A program made the position numbers and the translations under genes. The notes beneath the pieces were generated by a model. That model was not told the origin of the DNA, ran no database searches, and worked only from the letters and a program-made list of their open reading frames with translations. Positions 1 through 64,000 of a stretch of DNA of 64,000 bases are shown piece after piece. The stretch comes from Isoetes taiwanensis (lineage: Eukaryota; Streptophyta; Lycopodiopsida; Isoetales; Isoetaceae), in assembly GCA_021234155.1 (NCBI GenBank), contig JAJEKV010000072.1, positions 6,466,563 to 6,530,562 on the forward strand, written 5' to 3'. How positions within the stretch are numbered: the first letter of the stretch is position 1; each line of letters begins with the position of its first letter.

Positions 1-1243
1 CTGTGTCATGGATTTCTGGTTCTTCTATGTTGGATGGACTATCTACTCTATCCAACAAGTGTACATCTTTTTTCTTATTCTTTGCATCATTCTTATGCAG
101 GCTTTCTTGATATACCACAACGCTGTTCAAAAACTTCTCACAAAACTCATACTCTACGCTTCCAGCAGCAATTGACACACATTTTTTCCCAAGGCATATA
201 GCTGCTTGACTACTCCCATGCATATACATAGTATCTTTATTTGTAAACATTTGCACCAAATACTTTGCCACATGCGGTCTCATGGAAATGGGATTAACAA
301 CCCCACCTTCCATTCCAACATCTGAGTAAGAAGGAACATCTGCAAGATACTTATATAAGTGCGATGATTGGCTTTCTATATCGTCTTTCAGGAACATAGT
401 GTATATTGGCTTAGAGCTTGTCCAACAAAGTCCTGTTTTTAAGTTCTTATCATTTGGCTTCGCAAGCATAATTATGAAACAAAATGAGAACGTAGTTTCA
501 CAAGGAATGTATTGCTTTGATGGAGAGTCGTGCTCATAGGTTGCGTACACTATTTGTTTATCACATTCCATTGTCCCAACTGACCTCATTGCAGACCAAC
601 ACTGTGGACCTGGTGGAGTGAATAAAATTATTGTATATGTATCACATGAGGTCAGTGTGGAACCCCTTTTCCAAAATTGTTCCCAATCATCTGCGTCCCA
701 ATTTTCGTTCTTACGTGCAGCAAGATGCAAATCTAAAACAAAAAGGGATATGGGGCCTTTAGGAACTCCTGGCTCAACATAACCTTTAACACCTTGTGCT
801 ATTATAAAAGGAGAAGACATCTTATTAGGATCAACTTTCTCACTATCCAATCCCAACTTATCGTGCATCCAATCCAAAACTATATTGGGAAGATCTTCCA
901 CCTTTTTATTCTTTTGTAGCACTGAGGTGATGTAAGTTCCGGCCCACTTGCGACATTTGTCTACTTCTTCATTAGTGATACCATATTTTTTGGCATGGTC
1001 CTCAAAGGTAGCATGTTTCTTTCGTTGGATCAAGTTAATATAAGAAGCAATACCATTTCTTATTACCCTTCTCTGTCAAAGCTCTCCGCAGAACAAGCAT
1101 GCAACATCTTTACCTTTTCCTTTCCATTCGCTTCTCCTCACAACCATCTCAGGCGCATTTATATTTGCTGTAGAACTTAACTTTGTTTGAGACACATTTG
1201 ACTTTCTTTGAGGTGCACTCGATCCTGCTTCTTTGTTAGCTAG
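1..1243 (-). pseudogene. Degenerate DNA-methyltransferase-like protein, partial (exon, window edge)
   Basis: On the minus strand one frame stays open over nearly the whole segment, after a plausible splice acceptor (TTATAG) ending at 1244. It starts with a BED-like zinc-binding stretch (WKGKGKDVACLFCGEL, Cys-x2-Cys near 1090-1105) and is broken there by a TGA, probably a former Trp codon. What follows resembles the order of beta-class N4/N6 DNA methyltransferases. A hydrophobic strand GPISLFVLDLHLAA (about 725-765) lies where motif IV would be. PHVAKYLVQMF and GSSQAAICLGKK (about 185-277) line up with the motif I region (GSGTT..AA..LGR). The DPPY motif and the acidic FxGxG loop are not conserved, so activity is unlikely. 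The C-terminus runs off the window. A motif shared with the ParB-like gene at 25 kb lies 115 bp upstream. The family call is inference; the open frame is seen directly. Confidence 0.45.
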
Positions 1244-1358
1244 CTATAACATTCAAATAGTTGACAGTTAGCAAACATTGTAATAAAATGGTCCAAATGA
1301 AACTGATTAGATAAATTTGTACAAATTGACATTGTTTTTTGAAAAATGCATGTTTCAT

Positions 1359-1372
1359 GGACATATGTCCGT
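1359..1372 (-). repeat. Single copy of the ACGGACATATGTCC motif
   Basis: Read on the minus strand this is ACGGACATATGTCC. It sits about 115 bp upstream of the methyltransferase-like exon. Flanking minus-strand sequence (TTCTAGTTTTAGCTTAAG, then GCTGCAT) also resembles the units of the array at 24370-25070. It is therefore a remnant of the same repeat family and not just a chance palindrome. Confidence 0.5.
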
Positions 1373-3246
1373 ATGCAGCACTATTTAGCTACTTAAGCTA
1401 AAACTAGAAGAATTATGCATCCTAATGTTCCCAGGAATATAAGAGACTTAGAAAGGCATCTAAAACTAAAGAGACTATCTAAGCAAATCCCTGTAATAAT
1501 ACCACTCGCTCAATCCTTGAGATGATATGTCAAAAGAAAGCAGTCCAGTTTAGAAAGCTTACTTTACTGGACACATTGAACGTGCACTTCTTTAGAAGTG
1601 CAACCAGCTGTTGCAATGCTTTGTTCGTGATACATCCCCATATCATGTCTCCATCCAAATTCTGCTAAGAACATTCAATTGAAGACAATTTTTTCCCCAT
1701 AGGAGCTAGGTAAAAGAAACTTACCTCCCGCTCTATCAGCTTTTGCTACCTAGTGCACAATAGTCCCCAATAGGCCTTACTACCAGAGGGACGTGATCAT
1801 GAGTCAAGACATGAACCTCCTTATCAGCCAGTCTGGCCCCTTCACCCACAACCAGGTGTGGCTCTTGTACACAGGCCGAATTTAATAGTGCATTAAAGAG
1901 GGCTAGCTAGGAGCATCAACTACTAGGCTTTTAAGGTCTCTACCCCCCTTCCCAATACAATGAGTCCACAGAGATCATCATTACATACATATCACAGAAG
2001 AACTAAAGAACAAGATTTAATCTAAATCACAGAGTTAGGTTCTTTAGTTATGGCTTGGTATCTAGAGGTCTAGATGGCTGCTATGGGCAAATCAATAGGC
2101 TAAACCTACTTACTCTATGTCTGGGAGGCGGATTAGACTATTGAATTGACAAAATACCTGATCCCTGGCTTGCTCCTCCTGCTCTGAACTCGACCATGCT
2201 GCAGAACTGCTAGAAGATGAAACTAGAAAGGGAAGCTGATGAGCTAAACTGCTCAGACAGACTTTGGGAGGCGAGATTGGCTCTTGGAGCAAGCAAAACA
2301 GAGCCCTAGAAGGCTGTGGACGGCATAGGATGGGAAATGCATAGAGACGTAAGCTTATTAGTAACATAAAATCAATTGGAACTGAGTACCAAACTACTAA
2401 CACATCCCCCTTCCCCTTGAGCATGAGAAAAAAATTTGACATCTCTACATGGCAAAGATCGTCATGTTTCAAAACTTTTATTTCCATTTTGCAATCTATC
2501 TTTATGCAACCAGTTCCATAGTTCTCTAATCACTTACAGCAAAGGATGTCTCATGTTTAACTAAAATTGCTCCAGCCTCTTCGTTTTTTAATTCAGGAAG
2601 GAAATCCACCAATAAGAGACTATCTAAGCAAACAAAAGGAGGATTAAAATAAATGCAAGGGAAGGTATGGGTCAATAATTTAGAACCTATATATCTTTTG
2701 GTATGGCCAAAACCTTAGGATTCAAATGTTTATTAAAGTATTGGGGATACCCGAGCCTGGTATCCCCCTAAATATTGAACAAGAAAGAAAACCACGAAAG
2801 AGCAGTGGTAAAATGGAGGAAACCAAATGGGACTTAATGGAGCACTCTTTGTAGCTTGGTATGTCTGTCGTCTTGATAAGACTGCCAGAATAAATATGGA
2901 AAGGATGCTTCTGCAAATTTCCTCTAAGTGGAGCTGTGCATGGCAATCATTGGACACTGAAAGCTTGTTTGGCATCACAAATTTAATTGGATCAAATTGT
3001 CTTATTGCAGTCAAATTAGAAGTCGTGTCAGCATCCAAGAAAAGCCAGCAGCATCGAGTGTTTGAGCTCTGCTATTTGGGGGTCGGGCTGAGGCAGATCC
3101 GGATATGAAATAGCCAGCACCTTTTTCATGCAATAATGATAGATTTAGGCATAAGAAAGGCTGATCCGGATATAAAATGGAGGAATCGGCCAGAACCCTG
3201 CTGCAAAATCCGGCATCTTCAGCCCAGAACTCCATAGCTGCTCCAA
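1373..3246. other. Intergenic or intronic sequence with no recognised gene
   Basis: AT-rich DNA with several open frames of 60-125 codons (for example 2110-2487 minus and 2827-3108 plus). None has a recognisable motif, and none shows the strand-consistent splice signals seen in the real genes here. It may contain the 5' part (intron or UTR) of the methyltransferase-like gene to the left. Nothing further can be supported. Confidence 0.4.
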
Positions 3247-3475
3247 GAACAGAAATTTTCAAACAAGAATGTATGTGGCTTTGGAAACAGAGTTACTGGC
3301 TTGGTTTTTCCTCTAAAAACAGAGTAACACGAACCCATTTTTCCTCCAAAAACAGAAATTTTCAAACAAGAATGTATGTGCTTTGGAAAGAGAGTAATTG
3401 GCATGGTTTTTCCTCTGAAAACAGAGTAACACGAACCCATTTTTCCTCCAAAAACAGAAATTTTCAAACAAGAAA
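3247..3475. repeat. Tandem repeat, about 102-103 bp unit, two full copies plus a start
   Basis: The segment AGAAATTTTCAAACAAGAA recurs at 3251, 3354 and 3456, giving periods of 103 and 102 bp. The sequence between is nearly identical (TTTTCCTCTAAAAACAGAG, then CACGAACCCATTTTTCCTCC). The open frames on both strands here arise from the repetition and are not called as genes. Confidence 0.9.
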
Positions 3476-3519
3476 ATGGACTAACCTCTTTAGCATAGAG
3501 AATATCTTTTACTGGCCAT

Positions 3520-3852
3520 TCACTCCATGAATGATCCCACTGCTTCAGATACCGTGTCAGCTCCAAGAGTTGGTTTCGGCAACATCATTTCGACTCCCAA
3601 TGAGGATCGCACCTCCACCTTGCACCATCCAACTTCAAAATGAATTGTTCCGAAGGATTCCATGACAATGCCTTTACCAACAATGTTTCCATCAATAAGA
3701 AGCTGGCATTCTGCATGAGCCATAGGACTTTAGACAAAATTTAAGACTGATTAGGAGTTGTGCAGAGAAGTAAATTACCTTGGGTTTTCGCTTCAGTAGC
3801 ATCCTGTGATGCCATATTCAACCGCTTATGATGTTTTTGATGCCTCACATAA
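3520..3852 (-). pseudogene. DUF8039-type fragment (EnSpm/CACTA transposase-associated), two exons
   Basis: Two minus-strand exons can be joined. The first (about 3852-3779) encodes SYVRHQKHHKRLN then MASQDATEAKTQ and ends at a donor (CAAG|GTAATTT). The second starts at 3710 after ATGCAG. The 68-nt intron keeps the frame, giving ECQLLIDGNIVGKG, then IHFEVGWCKVEV, LPKP and EAVGSF. This order (C-x-L-x-x-D/G, a glycine-rich turn, a short IH strand, KV-x-V, LP-x-P, E-A-x-G-S) matches the DUF8039 domain common in plant EnSpm-type transposase-related proteins. The frame meets a TGA just after GSFME, where family members continue with Trp-Pro; a TGGCC lies four bases on, suggesting a small indel. It could be a short captured fragment or a small spliced gene. 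The domain call rests on pattern memory. Confidence 0.5.
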
Positions 3853-3899
3853 CTGTAAAATGCGCCAATCTCCAACAAGACTGAAAATGGAGGTGCCGA

Positions 3900-3961
3900 A
3901 TATGAATTAGCCGGAAATGGTGAAGAAAGAATATGAATTAGCCGGAAATAGTGAAGAAAGA
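3900..3961. repeat. 31-bp tandem duplication
   Basis: ATATGAATTAGCCGGAAAT starts at 3900 and again at 3931, each followed by GGTGAAGAAAGA or AGTGAAGAAAGA. It lies in the leader side of the DUF8039 fragment. Confidence 0.9.
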
Positions 3962-4300
3962 ATTGTAACAGAAAGAAGCGCAGAGAACTTCGGGTTCAAG
4001 ATTCAATCTTGGACGCCCATTTTTCAAATTTTGAATTTCTAAAAATAGCATCATTCTCCTTAACAAACCATTAAAGCTTTTTCTGTTACACCCACCGCCT
4101 CTGATCGAGTGGTTAAAACAAGAAGAAGTGGAGACTGTTGAAGACGGAGGAGGCTTCTCAAGAATGGAGGTAGCACATGCAAAGCATGGACGTGCGTAGA
4201 CATGACTTCCAAAAAGAAAAGGCGAAAACCAGGTGGGTGCCCGTTCTTGTTTTCTTCTTGCTCTGTGAAATCTCGGTTGTTATCTTTGGCTGCAAAAAGT

Positions 4301-4425
4301 CCAGAAAATGTTGGTGGATTTCAATTTGTTTTTCTTTTGTTTGGTATTTCTGAACATGATCGAGTCCAGGAAATGTTGGTGGATTTCAATTTGTTTTTCT
4401 TTTGTTTGGTATTTCTGAACATGAT
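4301..4425. repeat. 65-bp tandem duplication
   Basis: CCAGAAAATGTTGGTGGATT starts at 4301, and CCAGGAAATGTTGGTGGATT at 4366. Both are followed by the same T-rich stretch ending in TCTGAACATGAT. It gives an internally repeated 96-codon plus-strand frame at 4202-4492, which I do not regard as a gene. Confidence 0.9.
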
Positions 4426-5185
4426 GTTAGCTGATTATTCAGATTTGCTTCAGATTTCCTTTCCCACAAACAAAAATCCTATGTACTACTGAACAAAAAA
4501 TTGTGTCCTGTGTGTAACGGACCTAGAATTTTGAGGTATGTTGTGGAATTATATTATTAAGGGGATGCAAAGGAATAATAACTCAAATACCATGCATGCA
4601 GAGTATATATCGTATATGTAGGGATTATAGGATAAATATACTGGAGGTTAGTAATAAATACAAATACAGTGGAAACTTGATGCATGTGATGGTGGAACAT
4701 TTTGGAAGGCGATAGATTGCAGCCGGATTGCTGAAGGAGCAGGGTGTGAGCAATACTCTGGGAGCGTGTTGGAGTGCAGAGGAAGCAAGCGGGATTCCAG
4801 GTGGGATCAAGCTTTACACCTGGGGTTTTTCTACTGTAGTAAAATTGTGTTAATGTGGTAGGATTGTTTCTGGAACTTAGCATAGATTTAGAGTAAATTA
4901 TAAGTACGTGGACATGAACAAGCTTGCATGATTGTATATGGAAAATATTGTATGATTGTATATTGGAAGCTTACATAAAGTATCATAGATCTAATTTTTT
5001 CTAGGGAGCCGAGTACTTAAACCCATGCTAGAAGGAACTGGGATAGTTCAGATTAGAATCTGAAGAGTGGATTAAGATAAAATTGTTGGCAGAAACCAGT
5101 TAAGACTGCAATATTTCCCTTGCATGCTGCCATTTGCACGGCATGACCCTGCTGAATTGTAATGACGAGAAAGCATGGAAAACCA
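4426..5185. other. No recognised feature
   Basis: AT-rich sequence. The minus-strand open frame at 4557-4883 has no recognised motif and no convincing splice signals. Confidence 0.4.
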
Positions 5186-5500
5186 CTTGGAATGGATCGA
5201 TTTGGGCATCAAAGGGACTGAAATATGAAGAAGACAGAATTAAGAAGTATTAGGCAAGAACTAACCAATGCTGCTGGTAGAACGACATAATCTTGCCGAT
5301 TTGGCATGCTTGGAAAGCATGTGAATCGCCCTGAAATGGGCCGATTTGGGCCTTAGGGAGGCCGAAATGGGGAAAGAATGCAGAATCAGGAAGATTGAAG
5401 CAAGATTTGGCTGCAAATAACATGATCTTGCTGGCCAGGAACTGACCTGAAACCACTCGATTTGCGCCACAAGCAGCCCGAAATGATCTAAGAATCCCTA
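5186..5500. repeat. Imperfect tandem repeat, about 120-140 bp
   Basis: Three diverged copies share the order (A/C)TCGATTTG-GGC, a short gap, (C)TGAAAT or CCGAAATG, then GAATN(A)AGAA. They begin near 5190, 5335 and 5455, with CTTGC-GATTTGG or CTTGCTGGCC segments between them. Such repeats are common in untranslated parts of plant LTR retrotransposons, and the adjoining region looks LTR-like. Confidence 0.5.
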
Positions 5501-5585
5501 AGAAGACAAAATCGGATGTGCCAGGATGATTTGGGCTGGATTCTATGGCCCAGAGGCCAGATTCGTGAGATGCAGGCCGCCTCTG

Positions 5586-6949
5586 TAACCTGCACATTAG
5601 GTTTAAAAGAAAAATAAAAATAAACAGTTAGTTCGAAATAGTTAAATGGAGTTAACACATGGGATTTAAAAAAAATCAAGTTAAAATGGTTTAGTGGATG
5701 AAGATTAGTTATAGTTATTTAATTGGTAAATTCATAAGTTGGGCTAGCTAGATATTAAAATTCTTTGGGATTAGCCTGATTAGAGATGGGCGTAACACAA
5801 AGCAAGGATATTATGAGCTAGAGAATGGGCACCGAATCAATTAAACTAATGGGCAGGGTTATGGGGTAAACGTTATTAAGGTCTTAAATAACGGTCTTGA
5901 ATAGGATAACCAACTTAGTTGAATATTGTGAATGGCAAGGAATGCTTATACTCTGACTTAGGGGTAATAGTTGCATTTTGTATTATGTTGGTCGTATTAA
6001 TAATATGAGTCATGGCTGGTTTCTCTTGTTGCCTGAAATGTGTACTATGGGATTTTTTTTTCTGATGTTGAACTTGTTGAGGCATGTACTATGATGATGT
6101 CAAGCTATAAATGGGTATAATTCTTTGATATAGACCTCTGGGGCCGGAGTCTAGGTGCGATGGTCTAGACTTCATGCGGTTTTTACAATGAGAAGAATGT
6201 AAATGTTATTATTTGAACATGGCCGTTGTTATGGTATGAGTGCGCCGTCATGCAGTTAGTGGTCCTTCAATCTTTGGGCAATGGCGTGGATGGGTGTGTA
6301 CACACGTGGTTACCCCGCCTCTATGTCACTGGCCTGATCAGCCGAGTTGACCTTGCTCAGACCCAGAGGAATATTGGTTGCAATGTTGATGCTATGATTG
6401 CTTGGTTATTACATATGTGGTCTAGAATGTTGGAATTAAGTTGCAATGGTCATGCTTGTTGGACTAATAACCTGAATTGCAGGGGCGAGGCTACAGTAAG
6501 GTTAGGTTGTTGTTCTAGGTTAATGCCTTGTATTGTTAATGCTAGATATGTCCCCGATCCCCACTTAGTCCGTGTGATTAACCCCATGGTTGATGGTGTA
6601 AGCAGAGGTGGGAGATGTTTTGGAAAGTAGTTAAGCTTCGAAAAGGTGAGAGTAGAAGCGTGTGGATTGCTATTCAATAAACTTGATTATTATTGCTATT
6701 ATTATTATTATTATTATTATATATAGGCTTGAAGCTATAATTATTAGGAACATTCATTGTGTGCGGGGATATTGCTGAGTAATGCGCAAGTATATGTTTG
6801 GGACCTTAGAATATGTACAAAGATTAAATTCTTTACCTAAGCATGCATGTATTGATTTCTTGAGTCCCAGAGGTTAAGTAGATCCAACGGTAGAGATCGA
6901 TGGGATCTCCAGTTACCGAGAGGTTAACTGGCCAGGCCCGTCACACAGT
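5586..6949 (+). mobile_element. Possible solo LTR or LTR-retrotransposon remnant
   Basis: The segment starts TGTAACCTGCACATTAGG and ends CCAGGCCCGTCACA, a TG...CA layout. A polyadenylation-like AATAAA lies near 6676, just before an ATT microsatellite. It codes for nothing recognisable. No target-site duplication is visible at these edges (GCCTC against CAGTA), so the boundaries are uncertain and the call is weak. Confidence 0.25.
6691..6722 (+). repeat. (ATT)n microsatellite
   Basis: A run of ATT/TTA triplets of about 30 bp inside the LTR-like region. Confidence 0.9.
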
Positions 6950-6989
6950 ATACTACCGAACTAAATTATGTGTCCTCATTGCTTCTGTT

Positions 6990-7115
6990 AGATTTGCATG
7001 TCCAAATACCCTTTTTTTTGCTCTTTACCTACCTTTGTTTTTCGTTTCTTTTTCTTACTTAGATTTGCAGGTTCAAATACCTTTTTTTTTTGCTTTTTAC
7101 CTACCTTTGTTTTTG
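6990..7115. repeat. 71-bp tandem duplication
   Basis: AGATTTGCATGTCCAAATAC at 6990 and AGATTTGCAGGTTCAAATAC at 7061 head two near-identical T-rich copies ending in ACCTACCTTTGTTTTT. It directly precedes the GGGTTGCCCC repeat end. Confidence 0.85.
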
Positions 7116-7192
7116 GGTTGCCCCTAGGGGGGCAATCCCTTGTTTATGTGGGTTTTTGACATATTCATGGTATATGCTAGCATATGCCTAGA
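7115..7192 (+). mobile_element. Dispersed repeat family R1, end segment
   Basis: The segment begins GGGTTGCCCCTAGGGG, a near-perfect hairpin (TTGCCCC/GGGGCAA). It continues with GTTTATGTGGG and alternating GCATAT/ATATGC words. Related copies lie at 12123-12290 (plus) and 24215-24352 (minus). A further segment that normally follows this end (GCCAAAAACTGC, then CTGTAAATTGTCGGTCG) is found at 8905-8975. That fits one R1 copy interrupted by later insertions between 7193 and 8904. Confidence 0.6.
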
Positions 7193-7335
7193 ATATGTAG
7201 CATAATAACAGGGGGTTACTTTTAGATTTTTATACGCTTTTTCATATGGTTTTTCTATGATTTCGTTGTTGTATTCGTTGAGGTGTACTAAATAGTATTT
7301 CTAGAGTGCACCCTTTATGGGCCGTTGATTTTCGT
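7193..7335 (+). mobile_element. Dispersed repeat family R2, end segment (left, plus)
   Basis: The segment starts with ATATGTAGCATAATAAC and AGGGGGTT. It continues with TTTTTCATATGGTTTTTC, a CTATGATTT word and TAGTATTTCTAGAGTGC. Copies of about the same 140 bp occur at 15145-15275 (minus) and 17657-17800 (plus). Shorter starts occur near 8053 and 14614. Confidence 0.7.
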
Positions 7336-7400
7336 TGGTTGGAAAAATCCGAGGGTTGTTGTCTTTCTCTGCATGTGTTTGTGCATGAACACTATGCAAG

Positions 7401-7532
7401 TGTGTGCATGTGCATGTGCACATGCATGTGCATGTGTGTGCATGTGCACATGCATGTGCATGTGTGTGCATGTGCATGTTCATATGCATGTGCAAGTGCA
7501 AGTGCAAGTGCATGTGCATGTGTGCATGTGTA
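7401..7532. repeat. Alternating purine-pyrimidine (TGCA/TG)n tract
   Basis: From 7401 to 7479 every base alternates pyrimidine and purine (TGTGTGCATGTGCATG and variants); after a single break similar sequence goes on to about 7532. All six frames stay open here only because of this repetition, so the His/Met- and Cys/Met-rich frames are not genes. Confidence 0.95.
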
Positions 7533-7639
7533 CTTGCCCTCTTGGATTCTTATTGCCGGAGTGGATTTTACTACCACGAGATGGATTTTTTGCTCACACT
7601 TACAAAGGTATTTGTTTTTTAATGTTTCTTCAGTTAGCA

Positions 7640-8270
7640 TAATGTTTTTTTTACAAGGTATTGGTTTCCTGATTCTACAATGTAGTCTTTGCAAAACCCT
7701 TTTGTTTCCTTCCTATGATTTGCCGCTTGATTCAAGTTTAGGCCCTCTGTTTTGCTTTCAACTCTTGGATATTTATGGCTTCGGATTGTTCATAGCAGCC
7801 AGCCTTTAGCTTCAATCAACAAACGGATTTTTATGCACACAACAAAGTGGATTATTCACGCCCTTTTCCATGTCACGCAGATCACCAAACAAAGGCCACA
7901 AGAATACATTTATATTGTAGGTTTGGAACTTTAATCGAACCGTAAAGGTGAATCATGCATTACCTTTAAGCTAGAGATGGAGCATCCAAATCATATGGAT
8001 TGATAAACAATGGTGTCATTGTGAAAGAGAAATAGTTGTAGCGAAGTAACAATATGTAGCATAATAACGAGGGTTTTCTTTGTGTTGTAAACTTTATGAC
8101 TTTCTCGTGAATAATGGGATCAATCTGCTCTATCTTTATGGTAACTTTTACTTATGTTCTATTTGTTTTATTGTGATCAAATTCAAAAGCTACAGTGATG
8201 AAAGCCTCAAATGAATTCTAGTTTTTTCCTCGGGTTTGAATTCTAAAATTTTTGTCACACTGCGGGGACG
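7640..8270. other. No recognised gene
   Basis: AT-rich sequence. A short start of the R2 repeat (ATGTAGCATAATAACGAGGG) lies near 8055. Nothing else can be supported. Confidence 0.4.
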
Positions 8271-8274
8271 TTCC

Positions 8275-8903
8275 TAAGGCCTCAAGGCAAAAATTTTTTT
8301 TGCAACACAAACCATTAACATCCAACATATAAAAATTAAATCCCCCAACACATAACAACCATTGACATTAACAACCAACACATAACTACCATTGACATTA
8401 ATTAACATAACCATTGGGTCCAACACATTTAAATTAAAATCCACCTTAAACCCCCTTTGGTTTGGGTGCATATTCACAATGAGGGGGTGACGAGGGGCGC
8501 AAGAGCCCTCATAATTGTATTTTGCACGTACGAAATCAACACCATATAGTATTCCGCTTGAAATCTTATAGTATTTTGCGAATCTTATTATACAGTATAG
8601 CAAATTTTGTACTTGCATACCCCACAAACGAGGAACTTTACGTACGGTATAGATTAAGGAATAAGGGGTGAATATGCCTATCCAACAGCTCTCGTTGCCC
8701 GGAGTCACCCCCCGTGTGAATATGCACCCAAACCAAAGGGGGTTTAAGGGGGATTTTAATTTAAATGTGTTGGACCCAATGGTTATGTTAATTAATGTCA
8801 ATGGTAGTTATGTGTTGGTTGTTAATGTCAATGGTTGTTATGTGTTGGGGGATTTAATTTTTATATGTTGGATGTTAATGGTTTGTGTTGTGTTAATGGT
8901 TTG
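8275..8903 (+). mobile_element. Fold-back (long inverted repeat) non-autonomous element, copy 1
   Basis: The left arm (about 8275-8500) and right arm (about 8690-8896) are inverted copies of each other. Both contain, on opposite strands, CCTTAAACCCCCTTTGG with TGGGTGCATATTCAC, followed by long AACACA/TTGACATTAA stretches. The 190-bp centre contains GTTTGTGGGGTATGCA-like sequence (minus strand) that is also found in the copy at 21308-21830 in the other orientation. Arms of about 200 bp and no coding capacity fit a MITE or fold-back element. The open frames over it (8274-8801 minus, 8668-8937 plus) are the two arms translated. Confidence 0.8.
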
Positions 8904-8904
8904 T

Positions 8905-8975
8905 GTGAATATGCCAAAAACTGCTTATAACCTGTAAATTGTCGGTCGCCCATGTTGCCGGATGGCTGCTTTGCA
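8905..8975 (+). mobile_element. R1 repeat, inner segment
   Basis: ATGCCAAAAACTGC, then CTGTAAATTGTCGGTCG, then CCCATG. The same order occurs at 12190-12280 and, on the minus strand, at 24215-24290. It probably belonged with the R1 end at 7115 before the intervening DNA arrived. Confidence 0.5.
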
Positions 8976-9269
8976 AACCGGCTGACCGAAAGATGGAGGC
9001 CATCGGCAAGGTAAGCCTGTCGTTTTGGTGTAGGAATATCTCTTCAGCTTGGTCCCCTTGCATGTAAGAAGCAGCCCCCTTCTTTGACAGGGCACTTCCG
9101 AGGGCCCAGATTTCGGAGCAATTTGTCAGACCAGGGATGTATTCTGTTGTTTCTTTCAAAGAGGCAAATGCGGCTTAGAAATCATGGTTGGGTTTGGGCT
9201 TGTAGATGCGTTGCAGGCTGCCGGAGGCTAAGAATAGATGAAAATGGAGTATGTGTTTTGAAATTATAG

Positions 9270-11181
9270 GATGTTGTTAAGCTCTTTGTGCATATGGGAA
9301 ACAAATTGGGTAAAAGACGCCCTCTTGTAGACGATGATTCGAGCAAAACTAGATGCAGCAGATGCAGATGAGCTTCTTTATGCCAGACTCTGGCCTTCAA
9401 GAAAGGATATGCTTTCATCTTGAACAACACGGTATGTTCTTAATCTGATTTTGCATGTTTTTGGAGCTTTTTTGTGGATCGAAACACTGCCAGAGCCACA
9501 GGAAGCTTTGTGTTGCCATAGCCTAAAGTTGGTTTTGCAGGTTGCAACTGGCCTTGCAGAAGTTCCATTAAATGTAATTGCTGGTGGCTTGTCAAGATTA
9601 GAAGTAGTTTGCCCATCCGTATCAAGCTTGATTCTCTCAAAGTTTTGCAGATAATTGGACCTCGAGTATGTTTCTTTGAGTTTTTAAATCAAGAACATAG
9701 AGATATCTTTTATCAGCATGGTAGTCATTTGGATAGATGTCAAATGTAGAAAAGATTTGGCTTCAGGATGCATGATATGTATGCAAAAAGAAAAAGAAAA
9801 GGGAGAAAAATTAAAGAACCAAAGAAATATTGAGTCTCGTGCTTAGAGGCATAGTTGTGTAGGAAAATAGTTCGAAATATAATATGGAACTTATGGTGAT
9901 GAAGTATATTCTAATGCTAGTTATTATATGCAGACGAAGAAAAAGACTCCTGCAAGTGCTTCTGCTTATTTTAGATATGCAAAGGACGTTGGCAGGAATG
10001 ATGTGATTATTGTAGTTCCTGGTCATTGGATTGATCCAGGATATGAGGCAGGCAGACCAGGAGAACATGAATTTAATTTAGAGGTTAGCATGGAATTTAC
10101 TTTTATGAGTTTATGTGCCAAACCATTATGTCAGGTGATGACCAATGACCAAGCATATACCTTCCATATCAGGATTATATTTGTTTCTTCTCCATATTAA
10201 ATTGTCTCAGGTAGTAAATATACTGGAGAAGCAATTGCATGGAAATGGATGGGAAGTTCTTAGGCCTAATCGTGATGCACCTCATTTATCTTGGGAAGAA
10301 TATCTTAATTGGGTTTCAAAACAGGTATGCATTTGCCTACTTATTTGGGTCTTCTCTTAGGAGTTTGGAAGTCAAGTTAGTATTGCCATTGAACAAACAA
10401 TACCTGACGCATTAAGACTTTGTAAACTCTTGAAAACTTTGGCACCTTGATGGCTTCTTTATGTGATTATTTATGTTATGCCTGGTTAGATACATTTCCC
10501 AGTCCGCATCTTATTGTAATTGTAAAATGTGAATTTGCTGGCTTGCAGACTCTGAAAGGCACTCCTCTTTTGGAAATACATGGGCAGGTATGTTCACTTG
10601 CTAATTTTATGTTCAATGCAAGTAATAAAGTAACTAATGAAGTTCTGCAGGGTTCAAATGCTGATTATAGAGGCTATGTTTTAGGGTAATTGGAGATGCT
10701 AATGCCCCATTGAATAAAGTATGGATTAGAAATCAAGTTCGTTTACTTTTTGCCAACAAAACTACTGTATTTACTTAAATACATGATATCAGGAACTGGC
10801 TGGAGATTTTGGCTATTTTCAAATGGATTGGAGAGATCTTGCAGTTCCCGTTGAGGAGGAGTGATTTTGGAAAGTTTTAATTTAGATGAGTTATTTTTAC
10901 TCTATAATAAAATCTATGAAGCTTTTTCTTTTGTAGTTATTAATTATCATTCCTTTCTATTCTATTCTATTCTATTCTATTCATACATGCAATCAACATA
11001 ACAGGTATTACAAATGGCGCCTTGGCATCGAACTTGGGCAGTCATAAGGCTTGCAAATCGCATTGTTGCTTGCATTGAGCGTGCAAGCTCAAAAAATTGT
11101 GCTTCTCGTAGAATTCACGTTGAATTAGATGGAGAAGAAGATTTGATCTCAATGGACCAGCCTAGTTTCCATGTGAAATAG
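9270..11181 (+). pseudogene. N-acetylmuramoyl-L-alanine amidase-like gene (cyanobacterial type), decayed, eight exons
   Basis: Eight exons can be read: 9270-9431, 9541-9665, 9934-10083, 10211-10324, 10549-10587, 10651-10718, 10793-10890 and 11005-11181. Most junctions are GT-AG and in phase. They encode LAFKKGYAFILNNT, VATGLAEVPLNVIAGG, VVPGHWIDPGYE, PGEHEFNLE, PHLSWEEYLNWVS, LLEIHGQ, DYRGYVLG, FGYFQMDWRDLAVP, GGVILESFN and MAPWHRTW. The zinc-ligand pattern of Amidase_3 enzymes (His in PGH, a Glu in GEHEFN, His in EIHGQ) and the C-terminal (R)GGVILESFN are visible. Such enzymes cut the amide between muramic acid and L-Ala of peptidoglycan. It is broken by 1-bp shifts near 9416-9420 or upstream, at about 9610-9620, in exon 6 (68 nt where 69 are needed) and near 10855, by a TGA where an Arg codon would be, and by a lost donor after 10890. 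A plastid role is inference. Confidence 0.6.
10955..10982 (+). repeat. (TTCTA)n microsatellite
   Basis: Five pentanucleotide units in the last intron of the amidase-like pseudogene. Confidence 0.9.
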
Positions 11182-12122
11182 CTGCAGCAATGCTCATGTG
11201 TATATCGATTCTTCATCAGCTATTTCTCGGCATTTTTTCACAGTGGAAGTTTGTTTATATGGGACCCATCATTTTGTAGATGCATCTGCGCATAGAGTTT
11301 GTATAATATCACCACAGCTTTTGTACAAGGTTGTTTCTCAGCTCTAGGACAAGCAAACACATGGTTTTGATGAATGTAAGTGTTGCTCCGTAAGAGTTTA
11401 TGTTAAAAATTTTGCTTGCCATAGTGTACAGTTGGCAAGCGTTGTGCGCCATTGACGAGAAGAAAGAATTACTTGTGGACTTGTTTTTCAACCTTTTATG
11501 ATTTCTATTCTATCTGATGAAAACAAATGACCCTTCAATAAAGAGCCACGCAATACTCAAGAACCAGACTATTGGTAATATCATAGATTGAGCAGATCTG
11601 TCTGCGAAATCAAGTGGTTACGTTTTAGTTCATTTTTTATCAGTTAAAGTTCCATTGTTTCTCTACAACAAACTTATGATTGAATAAGCGTTGAATATTT
11701 GGATTTAAGTTACTACAAACGCAACCGGACAACCCATTCTTTTCTAATAAATAAGTAATCCGACATCTTGCTTCAAAGATGGTATGAAATGTGGGTTTGA
11801 AAGAAAATATTTTATTGCACGATGGCATATCTATTGGCCTCCAAGAACTTCTTTTGTTGCACCACATCAACGTAATACTCAGCCATATAACTCTGATGCC
11901 TTCTCTGGTGAAGAATACGGGCGTATGCGGTGAATATGCAGCTGATTGAGATTCTTAACAATTATCAAAGCATTTTGTCAAGTTTATCGGACCGCCGTAT
12001 CCAGTCCGGGATGTGGTATTTTCTGCCTTTTGTGGGCTATGCATTAGTGTAAATGTTGAGGTTCTCAACACTAACCCATCAACACCGGGCTTGGTTTGGT
12101 AGTGGAGGAATATTATCTTTTT
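11182..12122. other. No recognised gene (3' flank of the amidase pseudogene)
   Basis: AT-rich sequence. It presumably includes the former 3' UTR of the amidase-like gene (TTTTGTAGATGCATC and so on). No other motif is supported. Confidence 0.4.
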
Positions 12123-12290
12123 GGGTTGCCCTTAGGCGGGCAAGCCATTGTCCATGTGGGTTTATGGCATATTTCAAGTATATGCTAGTATATGCCAAGA
12201 ATGCCAATGACTGCTCCAAACTTGCTATAGGGTGTAAACTGGCAGTGGCTGCTGTTCTTGGGCATCCATCTGGAAATTGGCTAACCGGTG
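12123..12290 (+). mobile_element. R1 repeat, second copy
   Basis: GGGTTGCCCTTAGGCGGGCA, then CATGTGGGTTTATGGCATAT, GTATATGCTAGTATATGCC and TGACTGCTCC. It matches the end at 7115 and the inner segment at 8905 as one continuous stretch. This shows what an uninterrupted R1 copy looks like. Confidence 0.6.
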
Positions 12291-12358
12291 CTTAAGCGAC
12301 GGAGTTGCTACTCTTCTTGAAGGTCTGTTGAAGGCCCGTAAGAACAAGTGGCAACCAA

Positions 12359-12651
12359 ATGCTTCTTAAAGTGATCCGTTCTTCGTGGTCATATCTTTTT
12401 GTATTGTCTGCATCTAAACGTTCTAGAAACGGTCTAACCAGCTATTGTCAGTCTCTAATTGGACGAGCAAATTTAGATGCAGCGGATGCAGATGAACTCT
12501 TTTATGCCAGACCCTGGCTTTCAAGAAAGGATATGCTTTCATCTTGAACAGCACGGTATGTTGTTAATCTGATTTTGGATGCTTTTGGAGCTTTGTGGAT
12601 CGAAACACTGCCAGAGCCGCAGGAAGCTTTGCGTTGCCATAGCCTAAAGTG
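12359..12651 (+). pseudogene. Amidase-like gene fragment, copy 2 (N-terminal exon only)
   Basis: From 12466 to 12651 this is a close copy of 9342-9531: the exon encoding LDAADADELFYA and LAFKKGYAFILNST, its donor (CACG|GTATGT at 12555) and the first part of the next intron. The copy stops before the second exon. Both copies share the same apparent 1-bp loss between ELFYA (or ELLYA) and QTLAF, so the damage came before the duplication. Upstream, a frame from the ATG at 12359 is rich in Ser, Arg and hydroxylated residues (SSWSYLF, SASKRSRN). It would suit an organelle transit peptide, but no cleavage site can be shown. Confidence 0.6.
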
Positions 12652-12659
12652 TCTGATAT

Positions 12660-12869
12660 TTGTTTCTTATGTTTGTAGATGAGAACGCTTTAGTATTATC
12701 CTATGAATATCATGGAAGACATATTTTTCTCTGGATCATGTATATTATTCATCACCTCTCTGTCAATTTGTTTTTTGAATCATTGAATATTTCTAGAGCT
12801 ACTTCTTTACTACAAGTTCCTGTCCCCTGCTCAGAAAATAGGGTGAAGATTGAAATTCTACCTATGCCA
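12660..12869 (+). other. Possible orphan exon, unidentified
   Basis: A frame from FVDENALVLSYEYHG to VKIEILPMP is open over about 210 bases and ends at a good donor (CCA|GTAAGT). It reads like protein-coding sequence (SLLQVPVPCSENRVK) but I do not recognise the family, and no partner exon was found. It could be another captured fragment in the composite element. Confidence 0.3.
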
Positions 12870-13344
12870 GTAAGTAATTTGATTTTTTTCAAGATAGCCC
12901 AATGCCAATTGGATATAATGCAACAATATCTGCCCCACATATGCATGGTGCCTATCTTGAGCTGCTAGAGAATCATCTTCAGTGTGGAATGCATGCCTGA
13001 TGTTGGTTCAAGCAAGTTGATGTTTTAGAGTCTGAATTATGCTTTAGCTAAAAAATATAAGAGCCCGTCTTTATTATAGAGAAAATGGGAAATGTTAAAT
13101 TCACGTAGTAGTAAAAGACTACTATAAATGTCGTCTGTTGGATTCATGCAAAGCATAACAAAAAGGCTCAACATGAAACAACAAAACAAAAACTATAAAA
13201 ACACCCTCTCGTGCCACCGGAAGGCAACCCCTCGTGCGCAGCACCTTGTTCGTTTCTTTTTCTTACTGCCACATCATCAAATAATACCTTTGAGATAATG
13301 ACTTTAATATTTTCAAGATACCTACTATCCTCCCTTTTTTTTAC
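12870..13344. other. No recognised gene
   Basis: AT-rich sequence. Near 13215-13255 lies a short dispersed word (GCAACCCCTCGTGCGCAG, CACCTTGTT) that recurs inverted near 15605-15640 and again near 15940-15965. Confidence 0.4.
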
Positions 13345-13535
13345 ATTGCCTATCCAAGAGCTCTCGCTGCCCTACGTCACCCCCCGTGTGAATATGCACC
13401 CAAACCAAAGGGGGTTTAAGGGGGATTTTAATGTAAATGTGTTGGACCCAATGGTTGTGTTAGTTAATGTTAATTTTAATTATATGTTGGTTGTTATAGT
13501 AAAAAAAAATTTGGGCCCTTCGGGCCCTAAGAGAA
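13345..13535 (+). mobile_element. Fold-back element, partial copy 2 (one arm)
   Basis: It contains TATCCAAGAGCTCTCGCTGC, GTGTGAATATGCACCC and AAAGGGGGTTTAAGGG, matching the right arm of the elements at 8275 and 21308. It ends in a hairpin, GGGCCCTTCGGGCCC (near 13515-13530), followed by TAAG. The other arm is missing. Confidence 0.75.
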
Positions 13536-14260
13536 GCATAAGATAATGTAATTTAATTATATATGCTTTAAAAGCATATTATTTAAAAATTTATTAAATT
13601 ATTGAAGATAGCAAAAGTGTTAAAGCAAATTTGAAGCACTCAAAATGGATAGCGGCTTAGGATACGATGCATGTGTTGGTTGATTTGCCTATCAAACAAT
13701 CTGCAGAGGGCAGTTAGCCTGTTTATTTGTGCACGTAATTACACGTTCGTTGATTTGCATCTCTTCAATTTCGGCGACATTTTCTTGTGCAGGATGATTA
13801 ATCTCATACGTGATGCCTTCTGCTTGCATGACTCCCGTCGTGATGTTGAGCTTGCGCCTCGTCTATTTCTTGCCATTCGCCTCATTGTAATATTTGGAAC
13901 TAATATCTACCAAAAAAAAAAATAACCCAATTGTTAATAACTAATATGTAGCAACACAACCTTGTCATAGTAATATGTAGGAAACCCCAAGGAAACTTGT
14001 AATACTAATATGTAGCAACAAGGGTTACATTTTTTTGCAAGGTTAAAGGCTGTTTTTTTGTGACTTCTCGATTTAGGGCAGGTTAGGACACGCTAGGGTT
14101 TTGGGATTCTACAATGGCAGCGTGCATGCTCGAAGACATGCTTATGGGGCCGGTTTTTTCAGAGCTGTTGTGAAATTTGGAGCAGATGCAAGATGCTGGA
14201 TCGTGTGGCAGCGAAGATGTAATCAGATAATGTAATCGATGGCCTACGGCATGCGTAATC
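13536..14260. other. No recognised gene
   Basis: AT-rich sequence with three loose copies of TAATATGTAGCAACA-like words (13945-14025), which resemble the start of R2. Confidence 0.4.
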
Positions 14261-14267
14261 CGCCCCC

Positions 14268-14460
14268 GGGCATGCAGAGTCCGGCTATGGCAGGCTTCAA
14301 GATCTGTGTCCATCTTCACTTCAGCATTCTAGATATTTGCCTGCAGGTTTTATGGCAGCAAAAATGTAATGGGCCAAAGTTTTGGATTGGCCCTGGCATG
14401 CGGGTTCCGGCTATGGCAGGCTAGATTGGCCCTGGCATGCAGATTCCGGCTATGGCAGGC
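14268..14460. repeat. Interspersed GGCATGC...CCGGCTATGGCAGGC repeats
   Basis: GGCATGC followed by TCCGGCTATGGCAGGC occurs near 14270, 14397 and 14434. The two later copies are 37 bp apart, and each is preceded by GATTGGCCCT. The word TTTGCCTGCAGGTTTT appears twice between and after them. Confidence 0.8.
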
Positions 14461-14717
14461 CATGCTAGGTATTTGCCTGCAGGTTTTGGATTCCTAAATG
14501 CAAGACCAAGTAATAAAACAATAGAATAACAAACAATCCTTCAAGATCTGTCTCCATCTGCACTACAATAGAATGACAAACAACGGATCATGAAATATCT
14601 GCCATCAAATATGTATAGCATAATAACAGAATGGAGGACGGATTTTCTTATGAATATGTAGCTCATGCTCATGCTATAAGATGAAATAAGATTATAAGAA
14701 TATGTAGCAAACAAGAA

Positions 14718-15089
14718 ACAAAAATCTTGCATACCACAATTGTTGAATGAATTGTTGAACAGGACGGATCGAAAAACCAGCAGAAGAATTTTGAGAGAAG
14801 AGAACTTCTCTGGTTTCATGCGAGAACTTCTCTGGTTTCATCAAAAATCTTGCATACCACAATTGTTGAATGAATTGTTGAACAGTACGGATCGAAAAAC
14901 CAGCAGAAGAAATTTTGAGAGAAGAGAACTTCTCTGGTTTCATGCGAGAACTTCTCTGGTTTCATCAAAAATCTTACATACCACAATTGTTGAATGAATT
15001 GTTGAACAGAACGGATCGAAAAACCAACAGAAGAATTTTTGAGAGAAGAGAACTTCTCTGGTTTCATGCGAGAACTTCTCTGGTTTCAT
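14718..15089. repeat. Tandem repeat, three copies of 123-124 bp
   Basis: AAAATCTT-CATACCACAA starts at 14721, 14844 and 14968. Each unit ends with two direct copies of GAGAACTTCTCTGGTTTCAT. The core GAGAACTTCTC is itself an inverted repeat. Open frames on both strands are by-products of the period being near a multiple of three. Confidence 0.95.
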
Positions 15090-15144
15090 GCATATGCATA
15101 CGAATAAGGAGGACAAGATAAGAACCGTTAGATTGATCGACGCT

Positions 15145-15275
15145 CCAAAAAAGCCGCACTCTAGAAATACTATTTAGTATGGCCCAATGAATACAGCACT
15201 GAAATCATAGGAAAACCATGCCAAAAAGCGTACAAAATCACAAAGAAAACCCCCTGTTATTATGCTACATATTAA
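15145..15275 (-). mobile_element. R2 repeat, minus copy
   Basis: Read on the minus strand it has the same order as 7193-7335: GTAGCATAATAACAGGGGG, a CATGG-TTTTCCTATGATTT stretch, and AGTATTTCTAGAGTGC. It could be the right end of the 8-kb composite element. Confidence 0.7.
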
Positions 15276-16827
15276 ATATTAATGGCATTGCCTTCTAGAG
15301 GCCAATGGTCCTTTGAGTCCCAAATTACTATTTTTACAAATTGTAATCTTTCTCCTTTTGCTTGTTATGTTTGATGTTTGGCTTGCCCTTTTATTTGTAT
15401 GTTTTTCCCCTTTTCTGATGTGATTATTGGATAGTGATTGACCATTGCATTGGATAATTGGTTTGGGGTTTTTTAATTAGAGATTAATCTCGACCGTCCA
15501 TTTGATCCAACAATTGATCTTAGCCCCTGTCCATAAACCTCCATGTCTTAGCCCCTTTCCATGCTCTTTTGCTTTGGGTTCTAGTTTGCTTTATAATGTA
15601 CAAAAAAAACAAGGTGCTGCGCACGGAGGGTTGCCCTCCATGGCCGGAGAGTGAAGTGGCTTAAGTTGTAGTTGTAGACAATAGAGTGTTTGAATCGAAA
15701 TTGCTATTTTAGGACATTGACATTTTGTGAAGGTGATGGTACGCATTTGCATTACTAAGTTCTGCTTAGGTGTTGAGGTGTTGTTGGAGTAGGATGTAGT
15801 TGGACATATGGACACTGGGATTTGAGCGCAAGGTATTGGTATTTGGTGCTTGGTATGGAACTAGGATGGCAGAAGCATAAGGAGAAGTGTAATAAAGGAG
15901 AGAATGGATGTACATGTTCGAGCCCTGCTCGGGCCATCGGACCCCTTGTGCACAGCACCTTGTTAATCTTGCATTGGTTGCATGTGTAAATCCTGTTCGT
16001 TTGAATATGTGGATTGGAATTTAGCTTTTCTATTTGAGTTAATAAACTATTCGAAAGCATCTTTTCATTGGAAGGTAAGTTGTAACAACACAACTGAAGT
16101 TATGCATTGATAGATACAACGACATGCCAAGATATAGCTTTTAGCCTTGTACTTCAATATTTGGAGCAAAGATGACTCCCCTACCAAAACAAAAGAAACC
16201 AACAAATATAAAAGAAACGTTGACATAATATAACAAAAACATGGACTTGTAATTGGTTGTGTTAGATATTGCCTTCTCAACTTTGTTAATACATACAACA
16301 TTTACAAGCGCAAGTCAATTATGGAAATGTGCCAAGCAAACCTGGATGCTGATTTTTTTCCTATTTTTCTACTTAGGTTCGGTCTATTTTCTTTACTAGA
16401 TAGATCAGCATACTGCTCCTCCTAACATCTTCATCACGGCCTGATACAAAACAAGTGACATCAACCTCGAAGATTTTCAAACTGTTACCTTAAATGATAT
16501 GTGAAAAAAATGCACATTTAAATATCATTAATTAGACTAAGGCACTAATATGTTTACAAAATGCTACAAAAGTGGAGCTCTAGGACCATTTTGCATTTTC
16601 AAATATGCAATGAATGAAAAACTGGCAGAGAAGAATCGTGTATCTATTTGTCCTTATAGGAAGTGTTTGGATGGCATAACATTTGCACTCCATGATAGAA
16701 CATTATCTTTATGCCATCATGTTTGCAAATATGAGAACAACTACAAAGATTATAAGGGATGCTTGATCTAGGCTGCTTTACTTGCTTTAAGTCATCATCC
16801 TTTCTTTGTGTGCCATGTAAGCCATAA
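15276..16827. other. No recognised gene
   Basis: Mostly AT-rich. Short dispersed words (GTGCTGCGCACGGAGGG near 15612, CCCTTGTGCACAGCACC near 15943) recall 13215-13255 and may be ends of another small element. A plus-strand frame at 16550-16771 is Cys/His-rich (ICPYRKC, LCHHVC) but I cannot place it. Confidence 0.4.
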
Positions 16828-17035
16828 GGCGTTCAAATGCAAATTCACATCTTTGTCTTTCATCAAACTCATAACGCTTGTTTTTCAAGGTTGTAACCTG
16901 TCTCTTTGGCATACGGTTTTCAAATGTATTCACATCTCTATCTTCCCCCAATAGCATAAGTCCTTTTTTTTCCAGCATTGTAACTTATCCCTTTGGCATA
17001 AGGTTTTCAATGTAAATTCACATCTTTGTCTTCCA
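16828..17035. repeat. Imperfect tandem repeat, about 85 bp
   Basis: GTTTTCAAATGTATTCACAT-like words followed by CT(T/A)TGTCTTCC recur near 16828, 16911 and 17000. Each is preceded by TTGTAAC-TGTC-CTTTGGCATA. Confidence 0.7.
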
Positions 17036-17656
17036 TTCAGATATATGAAGCTTTATTCTGCGTACTTCATGGTCCCCTCTTAAGCTAATGAGAGCTAGTA
17101 AATACCTGGGAATATTTACTGCAGAAATGTCAAATTTTCTGTCTCAATGCTGGTAAAATCCGTCTACTCTGCTGAACCTTCCAAGGATCATTTGGAAAGA
17201 AAAACGTATGTGATCCTCAAAGTGTTCCAAATGATTTTTTGAAAACTGCACGTCTTCATGCACTTCAAGGACGCTATGTTTTGGGCTTTGCTTGTAGGTC
17301 GTATCTCCACATATCCTATAGATTGACAAGCCAGTTATCCAATAGATCTGCAGAGGCATGGAATCAGAAGAAAGTCCAGCATGAAATTACACAAAGTACA
17401 TTAGCATCCATCTTGTATTTCTTTCTCTTACTCTTAACCATCATTAATTTCTATCTTTTACTTCATGAGCAATAGTTTTCTTGGCCTCCAAGTTCTAAGC
17501 ATCCTATAAAAGAACATTCATACATCATATTATCCTATAGGAAGGTTGCAAATTACGTGAAACACTGATGGAGGCCTTCCATGGGAGACATGGGCAATGA
17601 GCCTTACCACCTGCAAGACCAGAACAACAGTTAAAGTAATCCTTGAGTGAGAGTAA
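17036..17656. other. No recognised gene
   Basis: AT-rich sequence without motifs I can name. Confidence 0.4.
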
Positions 17657-17800
17657 ATATGTAGCATAATAACAGGGGGTTGTTTTTAAGTTTTTATACG
17701 TTTTTTCATATGGTTTTTCTATGATTTGGTGGTAGTATTCGTGCAAGTGTACTGAATAGTATTTATAGAGTGCACTCTTTCTCGACCGTTGATTTTTTAT
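17657..17800 (+). mobile_element. R2 repeat, second plus copy
   Basis: GTAGCATAATAACAGGGGG, TTTTTCATATGGTTTTTC, CTATGATTTGGTGG and AGTATTTATAGAGTGCAC follow the same order as 7193-7335. Confidence 0.7.
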
Positions 17801-18002
17801 CAAAAAGTAAATCATGTGGTCATGATTGTACTTCCTTGCATGCGCACAACAGATTTGGCATGTCTTCTGCATGAAATTTCTTATTGATTTTTCCTGTGAA
17901 TTGTGCTCTAAATTTTATTGCGTGGTGTTATGTCCACAAATAAATCGCCGTTGTACTATTTACATGTAGACTAATTTAAAGGGATTAGGCTATGCAACAG
18001 AA

Positions 18003-18082
18003 GTTCCGGAAAACCCTTGCCAAAAACCTCTCGAGTTTTGTCTGTTCCGGAAAACCCTTGCCAAAAACCTCCCGAGTTTTGC
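18003..18082. repeat. 41-bp tandem duplication
   Basis: GTTCCGGAAAACCCTTGCC starts at 18003 and 18044, each followed by AAAAACCTC-CGAGTTTTG. Confidence 0.95.
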
Positions 18083-18596
18083 GTTGATGGCCCTTCAGAA
18101 GGCCCCAGATCATGGACAGTGCCTAGGTTGCAGAAGAAACGTTGGAGAAAGAGAGCAAGTATTTTTCAAATCATTGGAGTAGCCATAGGGCTTCAGGTGG
18201 CGTGGACTCATCTCCTCGATCCGCCAATTCTCTCCTCTTTGAGGCTTCAAATGGTAAGTAAGCATCCCAAGTTTTGTAAAAATGTTCCTCAGCAACTTGT
18301 TATCTAAAGCATATGATTTAAATTCTTTCCCTTATATCTCAATACTCGTATGCAAGCAGCATGCTATCTCTAGAAACATTTGGAAACCAACAGAATCTAA
18401 ACAGTGCACTGGTCGCTTCTACAGAAAACAAGGGGTCAGAGTAGGCCTGAATAATAGAAATATCTTGCAATAGGAGAAGCACACTTTTGACATCTGGCTA
18501 CCTTACACCTTTCAGGAACAAAATTGCAGATGCAGCAGGAGCTCCATAAGCCATAGCCATTGCACGGAATTATTTTGCAATGATGCAAGACAATAG

Positions 18597-19500
18597 GAAG
18601 GAAGGAAGGAAGGAAGTATATTTTTACGTCGCACCACAAAGGCAGCGTCACGAAGGACATGCGACCACAAGTACAAAGAAAACAAAAATACATTGCATGG
18701 GCCGAAGCCCGTGAGCACCATGGCCCGGATTAAAAAACCCCACTGGGGAAAAACCGTTGCCATGATGACCACAGATCCAAAAAGCTATGCTGCTGCAAAA
18801 AGCAACAAGCATACCTCCAACAAACGTAACTTCAACAAACGCCTCGAACCGTGAACCTCTTCACGCCTAGGTGCCGAAGTAATCGGTGCGGACTCATGCA
18901 CGCCGCTTAAACCTCCATCCTCTCATCAAAACCGGGGCAAATAGATGCCGATGCGAGAGATCCCGTGCCGACCCCTCGAGTAACTCGATCAAACCACTAG
19001 ACCATAAGAGCTGCCCCGTAAACAGTAGAGTCCCAAAACCCCCATAGCAACGATTCGGCAAAGGCGGGTGGACCGTGGAGGGCACCGCCGGGGCTGAAAA
19101 CCAACGATCCAATAAGCCCAAGCGCCAGTAAGTCCAGCGGTGGAAGGCGGCGCCAGGGAAAACGCCAGAAGTCGCCGGAGGAGGTGCATCCTCCAGCCTC
19201 GCAAGGCGCCAAAGACCCTACTCCATCGCGGTGCTCCCCGGGCCATTAGCATGCTTTCGCAGCGCCTCGCCAGCATGCACCGGTGCTCAGCAGCACCGAG
19301 GTCCGCCCGTGACGCCATCCATCACCGCTGTGGCCTAGGCGCCATCCATCACCGCCAGAGAGGCTCAGCAGCGCCAGTGCACCCTCAGCGCTGAAGCAAT
19401 CCGTTGATGCTGCCACAACCCCAAAGCAATCCGTTCAGGCTGCCAAGAAAACCCCCAATCCGGTCATGCTGCAACCCCGCCCCACTAAAATGCTTATAAC
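18597..19500. other. GC-rich segment with a (GGAA)n tract at its start
   Basis: After a short GGAA microsatellite (18597-18617) base composition rises sharply and frames on both strands stay open without motifs. The stretch with CCGGATTAAAAAACCCCAC, CACTGGGGAAAAACC and repeated GCGCC/CATCCATCACCG words looks like a mobile-element fragment inserted in AT-rich DNA, but no domain can be read. Confidence 0.3.
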
Positions 19501-19659
19501 TCGCGAAATATGGCTCTGATTGACCTGAAATTTGTTGCAGAAGATAGAGGGCGCAAATACCTTCAATTTGATATGCGGCACGGCCTGAGTAGTTATGCTC
19601 AATCAAAGTTTCAAGGCTGGGCCATGGGCGCTGGGCGCCACAAGCAAGCGTCATCAACT

Positions 19660-20172
19660 CATGCAAGTCTTCTCTTTGAATCATTTAAAGTCACATTCTC
19701 CATTATTTTGAAAGCATGAGCAGTAGAACACGACAGGTTTATTGGTAGTCTGTAGAAGTATGTGGACTGCAGCAGGAAACTCTGGAGGGTAATTCCCTAT
19801 TAACATGTATGAAAACTGTAATAGAATGGAAGAATCATTGTCATGTATGAAAAGTGGTGATAGAATGGAAGAATTATGCAAAGTATTTGACAGATTACTG
19901 AACAAAAACTTGGTCTTTTGTATGTGTTCATTACAGGTCTTGCCCAATATGCTAAAGGCATAATGGCATTATACTATTTTGAGAGGATGAAAGAAGAACA
20001 TATAAAACCTGATAATATTACATTTTCCTGCAATTTAAGAGCATATCGCAATGTACAGATCATGGAGCGTGGCCTTCACATAGATATTATGATTGGAAGT
20101 AATTTTATGAAAATGTATGCTACGTATGGCAGCTTGGAGTGTGGCATTATAGTCTATGAACATCCAGCATAG
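19660..20172 (+). pseudogene. PPR protein fragment (PLS type)
   Basis: Two in-order pieces are recognisable. Near 19688, VTFSIILKA followed by a stop resembles the VTF-x-x-(I/L)-L-K-A-C helix of PPR motifs. From 19930, ITGLAQYAKG, YYFERMKEE, IKPDNITFSCNLRA and IGSNFMKMYATYGSLE follow the typical (I)-x-GY-x-Q-x-G, F-x-x-M, P-D-x-(I/V)-T-F, G-N-x-L-(V/I)-x-M-Y-(A/S)-x-x-G-x-L order. Organelle RNA-binding PPR proteins have many such motifs. Here only two or so remain, with stops and without start or end, so it is a broken copy. It is in the same orientation as the larger PPR pseudogene at 27-28 kb. Confidence 0.7.
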
Positions 20173-21307
20173 CACAGTTAAGCATGGCTTGATAGTTGCT
20201 GCTTATTTTCACATCGTATCGATGAAAGCTTACATATTCAGTTCATCATGGTAGGTAGTTAGATATATAATTAGATGTGCTTTCAAACACATCTGTTTTA
20301 CTGTGTCTACATTGATGCAAGGGTGCTCAAAAGTAATTTTCCATGCCATGTTTGTCTAAAACATGGATTCAACTTATACAGATAGATAGATAGATAAATA
20401 GGAAGCCTGTCACTTTATGCATTTAGCTTATATGTTCTGCCTAGCTTACGGGTAGCATATATGGAGAATAGAACATGCCTTGGGAAATAATTTCTCACTT
20501 AGAGTAACCAAGTTGTTATGCACACCATGTAATGTTACATCTATTTTAGAGACATGCTTTGTTGGAAACTTCACAACATAAAGGGTGTTACAGGACTATC
20601 ATTATGCCATTGTTATGACCACATGAATAGATGAGTGCTGCTTTAAGTTGTTACCAAAGGCCATAGGTCACTTCATCCTGCAATTGTGTTGACACTCCAT
20701 TCTTTACTAAATGAAATCTAATGCTTCCTTATTGAGTTAGTAAATGGGCCCATTTTTTTGTCCATGGTTTTTTGAAGTTGGATTTTTATATTTGATGCGC
20801 CCAGAGACCTTGAAGACTTGGGATGTTTCTTCTTTTTTTACAATCAAGCTTGCCTAGTTACAAGTGCATAAAGTGACTGTTGGATGCTATGGGAACAATG
20901 TCAACAGATGAGATTGTCACCAGATGCTATGTTGGAGCCCACGAACATCCCCTGCTTGTTGAACAAGTTTTTAAATGCTGGATTTTGATATGATGTCATG
21001 GGAGTCTTGAATGCAACCGCTAAGGTATTTGGTATTTGAGTTCTTGACAAATGTGCTACAGGACTAGGTTGCATATTTATTATGTTACTGACAAGAGCAA
21101 AGCATTTTGATAATAAAAAATTGTAACATGGGTTACCATTTGTCTATTATCTATCGTGGTATTATGTCACACTTAATATTAGGACTTCGAATGTAATGGC
21201 TTGTTTTTAGCTCTACTACCATTGTTACATGCATTTATGGATTTCTTAGTGCCCTTCCATCCATCATTAGAGTATTAGGTAATGTCTATATCTACACCCC
21301 TACACCA
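20173..21307. other. No recognised gene
   Basis: AT-rich DNA with a short (GATA)n near 20384. No coding signal was found. Confidence 0.4.
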
Positions 21308-21830
21308 TCCTTAAGGCCCCGAAGGGGCCAAAAAATTTTTTAGTTAACACAAACTATTAACACACAACTAACATTATTAACATAAACCATTGCATTTGAC
21401 ACATTTAAATTAAAATCCCCCTTAAACCCCCTTTGGTTTGGGTGCATATTCACACGGGGGGTTACTTCGGGCAACGAGAGCTGTCGGATGGGCATAATTG
21501 CCCTTTATTCCAAGATCTGGACCGTACATAGCGATCCTCGTTTGTGGGGTATGCATGTACAAGTTTTTGTATACTGTATATTAAGGTTTGCAAAATACTA
21601 TAAGGTTTGAAACAATGTACTTAATGGTTTTAATTTTGTACATGTATTGTAAATTTTTTGAGGCTCTCGCTGCCCTACGTAACCCCCCGTGTGAATATGC
21701 ACCCAAACCAAAGGGGGTTTAAGGAGGATTTTAATTTAAATGTGTCAAATGCAATGGTTTATGTTAATAATGTTAGTTGTGTGTTAATAGTTTGTGTTAG
21801 TTGTGTGTTAGTTTGTGTTAATGCTAGATT
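21308..21830 (-). mobile_element. Fold-back (long inverted repeat) element, copy 3
   Basis: It starts with a hairpin, GGCCCCGAAGGGGCC, and AAAAAATTTTTT. The left arm (to about 21490) and right arm (21660-21830) are inverted copies containing CCTTAAACCCCCTTTGG and its complement. The central 170 bp (CCTCGTTTGTGGGGTATGCA, TATACTGTATA) is the reverse of the centre of the element at 8275-8903, so this copy sits in the opposite orientation. It has no coding capacity. Confidence 0.85.
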
Positions 21831-23455
21831 ATTAACTTACTAACTGAACTGGCATAACATAAATTAACGCCTTTTATTTGGCTTACAGGTCTTAACATAT
21901 ACTAAAAATCATTTGTGTCTGATGTGGAGAAAACAAAACCTTGTGAGGGATCTTTCTATGCCACTCAACATATCTACTATTCGTATTACATTTTAATGGC
22001 CATGTCAAGTCTATACTGGCCTACAAACATTATCTCCATGATAACATGTTTCAACCGGAAAACTTCACTCCATCCGTCCTCAAGGTGAAGCAATATCTGT
22101 GCACTTTAATACAGCGATTGCATGCAACTTGATCAAGGACAATAATAACCAGATGTTTCAACAGAGTCTCTGTTCCATAGTAAACATAATGAGTGTTTGC
22201 CACATTTTTCTAAAGTAGAGGCAAGCAGTGGAAAGAAAAAACTAGCCACAAGATGCAACATCACAAAACCAGCAAAACCAATGGTACCTGTCATTTGCTA
22301 GGCTTCAAGCTTCCTGCATAAATTCCGCTACATGTTCCAGTGCAGAATTAAATATCTTGACAAGTTGAGTATAAACTAGGCTAGCATTGCAGGAAACTTT
22401 AGCACCCCAATCTACATTTTGTAGATAGCTGGACTGACTCAAATAAACAAGTCTTTGTAGTCTGACAAATACTTAGTTCCTGAATCTACAAATGCATTTG
22501 GTATCAGTATGCATCATTGTGATGTCAAAACACATCATATGGCTACATTCTTGGTTACAAAAGCACTATGCATAAATTGGCAGGACTTTTGCTGGGCTAA
22601 AATCTAAGAACCTCAATCTTTCAAGCATCTGCACTGTAGATAGAGCAACAAGTCGGTTTTTAGTCCATTCAACTCTACGATGACTACCTGACTTTGCAAC
22701 TTTTTTTGATATTTCAGTGGCTGTTTCATGCACACAATTTCTTGGTCATAATCAATATCGGTAGTTTAGCATGAACCAATACTACTGCTAAACCATTAAC
22801 CAATACTACTGCTAAAGATATTTATTAGAAAAAAGTGCATGTCTGCTTCTTGAATCCATTCCATGATGAACACAGCTCTTGCTATGCTTGATACTACTAC
22901 TAATCACTACATCCAAGGTACATTGTAAACAGAAAAGCAACAATCTCACACATATGTATTTGTTTCAGCATACAGTCTACGTGCTCTTATGCATAGTCCC
23001 AACCATCACTTGCTAACCGTGCTTGCGTTAAACCAAAGCATGAATTATCTTTCTCGTAGCATTCTGTCCCATTAAAATCTATGGCTGCAGAAAATCACAA
23101 GTGGCCCAGGGATGCTTCCTTGCTCTGCTGCATGAGGTATTTGTTTAAGGAGATTAAGTATGGGGTGTTTGGCCTGAAGGATTCTTCATGAAAGTGGGCT
23201 TAAAGAGAGAACAATGGAGAACAATCAGAACCAAAGTGATAGCATGAAGTCAATGGTCTGCATTACTCAAAATAGATGTTAAATTTCAAGATGAGCTAGA
23301 TTCTGAATGGACACACACATCTCCAAGTAATACAATTTGGATTATTTTTTCACCAATAATGCAGAAGTGATGCATGTTCCTTCCAATTCCCCGCTATTAA
23401 AATTTATAGAATTGTACCTTTCATGGCGTGCTTTAGATCTTTCTTGATCTCATTC
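21831..23455. other. 3' flank of the HAD gene; no recognised gene
   Basis: AT-rich DNA without motifs. Part may be the 3' UTR of the HAD gene: on the minus strand a donor-like AAAG|GTACAATTC lies just downstream of its stop. Confidence 0.35.
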
Positions 23456-24058
23456 TTATCTAGTCCTGAAGTGCCGCTGAATCAACTGTGGGAGCTCGTT
23501 CAAGGAATTTACCCTGAAGGTGGGACGATGTTGTGGTTGTAGCTTATCAACATCCTTATAGCGATAGAGAGGGTCAACAAGACATGTCAATGGCCCGGCA
23601 CTGTTGCCACAATCAATGTCATACCTAGGCATATCGCCCACCATTAGAACATCTTCAGGCTTCACACCCCACTGTTTGCACACATGCAAAAGCGGTTCTG
23701 GGGATGGCTTCAATGAAGGATATTCTTTGCCAAGTATTGGTGAGAATGTGGTGTGGAGTTCAGCCTGAAATCGCTCAGCCTCATCCTTACTACTCAAAGT
23801 CACTATTCCGCGATGCAATGGGATGGAGCCTACAAATTCACATACCTCCTTGGCTCCAGGAATGGCAGAATTGCAGCCCTGCCTTTGTCTCTGGGCAATC
23901 TTGATCAATTGACAGGCATGCTCCAACTGCTCCCTAGTAAGGTGGTCTGGATTTGAGAGCACCTTCTGGCACAGCGCATCCAGGTCCAGAGATGGTGGAA
24001 TTCGTAGCGTGCCATCTAAGTCGAAAATTATCCCCCGAAGCGCTCTCATCGCCTTCAT
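23456..24058 (-). CDS. HAD-superfamily hydrolase, intact single-exon gene (200 aa)
   Basis: The frame opens with MKAMRALRGIIFDLDGTL. DLDGT is the HAD motif I with the nucleophile and acid/base aspartates (residues about 13 and 15). IVTLSSK (about 95-101) gives the motif II Ser/Thr. SLKPSPEPLL (about 115) supplies the motif III Lys, and MVGDMPRYDIDCGNSAG (about 139-155) gives the acidic motif IV with GD and D. All four catalytic motifs are present in order and the length is normal for a small soluble HAD phosphatase of the phosphoglycolate-phosphatase-like group. Plants have similar proteins (for example Arabidopsis At2g33255, from memory). The substrate cannot be told from sequence. No clear transit peptide precedes the domain; a second Met four residues in is an alternative start. 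It stands alone with R1 upstream and a fold-back element downstream. Confidence 0.88.
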   Translation of the reverse strand: MKAMRALRGIIFDLDGTLRIPPSLDLDALCQKVLSNPDHLTREQLEHACQLIKIAQRQRQGCNSAIPGAKEVCEFVGSIPLHRGIVTLSSKDEAERFQAELHTTFSPILGKEYPSLKPSPEPLLHVCKQWGVKPEDVLMVGDMPRYDIDCGNSAGPLTCLVDPLYRYKDVDKLQPQHRPTFRVNSLNELPQLIQRHFRTR

Positions 24059-24214
24059 CTCTTCTGATCTGCTTTTGTTATGGCAAACGCAAGATATAAT
24101 ATCCTAACGAAAAGGCTAAAATAAAAGGTATTCACTTCCGCTTGTTAAAGATGATAAACCACGCCTAATGAACAAGGTGCTTGGAAGAAGAAGAAGGGTC
24201 GAGCTGCGCCGGAA

Positions 24215-24352
24215 TGGGGCTGGATGACCGACCATTTACAGGCAACAGCCAGTTTTTAGCAGTCATCAACATATGCTAGGTATATGCCAGCATATACTTG
24301 AATATGCCCACATACCCACATAAACGAGGGTTTGCCCCCCTAGGGGCAACCC
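24215..24352 (-). mobile_element. R1 repeat, minus copy
   Basis: On the minus strand: GGGTTGCCCCTAGGGGGGCA, GTTTATGTGGGTATG, GCATATTCAAGTATATGC, TGACTGCTAAAAACTGGC, CTGTAAATGGTCGGTC. It matches 12123-12290 in order. It lies 160 bp upstream of the HAD gene start and 18 bp before the first motif of the array that follows. Confidence 0.65.
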
Positions 24353-24369
24353 AAAAATGTAGTGTTGTT

Positions 24370-25070
24370 ACGGACATATGTTTGCAAAACCCTTTTCTTA
24401 GCTTTATGCTTTAGTTTAGTTTATAATGCATAAAAAATGTATCAAAATAAAAAAGAAAACGAAAATGCTCTACTTTATTTTATAGCATAGAAAAAATGTT
24501 TATTACGGACATATGTCTGTAAAAGCCCAGTTTTGTTTTGCTTTATTCTCTAGTTTAAGGAAATGTGGATGGTGCATAGTCTGCAAACATCTAGTTTTAT
24601 ATTGCTTTGCATCTAGATTATTTAATAAGGAAACGTGCACAGTGCATTGAAAAGGAAAATGTATAATTCTTTATTACGGACATATGTCTGTAAACCTTTA
24701 GTTTTATTTTTATTTTCATCTAGTTTATTTTAAAAGAAAATGTGGAAAGTGCATAGAAAAAAAGGCATAATATTGTATTACGGACATATGTCTGCATAGT
24801 ATCTATTCTATTCTATTCTATTCTTCTACTTACACTTCTAGTTTTGCCTTTTTTCTAGTTTAGCTTGAAAAGAAAATGTGAGCAGTGCATAGAAAGGGTA
24901 ATCCATAGACCTTACTACGGACATATGTCTGCAAACCTCGAGTTTTGTTAGTTTATTGTATTGTTTTTTGGACATATGTCTGTAAACCTTCACTATATCA
25001 AAGTAACTAGAATAAAGAAGATGGAAAAGAGAATCAAGTTCTAAGCCTCTTTTCTACAGACATATGTCTG
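24370..25070 (+). repeat. Minisatellite of ACGGACATATGTCTG motifs (seven copies plus a remnant)
   Basis: (A)CGGACATATGTCTG(T/C) occurs at 24370, 24505, 24676, 24780, 24917, 24970 (GGACATATGTCTG) and 25056 (ACAGACATATGTCTG), with a degenerate TCTGCAAACA near 24590. The core GACATATGTC is a perfect palindrome. Between motifs the sequence follows one consensus: GTAAACCTTTAGTTTT, a CATCTAGTTTA word, AAAGAAAATGTG, then AGTGCATAGAAA. Unit length varies from 53 to 171 bp. The array ends 18 bp before the open frame of the ParB-like gene. Repeated palindromes next to a mobile-element-like gene resemble subterminal protein-binding repeats of DNA transposons; that is inference. Confidence 0.9.
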
Positions 25071-25087
25071 CAAACATCCCCTAATGG

Positions 25088-26959
25088 ATGTTTTTTCTGA
25101 AATATGCAGACGTGCAAAGGGAAATAAAGCAAGTAGGACCAAAAGGCAAAATGACAATGGAAGAGAATGATGATGGTGCAATTTTTAAGATTGTTGTTAG
25201 TGGCTATGAGGTACCGAGAACTTCTTTATGTGGGAGGAGTCCAAGTTGGGCTGTAGAGAATATGGAAAGTAAAAAGAACTATGACCTTTGCTTGCTTTAT
25301 CGGGAGTCTAATATGATGGCTATGAAAATAGCTGGGCAAGTTTTAGGTGTGAAGGAGATTGAAATGATGGGCTCTTTGATGGTGGAAGGCCCTAAAACGA
25401 GAAGGCCTATATTGTTTGATGGACTGAAACTCCAATACTTTTCCCCAAGTCTAATGGAAGCAAGCATTAGTGGAGATGCTATGTCATGCGCAACATTTGT
25501 ATGGAAGTTACCTTCCTACAATAATTTGCAAGAGGCTGGAATAAAAACATCCTTTGATTTGGCATGTAAAATATCTGTAGTGCGGCGAGAAACATATGCA
25601 AAAAGTATTATATCCGCATGTGTGCTTGAGCATATGAAAAAGAATAATAGAGATGAGAGCATCCAAAGGGGGAATTATGAATCACAAGAAATTGTGCAAT
25701 CAAAGGTTGTGCGCAAGAGGAAAGAGAAAATTGTGTCTAGTGCATCTGATACTCTCTATCACTCAGATAAACAGAAGAAGGTTGTTCTTGACGAAGTTGA
25801 AGATCAGAATGAGATTGACGTTCAACAATTAACTAAAAAAAAAAACAGAAATGGATATTTTCAGAGGCTGAACAAATGAATGTAGCTCAAGAGGCCTCAA
25901 AGGTGCTAGAAAGATGGGAAAATTTTTATCCACTTGGTATTCGGCACTTGGTGGAGATTGATGTAACTAGACTCAAGGTTTGTAAGGGAAAAGCGTTTGT
26001 TCAACCATCGTCCTTATAATGAGGAACATATGGATGAGGTAGGAATGTATGATTTGGCGCCCGTGTCGAAATCCCAATCCAGCTGATGTTCTCCCTGTAA
26101 AAGTGAATACACATATACCATTTGCTTGGACTGATGAAAAAGATTTTGCAGATCCAACAATGGAATTTCTTGTTATAGAGGGTCAACATTCAGCAGTAGC
26201 GGCACAAGTGTTGCTTGGGATGGCTGAATGCACAGAAAAAATGAGAAGATTGTTCTCAAAAAGGTCTTGCAGAGTGTTAGCTGCAAACACTCCACCTCTT
26301 GAGCTGGCAATTATTAGTCATGCACAAAACGAAATCAACTATGTATCGGCATACAAAAGGTTATCTACATTTATCTTTCTTTTGTATTTGAGTGCATCTG
26401 TTTTTTTCATTGTTTGATTTATATTGCTTGTTTGTATAGCCCTTATGTTGACCAAATCATAAATGCACGTGCTCAATGGATAGCGCTTGGAAGACCTAAA
26501 AAGGCAATAGCTAATGCTTGAAAAAGCACTCGTTGGGAGGTATGTGATGCCATTTCCACTTGCATTTGAGATTTAGATAGTTATAGTCTTTGTTGCATTA
26601 TAGAAATTTGAGGAATACTGTAAGCTTACCATTGGAGCAATAAGTAATCGGCAAAGATCGTCAACAAAAGAGAAACCAAGAATGAGCGAACATCTGGCAT
26701 TTATTTGCTTAAATAATGCATGTTCGAAAAATTGGGATTTAATATGGACTAAATGGATGGCAAAGCAACTAAATCAGTGGAATGGGAAGCCACCTGCAAG
26801 AGACAATGTCTGCTTTAGGGGGGACCGCCTCATGCGAATATTTCCTCAAAATGTTTGCCTAGTCGAGGCCAGGTTTTGGGTTGCTGTTATTTCTATGAAT
26901 GCCAAGTTTGGGCAACGCATGACAGCCTTTTGTTTTGTATCACGCAAGAGAGCTTTCAG
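25088..26959 (+). pseudogene. ParB-like domain protein of a putative mobile-element family, broken
   Basis: The first open frame (25088-25879, 263 aa) is strand- and codon-consistent. It has a Lys/Arg/Glu-rich C-terminal part but no domain I can name. A 12-A run at about 25834-25845 shifts the frame; beyond it the protein goes on as KWIFSEAEQMNVAQE, LGIRHLVEIDVTRL, VREKRLFNHRPYNEEHM. After two more shifts (about 25975 and 26045) it reads VLPVKVNT, PFAWTDEKDF, VIEGQHSAVAAQVLL. This follows the ParB/Spo0J N-terminal order: a (V/I)-D-x-(I/L) strand, a P-(V/I)-x-V strand, then (I/V)-x-G-(E/Q)-H/R-x-x-A-A. Splicing is still readable: exons end at 26359 and resume at 26440, end at 26539 and resume at 26604, then end at 26959. 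A TGA lies at about 26518. Its upstream repeats link it to the methyltransferase-like exon at 1-1243. The start Met is uncertain. Confidence 0.5.
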
Positions 26960-26969
26960 GTGTGCAGAT

Positions 26970-28460
26970 GACAGGTACATCTTTATAGCTATTTTGAAGG
27001 CATGCTCGATGCCAGAATTTGTTTTCTAGAACATTATTGAAAGTTTGGATGTTGTTGTTGGTAACACCCAGATTGATGCATATGCAAAATGTGGCAGCCT
27101 TCAGGAGGCGAGCAATCTTTTTTTTAACTTGTCATTTAAGATGTTATTTCTTGGAACGTCATGGTTGCAGGATATGTCCAACATGGATGTCACCTCCTTG
27201 ATCTTCAGTGTTTTGAGAAGATTCAGCAGAATGGGAGACCCCCCGACAGAATTACGTATTTAGGTATCTTGGAAGCATGTGCTGGCATTGGATTGTTACA
27301 GAAATGCAGAAGCATGAATGAGCAGATAATTGATAGGAGCTTACAATCAGATGTTGCTGTAGGGAACACCTTGGTTGATATATATGCCAAATGTAAGAGT
27401 CTACAAGGAGCACACAGAGCCTTTGATAATTTATCAAACAGGAATACTGTATCTTGGAATGCATTGATTGCAGGATATACACAGCAGGGGGTAGAGCTTT
27501 TAGCTTTACATTGTCTTGTACAAATGCAAAGAACCCTGATCAAGTTACGTTTCTGCATTTTGGGAAAGCATGTGCCAACATTGGTGCTTTAGAACACGGC
27601 AGAATCATTAATAACCAGATTATAACAGCTGGAATTTAATTGGATCTTGTCATGTGTTGTGGCTTTGTAGACATGCATGCCAAGTGTGGAAACCCAGAAG
27701 AGGCAAGCAAGATTTTTGACAAGTTGACAAATTGAGATATAGTTTTCCCTAGTTTTGTGGAATGCAATGATTGCAGGATATGCCCAGCATAGGAATGATC
27801 CTTGGGCACCGAAATGCATTGAGACAATGCAAGAAGAGGGAGCTACTTCGAACGAGATTACATTCTCTAGCATTCTGAAAGCATGTGCTAACACAGGTGC
27901 AATAGAGCAGGGTAGGGTTATCCATGAGCATATAATAGAAAGAAAAATCAGTCAGATCTTATCACAGCAAGTGTGCTGGTTGACATGTATGCCAAGTCTG
28001 GATGCTTAGATAATGTTTTTAAGCAATTGTCTAATCAAGACATTGTGTTATGGAATGCTGACAGGATATGCTCATCATGGGGAAACTTCCTTAGCACTAG
28101 AATGTTTTGCAAAATGAACAAAAAGTCAAAGTGGCAGATGATGTTTCTTTTTATAGTCTTATGATTGCATGTCATCATGCTGGTTTAGTAGATGAAGATC
28201 ATTGGTACTTTTAATATATATCAGATTACTATGGATTGTTCCAAGTCATTTTGCATTGTACATCACTGGTTGATTTATTATGTGACACAGGATGTCTGAA
28301 CGAAACAGAAGCGCTTTATTTCTGCCTTTGGGACCAATCTTGATGGATGAATATCCTTAGTGCTTGTAGAGTGCATGCAGATGTCGATTCAGCAAGGCAA
28401 TGCTTTGAAAACATTATCTATTTGGATGCACAATGCACAATGCACTTACAATGTGCAAAT
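26970..28460 (+). pseudogene. PPR protein pseudogene (PLS/E type)
   Basis: PPR helices can be read in order with several frame changes. They are AILKACS; VVVGNTQIDAYAKCGSLQEA (about 27049); FEKIQQNGRPPDRITYLGIL; VAVGNTLVDIYAKCKSL (27350); VSWNALIAGYTQQG (27450); VTFLHFGKACANIGALEHG (27545); VDMHAKCGNPEEASKIFDKL; WNAMIAGYAQH (27755); ITFSSILKACANTGAIEQG (27860); VLVDMYAKSGCLD; and an E-like end with LLCDTGCLNETEAL and ACRVHADVDSARQCF (28290-28410). Plant PPR proteins of this class bind organelle RNA, often for C-to-U editing. There are stops near 27028, 27637 and 27735 and shifts near 27130, 27500, 27950 and 28060. No start codon region or transit peptide is left. It begins about ten bases after the last exon of the ParB-like gene, in the same orientation. 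Confidence 0.85.
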
Positions 28461-29159
28461 TTTTGGCCTTAAAAGAGAACCCAAAAGCACCTAGTCTGCT
28501 CTACATTGCATTAAGTCCTCGAAGGCCATATGCGGAGAAAGGGAAAAGGGACATGCCAAGGGAGCTGAAAACCAGCAACACTTTCCCTGGCGGATGCAGA
28601 TAACTTGCAGGACAATACTTTTTCCTATTAAAAAAAGCTTTTAAGTGTTTCCGTAACACTTTTAGCTTCTTAATGCAAAATGTAATTTACCACAAGTTAT
28701 AAAGTTAAACCATACTGCTAAGAGTTACTAGAAAACCGCACCCTAGCCATAGTTTCACAATCCTGGTTTAGAACCCCGCAATACTGTGAAGTTGCCCTAT
28801 CCTTCTCCTTCGATGGAAAACCGAGTCATTATTTATTATTCACTTGGTGGAGGACTATCTAACGTTGGCGAATTATTGTGGTAGATTTGAATTTTGTAAC
28901 AGCAGCTCCAATTTGGGGTTTTATTACATTTGCAACATTCTTAGCAGAGTGGGTTGCTCTTGAATTGTGCCAGAATCATACTCAATATAACCTTTTCTTC
29001 TCTTTACAATCCATGCCAATATTTATTTCACATTTGTTGGATGCAAATTGTTAGAAGATATTTTGATATTAACATGATCTGTCATTGGCAATCCACAGCT
29101 GGCCTTCTTGATAATAATCACAAGTCCAATATAGACCAGAGGGCAGGACGAGAGAAGAA
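28461..29159. other. No recognised gene; 3' flank of psaK
   Basis: AT-rich sequence. The stretch next to 29160 is presumably the psaK 3' UTR. No other coding signal was found. Confidence 0.4.
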
Positions 29160-29718
29160 TCAGATGCTTCCCACAGCTTTGAGGCCCAGAACAACACCTA
29201 CACCAATGATATGTCCCATGGCTCCAAAAGCAAGAGTATCAGTACCAGTAAAACCAGCAGGGTCCCCAGTCTGAAGACCAGACTCGTTATCTGAGAGCTT
29301 GAGACCTGCAGAAGCACGTCTGTTGGTTGAAGGAGCCAAACCAAAACGGCCAGCAAGCAGCAAAAAGGTGGTAGAAGCCACCATGATCTGTGTAACATCA
29401 CATTTAGAGACAGAGCCAATTTAGAGATATAAATGCAGCCAAATTTTTCAATTTTAGCAGTACCAGATTGGTGGGAGATCCCAAGTAATCACAGCGAGCT
29501 GCCAGAGCTCCTCCCCTGGATCTAACTGGGGCCAATGACTAGAACCCAGTTTCTAGATATGAGAAAGGCAATAAATTTTGCAGCAATTAGTGGGAGAAGT
29601 GAATTGGACATACCGGTGTATTCAGGCGGATTGCATTGTTGAATTTGAGAGCTTGGAAGTCCCGAGATATGGCTGTGGAAGGAGTCGACAGAGCCATAGA
29701 TGCCATTGCTGCTGCCAT
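29160..29718 (-). CDS. psaK: Photosystem I reaction centre subunit K, plastid precursor (psaK), three exons, 135 aa
   Basis: Exons (minus): 29614-29718, 29464-29538 and 29160-29387, with GT-AG introns of 75 and 76 nt, both in phase 0. Exon 1 (35 codons) gives a Ser/Thr/Ala-rich plastid transit peptide, [15 protein letters not shown]. Exon 2 ends the transit part (RGGALAAR) and starts the likely mature protein at [10 protein letters not shown]. Exon 3 holds [20 protein letters not shown], a first membrane segment, then the loop [20 protein letters not shown] and a second membrane segment, [18 protein letters not shown]. This layout and wording are those of plant PsaK, a two-helix thylakoid protein at the PsaA side that helps bind light-harvesting complex I. 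The length matches family members (about 130 aa). No break is seen. An upstream in-frame Met is not needed, because the transit peptide starts cleanly at 29718. Confidence 0.95.
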
Positions 29719-29818
29719 GGTCCTTGCAATCCTCCTGCTCTGATCCCTTCTGGTCTAATACAACCATAGCTTATCCTGTGTCTAGCTTCCCAATCAGCTG
29801 CTTCCATGTCACCATGGT

Positions 29819-29861
29819 GTTATCCTGTTAAGTGTGAGTTGGAATATCCTTAGTGACGTGG
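29819..29861 (-). promoter_or_regulatory. Candidate light-responsive promoter words of psaK
   Basis: On the minus strand, 100-145 bp upstream of the psaK start, are CCACGTCA (ACGT core, 29854-29861), AGGATATTCC (29841-29850) and GGATAAC (I-box-like, 29819-29825). G-box/ACGT and GATAA words are typical of nuclear photosynthesis gene promoters. Their spacing here is suggestive only; no TATA box was identified with confidence. Confidence 0.35.
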
Positions 29862-30460
29862 ACATGCAGCTATAAATTGATGCATAAACCTAAAAAAAAA
29901 TCACCTAAAAAAAATGCTTGCCCAATAACATGATTTTTTTTCCTAAAATGTCTTTAGGGGGAGGGTCGTCAATATCAATAGTGGACCATGATCCAATGGT
30001 AGATCATACAAAAATTGATCAAATTCTCCAATAGTGGATTAACACATAATTATTGTTAACCTCAACCATTGAATAAAGTGGATGAAAAAAAAAAGGATTT
30101 AATCTTATCGATCCACAACTGGGCTTGCAGTGTAGACCATTCGTTCGTAGGGAGATTTTATGGGCAATATATATCCAACAAAAGTTTGCATAATACCTCT
30201 TATCAAGATGCCTAGATGTTCAATAGCCTTCGCATAAGGAAGCACTTTCCAAGGAAAATCAGCAACACAAGGAGGCACCACCACCCCATCAAGTGTCCAT
30301 AAGGCAGAAAATCTCTGCACTATTCTGAACAGATCAGGATCCATCATCTACACTAGACTTGTTACTATTTTCCATCATTTTCTTTGGAAATGACTGTTTT
30401 TTCTCCACAGAAATGACCTTGGCATCATCTTCCATAACTATGGCATAAGACCCATTTACT
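29862..30460. other. No recognised gene
   Basis: AT-rich, with a minus-strand frame at 30105-30347 (RFSALWTLDGVVVPPCVADF) that reads protein-like but is not assigned. It may be a mobile-element remnant together with the Copia-like piece that follows. Confidence 0.35.
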
Positions 30461-30469
30461 CAATGTTCA

Positions 30470-30612
30470 TTTACTGTACAAGGGCAACGAACCTTATCAA
30501 ATTTACAACCTATTGAAGTAACACCACCCAACCTAGTAACATGGAAATTTGAAAGGTGCCCATGTCGTAGATTGCAAAGATTCTCATTTTATCATTTTTC
30601 AGCTAGAAAAGC
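30470..30612 (-). pseudogene. Possible Copia-type pre-integrase (zinc-binding) remnant
   Basis: On the minus strand a short frame reads NLCNLRHGHLSNFHVTRLGG, then KFDKVRCPCTV and a stop. The spacing of H-x-x-(L)-S after HGH and the later C-x-C recall the GAG-pre-integrase motif of Copia polyproteins (W-H-x-R-x-G-H...C-x-x-C). Only about 45 codons are recognisable and one Cys spacing is off, so this is a weak call. Confidence 0.3.
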
Positions 30613-31009
30613 AGAGACTCCGGGAGCATAATCACCCAAACCAAGGGCCGCCTCCATAGGCACAAACTTTGAAAAAATACACGAAAATTCAGAGCAAAGC
30701 AAATCGACAGTCAGAAGACAGACTCATGCACTCTCACATAGATGGACGACAGCCAGACCACTTGCTCACGCTGACTAACCCAGCTCCACTTTTCAATCTC
30801 AACCGTCCAAATGACACATCAGGGGGATTCACTCCTGTATAAGAGAAATATGCCATCGATGTATGGCGGCATGCCACCTGGGACCACATTCCGGTGTGGA
30901 CCGGTGGGGTCCCGCGACCGGCGGCAGCCGGGAGCGGGTCACCGGTCCCACCAGAATGTGGGACCAGTGGGCCCCGCCACAAACATGGAAATTGGGAGTT
31001 TTTTTGTCG

Positions 31010-31360
31010 GCTTTTTTTTTTGCTTCAAGCGGAGGAGGTGCTATGGCTATGGCACGGCAGTTCTCTGAGAGCCGTCGGCTATGGCGATGAGAACCGGTTT
31101 GGCAGTTCTTTGGTACTTGGAAATGTCGTTTGGCAGTTCTTTGTGGCTATGGCGATGAGAACCCGTGAGCAACGTCTACCGGGAATTTTTGTCTGGCTTT
31201 TTGCTTCACGCGCGGAGGAAATGCGGCTATGGGCTGGCTTGGCAGTTCTTTGAGAGCCGTCGGCTATGGCGATGAGAACCGGCTTCGCAGTTCTTTGGCA
31301 CTTGAAAATGGCGTTTGGCAGTTCTTTGTGGCTATGGCAATGAGAACCAGCGGAGAAACA
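31010..31360 (+). repeat. 185-bp tandem duplication, GC-rich
   Basis: The block headed TTTGCTTCA-GCG-GGAGG starts near 31018 and 31200. GAGAGCCGTCGGCTATGGC occurs at 31068 and 31253, giving a period of about 185 bp. Inside each unit GGCTATGGCGATGAGAACC occurs twice. It lies about 1.1 kb upstream of the splicing factor gene. The long minus-strand frame 31079-31480 is a product of the repeat. Confidence 0.9.
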
Positions 31361-32316
31361 TCGACTATGGTGCCGCTTTGTGATCTTTTGATGTAAGATC
31401 TGCGGTATGGCAAAGAGCAGGGCCGATTTTTGGAGAGTCCTGTCGTCTTCCTTCTTCTTTCTACTCCAACATACTCCCAAGACTGGCTACGAGCTTCAAA
31501 ATCTTTTATTCGGTGCTTCTTGCCTTCCAATCTGCCTATGCTTTTCTCTTAAAACTTTTGTAGGTCTCTTTTTTGTCCTTTGATTAACCTCTCTGTTTTC
31601 ATATTACTCTGTTCTTGGCCTCTGATCTTTTAAAATCATGCACTTTTTTGCATTTCGTCTTACAATCTTGGAGGTTATTTGCATCATCCTGTTTGCTCTG
31701 TTTTGCATCAACTTGTTTGCATTTATTTTTGGTAAAAATGCAGCGACATGCATGTTAGGAGTTTTCTTGCATGCCAAGACGAAGCTTCTTGCAGTTTTGA
31801 TTGGTAGGTTGTCTTCTCGGTTCCGTGGGTTCAAACCCCACAGAGTTAGCTCTACAACACCTCTGTCATATTTGTTAAAAAATTGTGTAACCGGGAATAA
31901 CCTGTAATTTTTGGTGGGCACGGAATGGCCTTCCCGCTTTCCATTCCGTGTTGTAGCGATATGCCACGTGGCAACATATGGCTCATCTTCAGACAAAAAA
32001 AACGACCCAATTTCCATGTTGTTCAAGGGATGGCAAAAGAACCCCAAGTATATGGGTTTTCTATGATCCAAATAATTCCTTCCAAATAAAATTTACTTGG
32101 TCTAGTGTAAAAAGTACCAAAAAAAAAGATCCCTTGTTGACTGTGTATATATATGGAAACGGGTGAAAAAAACTCCTTTCCCATGCATGCACATACTTTT
32201 TTGTGTATATATGGAAATGGGTAAAAAAAAAAACCCCTCCCATCTTGCAAATAGCATATACCATCAGCAAACCCAAAAAGTTTCTGCACAAAAGCTGCAT
32301 ATTATATACACTCCGT
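31361..32316. other. Upstream region of the splicing factor gene; no gene assigned
   Basis: It contains a perfect CCACGTGG palindrome (G-box) near 31963-31970 and a tRNA T-arm-like GTGGGTTCAAACCCCAC (about 31826-31842) that lacks a matching tRNA body. Several poly-A/T runs occur. The minus-strand frame 31604-32071 has no recognised domain. Confidence 0.4.
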
Positions 32317-32326
32317 ATATAAATAA
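32317..32326 (+). promoter_or_regulatory. TATA box of the splicing factor gene
   Basis: TATATAAATA lies about 130 bp upstream of the ATG at 32456, in the right orientation. Transcription would start near 32350. Confidence 0.55.
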
Positions 32327-32341
32327 GTATACGGTATTTCC

Positions 32342-32435
32342 ATGTCTTCCGATGGTAAACCCTAAGGAATTACGATGGAGGAGGAGGGTCTCTTCTTGTC
32401 AACAGAATGCCCGATTAATTTCTAGTAATTTGTAG
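32342..32435 (+). promoter_or_regulatory. Three short overlapping upstream ORFs in the leader
   Basis: ATGs at 32342 (7 codons, stop at 32363-32365), 32352 (27 codons, stop at 32433-32435) and 32375 (16 codons) lie in all three frames ahead of the main ATG at 32456. If the transcript starts upstream of 32350 they would delay ribosomes. Whether the first ones are in the mRNA depends on the true start site. Confidence 0.35.
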
Positions 32436-32455
32436 CTTCTTTTAGCAATCTAATA

Positions 32456-35400
32456 ATGGCCGAAGCTCCGGCTAATATACATAGCTCGGTCTGGTTTTAC
32501 CTCGATGGAGATAATCAATACCAAGGCCCTTCCGACATTCCCCAGCTTCGAGGTTATTCCTTCCCTATTTATATGCAATTTTAGACCATTTAGAGCTGAT
32601 CTTCTGGTGGTTTCTTTCAGAACTTCATTCTTGTGGTTATATTACAAGCAACACATTGTTGTGGGCTGAAGGTAGAAGTGACTGGATGCCATTATCTGCA
32701 ATTGAAGAGCTTAGTCATGTTATGAATAATGCATCAACAGCAAACGATGGTCATATTGCATCAAAAAAAGAGGAGAGTAAAGCTGAGAAGAATGGTCACG
32801 GGGATTCAGCTGATGATTATAAACGGTGGCAGGCAGAAATAAGACAAGCAGAGTATGAAGCTGAGCTACTAAAGACTGGCAAAGTAAGGAGTACGGAAAA
32901 TGATGCAAACGTGAGTAACACAAATAAGGATGTAGAAGATAGACCTGCAAGTCCTCCAGAAGGGGAGGAAGAATTCACGGATGACGATGGCACAGTGTAT
33001 AAGTGGGATCACAAACTCAGGGTTTGGGTGCCTCAAGTAAGAACATAACCCTACAACGGTCTAAAGTACGTAGCAATTTCAATTTATTTTACATGTATTG
33101 AATTGAGCCGGGACAGGAACAGAACAATAAAGCGTTCTATTTTCATCTTCTAATATCAGACCTATCTTAACAGGTTCTATCTTAGTTTTGCATACGCGAA
33201 CAGTTTTTCTGAAAAAATCTTTAGAAAATGTACTTTCTCATGAACTTAAGATTATAAAATCTTTTCTTCACCATTTATCAGGAAGAAAATGTATTGCCCA
33301 ACAGTCCACCTTATGGGGCTGATGAAATGACCTTTGTTCGGGAAGAAGAAGTCATCCCATCACTTAGGCCATCAATAGAAGCTGACGCAGTGGTGAGTAT
33401 TCCTGAAGACACCGACAAAAAGGCCTCATCGAAACGCAAGATAGATGAAGCTGTGGAAACAGAAGTTAAAAAGGTGAGTTTTGATTCAATGTAGAAGCTT
33501 CTCACATGGCAAAACTTCTGACAAATTTTTGCATACAACAGGAAGCCACGAAAGAGCCTGAGGCATGGTTTGAGCTGAAAATCAATACACATGTGTATGT
33601 GACAGGATTACCTGAAGATGCAACACTCGAAGAAGTAAGATTTTCTGCCTCATTGGTTGAAACTAATTTTCAAAAGGACATCTTTATTTTTGTTAAATTT
33701 AAAGACCATTGAAGAAGGTTTTTTCATATTCTTGTGTCATTTCTTTGGCTTATTATGCATGCCATGATGTTCAATCTTACAATGATGTTGGTTATTTATA
33801 ACCTCTTTGGTCATTAGGTGCATGAGGTGTTTTCAAAATGCGGGATTATCAAAGAGGTAATAGTGCAGCTCATTTTCTTAAAAATTTTATTTCATTTCTC
33901 TTGGTTGAGGCAAGGTAAGCTCGAGCTGCAGTTGTTTATTTAGGCACAGATTGATTTCGGTTATAGTAGGCAAACTGCAAAAGTTATTTGTATCGAATTT
34001 TTTTATAAAGAGGTTTGCAGGTCTTTTCAATCATGCACTAAATAGTCTAGTAGGTGCAGCTTATTCTTGTTTATGAATAGTTTGCTGAATTAAACCAGAT
34101 CCTTGACAGACAAATGAAATGATTTATGCTTTTGTACATTTTTCTGTGTTGCCAAACTAGTTGCCATCAACGTGGACCTCAATGTGAGGAAATGCAGGAT
34201 CCAGACACGAAGAAACCTCGTATTAAGCTGTATGTAGACAAAGCTACGGGTATGCAAAAGGGGGATGGTCTGGTTACCTTTCTCAAGGTACAACAATCTT
34301 CTAATTACCTTTTTGGCCTGGCTTTTATTTGTGCTTATGCCAAGAGTGAATGCATGTTTTAACAGGAGCCCTCTGTGGAACTTGCCTTGAAAATTTTGGA
34401 TGGGACACCATTACGGCCTGGAGGAAGGCCACTCATGACAGTCACTAAAGCTAAATTTGAACAGAAAGGTAAAATACTTTTGGGGGTGGAATAGTAGTTT
34501 CCCTGGAGCAGAAACAGTGTAACATGTTTCAGCATTGAAGCTAGTATGTCAAGTTTGAGGGAACTTTCTATTAAGCAGAAGTTAATTATTCTTAAGGAAC
34601 TGATAATTTAATTCTCAACCTGCCTTGATGTACTGCTACGTCAAAATGCTTCAACAATTGGGCATATTGCGGCATAGGTAGATTTAAGTGAGGTTAGGTA
34701 AATGTAATATATATTTTGGGGTTACTGTAATTTGCATACTCACTGTTGAATAGATGCATCTCTACTGCAATGGGCGACAGTCTGATCAAATTGCCATATT
34801 CCTGAATAACAAGCACAAGCATTGAAGTTCCATATTAAACAATTTCCCCAATCTGCTAAATTGTTTCAGTTGGAAATTTACTTGCAAAATATCTTGTTTT
34901 TGGTTTCTTCAGTTGCGTACTAGGTGGTTTTGAGAAAGATTACATTCGTGTTTGATTTGGTGCACAGGAGAAAGATTTATAAAGAAAGAACAACCAAAGC
35001 AAAAGAAAAAGAAGCTCAAGAAGATGGAAGATCGTGCACTTAATTGGCGTGAGTATTCTTTTACTTGAGATGTCTATAATTTGTTCATAAGAAACCCAGA
35101 TTTGGGCAATGCCAATTTACAATTCAAAGTGGAGCTTGAGAGATTATAGACGGGAGCAGACGAATGGGCTTTGGTTTTCAGAACCATTTTGTGATATGAT
35201 CTTTTGGTTTGAGTTTTAGATATTTTAGTAATACAATGCAAATGGCTGACCTTGACTATGTGTAGATAGGAATTGAAAACGAATTTTCCTGATCTTGTTT
35301 AATATTTGAGTTTTTTGCCATTTGAAACAGTTGGCTTTGACGATGACAAACGCAAGCAGCCAATAACTGTTGTGTTAAAGAATGTATTTACACCACGTGA

Positions 35401-36000
35401 GATTGCTGTAAGTTCAAATGTCTTGCATTCAATAAACATAATATAAAGTCAGCTGTTTTGCATTCAATGAACATTATCAACACTCAATTCCACTCTCGTA
35501 TTCCATGGCTGTACTTAATGAATTGTTGGGCTTTCTCATGTTCTGCAGTTAGAGCCAGGGTTATGCGTGGAAATAGAGCAGGATATAAATGAAGAATGCT
35601 CGAAGCTTGGTCTAATTGAAAAATTACGGGTATATTTTCCAGTTGGTCTAGACATGAGAAAAGTTTTCTAAAATTTGTATGCTAGAGATTATGATTTCCC
35701 ACCTTTCGTGTTGCAGATGTATGAACAGCATCCAGAGGGAGTTGTATTAATAAAGTTCAGGGATCGGAGGGATGGCCTCAAGTGCATAGAGATCATGAAT
35801 GGACGATGGTGAGTCTACCAAGTTAGCTTTCATTTGAAAGTTCGGTCAGAAACTCTATGTTCTACGCATTGCTGTGCAGGTTTGGAGGAAGGCAATTAGA
35901 AGCATTTGAAGATCAGGGACTGATAAACTATGGAAGTGTTCATGATGAAAGTGCAGATGAGGCGAGGCTTGAGAAGTACAGTGAAGAAATTGAGGCTTGA
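32456..36000 (+). CDS. Tat-SF1/CUS2-type splicing factor (ELF9-like), intact, twelve exons, 493 aa
   Basis: Exons: 32456-32552, 32621-33036, 33282-33473, 33542-33634, 33818-33856, 34198-34287, 34366-34468, 34968-35048, 35331-35407, 35549-35629, 35717-35808, 35880-36000. All introns are GT-AG and the frame is kept throughout. The N-terminus has a GYF-like start ([14 protein letters not shown], then [14 protein letters not shown]) and [20 protein letters not shown], a Tat-SF1 family signature. RRM1 follows with HVYVTGLP (RNP2) and [10 protein letters not shown] (RNP1). A basic Lys-rich linker (KKKKLKK) leads to [21 protein letters not shown] and a C-terminal U2AF-homology RRM ([21 protein letters not shown]). 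Family members join the U2 snRNP in the nucleus; CUS2 and Tat-SF1 bind SF3B1. Arabidopsis ELF9 is, from memory, the plant member and affects flowering. The start is supported by the TATA box upstream. Confidence 0.93.
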
Positions 36001-37555
36001 TTGAGTCACACAACACGATTTTTGGAGTAAATATTGTAAGATTGTTTTTAACTTGGTACTTCTGTTAGGCAGGGTTCAATATAGAGTTGGGTGCTCTATG
36101 TGTTCAAGAATTTGGAACGTGTTGTCCACACGTCAAAACGCTCTTGACCTTGACAATCATGATTGCACCTGCCATAAACTAAACAATGTGACATAATTTA
36201 AGAGGCGTGGAATTTTCAGCTTACACCTTGCTATTCTGACTCCAGTAGTTTTAGGTTTAGTAGGAATTGTCATTGTACAGAATTTCAATTTTATCTATAC
36301 AATCAGGACATTGTTTCTTTTATCTATATCTATCTATCTATCTAGTCTAACATATGTAATTGAGTTCCATTTTTTCGTCCCTTTATTGCCCAGCGTTATC
36401 CGTTGTCAATTTCATAATATGTGACATCTATTCGGAAATAACTTACATGCAACATGCCACCTGTCAAATCTCAAATTTGCCCATATTTCTTATTGTGCGG
36501 TGGGTTTGTCGGGTTTTCACTGTGCGCTGGATGAGTTGGCTAAGTTGGGGACGGAACAATTCGTTCTAGTGAGGCCATATTGTGTGATTTTCTTAAATAA
36601 GTTTTGGGGTGTCTTGCTTCGGTCAGTTTTGAGGCAAGGCGTGGCAGTGTATTTTTGCTATTTCGATTATATGAGTATTTGGTGTTCAAACCGTTTCTTA
36701 ACCGGTCGCTGAACCATATCCGATGTTAATAGTTGATAGTGGTCTACCTACAGAAGCAAACATAAGAAAGATACCTATTTTAAAAAATCAAGCAAACGCA
36801 AATGCATTTCCCAGTGGGTTTTTAATTTTTGAGATGCAGTACTGGATTCGGTGTATGCACATTGCAATAGATATTATGAAACTCTCCAGAACAAGAATGG
36901 TAATGCCCACAATCACGATTTGGCTCTGTAAGCACAACCACGACCTTTGAGGTTTCTTCGTCATGGAGAAAAGAACATGGCTAACAAATCTGGCCTTCTT
37001 CATAAGTTAGAATTGCCAGAATACTTGAGCAAAGGTTGACGTCTTCATATAGCCTTTTCTATTTGTCTTAGCTGATTGCTTTTACTTTTACATAGGATAA
37101 AAAGAATCTTTGGTGTCCTAATATATAGATGCGACTCCACTTCAAGTAGTTTGCGTCTTCGTTTGTAGTACTTGTGAATCAAGGCAACTTTCTGATGAAT
37201 CCGTAGAGGACGATGATTGTTAATTTGCTTTTCTGTGCAAGTCAAGAAGGGGTCAAACCCCATGTCAGGAATATGACCTTGGGTTGTAGATGCAAGGGCC
37301 TTTGTGTGCCAAGATGCATTTTGGCCCCTAGATGCAAATTCTTCAAAAGCCTTTGCAAAATCAATAGATAAATAAAGCTAGATGCTTGTTGGAATGGAAG
37401 GATTTCCTAGTGGATTGGAGCATTTGAAACTGTTTTAAGATTTGGCTATGAAAGAGAAATCACATTCTAGACTCTTTTGTTTTGGCGACTTAAAAGTTAG
37501 AAATGAAAAATAAAATGCACTTGGGTTGCTTGCTAGCGTGCTTGGTGGATTGCAA
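36001..37555. other. 3' UTR of the splicing factor gene, then gene-poor DNA
   Basis: The first 300 bp probably include the 3' UTR. A (TCTA)n microsatellite lies at 36325-36345. The rest is AT-rich with no recognised coding signal. Confidence 0.4.
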
Positions 37556-37760
37556 GTTAGATAACATAGAGAATAAAGAAGAGCTCAAAGGCAAAAAAGG
37601 ACTATATAGGTTGGACCATGTTCTTCTCAAATTTGTCAACATATATGTAGCAATTTAAGTTAGATAGCAGAGAGAACAAGCAAGCAAAGCCAAAAAATGA
37701 CTATATAGGTTTGACCATGGTCTCCTCAGATTTGTCAAAATATATGTAGCATCTTAACTA
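37556..37760 (+). repeat. 103-bp tandem duplication
   Basis: GTTAGATAACATAGAGAA at 37556 and GTTAGATAGCAGAGAGAA at 37659 head two units. Both contain GACTATATAGGTT, GACCATG and CATATATGTAGCA. They are about 80% alike. Confidence 0.85.
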
Positions 37761-39140
37761 TGACCTAACTTAGTTTTTTTTTTTTTAAAGGATGTATAAC
37801 TTATATTACATTTTTTTAAGGATGTATAACTTACATTTCTCTTCATTTGTCTCATCTACATATTTCAAAACATACAGATTTTGAATCGTCACTTCCCCAC
37901 CTTGTGTCTAGAAAAAAATGATGTGTGAATAGGAAGATAATATAAAGTAAAGCCTTTCTAGACCTGTGAAATTAATGTGCAACGTCTGTTAATTGACTTG
38001 AATGATTTTTACTGTTAATGCAATGGTGTACCAATAGACTTGAGTTATAAATGATTCATAGATAGTATCCAATAACTGATGGGTTTCTAACGACTTCACA
38101 ATCGGCCTTAATACTCTTACAAATCCTTTGTGGGTTAATCTTTGAATGTCTTCTTTGTACCCTGCTTTCAGTGATTTCACCTCTGTTCCAAGCTCAAATG
38201 CGATCTATTTCTCAAGCAGAAATTCCTTTCCGTCCATACCATCACTTGAATCTTTGTTTTGAAATACCCATTTTGATCTTGCTCTATAAAGACTGCCATT
38301 GCCAAAATTTTGATGATTCTAAAAACAGGATCCTGGTTGTCTTTCCGGATTGATATGTGGGTTTTTATCCCAAGGCAGCTGGAGAGGTCTTTAGCTCATG
38401 ATCTTCCAAGATTCATAGATTCAGATCCAAAGTGAGATAAGTATGATCAAACTGTCGGATTAAGAAAGGAAAGCTTGAATTCGGACGGCAGAGGTCAGGT
38501 TTATCTTGATACTAAGCTTAGAAGAGTTTCAAGCATGCAAAAGGACAAATCAAACGGAAATGTCCCTAATTACAGAGGGAGTTTGTGGAGATCGCATCCC
38601 AGTCCACCAGATATGATTAACCGCGGAATTGATCATAACATTGGGCATTATTATGATTCCTAAATCAGCTCTGTTTCTGTTCCTAGGATCATGCGCAAGC
38701 ATTAATTCATAGTCTTCTTGCTAGTCAAAAGACGTTTTCCTGCTAGTCTTCCTGCTAGTCAATAGACGCTTGCTCTTACACATAGGCCTTTCATAATCAA
38801 TCTGCTCTTCGTTTCCTTGTACATTATAAAGAGGTGCTCGGCAAAGGCCACAATACAAAGATAAAAGCCCTAATCTTGCCATAACTCAAGAAACTTCAAC
38901 CAACCTTTCTTCGGTTCCTGTCCCAGACCTTCCTTACCTCCTGATGTCTTCTCCTCAAAGCATACCCACCCAACCAGAGGGCCAAAAAACAATTAGTACA
39001 AAAAATAAAATAAAAAGAAGAATGATCATGCGACCTGATCAGGCCGGAGCTGTCATAACTCTAGTTTGAGCTAAACCGACCACAGAAGGAGGCAGGGCTC
39101 TGTTTCTTTGGGGTCTGCATCAAATCCAGAACTCAACGTC
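37761..39140. other. Gene-poor DNA with a short unassigned minus-strand frame
   Basis: A repeated AAGGATGTATAACTTA word (about 37790 and 37820) adjoins poly-T runs. On the minus strand, 38315-37989 reads WVFQNKDSSDGMDGKEF, EVKSLKAGYKEDIQRLTHKG and LETHQLLDTIYESF with a stop between; it reads like a coding remnant but I cannot name it. Confidence 0.3.
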
Positions 39141-39250
39141 ACGAAATATTCGAGTTCATTAATGGCGGCCGCCATAAATGCCTTGACGTCTAACGTTACG
39201 ACTCACGAAATATTCGAGTTTATTAATGGCCGCAATAAATGCCCTATAAT
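39141..39250. repeat. 64-bp tandem duplication
   Basis: ACGAAATATTCGAGTTCATT at 39141 and ACGAAATATTCGAGTTTATT at 39205. Both are followed by AATGGC and AATAAATGCC or CATAAATGCC. Confidence 0.9.
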
Positions 39251-41499
39251 CAATTAGTGCACACGTGCCATGTTTTAAGAATTTTTAAGGAACAAAATAA
39301 AGGAGAACAGAAATGGACACTGCATTAGATAGGAAGGACAAGAAATTTATCACAGCGGCCAAGGCCACCTCAAATATTTCTCTTTCCCAACTCTATGCAT
39401 ACAAGATGTCTTATTACAAGTTTTGTTGTTGTTGAGTAAAAAAAATAAATAAAAGACAATAATTTTTTAGTTTCTAACAATCAGTGAATCTACTTAGAGC
39501 AACAAGCTAATAGGTGTTCAATTAAATTAAGCATGTTATGACAAAGTAAGTAAAGCACCAGCTTTACACTGGTGAGGAAGTCGCGCAAAGTCTTAGCCTT
39601 GTTTGACTTGGGGAAGCGTGCTAGCTCATGCCCTTAACAGGTTGCTCAATGTGGGGTAAGTACTACACGGCACCCTTTGCGTGCGTCATATTGGACCAAG
39701 ATTCGCACCGTGTCATCATATATAGAGAGTGTTGACGCCGGAAGACATTTAAAACCTTCGAGGCGGCTCGCAAAAGTCTTCCGGCGGCCTATCGATGAAT
39801 GCAACTCCCCATTCTAGAATTATGAATTGACTCGCCAATAGACTCAAAAGCAAGGCATGGTAGAAGGTCGCCCTTCCCTAAGAAGCAAAAGAGCTCATGT
39901 CCAACACACTCGTAGTTAATTGGCCTAGGTGGTCATTTGAATCCGCTTAAAAAGATCGCCATAGAACTTGATAAATTTGACATCTCGACGACATATGGTG
40001 AAGTCAATCGCCATTCGAGCCTCCATAGTGCACGAACCACAAAATCTTACCAATTGCCATAGGACCTCAACAATTTCATAAATTTTCCCGAGCCAATCTT
40101 AGGACTTGCTCATTTGAGTCCTTGAGCGAAGGATTCAACGAATAAAGAAACTGCAGGGTGGAGGCATTAGCATACAACTCAGGGAGGTGCTTGCCGCCAG
40201 AAAGCTGCCCCGGGAACCTCTCCTGCGGTTTGGCACTGTCCTCTGGGTCAAAGTTCGCAAGAAAGTCTAACATTGTTGACTTGAGGAAGGAAGAGTGGCT
40301 TTGCCCCTTAAAATGTTTCAACAATGATGCCATAGTTAGCACTACTCGTGATGCCTCGTCTAGCAAACCTGACAACTTTTAACAGGGCGTAAAACAAAAA
40401 TTACTAAGTATGTTATTTGAAGCAAGCCTTGATTGTGCCTGTTAATTTTAACAGTTAATTTTAACAGATCATAAGACCTTGGCTTCCAGGTAAAGAAGAT
40501 AACGACAGTTATATGATCTCCATATGGGGTTTTCATTAACAAAATTTGGCGTTATATCAACTTCAAACCAAGTTCAAAATGGTCGTATTCTAACCATGAT
40601 AATTTTCAGTCTGTTCTTGGTAATGGTTGTAGCACGTTATACTTTGAATGAACCAGTAAATTAATCTCCCACATAATCAAACAATACTGGACTTGCGTTA
40701 ACAAGAAGAAAAAACCAATTCCAATTCATGCCACAACAAGTTTGATTCCTGTATTGGCTACCAATCCTCGTAACCACATATGTACAAGGCCCTGATTTCT
40801 TTAAGATTGTCAGCAGTTGTTTGCAACAAGCTATTCGTGTTCATGTACATAAAATACAAGCTCCTGCAACAGCATCGAAGTATTTTCACATTTATTTTCT
40901 TACATAGTTCTAAGAAATAACATTATCCCTGTAATAGCATTCAAACATCACTTGCATTTTATGTATTTAAATGCACCAAACTAAAGAAACTCTATTGACT
41001 TAGTTGATGCTGCTAGTTGCGAAAAGATGTCCTCATTCCTGAAAGAGCACCAGATGCGTCTTCATGTGATACATTAAAATGCAATAACCTACTAAACTTA
41101 TTATTGATGGCATAGTTGTAGAAAATGACCTTTATGAATAATTTTCCTCTCGAGAGGAACCTCTTTTTCTTCAGTGTATCCCTTTGTTATCAATCTAGAT
41201 GCCACATATATCTTGTTAACAATGTAAAAACAAGCCAGATAATTCATCCCCACTTCACGAAGGGGATTAGGATACATGCCATATCCACGACCTTCCCTCT
41301 TGATCCTGCATTACAGAGAGGTAAATAATAATTGAACATCATTGCAGATTAGATCCTATAGGCAAATATTATAAAGCAGTTTAATCTAGACATCAAAATC
41401 TCTAATCTGATATTGATGGGACATCGTTGGAGCTAGCTTCTAAAAGATACAACACGTTGGCATGTGGCTGAATCCTTTACAACCCCATCAATTGTGATG
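39251..41499. other. Gene-poor DNA; unassigned minus-strand frame at 40076-40375
   Basis: The minus-strand frame 40375-40076 (99 codons: VVLTMASLLKHFKGQ, TMLDFLANFDPEDSAKP) looks protein-like. Related sequence seems to run on to about 39550 with stops, so it is probably part of a decayed element. A possible terminal exon of the DUF3133-like gene (KREGRGYGMYPNPL, minus, about 41295-41220) follows a TGCAG acceptor-like site. No family is assigned to the first. Confidence 0.3.
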
Positions 41500-44220
41500 A
41501 TAAAGATCCTCCTCTTTTTGAAGGCAAGCCACGAGAGAAGAGTTTTAGGGCATCCTTTTCATGCAGTTCCTTCCATTTACCAGGATACCAGTCCTACCAT
41601 TGGAACAATCCCTTGACATAGGATAACTTAATTCCTCGATGAAAGGCTGCACCACAAAAGCGGTAGTATTTATCCATCAAGTTTTGAAGCCATTTTAAAA
41701 TCAGAACTCAAATCCACACTTACAGGAATTATTCCAAGGCAAGGTCCACCTGCTACTCCCCAAAAGCCAGCATCAGAGTCATACCTGTACAATACATAAA
41801 AAGTATTGCTGGTCTTGAACTTGCGGGAGGCAATATTGGTTAATCAACTTATTTCAATGATTAGCTTGTCATACCAGTAATTGCCTGGATGAATAGGTCC
41901 AGCATACTCTTCTGCCTTCACCACAAAAGCATCAGGTATAGCTTTTCCATTGACAACCACTTTACGTTTGCTAGAACCCCCGCACGTAGCTGTAGATTTA
42001 GTCCAACTCCTTGAACTGAAAAAATCCTTTTGCATTTCCTTCTGGAAGAGCTCCCATTTCTTGTTCCTGGTGTGGTGTCAAATATATCCCCGTTCTAGTT
42101 CTTGCAGTTCCTGTTGACATGAAGGATTCCTGAAGAAGCCGAAAAGTGCTATAGCCAAAGTAGTTCATGCAGCTGCTGCTGGCTGAATTTCTGATGGAGG
42201 AGTAGGATCATACAAAATAAAACGTCTTTTGCTTACTATCACAGACCATTTTGTGATTCCAGAGATTCATGCTCTGCATTCATGTTCATAGAGACATATT
42301 GTGGGTTATTAGATAAAGAAGACTCGCTGGGTGGCTTCCTGAGGCCTCTGCCAGTGACTGTCCTATTTTTACTTACTGTTCTCCTTTCTGGCCTTGCAGG
42401 TGCATGTTGTTCTGAGAACTGGGCCTACGAGATTTAGAAAGAGAATTGATATCTGAATGGCTGGCACTAGCAGCTGCGGTGGGCGGAGATAGATTTGATA
42501 TGTAGAGATCTGCCGACAAACTCCTACATCGTATCTTATTATTATTATTGGATTTCTTGCTAGAAGGAAGATTGGAAGGTACCTCTAACAACCTCTTACA
42601 GTTGCTATTTTGACAAATTATGGGACGAGACTGCCCCACTGCATGCTCTGTTTTCAAATGAGATGATGTCTCTGTTATCTCTAGAAATTGGAGGAAGTTT
42701 AGATGAATAGGGAGGAGATAGCTTGCATTGGCTCAGGTCCACTTCATAAGTAGGAAAAAGGCTTGAAAGAAGAGGAGGAGACATATCTTGAAAAGCTGTT
42801 GGCTCTGATTTGTCATTTAATCGAAGCTTAGAACTAAAATCGTGGGAGGTGATTCAGGGGATCTACAGGTGCCTTTGGTTTACCATTTCCATGGGTTGGT
42901 GAACCTTAGAAAAGTAGGAAGGCGCTGCCCTTAGCTCCCAATTAGACGGGCTTTTTTACCATGCTTTTCACAAAATGAAGGATAACTTTCCACATATGCA
43001 TATGTAAAAATATCTGAATGCAGGTCTTTGTTAACTGTATCTTGTTCTACATCAGAAGAACTGTCTGAAAGTCCTGGATCATTGAGAAAGAAGCAACTTG
43101 AGGATCCCAAAGATGAACTTCATGAGCCTGAGCTCATTGAAGACTTTTGATTCCTCCTTCTGACTAGAGCTGAAACAACACGGGACTGTGGAACGGATCC
43201 TCTGGCGTATGTAATTGAGATTCAAACTCATCCGCTGTCCAAGAATAATCACCGGTCATATTCAACAACAAGTGATGCACCATAGGAGGTCATCTTTTTC
43301 AGCACCATCAATTCCTGTGTCAATGTGAAGATCTTTTAAGAGACATCCAATATAACCATCAGGGTACATTGCATAAGGGAAGACGTTTAAATCGTCCCTG
43401 ATCATTTTCCACCTTCTTTTCCATGTTAACAGGCACTGGTTCCTTCTTTGAATTGTCACTATAAGCATCAGTTACATTTCATGAGGACGAGATATATCAT
43501 GCTGATCATTTCCTATTTTCTTGTCCATGTTAACAATAGATGGCACTGGTTCCTTCCTTGAAAAGATGTTGCCCGAGACATCTTCGTAATGACATGCTGC
43601 CACCTCTTTGTCATGATATGTTTTTCCTCCTTGTCATGATATGCTAGTGTTGCTATGTTGTTGATAATTTTTTCTTGTTCCTGGACAGGAATGCCTATTC
43701 GTGTCTATGTGGTTTAAGTCGTCGTCCATCTCATCTGGACAAAGACCTCCACTATAAAAAAAACTGGTTTAGGTCTGCGGGAGTATAAAGTCTTTCATCA
43801 TCGCTAGCAGTGGGCCGATGCACAATTTCCTCTGTTGAGGCCTTATAGGCCTAGGATACAGTCTTTCTTAAAGGTCGAGGCACAGGACCCAGGTCACTTC
43901 CATCAGTTGAAGTCCTTTCATCCACAGAAGAGTCTCTGCTATGTCCATTGAGTTCACTATGCCCATTCTCAGTATCCTGTGCTATAGAATCTTTTTACCG
44001 GTTTTGGTTTTTACTACAAATTCAAAGTAAAACTAACTCAGCGACAAGGGCTTTACTTAGCTACTTGCTTTGCAAAATACAAGAGGGAAGATAAGGAAGC
44101 CTTCACTAACCATTAAGAATCCTTGAACACTTTCCGCATTCGTACTGAGAACACCCCTTCAGGCTCTACTTTAAGACGGAGAAAACAGCCAGGACATCTG
44201 ACAATCCTTGGTGCCTTCAT
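41500..44220 (-). pseudogene. DUF3133 'extra-large-G-like' zinc-ribbon protein gene, decayed
   Basis: Minus-strand pieces occur in order. A first exon (44220-44111) has MKAPRIVRCPGC and, one frame off, QYECGKCSRILNG, a Cys-x2-Cys...Cys-x2-Cys N-terminal zinc ribbon, ending at a donor. A long Ser/Asp-rich middle follows (DLGPVPRPLRKT, YTPADLNQF, GDYSWTADEFESQ, LSDSSSDVEQDT) with stops. A second zinc ribbon lies near 42620-42500 (CQNSNCKRLLEVPSNLPSSK, IRC). Then come VVVNGKAIPDAFV and HPGNYW (ending 41875), YDSDAGFWGVAGGPCLGIIP (41784-41724) and PFIEELSYPM with TGILVNGR (from 41646). Plant DUF3133 proteins annotated as extra-large-G-like have this layout; the WYD...FWG...GxP segment is also found in XLG proteins. 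Phase is right at the 41875/41784 and 41724/41646 junctions, but at least four frame breaks exist, including one after LVNGR. Confidence 0.6.
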
Positions 44221-46394
44221 CCTGCTACAGTCATTTTGTTTATGCATTTTACGCCCTTAAATCATGTATTGGGGGCATCACTGCTAAGCAAACCCAACAT
44301 CCAAAATTTTTCGCCATCCATATTGCCGAATTAAAGAGATTTTGCAGCCACGTTCTTCACCTCGAAATTTTACCTACATCCTGCACCAGAAAAGCCAATA
44401 ATCTGTTAGGATGATCCCAAATGCAAGCACACAGCAGCAGAAAGCTGGAAAGTAAAGGGCCAAGGATGAAAAGAAATTTCTTATACAGATTTAATGCAGG
44501 GAAGCCCTTCTTCTGAGAATGGGTCGAGGATTCGTTCGCCTTGCATTGAAGAATGCTGACAATGCCTTCTGCAAGACGTTCACTAGATTATTGGGTCAAT
44601 GGGGAACATTAACTTTTTGTATTTTGCCAAGTGCTTTTCCGTGGTCGCCACATTTTTTACACTTGGCATTTCCTTATTAGTCACAAATATTTGCCTTCAG
44701 TTGATAATGTATGTAGGTTTCTTTCAGGGAGTACATCTTCCCTAAAATACGCATAATATAATAAGGTAAAATAAAATGCAGAAACAAAATGCAAATTGCT
44801 GCGCGTTGGCTTTAAATGGGATTCAGAGTAATTATTTATTAAAACTATCTAGATACAAGAATTTGGCGGCAGCGGAGCCGGCGCCTTGTGCAACCCTGGG
44901 AGTTTTAGGAATTATACTTTGTCAAGTGCTCAAGCTTGAAATTAAGTGCTCAAGCTTGAAATAAAGATTTAATGTTGGTTTCCTTTGTGAAAGGCAATTC
45001 AATTCGACCTATGACAATGGAATTTGTGGAATATGTAAATTCAACTTACGAACGTAAGTCCTTGATGAGCATTCAGATTGAACAACCTCTCATGTGAAAG
45101 AGAAACTCACGACTACTCTTTTTGCTCTAATGAGAGATCCAATATTTGTGTGAGGGTTGCTGGAGACTTATATGTTTTAGACAATATGTCGTGGGCAAGA
45201 AAGAAACTACGAAAGCATGGTGATACAAAATGCATGTTATTCATGTATTATGTATGTTGATAGTTTTTCATCTATTATATATATTGATGTTTGTCCCCTG
45301 ATACATGATACATGACCGCATATATAGCAAAGAAACATGATTTGAACCAATAATATCATTAAAGCATTATTTTGCTACCCCCATGTTTTATCATGCAATG
45401 TGCATGGACTATCATCCATTAATGACAGTGCCATGAAGGAAAATTTATGCTTTTGTGGAGGTTTGCACAAATATGAATAATGCAACCATTATGAGGTGAA
45501 CGATGCAATCATTGCGAGATACGCTTGGAACTATGGCATGAGTCTTTTATAGAATTGACATAGTCAAATCCTATAAGTGCATTTCCCATGCACTTATTAT
45601 AATGCTTTTATTCTTTTAGTAGTATTACCTGATCACGATGTTTACAAATTTTACTAACTGCTTTGCTAATAGAATCGTTAGATTGTATATATGAATTCCT
45701 CAGCACCCATTTTGTACTTTCAAGAACGATCCTAATCAAATGCATTAGGTTGACAACTTAGAAGGAGCAAATATCAACAAAAATCGCCTACTGGGCGAAA
45801 GAAATAGTGTACCCTCTTCCTTTGGAGTTGATGCAACATTCTTTTGAGTCAATAGGTCAATATTTTGGTTGTGTTTGTTGCCTTCATCCAATAATATAAG
45901 GTAATACATAGGTATAAAATGCCGAAGATTTTGCAAAAGTTCCGGATGCCGCAGAGCTACAATATCTACATTCATCCACCTAAGGTATAACTTCACTTGT
46001 GAACTTGTCAAGGCATAATAGCTCCTCTGCGTCAAGGCATTTTGATCAAATTTGGATCCCGCAAAGCTGTTCATAGCTTTCCCTAGTGATACCGCTCTAG
46101 GTATTCTTTATAAATGAAGTGACAAAATTGCCATAGTTGCCCTGTACTCCACATAACTCGAACAATTTTGTCTCATGAAATTTCAATCTTTAAAACTAGT
46201 CTCTCGCTTTAACTAGTCTTTGCTGCGCCGCTTAACAATTAGCCTGCTCAGAATTTTGCAGAACTATGGTAGTGTATATAGTAGCCATGGCTTCAAACCT
46301 CGTGATTGTACTCCTTGAGTTTTCATGAGCCGCTCAAAATCTGACATTTCTATTTTGTCAATTTACGGCCCTCTCTCTATTTTTCTTTTTCCTT
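44221..46394. other. No recognised gene
   Basis: AT-rich. Frames at 44776-44964, 45078-45260 and 45745-46074 have no recognised motif. A direct duplication, AAGTGCTCAAGCTTGAAAT, is at 44924-44962. Confidence 0.4.
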
Positions 46395-49300
46395 TTTTTT
46401 GAAGCAAATCAATGTCTTCTAAAATATAGAAATACGCTTGATGAGGAGATGACTAGAAACCCGCTACTTTTCTAGCCTCTTCTTTTTCCTAATGGCAGCT
46501 TTTTGATTGATGATGGAAGAAGGAAAGGATCTCACAACCATCTAATGGCAAATGATGTAGGAGTTTATGAAATGTTATGCTTTTCATCTAAAGACAACCT
46601 AAATATTATCTAAAGACAACCCAAGAAGGGAATTGAATATTGGAGACGGCCCTCACACATGTTAAGATAACCAAAATATTCTTAATTGCAGCTCTTTCAA
46701 TTTTGAATCTTTTCCATTTGAGAGAAGAGAAAGTTTTATTAACCAAAGATGAAAGCTTTTGGTTGAAACACCGAATAATGTCCCTTAGTTGATGATTTAA
46801 CACATGTACCGTGGGGCAAAGTCCAAGATTATCACTTTTGCACGTGGAGGATGCAAACCAATGTAATAGCGCCCAACAATGGCTTGAAACCTATACATCT
46901 CTTTCTAGAATTGCCAACACGATTTGCTCAAACGCCCTAACATAATCCCCTGAATATTTCTGGGAACACTGAAAATACGTGGAACAACAATTTTGTAATG
47001 ACGACCAAGACTGAAAGCTCAACAACCAAAAGTTCTCACAAGTTAGAAGAGCAGCCCTGTGAAACCCCTTCTTGATTTGATCATTCAAATGCTTGCACAA
47101 AACTTCTAAGTCAGCTTGTCTTGATACTTTGTTGATTCTCAAGTGAAGCCCCTGCTTCCACATATAACAAAATACTTCAACTTAGTATACCAATTGGAAT
47201 ATGCTTTCAAACATTTGTCCAAAATTTCCTCCAAAGGATGATAAATTATATAAAAAACCATTGCAATGCCTTTGAGAAGTTGCTATTTTTTTCTTCGAAA
47301 CCCAATGTTTGAGCTTCTCCTTTTGTGTTCCTATGATCTGATATTTTCAATGGTTGGAAAAATTTGCCCAAGACTCTGCAGAACACTTTTGATATTAAAA
47401 AGGTTGCCTTGCACTTTTAAGTCACTTTTTTAACCAAGTAATAGACTTATTATCAACCATTCTTGTTTAGCCTTCAAAAGTAAGAGATCATGTTTTCTCC
47501 CTTTCCATCTTCATTTCTCAAAGAAAAATCAAAAACGCCTATAGAAACAACTCCACACCACAATTTCGCTATCTTTGTTGTCCCCACCAAAGAATCATCT
47601 TTCTTTGGGAACATCATGTGTGCATCTTTGGCGCTTTCTACTATGTCTCCAGAAACCTTTTCAAGTCAATCTAACCCATAACACACCTCCTTTTACTATA
47701 AAGCCAAAAATCACTTGTCATTTGACAAATTAAATATATCTAGTAGAATACCATACCCAGATACTAGCCCTTCTTGTTTCATCTTCCACCCTGCGACTAC
47801 ATTCTGCTTCAAAAACTCTAGAGATTGAATTTGCAAGGTATTTATAACATTACAAATCTCCCTGGAGATTTGTTGGCTTGCTTTAACTTTCCACTACATT
47901 CCTTGGCTCCTCGACATGCTGTGTGCACTGAACCTCAAAAATCTAATTACTAAAAGTTGCTTCGCTTCAAGTTGCTCTTACATCACTGTACTTATAGATA
48001 ATCCTATAGTTACATTTAACCTCCTCGAGGTCAGTAGAGAAAATTTTACCTTAATTCATCCTTTCACCCCTCGCCTCCATTCTTTTTACCAAGTCAGTAG
48101 GAATTCCCCTCGTAGGGAATCGGAATTTGTAATTCGCCGATCAGATAACCTTTTATCCAAATGTGCCTCATTAGCCGATGGTAAGGCCCGCAAGAAGATC
48201 ATGCAAGCACATTCCTTATCCAAGGTAATTATGTCCAGAATTTCTTCCGCAGACACCTTGCGTACAAAACCAGTAAACTTGTTTCCTTTTCCAAACACCA
48301 AGAATGAAGAGTACAGACTAATGCATACATTTTGCCTTTTAAGAGAAGTAATGACGTTAAATCTCTCACATGTTGGTGCTCAAAAATTTGCCGCGATACT
48401 TAGTCCTCTTTGTCGTTGGCATGTGTGAACCTTTGTAATGTCATGATGCTTTTAATCAAAGGGCTTAAAAACTGTTGCTACATCCTTCCAATCGCCAAAC
48501 TTATACAAACAGCCTTCCATGGATTTCAAAAATTGGTTCTCTCGCTTATAACCATGTATTCTGAATCCCACTCCAAATTGAATCTTCGTGAAAGGAATGG
48601 AGATTTGGGCCAACGCCAAACAAAGTCTATGTCAAATTATGTATTCCTAATCCCGGCAGACCAAATTGAATCCCCGCAGTAGTAAATGGAGATTTGGGGC
48701 CAACGCCAAACAAAAAATTCATGTCATCGTTGTAAACCCCAACAGGGTTACCATAGAGCATTGCCACCATAGCCCATCGCCTTCTGTGATAAATTTTAAT
48801 TACATATAAAATTTATATGGTATTATAAGAAAATTTTGTTATTCTTCTGTGGATGTAACCCAAGTACCAATTTAGCTCTCTTCCCCGCTGTTCCCAAACC
48901 AACATAATAGGGCGGGTCTTGCAGTTTGGTAACCGGATGCTGTAATTCTAACCACAAGAGATCAATGGAATGCCATGCCGGAGCAACCCTAACCGAGACG
49001 ACATCGACCCGATGGAGCATTTACAAAATGTTAAGCTCCATAAACGCTAGCTAGGGCCGGATGTGACACCCCTCGCAAGAAGCATGCCAAAAATCACCTT
49101 GAATCAAAAACCGCTTTGCTTTCGTAAGCAAAGTGGGGAATCAAACAAACTTTAAATTGAAGCTTTAAATCGAACCCACAATGTTCTAAAAATATAGAAC
49201 ACGCGGTTGATGAGGGGATGCGACTCAGAAACCCCCGCTACTTTTCTAGCCTCTTCTTTTCCTAATGCGCTCTTGATTGATGATGGAAGAAGGAAAGGGA

Positions 49301-52300
49301 TCTCATAGCCATCTAATGGCAAATGATGTTTATGAACGCTATGCTTTTCTATCATCTAAAGACAACCCAAGAAGTAATTCAAGAAACCCAAGAAGTGAAT
49401 TGAATCGAGACGGCCCTATGCATGTTTTTTAACATAACCAAAAATACTCTTTAATTGCGCCCTTCAATTTTGCATCTTTTCCATTCGAGAGAAGAGAAAG
49501 TTTTGCTGTAAATCCGTGAAGCGCCAGCTTGGTTTGAAACAAATAGAATGTCCCTTTAGTTGATGATTTAACACATGCAACAAAGTCCAAGATTATCACT
49601 TGCACCGGAGGATGCAGCTCATGAAGTGAACGCATAGTAGTTGAATAATGGTTTAAAACCCATACATCTCTTCTAGAATTGCTAACACTGCATTTGCTCA
49701 ACGCCCTAACAGAATCCCCAACATTTCAAACACGAAAATACGAACAACAGTCAGCTTGTAAATTATTTATTCAAGATCGAAAGCCTGTGAACCAAAAAAG
49801 TTCTCGGTTGTTAGCAGAGTTCGTGAAGCAACCTTTTGATTTGGATCATTCAAATGCTTGCACAAAACTTCTAACGCTTGTCTTGAGCACTTGTTGATTC
49901 TCTCTAAAGCCCCAAGCTTCCCGACATAACAAAATACTCTAACCCTAGTATACCAATTGGAATATGCTTTCAAACATTTGTCCAAAAATTTCCAAAGTTG
50001 ATGATAAATTATATAAATGCATTTTGCAATGCCTTGAGAAGATGTTATTTTCCTCGAAACCCAATGTTTGAGCCCTTTTGTGTTCCATGGTCCGGATATT
50101 TTCAATGGTTGGTAAATTTTGCTGCAGCATCTGACATCTTGACTTATCAACTCTTTTGAGCGTATCCTGATTTTCTCGGGGCTTCATACAATCCTTTGAC
50201 ACATTACACCACCATCTTTGTTGTGCAAAATGGACACCAAATCGTGATATTAAAGCTAGATATCCTCAAAAGAAGCACTTTGATATTAAAAAGGTTGCCT
50301 CGTAACTTTTTGTCGCCACTTTCTTAACCGCAATAATTTATTATCAACCATTCTTGCTTAGCCTTCAAAAAGTGGTGATCATGCTTTTCCAAGTCGTGTG
50401 ACTTCACCTTCAAAGAAAATAAAAACGCCTATAAAACTACTCCACAATAACAATTTTCATTCGGTTGTCTCAAATTTCCAAAGAATCATCTTTCTTGGGG
50501 AACATCATATGTGTGTTTTCCTCTTTCCCAAAACCACCCCCAGAATGTAGAGAAGAGTGAGATCACCTTATGATTTTTGTTTAAGCTTTTAAGAGAAGCA
50601 ATGGGACGCTTAACTTCTTCCATGTTGCAGTGCCCAAAATTTGCTGCATACTTAGTCCTTCTTTTATTCCGCTAGTAAATGTGAACCGGCGAAATGTTCC
50701 AGGATGCTTACCCAAAGGGGGCTTAAAATAAGCTTACATCCTTCCAAATTACCGCCAAATACAACCTTCCATGGATTTCCAAAAATTGGTTCTCGCGCCT
50801 TATAACCATGTATTTCAATCCCTGGACCCAAATTGAATCTCGTGAAAGGAATGGAGATTTGGGGGGCCAACGCCAAAACAAATTCATGCAAATACTCATG
50901 TATTCTTAATCCCGCACTCCAAATTGAATCCTGTGAAAGGAATGAGATTTGGGGCCAAACAAAAATTTCATGTCATTGCTTGTAAACCCCAACAGTGGCT
51001 ATTGATAGAGCAGTTTGCCACTTTTAGAGTCCATCATCTTCGCATAAAATTTTTAATTACATACAAATTCCATATGGTACATAGGCCCATTGAAGATTTT
51101 TTCTCGCGGGACAACCAGCGCAATTTCATTTTTCTCGCTGTTCAACCATTGGAATAGGGCGGGTCTTGGTTTGCAGTAATCGGGTGGACAAAGTAATTTG
51201 AACCAATAGTATTCAATGGAAATCGCTGGAGCAACGAATCTGAGACGGATCATTTGTTATTTATAAAATGTTGTCTATAAACAAGTAGCTAGGTCGGATG
51301 TATTGCATCCCCTTAAAGAAGCATGCCAAAAATCATCTTTTGAATCAAAACCGCTGCTTCGTGCTAGTGGGGAATCAAACAACCTTTAGCACCCGAAGTT
51401 TGGGAATCGAACTCACAATGTCTTCTAAAAATATAGAACGCAGTGATTATGTACATGCCACTCAGAAACCCTCGCCAATTTTCTAGCCTCTTCTTTTCTC
51501 CACTTGGCAGCTCTTTTGGATTGATGATGGAAGAAGGAAAGGATTCATCAACCATCTAATGGCAAAATGATGTAGGAGTTTCTTATGAACGCTTCATCTA
51601 AAGACATCTAAATAAGACAAAAAGATAAATCGGGTTATGTTTAGAATTTGAATATCGAGACGCCTTATGCATGTTAAGATAACCAAAATACTTAATTGCA
51701 GTCTTTCTAATTTTGAATCTTTTTTCCATTCGGAGAGAAGAGAAAGTTTTGCTAACCAAAGATGAAGAAGTTTGGTTGAAACAGCGAATGTCCCTTTAGT
51801 TGATGATTTAACACATGCAAATTGCGGGCAAAGTCCAAGATTATCACTTTTGCACGCGGAGGATGCAACATGAAGTGAATCCATTAGTGCCTCTGAATAA
51901 TGGTCGAAAACCCATACATTCTTTTTCTTAGAATTGCCAAATCACGCATTTGCTCAACGCCCCAATGTAATCCCCCGAACATTTCAAAACACCGGAAAAT
52001 ACGCGGAACAACGGGGCTTGTACGCCGATCTATTCACATCTGGAGCTCTACGAATCCAAAAAGTTCGCCAAGCAGCTAGCGTGAGCTCGTAAGCAACTTC
52101 TTTTGATTTGGATCATTCAAAATGTCGCAAAACCCTTCTAAATACTTGTCTTGAGCACTTGTTGATTCTCTTTTCAAAGCCCTAAGCTTCCCTCGGGACA
52201 TAACAAAAATACTTCAATCCTAGTATACCAATTGGAATATGCTTTCAAAACATTTGTCCAAAATTTCCAGTGATGATAAATTATATAAAACGCATTGCAA

Positions 52301-55300
52301 TGCCTTGAGAAGTTGCTATTTTTCTTCCTCGAAACCCACGTGTTTGAGCCCTTTGTGTTCCATGATCCGATCATATTTTCACGGTTGGAAAATTTTGCTG
52401 CAAAGACGGTAGCACTCGATACAAAAAGGTTGCCTTGCACTTTTGCCGCCACTTTTAACCCAATAGACTTATTATCAACCATTCTTGTTTAGCCTTCAAA
52501 AGTAAGATCATGTTTTCTCCAAGCCGTGACTTCATTTCTTCAAAGAAAATCAAAAACGCCTATAGAACCACCCCACACGGCAATTTCGCTATCTTTGTTG
52601 TCTCACCAAAGAACCGATCTTTCTTGGGGAACATCATGTGTGCATTCTACGCCTTCTACTATGTCTCCCCTGTAACCTTTTTCAAGTCAATATAACCCAT
52701 GCAACACTAATTCTCCTTTACTATAAAGCCAAAAATCTCTTGTCATTTGACAAAATTAAATATATCTAGTAGAATACCATACCTAGATACATTTTACTTT
52801 TTCTTGCTTCATCTTCAACCAAGACTACATTCCCTGCTTCAAAAACTCTAGAGATTGAATTTGCAAGGCATTTACAACATTACAAATCTTCCTGAGATTT
52901 GTTGGCCTTGCTCAACCTTTCCACTACATTCCTTGGCCCCGTGACAGGTGGCACTGAACTCAAAATCTAATTACAAAAGTTGCTTCGTTTCAAATACCTA
53001 CATCACCGCACTTTATAGATAACCGTATAGTTATATTTAACCTCCTCAGAATAGTAGAGAAAATTTACCCATCTATCCTTCCCACCTGCCCTCCATTCTC
53101 TTTACCAAGCCGCAGGAATTCCCCAGTCCGAATTTCAGAATTCATCGACTGTGATAACCTTATCCACAGTTCCGCTGATGGTAAGGTCTCAAGTAAGATC
53201 ATGCAAGCACATTCCTTATCCGTTGCACTGGCGTCCGTGAATCCTTCCGCATCACCTTGGTGCATTTAAAACCGTGTAAACTTGTTTCCTTTTCCAAACA
53301 CCCGCGAATGAAGAGTGTATTCACCTCCATGATTTGCTGCTTTAAGAGAAGTTACCGACAAGTAACTCTTACATGTTGGTGCCCAAAATTTGTCGCATAC
53401 TTAGTCCTCTTTTGTCTGCTGGCTGTGTGAACCACCGTTTGTAATGTTCTGCGGATGCTTTTAATCAAAAGGGCTTAAAAACTGCTACATCCTTCCAATT
53501 CGGGCCAGCCTCGCGCTTCATACCTTCCATGGATTTTAAAAATTGGTTCTTATAACCATGTATTCTTAATCCCGCAGGACCCAAATTGAATCTCAGGAAA
53601 GTGCTGAATGGCGATTTAAAGCTCACCCGTAAAACAAGTAAAATTCATGTCACTTTCCATGTATTTCCTAATCCCGCAGCACTCCAAATTGAATCCCGTG
53701 AAAGGAATGGAGATTTGGGGCCAACGCCAAACAAAATTCCTCATGTCACCTGTAAACCCAATGTATTATTGATAGAGCATTGCCACCGTGAGTCCACCAT
53801 CTTCGATAAATTTTAATTACATAAATCACGCATATGGTACATAGGCCCATGAAGACTTTCCTTGTGGATGTAACCAGAAGTACCAATTTCTATTTTCCTG
53901 GGTCAGTTCAACCGCTTGAATAGAAGTAACCCTGCTTGTACCGGTGACAAAGTAATTTGAACCAATAGTATCTAATGGAACGCTGCTTGGAGTTAACCAA
54001 TCCAGACGCATTCCACCCATGGAGCATACAAAATAAGCAAGCCTCCACAAATTAGCTAGGGTCAGATGTGACATCCCCTGCAAGAAGCATGCCAAAATCA
54101 CCTTGAATCAAAACCGCTGCTTTCGTGCTAGTGTGGGGAACTCCTCAAATGTAAACTTTTAAAATGAAGTTTTCAATCGAACCTTTACAAATGCCTTCAA
54201 AATATAGAACATGTTGATGAGGGATGCGACTCAGGAAACCCCGGGTACTTCTTCAGCCTCCTTTCTTTTTCCTACTCTTGCGCCTTTTGATTGATGATGG
54301 AAGAAGGAAAGGATCTCATAAACTACCCAATGGCAAATGCGATGGAAAGCTTATGAACGCGCTTTCTTCATCTAAATACAACCCGCGAAGTGAAAAGACA
54401 AAACGGTTAGCGGAATGAAATAATTTAGATTTCAGCGCATGTTAAGTATAAACCAAAATACTTTAATTGTACTTTCAATTTTGAATTCTTTTCCATCTTC
54501 GAGAGAAGAGAAAGTTTTGCTAACCAGCATGTAGTAGCCTTTGCTTGAAATGCAGTTAGAAGCCCTGAAGGATGATTTAACACATGCATTACCGTGGCAA
54601 AGTCCAAGATTATCACTTCGCATCGGAGGATGCAGCCTTGTGCGAAGTGAACGGTGCAAATAAATGGCTGCAAACCCGAAGGCGATCTCTTCTAGAATTC
54701 TGTTAAACATTGTATTTTGCTCAACGTTCCACTTAATCCCCTGAACATTTCAACACGGGAAAATGCCGGAACAACAGTTTGTAATGACGCATTCAAGACC
54801 GAAAGCCTTTAACAACCAAAAGTTCCCAAGAGTTAGTATGTAGCCTCAGTAGTTTAAATTCCTTTTGATTTGATCATATTCAAATGCTTGCAATAAAACT
54901 TCTAACAAATTGTCTGAGCACTTGTTGATTCTCTCCGCAAGTCCCTGCTTCCCCGACATAACAAAAATACTTCAACCTAGTATACCAATCTGGAATATAA
55001 GTTTATTTGTCCGCACCCTCCAGATGATAATTATATAAAATGCATTTTGCGGCGCCTGAGAAGATGTTATTTTTTTTTCCGAACCCAATGTTTGAGCCCT
55101 TTCACCTATGGTCCGGACATTTTCAGGTTGGAAAATTCCTGCCTAAAGATGCGATAATCTCGACGAATAACCTTTTGAGCAGATCCACGGGCCGAATACA
55201 ACTTACGACATGCCACCATCATCTTGTTAGCAGTAAAATGGACACCAAATGATAAAGCCAAAAGGCATATCCCCAGTAGCTTAATTCTTTGATATTAAAA

Positions 55301-57992
55301 GCGCTACCCGTAATTTTTGGTTTTCTCAATTTTAACCCGAATAGACTTATTATCAAAATCATCTCAAGTTTAGTTTCAAAAGTGTAAGATCATGTTTTTC
55401 TCCTAAGCAAGACTTCATTCTTTCAAAGAAACGTTTAGTAGAACTACCTACGGCCAAATACCTCGCTTTATCTTTTGTTGTCTCACAAGAACTATTCCTT
55501 TCTTAAAGTCATCGCGGTGTTTCCTTTTCCAACACCGCGAATGAAGAGTGTAGACTCACTATGATTTTGCCGTTTTTAAGAGAAGTACTTTGACGTTAAT
55601 CCTTCCAGCGTTGGTGCCTGCACCTGCTCATACTTAGTCCTCTTTGTCCGCCGCGTAAACCGTTTGTACGTTCCGTGGATGCTTTTTAATCAGCTGGGCG
55701 AAAAACTAAGCTACACCATCCTTCCAAATTCCTACCAGCTTCTCGCCATACAACTTTCCATGGATTCAAAATTGTTCTCGCCGCTTATGTTCCATGTGAC
55801 TCAACCCATACCCGTTCGAATCTCTTCGTGAAAGGAATGGAGATTTGGGGCCAACGCCAAACAAAAAAATTCATGTCACTCATGTATTTCCTTAATCCGG
55901 TAATTCAAATTGAATCCTGTGAAAGGGCCGGAGATTTCCCGGGGCCAACGCCGTAAAACAAAATTTCTATGTCATCAAGTGCAGAAACCCCAATGCGCTT
56001 ACTGATGTAGGTGTTGCACGCCACTCGAGTCCATCATTCCGGGGATAAAATTTTAATTACATGCTGTACCCATATGGCGAATAGGCCCATTTGAAGGATT
56101 CTTTTTCCTGTGTATGTAATCAAGGCGCTCACTTAGCCTTCTCGTAGTTGCCCAACCATTATTGGAATAGCGTCCAGTTTAAAATACTGCGGACAAAGCA
56201 GCCTGAACCATGAGATTTAATGGAAATGCTTTGGAGCAATCAAACTGGAGATCGCATCGACACCCTCGGGATGGAGTATTTTAAGGAAACAAGCCCATAA
56301 ACGTTATTAGGGCCGGATGTACATCCCCAGCGCCATGCCAAAATTCCATCTTGAATCAAAACCGCTTGCCAAAGCAGTGGGGAACCCAAACAATCCTAAA
56401 ATTTGAAGCTTCACCTGAAATCCTTAGCCAACAAGTCTTCTAAAATATGGTACACGCGGATGAGGGGTTGATTGTGAAACCCTCGCTACTTTCAGCCTCT
56501 TCTTTTCCCAAATTTGCAGCTCTTTTTGATTGATGATGGAAGAAGTTTAAGTATCTCATAAACTTTTGGCCCACGCAAAAGATACAGGAGTTTATGAACG
56601 CGGGCGCCTACATCCTAAAGACAACCCTCAAGAAGAAGACAAACCTAAGAAGTGAATTGAAATACCGGAGACGCCCCTAAGACAAACCGTAAATATTTTA
56701 ATTGCAAATTCTTCAATTCCTTAACTTCCATAGCCCTGAGAGAAGAGAAAGCCTTTTGCTAACCAAAGATGAAGAAGTTTTATTGAAACAAATATAATGT
56801 CCTTTAGTTTGATTACTTCAAATTACGTACCAAAAAGTCCAGCGATTTATCACTGCACGCGGAGGATGCCGCAACCATAAAGAATCTGCATTAAAGCTCT
56901 GTGAACAATTCGGCTTTGAAACCCATGCATCTCTTCTAGAATTGCCAACACAGATTTGCCTAACGCCCCAACAGTAACCCTCGCCAGAATATTTCAAACA
57001 CGGAAAATACGTGCGGAACAATGTACTGTAATGACGACCAAGACTGAAATGCAATAACCAAAAAGTTCTCGCCAAGCAGCAAAGCGAGCTCGTACAACTC
57101 TTTGATTTGGATCATTCAAATGTTGCACGCGTAAAACTTCCCAATAACAGCTTTAATCTTGAGACCGTTGATTCTTCATAAGTCCCTAAGCTTCCCGTAG
57201 CCAACAAAACATCAAATCCTAGTATACCAATTGAATAAGCAAGCTTTCAAACATTTGTCCAAAACTCTCCCACCCATATGATAAATTATATAAATGCATT
57301 TTGCAATGCCTTGAGAAGTAGATGCTATTCTTCTTTGGAACCAATGCGTTTGGAGCCCTCTTTGTGTTCCATGGTCCTGACATTTTCAGTCTGGTTGAAA
57401 ACGCCATACCCGCATTAATTTGACTTATTAACCTTTGAGCGTGATCTGATTTTCCTCTACCGATAAATCTGACACATTACGCTACCTCATCTTGTTGTGC
57501 AAAATGGATGCGCCCAAATGTATAGCTAAAGTTGTGATATCCTCGAAAAGAAAGCACTTTGATATTAAAGCGCCGGCCCCGCGGCACTTCGCCGCTCACT
57601 TTTTAACCCGCATTAGACTTCATACGCACCATTCTTGTTTCTAGCCCTTCTGGGGTAAAGTAAGATCTGCGTTTTCTCCAAGTCGCGACTTCATTCCTTT
57701 CTCGCGAAATCAAAAACGCTCATAGAACCACTCCACACGCATAACTTCTCGCTATCTTTGTTGTCTCACCAAAGAACCTACCTTCTTGGGGAACATCATG
57801 TGTGCATTCTTTAAGTGCCTTTCTACTATGCCTCAGAAACCCTTTTCTTAAGTCAATCTAACCTATAAATGTTTAATTCCTATTATAAAGCCAAAAACAC
57901 TTGGTTGGCTTGACAAATTAAATATATCTAGTAGAATACCATACCCTGATACCTTTCTTGCTTCATCTTCAATTCCACTACATTCTCAAGCC
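46395..57992. repeat. Tandem array of five 2.2-2.8 kb units, two alternating types
   Basis: The anchor GATTGATGATGGAAGAAG occurs at 46505, 49275, 51519, 54289 and 56528, giving spacings of 2770, 2244, 2770 and 2239 bp. Units 1 and 3 (type A) lack about 115 bp present in units 2 and 4 (around TTGTGCAAAATGGACACC). Units 2 and 4 (type B) lack about 650 bp present in A, from after CATCATGTGTGCAT to GAATGAAGAGT. Unit 5 has both parts and stops abruptly at 57992; unit 1 also starts cut. On the minus strand a frame of about 127 codons (HWVSRKITSSQG, LWKFLDKCLKAYSNWYTR, QALEVLCKHLNDPNQK) is open in unit 2 and broken in the others. I do not recognise it. Later units carry many small indels. Confidence 0.85.
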
Positions 57993-60900
57993 AAAAATGT
58001 TTGGGGTCCGGTTCGAACTCGAAGATGTACTGCAGGAGAATCCGCGGATCTACCGTGATGGTACCGGGGATTATGTCACGCCGGATCAAAAGAAGAGAAG
58101 AAAAAGGAAGAAGAAACGTCAGAACAGCCGAGAGAAAGATGATGAGCTTCCTTGGATACATCAACATGAAGTACCAAGGAGCCCCTCGCATTAGAGAGAG
58201 AGAGAAAACCCAGCAGGATAAGACTCAAAACTCATCTAAAAAACTTATAAAGGCAACCTTACTCATATATATAGGCATGTAATGCCTGGGCCCACAGGAT
58301 GCCACTTCCGTACCATCTTCGAATTCTGGCGAGCCTGATGAAATGCTGGAAGGTAGTTCCCCTTAGTGCTCTTAGAATTACGCTGACAGCTTGGATGGGG
58401 CGCAAGTAAGGACGCGTCGTCACTTGTTCCGAAGCTGGGCGCTTTCGTTGACCAAATGGCAATGTTTTCGAACGCGGCCCAGCCGTGCTTTTTGGTTCAT
58501 GAGCCTTGATGTTCACCCGGCCGCATCAGCATCCAGAGCTTGGACCCTGCCCGGCGCCGTGATGAGCGAATAGTCCCGCACGTAAAGAGGCGCGTAATTG
58601 GCCCCACCAAACGGCTTACCTCGTGAAAGTGAAGAAAAGGAGGAAGCGCCGTGAGGGCGAAGCCACCGTTCGGAAAGTGATCCTCACGCGAGGCGACGCA
58701 CCATTGCGGGTGTCAGCCAGCGGAGACCCCGGCGACTTGAAGAGCTTGAGGAAGCAGTTTTGGGCCAAGGGCGTGATCGCATCAGCCAAGAAAGCCGGTG
58801 AGCCGCACCGGCGCGTCTTCTGGGCGGGCGCTGGGCGTCGGTGAAAATGTACCGACATTCCATGAGTGAGCATGCGCCCTGGCCAAAAGGCACCATTAAT
58901 CGTGCATTCGGATTGCGCGGAAAATGGGACGTACCGCCGACAAGTAGGAGTTTGCGTCGCATTTTGAGAGCAGCCAAGAAAAGCCCCGCTTTGAAGATGC
59001 CAGGATTTAAGGATCAGTGAGGTGGAGGCATTCCAAGAAGGTGTCGAGACCATAGCCGCGCATCCGCCGCCGCTGCCAACACGCCTGGCTAGCACGTAGA
59101 TCCAATTCGTGGTGCCAGTCCGCGAGTGGCACCTTCTTCCCACGTGGAGCGGCGCATCAAAACGTGATCCCACCGGAGATCCGCCATTGCCGAGATCCCC
59201 AGGTGGTGGTGCCCGCACCGCATACCATCCATGACCTTTGGTCCAAAAGGAAGGGGCGCCAATCGCAGGTTTAGAACTCAGCGTGGAGGTATCGTAGCCA
59301 GTGGAAGTGTATGAGAGAAGCGAACTACGCCCGCGCGTGGTTGGCCGAAAGGTTCCCCGAATCGACTGGCTAAGATCCGACCAAGAGCCCTCGCATTATT
59401 CAACGCATCCCAAAGAGAAGCAGTAGAGTCGAGAGCGATGGAGGCAAGCACCCGACCGACTGGCTTTAAAGCGCACCAACGTAGAGTTTGTAATCGGGAT
59501 TGTAACCTACGAGGTGTCGTGATATAATTTGTGCATAGGGAAGATCCTCTGGAGTCCATACTTCCCCGGATGAGTTGCGTGTTTGCCCGCTTCGCTTTAT
59601 GTAGGATAAATGATTGGCAGCTCAGCATGTACCCCATGAAGAGTTTGGGTCCCAGGCAGATCCGCAAAGATGCGATTTCCTCGTTATCCCTCAAGCACCC
59701 ATTGCACAAGCAGTCACCCCGCCAGTACCCATTTCCAAAGTGTTCTGTATCACCCAGATAGAAAATTCATGAAATATGCGCCATGGGCTTCCAAACCAAT
59801 TGCTGGTATAGAGTCCTGATCGTATGAGATCAAAGACCATAAAAGCACAAAGACAACCCTTTGTCTTCAATGGAGAGTTCCTCGCCAACCAAAGAAAATC
59901 GCGACCGCCGGAATATCCACAGGCTACTTCCACCGCTATTCTCGCGCTGAAGAGGTGGCGCCGAAAGCAAACGCGCGCTGTAAATCGTGATAGCGTGAGT
60001 GCAACCCGTGAAAGTCAAATGCGTACCGGCGAAAGAATGGGCGTGATGGGCGCTAAGTTTGTTTACCCTTACCGCCACCAATAGCCGCCTGCTTGTTGTT
60101 CGGGAGATCACGGATCCTAAATTGTCCTTCGAGCGAATAGGTATGCGGATCGCCCACCCGCTTCGGCAGTGTTGACCTGGGATAGCACGGGCAGTATTGA
60201 GATAGCAACGCAATTCCCCGCTGCCATCCGTAAGATCTTTCCCGCTTCGCACTCCTCGCGAAGTGAATCTTGGAAGAGAGGTGAGCCAGAGGTCTGGTGG
60301 GTAGAGCTGAGCCGCTAAGGAGGCGCAATTTGAGCCCCGCTGAAAGATTTTGGAACTTGAAGTACAGCCACAGCTGAGGCTGCAAAGGCATTGGAGTTTA
60401 GCAAATATCTCAAGGCCCTACCTCAGAGAGCGTGTTTGGGACTGGTGTCAGCCCCAATAAAGTCTGAATTTCCCGACCGAGTCGAAAGCCTCGCTGGATC
60501 TCATGAAGCTGGTTGACTTGAGCTGTGGGTACTTTTGAGATCTGCATGAGCCCTCAGCAGAGTCACATCTTGAAGTTTGGCTCTCCAAAAGTTGCAACTT
60601 GGGGCGCTTGCAGCCTGGAAGGTCCCGCGGGTGTAATGTGCGACGAGGCCTCTAGTGCCTGCTTGAACCTCTCGCCATAAGAGCGCCTTTGGGATTCTTA
60701 GAACTTGAGAGCAAAGCAGCCTTGAGCATCCCGCCGCTGATAATGGATACAACAAACCCAGGATTCCAGGGTGTTGTGGCGGTGGTGGAGCTTGTCAAGC
60801 GTTCCCGCTTGGGATGTTTGAGAAAAATGGTGGCAGCGGATGGTGTAGCTGGGAGAGGAGATGCGACATGGGTGTGGACCCTGAGCCACGACCTCGCTGG

Positions 60901-63900
60901 AATATGAAGTGCCAAAATCTCTAGTGAGGATTGGAAGGGAGTTTTGAGTGGAATTTTTGCGAGAATTTGGGTGGTGTGGGAGGGAAGCAATGACGGATGA
61001 GGGCTTGGTAAAGCGTGCTCCAATAAAACGTCCCGTGAACAAGGAATTCTACAGCAGCCCCATTTCTTGGAGAAGACGATAGAACATCATTTAGCTGGTA
61101 ATCTGTGGTGTTTGGAGGTGTAGCGTTGAGGACCAGGTTATAGAAAGTGCTTTTTATTGATATGGGGTGTTCTTGGATAGAATACCCGGCCAGTCTCTAC
61201 TTAAATTTAACAAAGGTTTCGCGGAGGGCTTGTCGATATTGGGCCCGACGATGGACATTGGCATGATAAGCAAAAAGTAATCTCAAACTCGCGGATACCC
61301 AGATCCCTAGATAGCAGAATGGCACGGGTGTAAGGTAACAGTGAAATACCTCGAAAAGCAAATGTTGAGTCAACGTAAATAGTGGTGCCATCGCATCACA
61401 AAGGTGTAATCCCTAAGGGGCCGTTAACGATATTAGCTTAATTTAATCAAGCCTTTAACCGCCTGACTGGGATCTAAGTTCCATTTGAGTATGGAAATTC
61501 TGTCATACCGCAAAGTCACTTTATTTTAACAAGGGCTTCCAACAAAGTAAGCTGGAAGTGGTATGATACATGCAGCTCTGATCCTTGGGGTTTAGTTTTT
61601 TGGGCGTAGGAAAATCTGTGCTCTAAGTGGAACGTCAGATGTGCTGAACGGGTGATAGGATGCCAAAGGCGTAGCGACGGCAAAGCCCGAGTACTTGGAG
61701 GACAAAGGCGCATAAGAGGAACTAAAAGGTTTGCTTTGCGGGAAGCACAACCGGGGAGGCTTAAGAGGTGTGAAGAGTGCTAAACCGAAACCCAGATGGT
61801 GCCGTGTCAAAAGATAAAGGGCGGCGTTCGGCGAAAACGCCGAAGTCCCGTATAGCTTTGGCAATGGTCCCAGCGGCCATAGACGAAAGAAAGATCGACG
61901 TGACAGATGGGTAAAAGCTAATACACCCATTAATGCCTCACCGCGAAAAGAAGGAAATGGCACCGAATGCCAAACCTGGGTATGCATATCATTAAAAGGA
62001 ATGTACCTATGTACTATGGCTAGATATGCAAAGGGAGAAAAGATTCTCATTTTAAAAACAGCCTCTGTACTTCAAAACACGCGCTGGCGCATTTGTGTGA
62101 TTTGGTCCACGCACAGTGAGTGCCTCAAAGGCTATATACATCTTAAACCCCAGTATAAAACTTAAGGCATCCGTATGGCGCCAAGATGGCCGGGCCGGGC
62201 CGGCTTGAATCTGGGAAGATCGCATCGGTGCCCACTAAACGCCGAGTGATCACTCTGCGTATACCCCTGTTCTGGATCTGCGCCGCCAACCGGGTGGTAC
62301 CCACCACCGGCCAGCGTCGGGATGTCGTAACATCCCACCTAGTACCCCAACGGGATTGAGGCAGGTTCTTACCTTCGGGCTGGGATCCTGAGTGTAACTT
62401 CCTTACCATCCCCAAGATACTACCTTCCCGCCTCAACCCTATGGGGGTTTCGCCTAGGACTTCTGAAGATGTGGCTTCCTGTTCTTTTTGCAATAGCGGC
62501 GAAAGGCCCACAAGAAATTAGTCAGCCAAGGCCTAATATTTGTAAAATCTCCACCATAATATGCAATATACTTTCAGTCACTGTGGAAGTTTTAGTTTCT
62601 GAAACCGTTCTCGTGGTATGATGTCTACCAGTGAATGAAATGCTTTTAGAATTAAACCATATTAACCAATAGGATGATGCCATCTAACTTTAAATGCATT
62701 GAACGCCATTCCAAACTTGAATACCTGATATGTATGTAGCCGTTTTCAACTAAACTTGAGTTACCTAAAAATTTTAAAATTTTAATCAAAGCAGCTAAAC
62801 CCAAACTCCTCTTAACAAGTTTTTGTCTCAAAACCACATGGCAGCATTTTTTGCAACTGTTGTCCATGAAGAAACTCGCATTATGCGCATCCCTTCTAAG
62901 CCCATCCCAACCGTTTCGAATTGATGGAACGCCTTTGGCGCCAGTGGATACGGCGCACGCCGGAGTCTTCGGCGCTGGAATGGATGCGCCCCAAACCGGA
63001 TGGAGTATTTCTCCACCAAACCCACCTTTAAAAGAAAGGCACTGGGCACCCTTAAACGCTATTGCAGGCCCAAAGAATGCGAGGGAAGTTTTGTCTCCGC
63101 TAACTGTGCGGAAGCGCCAGCCAAATTTTCTTGAGAATGGTGACCGTAGTTTTGTTGGTGCTTTCTCGCCAACCCATTGCCTTGAGGATAAAGGTGTGCT
63201 CTTGTGATGATGTGTATCGAGATAACCGGCCAGCTCCTTGATAGCATGCGATTGATGAAATGAACACCACGCCCACTCAGCCCGCGGGGCAGCCCAATCG
63301 CCATGGCCTGCTGCACAGCGGATAGCAGGTGACTTAGCCGTGCTTGCCGCAGTTGTTGTTCCCCTGAAGTGCACGCTTCCATTTGGTGGCGAGTCGCGAG
63401 AACTGTGGACGTATCGGGCACGCAGTGTGCCGCGCAGAGGGATCTTTATATAGGGTCCGCCAAAAGTCCGCCCCTGAATTTGGCCGGCGTGGGAAGCGCG
63501 CGGCGACCGTAGCCAAGGGAAGTACGCCAGCGCCCCACCCGCCGGCAAGCATCATCACACGGGTGGCGTGGGCGTAAGTATCTTTGAAGAGCTGCAATAA
63601 TAATACCCTACTAGAAGGATTTTGCGGCCTTGCGGTGTCACCTTAGCGAAATGGTTCACCAATCGGTGCCCTTTGATGAGCTTCAACAATGTCCGAACTT
63701 CATGAGGTGGCAGAACAATACGCCTGCTGATGCAGGTCCTTACCTTTTAGAAGGAGATGTCCTTAAAATCCACGTGGTGTAGTGTCACGGACCTCTCGGA
63801 GAAATTGGATACGCGGATCGCCGCTGGGCGCAGATAGCCGCTTCCTGTCTTCCTGTAAAGAGCACCCGTGGAGTGAGAGGCACCGCTGAAAACGTGGAAC

Positions 63901-64000
63901 CAAATGTGGTGTTGCCGTGACTGCGCGCGAAGCTGAGCATCGTGAAAGGCTGCTCGAGACCGCGCGAAGGTTACCATGTAACTGAACGAAGTACATTGAA
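57993..64000. other. GC-rich tail, no gene assigned; possible LINE-like remnant on minus
   Basis: Composition changes at 57992. Frames open on both strands are explained by GC content. The longest (62652-63548 minus, 298 codons) has no motif I recognise. Between about 60250 and 59300 on the minus strand, pieces such as DFLWLARNSPLKTKG and CNGCLRDNEE recall the Trp- and Cys-rich zf-RVT end of plant LINE polyproteins, in shifting frames. TGTCACGCCGG (58074) resembles an LTR start, but no partner was found. The many frame changes resemble those in the last units of the array and may reflect sequence quality. Confidence 0.25.

Follow-up and report, generated by a model that had tools for sequence, protein, structure and literature searches.

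Sola DNA transposons carry terminal inverted repeats (TIRs) and produce a 4-bp target-site duplication. In ParB–parS systems, a ParB protein is accompanied by clustered long palindromes near its own gene. The brown-algal element Sola1-1_Ec32 of Ectocarpus, 21.5 kb in length, carries a ParB-like plus N4/N6-methylase gene opposite its Sola-1 transposase (Genome Biol 2025 26:320, PMC12477816); the same paper cites green and red algal ParB-like/methylase cases, and its authors suggest that these proteins might bind the element that encodes them and modify it epigenetically. In Arabidopsis, VANDAL21 motifs are arrayed in the introns of VANC21 and VANB21 and upstream of VANA21 (Nat Commun 2017 8:2161, PMC5735166). 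Binding of VANC anti-silencing proteins to the motifs has been demonstrated, and motif and VANC protein change together between related elements (PMC5735166).

A broken copy in the window

The window, which is the whole 64-kb stretch of DNA analysed, contains an 11-kb TIR transposon in broken form, with the middle of this copy inverted. Its features, set against the copy C1065, are as follows.

1..1076, minus strand: methylase-like exon, C-terminal part, from about residue 126 of the 515-residue exon of C1065
1077..1243, minus strand: transposase frame, residues 1-56, with one frame break (tblastn, Tp_C1065 1-43 + 45-56)
1077..4274, plus strand: element central region (1077-1487, 2614-2808, 3048-3376 and 3316-4274), colinear with C1065 9826-11830
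1355..1374: lone palindrome TCATGGAC-ATAT-GTCCGTAT before the transposase start; same site in C1065, C949 and C1027
6948..7114, plus strand: extra piece of the central region (C1065 11986-12153)
15273..15619, plus strand: extra piece of the central region (C1065 12258-12603)
24353..25078, plus strand: palindrome array, 20-bp sites from 24368, 24503, 24674, 24778, 24915, 24966 and 25054
25079..26408, plus strand: first exon, N-terminal domain and ParB-like domain, frame broken here
26604..26798, plus strand: methylase-like exon, about the first 65 residues, cut off at 26798

The ParB/methylase gene therefore appears in two parts, at or below 1076 (minus strand) and at 25079-26798 (plus strand). 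The first-pass annotation had read these as two separate genes 24 kb apart. They are instead two pieces of one gene, complementary save for about 182 bp and split by an inversion and inserted DNA, and the notion of two sister genes with a common promoter repeat is rejected. The part at 1..1076 matches the C1065 copy with 96% protein identity and 95.9% identity in the DNA match, and on the array side the DNA match to the element covers 24353-26798. The inversion junction, 1076/1077 (15233'|9826 in C1065 coordinates), joins the methylase part to the transposase piece, whose frame break is of one base. To judge from the last DNA match, the right end of the element falls outside the window on its left side, near C1081:6458196, beyond an interruption. 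This copy is dead, with an inverted middle, sequence missing at one breakpoint, broken frames and insertions of other DNA.

Motif sites occur at two places in the window, seven at 24368-25073 and one at 1355-1374, and the full palindrome is approximately TTACRGAC-ATAT-GTCYGYAA. With up to 2 mismatches, ACGGACATATGTC gives 15 strand matches (100 shuffles: mean 0.72, largest 3), which make up 8 palindromic sites: the interval 24370-25071 holds seven of them, and the eighth is at 1357-1372. The annotated "seven times in 24370-25070" is valid only when mismatches are allowed, because the exact 13-mer is present on the plus strand at four array sites (24505, 24676, 24780 and 24917) and the others, at 24370, 24968 and 25056, carry 1, 2 and 1 mismatches, respectively. 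The single minus-strand copy placed near 1359-1372 is borne out, and is exact at 1360-1372. It does not, as had been supposed, stand 115 bp before a methyltransferase-like exon: the frame that starts at 1243 on the minus strand is the transposase stretch, which the motif adjoins, and the motif is separated by about 280 bp from the methylase-like sequence, which starts at 1076. The flanking words quoted for the two places are present in the sequence. Taken as a whole, the motif observation is partly confirmed. An Rfam scan of the window at gathering scores returned no match.

The element and its ParB/methylase gene

Three copies (C1065, C949 and C1027) have about 11 kb in common and end at 25-bp TIRs, giving an element of about 11.2 kb that exists as several close copies plus many diverged families. 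The TIRs are identical at 23 of 25 positions in C1065 and likewise in C1034, which has a TIR of its own. All four elements with both ends located are flanked by 4-bp target-site duplications: TAAT, AGCT and ATTA in C1065, C949 and C1027, and TCAA in C1034. A DUF7869 transposase (E 5e-41 in the Pfam scan) occupies one strand; divergent from it are the N-terminal domain, the ParB-like domain, the methylase fold and then a NIF/HAD-phosphatase-like ORF (NIF E 4e-10; E 4e-16 in C995). Three D-containing motifs are retained in all three long transposase frames, and the element's other ORFs have no Pfam match above the cut-off. The ParB-like/methylase gene lies opposite the transposase strand in C1065, C949, C1027, C1030, C995, C976 and C1042, with the ParB part at these loci resting on weak sequence evidence and none seen in C1042. 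There are two exceptions: in C1034 the transposase is mostly on the methylase's strand, and in the family that keeps DLPY (see below) a transposase is present at one of three opened loci, L050, where it is downstream and convergent and its fragments have no Pfam match. The first exon, the methylase exon and the array recur jointly and in order at other loci, which supports the proposal that a plant mobile element has a repeat-built control region and encodes a ParB-like plus N4/N6-methylase-like product. The suggestion that the array is a subterminal region is ruled out, as it is central, between two divergent genes and kilobases from the TIRs. The earlier interpretation is thus supported in part.

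For the methylase-like domain, structure supports a beta-class N4/N6 DNA methylase fold. A structure search matched 88 PDB chains at E<=0.001, and the 50 listed are all methylases; Z scores are 16.8 for CcrM, 16.0 for M.BceJIV and 15.0 for the bdelloid N4CMT, and the match to 6pbd_B has Z 16.8 and rmsd 3.8 over 215 residues. Catalytic motif IV of the beta class is (D/N/S)PP(Y/F/W). All ten window-type members compared lack this DPPY motif and have LDLH, LDLY, VDLH, LNLM, LNLL or INMI at the position where the alignment and predicted strands would place it; they also have an EWYMHG-like sequence where FxGxG is expected. CcrM, M.BceJIV and N4CMT thus share the fold with the window type but differ from it in these two motifs. 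A large related family keeps DLPY (ADLPYG in L048, L049 and L050), and in L050 this domain matches PF01555 at E 6e-19 as well as phage methylase profiles. The proposed PF01555 search had a divided outcome: the window family has no match, while the rest of the genome has at least 150. Searches of the window family against Pfam, PHROG, NCBIfam and PDB sequences returned no methylase match, only weak ParB signals.

The ParB identity of the other domain is weakly supported, from sequence. The companion search with PF02195 (ParB_N) came back empty, with no match in the genome and none in members of A2 or A3. The ParB-like phage profile phrog_1033 matches weakly in 3 of 13 members (E 0.004), as does phrog_723 in L049 (E 0.018), and the ParB-like exon of the DLPY family likewise has weak matches only (DUF6551, E 0.0023, in L048). 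No ParB fold is seen in the structure model of the ParB exon, but this absence is uninformative in either direction because the model is poor (pLDDT 49.3). Structure matches of the first domain, to Ran-binding and PH domains, reach at best Z 5.2, too weak for use. In viral contigs, 26 pattern matches with A1 were found and none was confirmed.

Palindrome arrays and their possible role

The exact 16-mer occurs at 10 genomic sites in seven loci (control 0), and at all seven the first exon lies downstream of a 16-mer site, so that its copies do not lie mostly away from such genes; those of a looser class do. The palindromes share a geometry of 20 bp, with an 8-bp arm, a 4-bp core and an 8-bp arm. 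All 16 scanned loci carry them, in seven arm types that are mostly family-specific, placed upstream of either the ParB-like exon or the methylase exon: between the divergent genes and, in several families, also before the methylase exon. Sites between the ParB-like and methylase exons are present in C1034, C1030, C995, C976, C1042 and L048, and L052 has sites after the ParB exon. C1065, C949 and C1027 have 8, 9 and 8 sites, versus 0.2-0.3 in shuffles, although a strict like-armed test finds only 2 (C1065) and 1 (C949), the arms there being imperfect. C1034, C1030, C1099, C1101, C1107, C995, C976 and C1042 carry 3-12 like-armed sites (shuffles about 1; control stretches 1 in five), in a test run without C1027 and L048-L052, while L048, L049 and L050 have 8, 9 and 3 sites. 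Two further loci, C952 and C907, picked for a transposase without a listed methylase neighbour, both show the predicted array (8 and 13 sites) and a divergent ParB-like exon. Across the genome, counts for a pattern and for the same pattern read backwards are 504/15, 3687/1, 6767/0 and 81/0, and a cross-table of arm classes by locus, made without L050, finds none across 30 kb of the window plus 13.8 kb of flanking sequence.

The arms are TTGCGGGC in C995 and TCTCGACT in C1042, one array type has the form AGTGTATT-N4-AATACACT, and C556 and C1037 of the main family, which with C969 and C1100 stand outside the palindrome tests, have 5 and 4 GACATATGTC cores. The classes TTACRGAC, TTTCAGAC, TCACGGAC and TCACGGGC overlap, and C976 carries two. 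The arrays of L048 and L049 are regularly spaced at about 42 bp, as neutral tandem duplications in young elements, with no binding role, would be. However, we regard such an origin as highly improbable: the arms stay constant while the 4-bp core varies (C1034, C995), the 8-4-8 geometry recurs in families with differing arms, and shuffles and control stretches yield only about one site.

Palindromes also occur away from the gene. Among loci matching TTNCRGAC..GTCYGNAA, L039-L041 proved to be a LINE-like repeat (Exo_endo_phos E 1e-8 in L039) with no ParB/methylase match in the 6.5-6.8 kb examined, and L042 a repeat with a transposase fragment. Much of the looser class seems to reside in the LINE-like repeat; 33 of its 50 listed sites have LINE-like cores in our own sorting, with 11 at opened loci. 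For TCACGGAC, the one class in which linkage was counted, 9 of 31 clusters lie near a gene match among the 50 of 81 sites listed, and the underlying gene-match lists are lower bounds. The LINE-like repeat bears on a reading in which host transcription factors use the palindromes as promoter sites, several unrelated elements having adopted them, and the element's protein acts otherwise. There, palindromes of the TTTCAGAC class precede the endonuclease ORF, those of L040 being part of tandemly repeated units 193-198 bp long, and at the element loci too the sites are located where promoters are expected. Yet seven arm classes of one geometry that mostly follow the families would call for several host factors that all recognize sites built alike, and sites also lie between the ParB-like and methylase exons; we judge this reading unlikely, though the most serious of the alternatives.

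Transposases can also bind repeats of their own element, as TNPA does with the subterminal repeats of CACTA elements, and the arrays might be bound by the transposase rather than by the ParB/methylase-like protein. The window family's lone site by the transposase start would fit this, as would L042, where two palindromes accompany a transposase fragment and neither ParB nor methylase is matched. Against it, the arrays sit well inside the element, kilobases away from the TIRs on which a transposase acts, some sites fall between the exons of the other gene, and C1065, C949 and C1027 have no site of the class near their TIRs. Binding by the transposase is accordingly a long shot, if a better one than neutral duplication.

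The joint explanation that we favour, and consider fairly probable, is that the palindromes serve as binding sites for a protein of the element. Because related families carry their own same-shaped versions near their genes, the palindromes can be viewed as putative binding sites that change together with the element. Their candidate ligand is a dimer of the ParB/methylase-like protein that the element itself encodes; by binding them, this protein would control the element's promoters or shield them from host silencing, much as the VANC proteins of VANDAL elements do with their arrayed motifs. The protein of the DLPY family may also methylate near the palindromes, whereas that of the window family, having lost the catalytic motif, would act by binding only. 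A broader version, to which we give somewhat less than even weight, is a superfamily-wide self-recognition code: each family's protein would recognize its own palindrome, arms and protein changing together, with one branch methylating, others only binding and a LINE having taken over one code so as to exploit the same protein. Protein clades were judged here by identity rather than by a tree, and all families come from one genome.

Comparison with known systems

Like Sola transposons, the present elements have TIRs and 4-bp duplications, and the Sola transposase is of the DDD/E type, while theirs is a DUF7869 protein with three D-containing motifs. Sola1-1_Ec32 resembles them as a large DNA transposon whose ParB-like/methylase gene and transposase are on opposite strands; it differs in coming from a brown alga, whereas the genome here is assigned, from its PPR genes, to a land plant and has palindromes at every scanned locus, and the parts of its description drawn on here mention no palindrome array, lost catalytic motif or NIF-like gene (PMC12477816). 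"Undescribed," the term first applied to this family, is thus too strong for the gene, a transposon-borne ParB/methylase being known from Ectocarpus (PMC12477816), and appears to hold for the arrays: in the text covered by a search of open-licence papers, none names them, and the portion of PMC9477723 (Ceratopteris) consulted has nothing relevant.

The pairing of a ParB-like protein with long palindromes clustered close to its gene is also reminiscent of ParB–parS, although here the case for ParB is weak and there is no sign of a partition role. The likeness to VANDAL lies in an element-encoded protein and arrays of short non-coding motifs, with binding in our case a proposal. In contrast to the long palindromes, the VANDAL motif is YAGTATTAY (PMC5735166), and VANC has DUF1985/DUF287, neither of which was matched in our Pfam scans. 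The elements have no MULE transposase or VANC (DUF1985) match that would place them with VANDAL, their transposase being DUF7869. Proposals of self-binding ParB–methylase accessory proteins, in the parts of the paper drawn on here, name no binding site (PMC12477816). With the palindrome arrays, each family gains a specific candidate site, which makes the self-binding proposal testable. If it is true, these elements would offer a source of paired DNA-binding specificities and, beside VANDAL/VANC, a second co-changing protein–site pair among plant transposons, with an unrelated transposase.

One transposon carrying one split gene

Searches of the genome (1.66 Gb) with the methylase-like exon and with the exon that follows the palindrome array returned at least 116 and at least 86 matches, respectively, and the two co-occur in the same order and on the same strand at C1065, C949, C1027, C556, C969, C1100, and C1037, all contigs with related element copies. 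Comparison of copies identifies the two window pieces as complementary portions of one element, with ~182 bp absent between them. Thus, the first-pass annotation, which had proposed two genes of a plant mobile-element or gene family 24 kb apart, was correct as to a mobile element, and its two genes reduce to one. PPR repeats, along with the label used in that annotation, point to a plant as the source of the genome.

When more flank is taken in, C1065 and C949 are alignable over ~11.2 kb, mostly at 97% identity, and C1027 is 86–97% identical to them. In these three main-family copies, homology ends at TIRs, AAGCACTATTTCATTAATTTGAGAA on the left and AAGCATTATTTCGTTAATTTGAGAA on the right (the latter as its reverse complement), around which lie the 4-bp duplications TAAT, AGCT, and ATTA; in the diverged C1034 copy, the TIR is AAGCTCAATTTCATTAAAATGG and the duplication TCAA. 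A transposase frame of 983 aa (DUF7869) occupies the minus strand of the element. Divergent from it are the N-terminal/ParB-like exon, a methylase-like exon whose frame is 515 aa long, and a NIF-like ORF. This arrangement has exceptions, since the C1034 transposase, which is internally rearranged, lies mostly on the same strand as the C1034 methylase, and that of L050, one of the stretches opened for inspection, is convergent with its methylase. NIF-like HAD phosphatase ORFs 3′ of the methylase exon (L009:6468-7502 and L038:4358-5380) have DCNG or DING where a DxD motif is usual.

In C1065 coordinates, the window has a 15233′/9826 junction at 1076/1077, after which it is colinear with C1065 up to 15050 at 26798, the gaps being other DNA in between. 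This layout fits an inversion of the segment from transposase start to methylase exon, then loss at the second breakpoint. The motif at 1355-1374 thus fronts transposase residues 1–56. The remainder of the transposase was not found within the window. Frame breaks are also present, and the copy cannot work as it stands. Its parts and neighbors are as follows.

Window features bordering the two halves of the broken copy
1243-1078: transposase residues 1–56, now abutting the methylase half
23459-24058, minus strand: HAD-hydrolase ORF, on one side of the ParB half
27161-27589, plus strand: PPR-repeat ORF, on the other side of the ParB half

Other repeats lie in the window. A 49-nt word (with GCCCCCCTAGGGGCAACCCAAAAA) occurs in inverted orientation at 24309-24357 and 7110-7158, one copy stopping within 5 bp of the start of the element match (24353); it may mark where a further inserted element ends. 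Long, near-perfect inverted repeats at 8303-8890 (183 nt, 98%, 222-nt loop) and 21345-21799 (137 nt, 97%, 181-nt loop) resemble foldback elements or MITEs, and several repeat families recurring every ~2.2–2.8 kb across 46400-57300 may represent either a tandem array that has diverged or copies nested in one another.

Palindrome arrays across element families

With up to two mismatches, ACGGACATATGTC is strongly enriched in the window, having 15 strand matches versus 0.72 expected, which constitute eight palindromic sites: 1355-1374 and seven in 24368-25073. The motif occurrences noted earlier are largely borne out, although the exact 13-mer is present in only four of the seven array sites. The exact 16-mer ACRGACATATGTCYGT has 10 sites at seven loci genome-wide (reversed control, 0), and every one of these loci has the first exon downstream of a site.

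Palindromes sit 5′ of the ParB-like exon. They also occur between the two exons or before the methylase exon (C1034, C1030, C995, C976, C1042, and L048), after the ParB-like exon (L052), and near the methylase-exon end (C1034, C995, and C976); the three main-family copies scanned have none between exons. Counted on one strand against the same pattern read backwards, genome-wide totals were 504 versus 15 for TTNCRGACNNNNGTCYGNAA, 3687 versus 1 for AGTGTATTN4AATACACT, 6767 versus 0 for TCTCGACTN4AGTCGAGA, and 81 versus 0 for TCACGGACN4GTCCGTGA. Among the 31 listed clusters of the last, nine are near a methylase-like/first-exon match, all on its 5′ side, and 22 are not, the gene-match lists being lower bounds.

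The arms mostly differ between families. C1034 and C1030, whose transposases and methylases are ~51% and ~30% identical to those of the window family, nevertheless share its CAGAC/GTCTG arms, with variable 4-bp cores, at 12 and 9 sites (shuffles, 0.3 and 0.4); C995 has none in the same scan and carries TTGCGGGC-N4-GCCCGCAA instead.

Arm classes at other loci
TCACGGAC: C1099, C1101, C1107
TCACGGGC and TTGCGGGC: C976
TCTCGACT: C1042
AGTGTATT: L048-L050

The eight diverged loci tested hold 3–12 like-armed clusters, whereas shuffles give ~1 and five control stretches give 1. The imperfect arms of C1065 and C949 keep their scores in this strict test down to 2 and 1; a looser one counts 8 and 9. Cross-tabulation of arm classes by locus ties the classes to particular loci, with TTACRGAC, TTTCAGAC, TCACGGAC, and TCACGGGC overlapping; no sites fell in 30 kb of window plus 13.8 kb of flank, but L042, L039, and L040 had 2–4. 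C952 and C907, picked beforehand by a transposase match without a listed methylase neighbor and fetched on their 5′ sides only, both have a divergent ParB-like exon and a TCTCGACT-N4-AGTCGAGA array (8 and 13 sites). It is these family-wide arrays that merit further work.

A candidate binding protein and its precedents

A methylase model built from a 15-member alignment (mean pLDDT 63.9, pTM 0.47; core strands mostly 70–90) matched 88 PDB chains in Foldseek at E ≤ 0.001, and the best 50 of the 88 are all DNA or METTL3-14-type methylases; the best re-aligned structure is CcrM (Z 16.8, rmsd 3.8, 215 residues). At the inferred position of motif IV, ten window-type members have LDLH, LDLY, VDLH, LNLM, LNLL, or INMI, and thus, lacking motif IV, are unlikely to be active methylases. 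Elsewhere in the genome, PF01555 has at least 150 matches over cut-off, every one of the 150 scored from 1444 candidates. They make up a very large family whose N4/N6 DNA methylase looks intact; C976:451678-452409 is one example. The three such loci opened, L048, L049, and L050, all have ADLPYG and DAFSGSGTT. A ParB-like exon is present at L048 and L049, where the window-type exon matches it at E 7e-4 and 2e-5, respectively, and within the stretches fetched a transposase match (32% identity, downstream) occurs at L050 only, its fragments having no match in Pfam. The L048-L050 family is therefore likely, rather than settled, to be the same kind of transposon as the window family. The ParB label is weak, drawing on one motif and weak profile matches.

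Self-binding is the economical reading: a dimeric, element-encoded protein would bind the element's own palindromes and so control or protect its promoters, and the ParB-like, methylase-fold protein would be the natural candidate. Counting against this reading are three LINE-like repeat copies (L039, L040, and L041, on C179, C394, and C368), in which a TTTCAGAC-N4-GTCTGTAA array, of the same class as in the C1034 and C1030 transposons, fronts an endonuclease-like ORF. At L040 these palindromes lie inside tandem units of ~193–198 bp. By manual sorting, 33 of the 50 TTNCRGACNNNNGTCYGNAA sites listed have cores like those of the LINE-like repeat, 11 of them at L039-L041. Separately, L042 (C165:76500-84000) holds a 2.5-kb direct repeat and two TTACGGACTTTGGTCCGTAA palindromes, with a transposase fragment nearby.

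For self-binding by an element-encoded dimer, the nearest precedent in behavior is VANDAL/VANC, in which motif arrays in introns and upstream regions change along with the protein (PMC5735166). In architecture, the nearest precedent is Sola1-1_Ec32 (PMC12477816).
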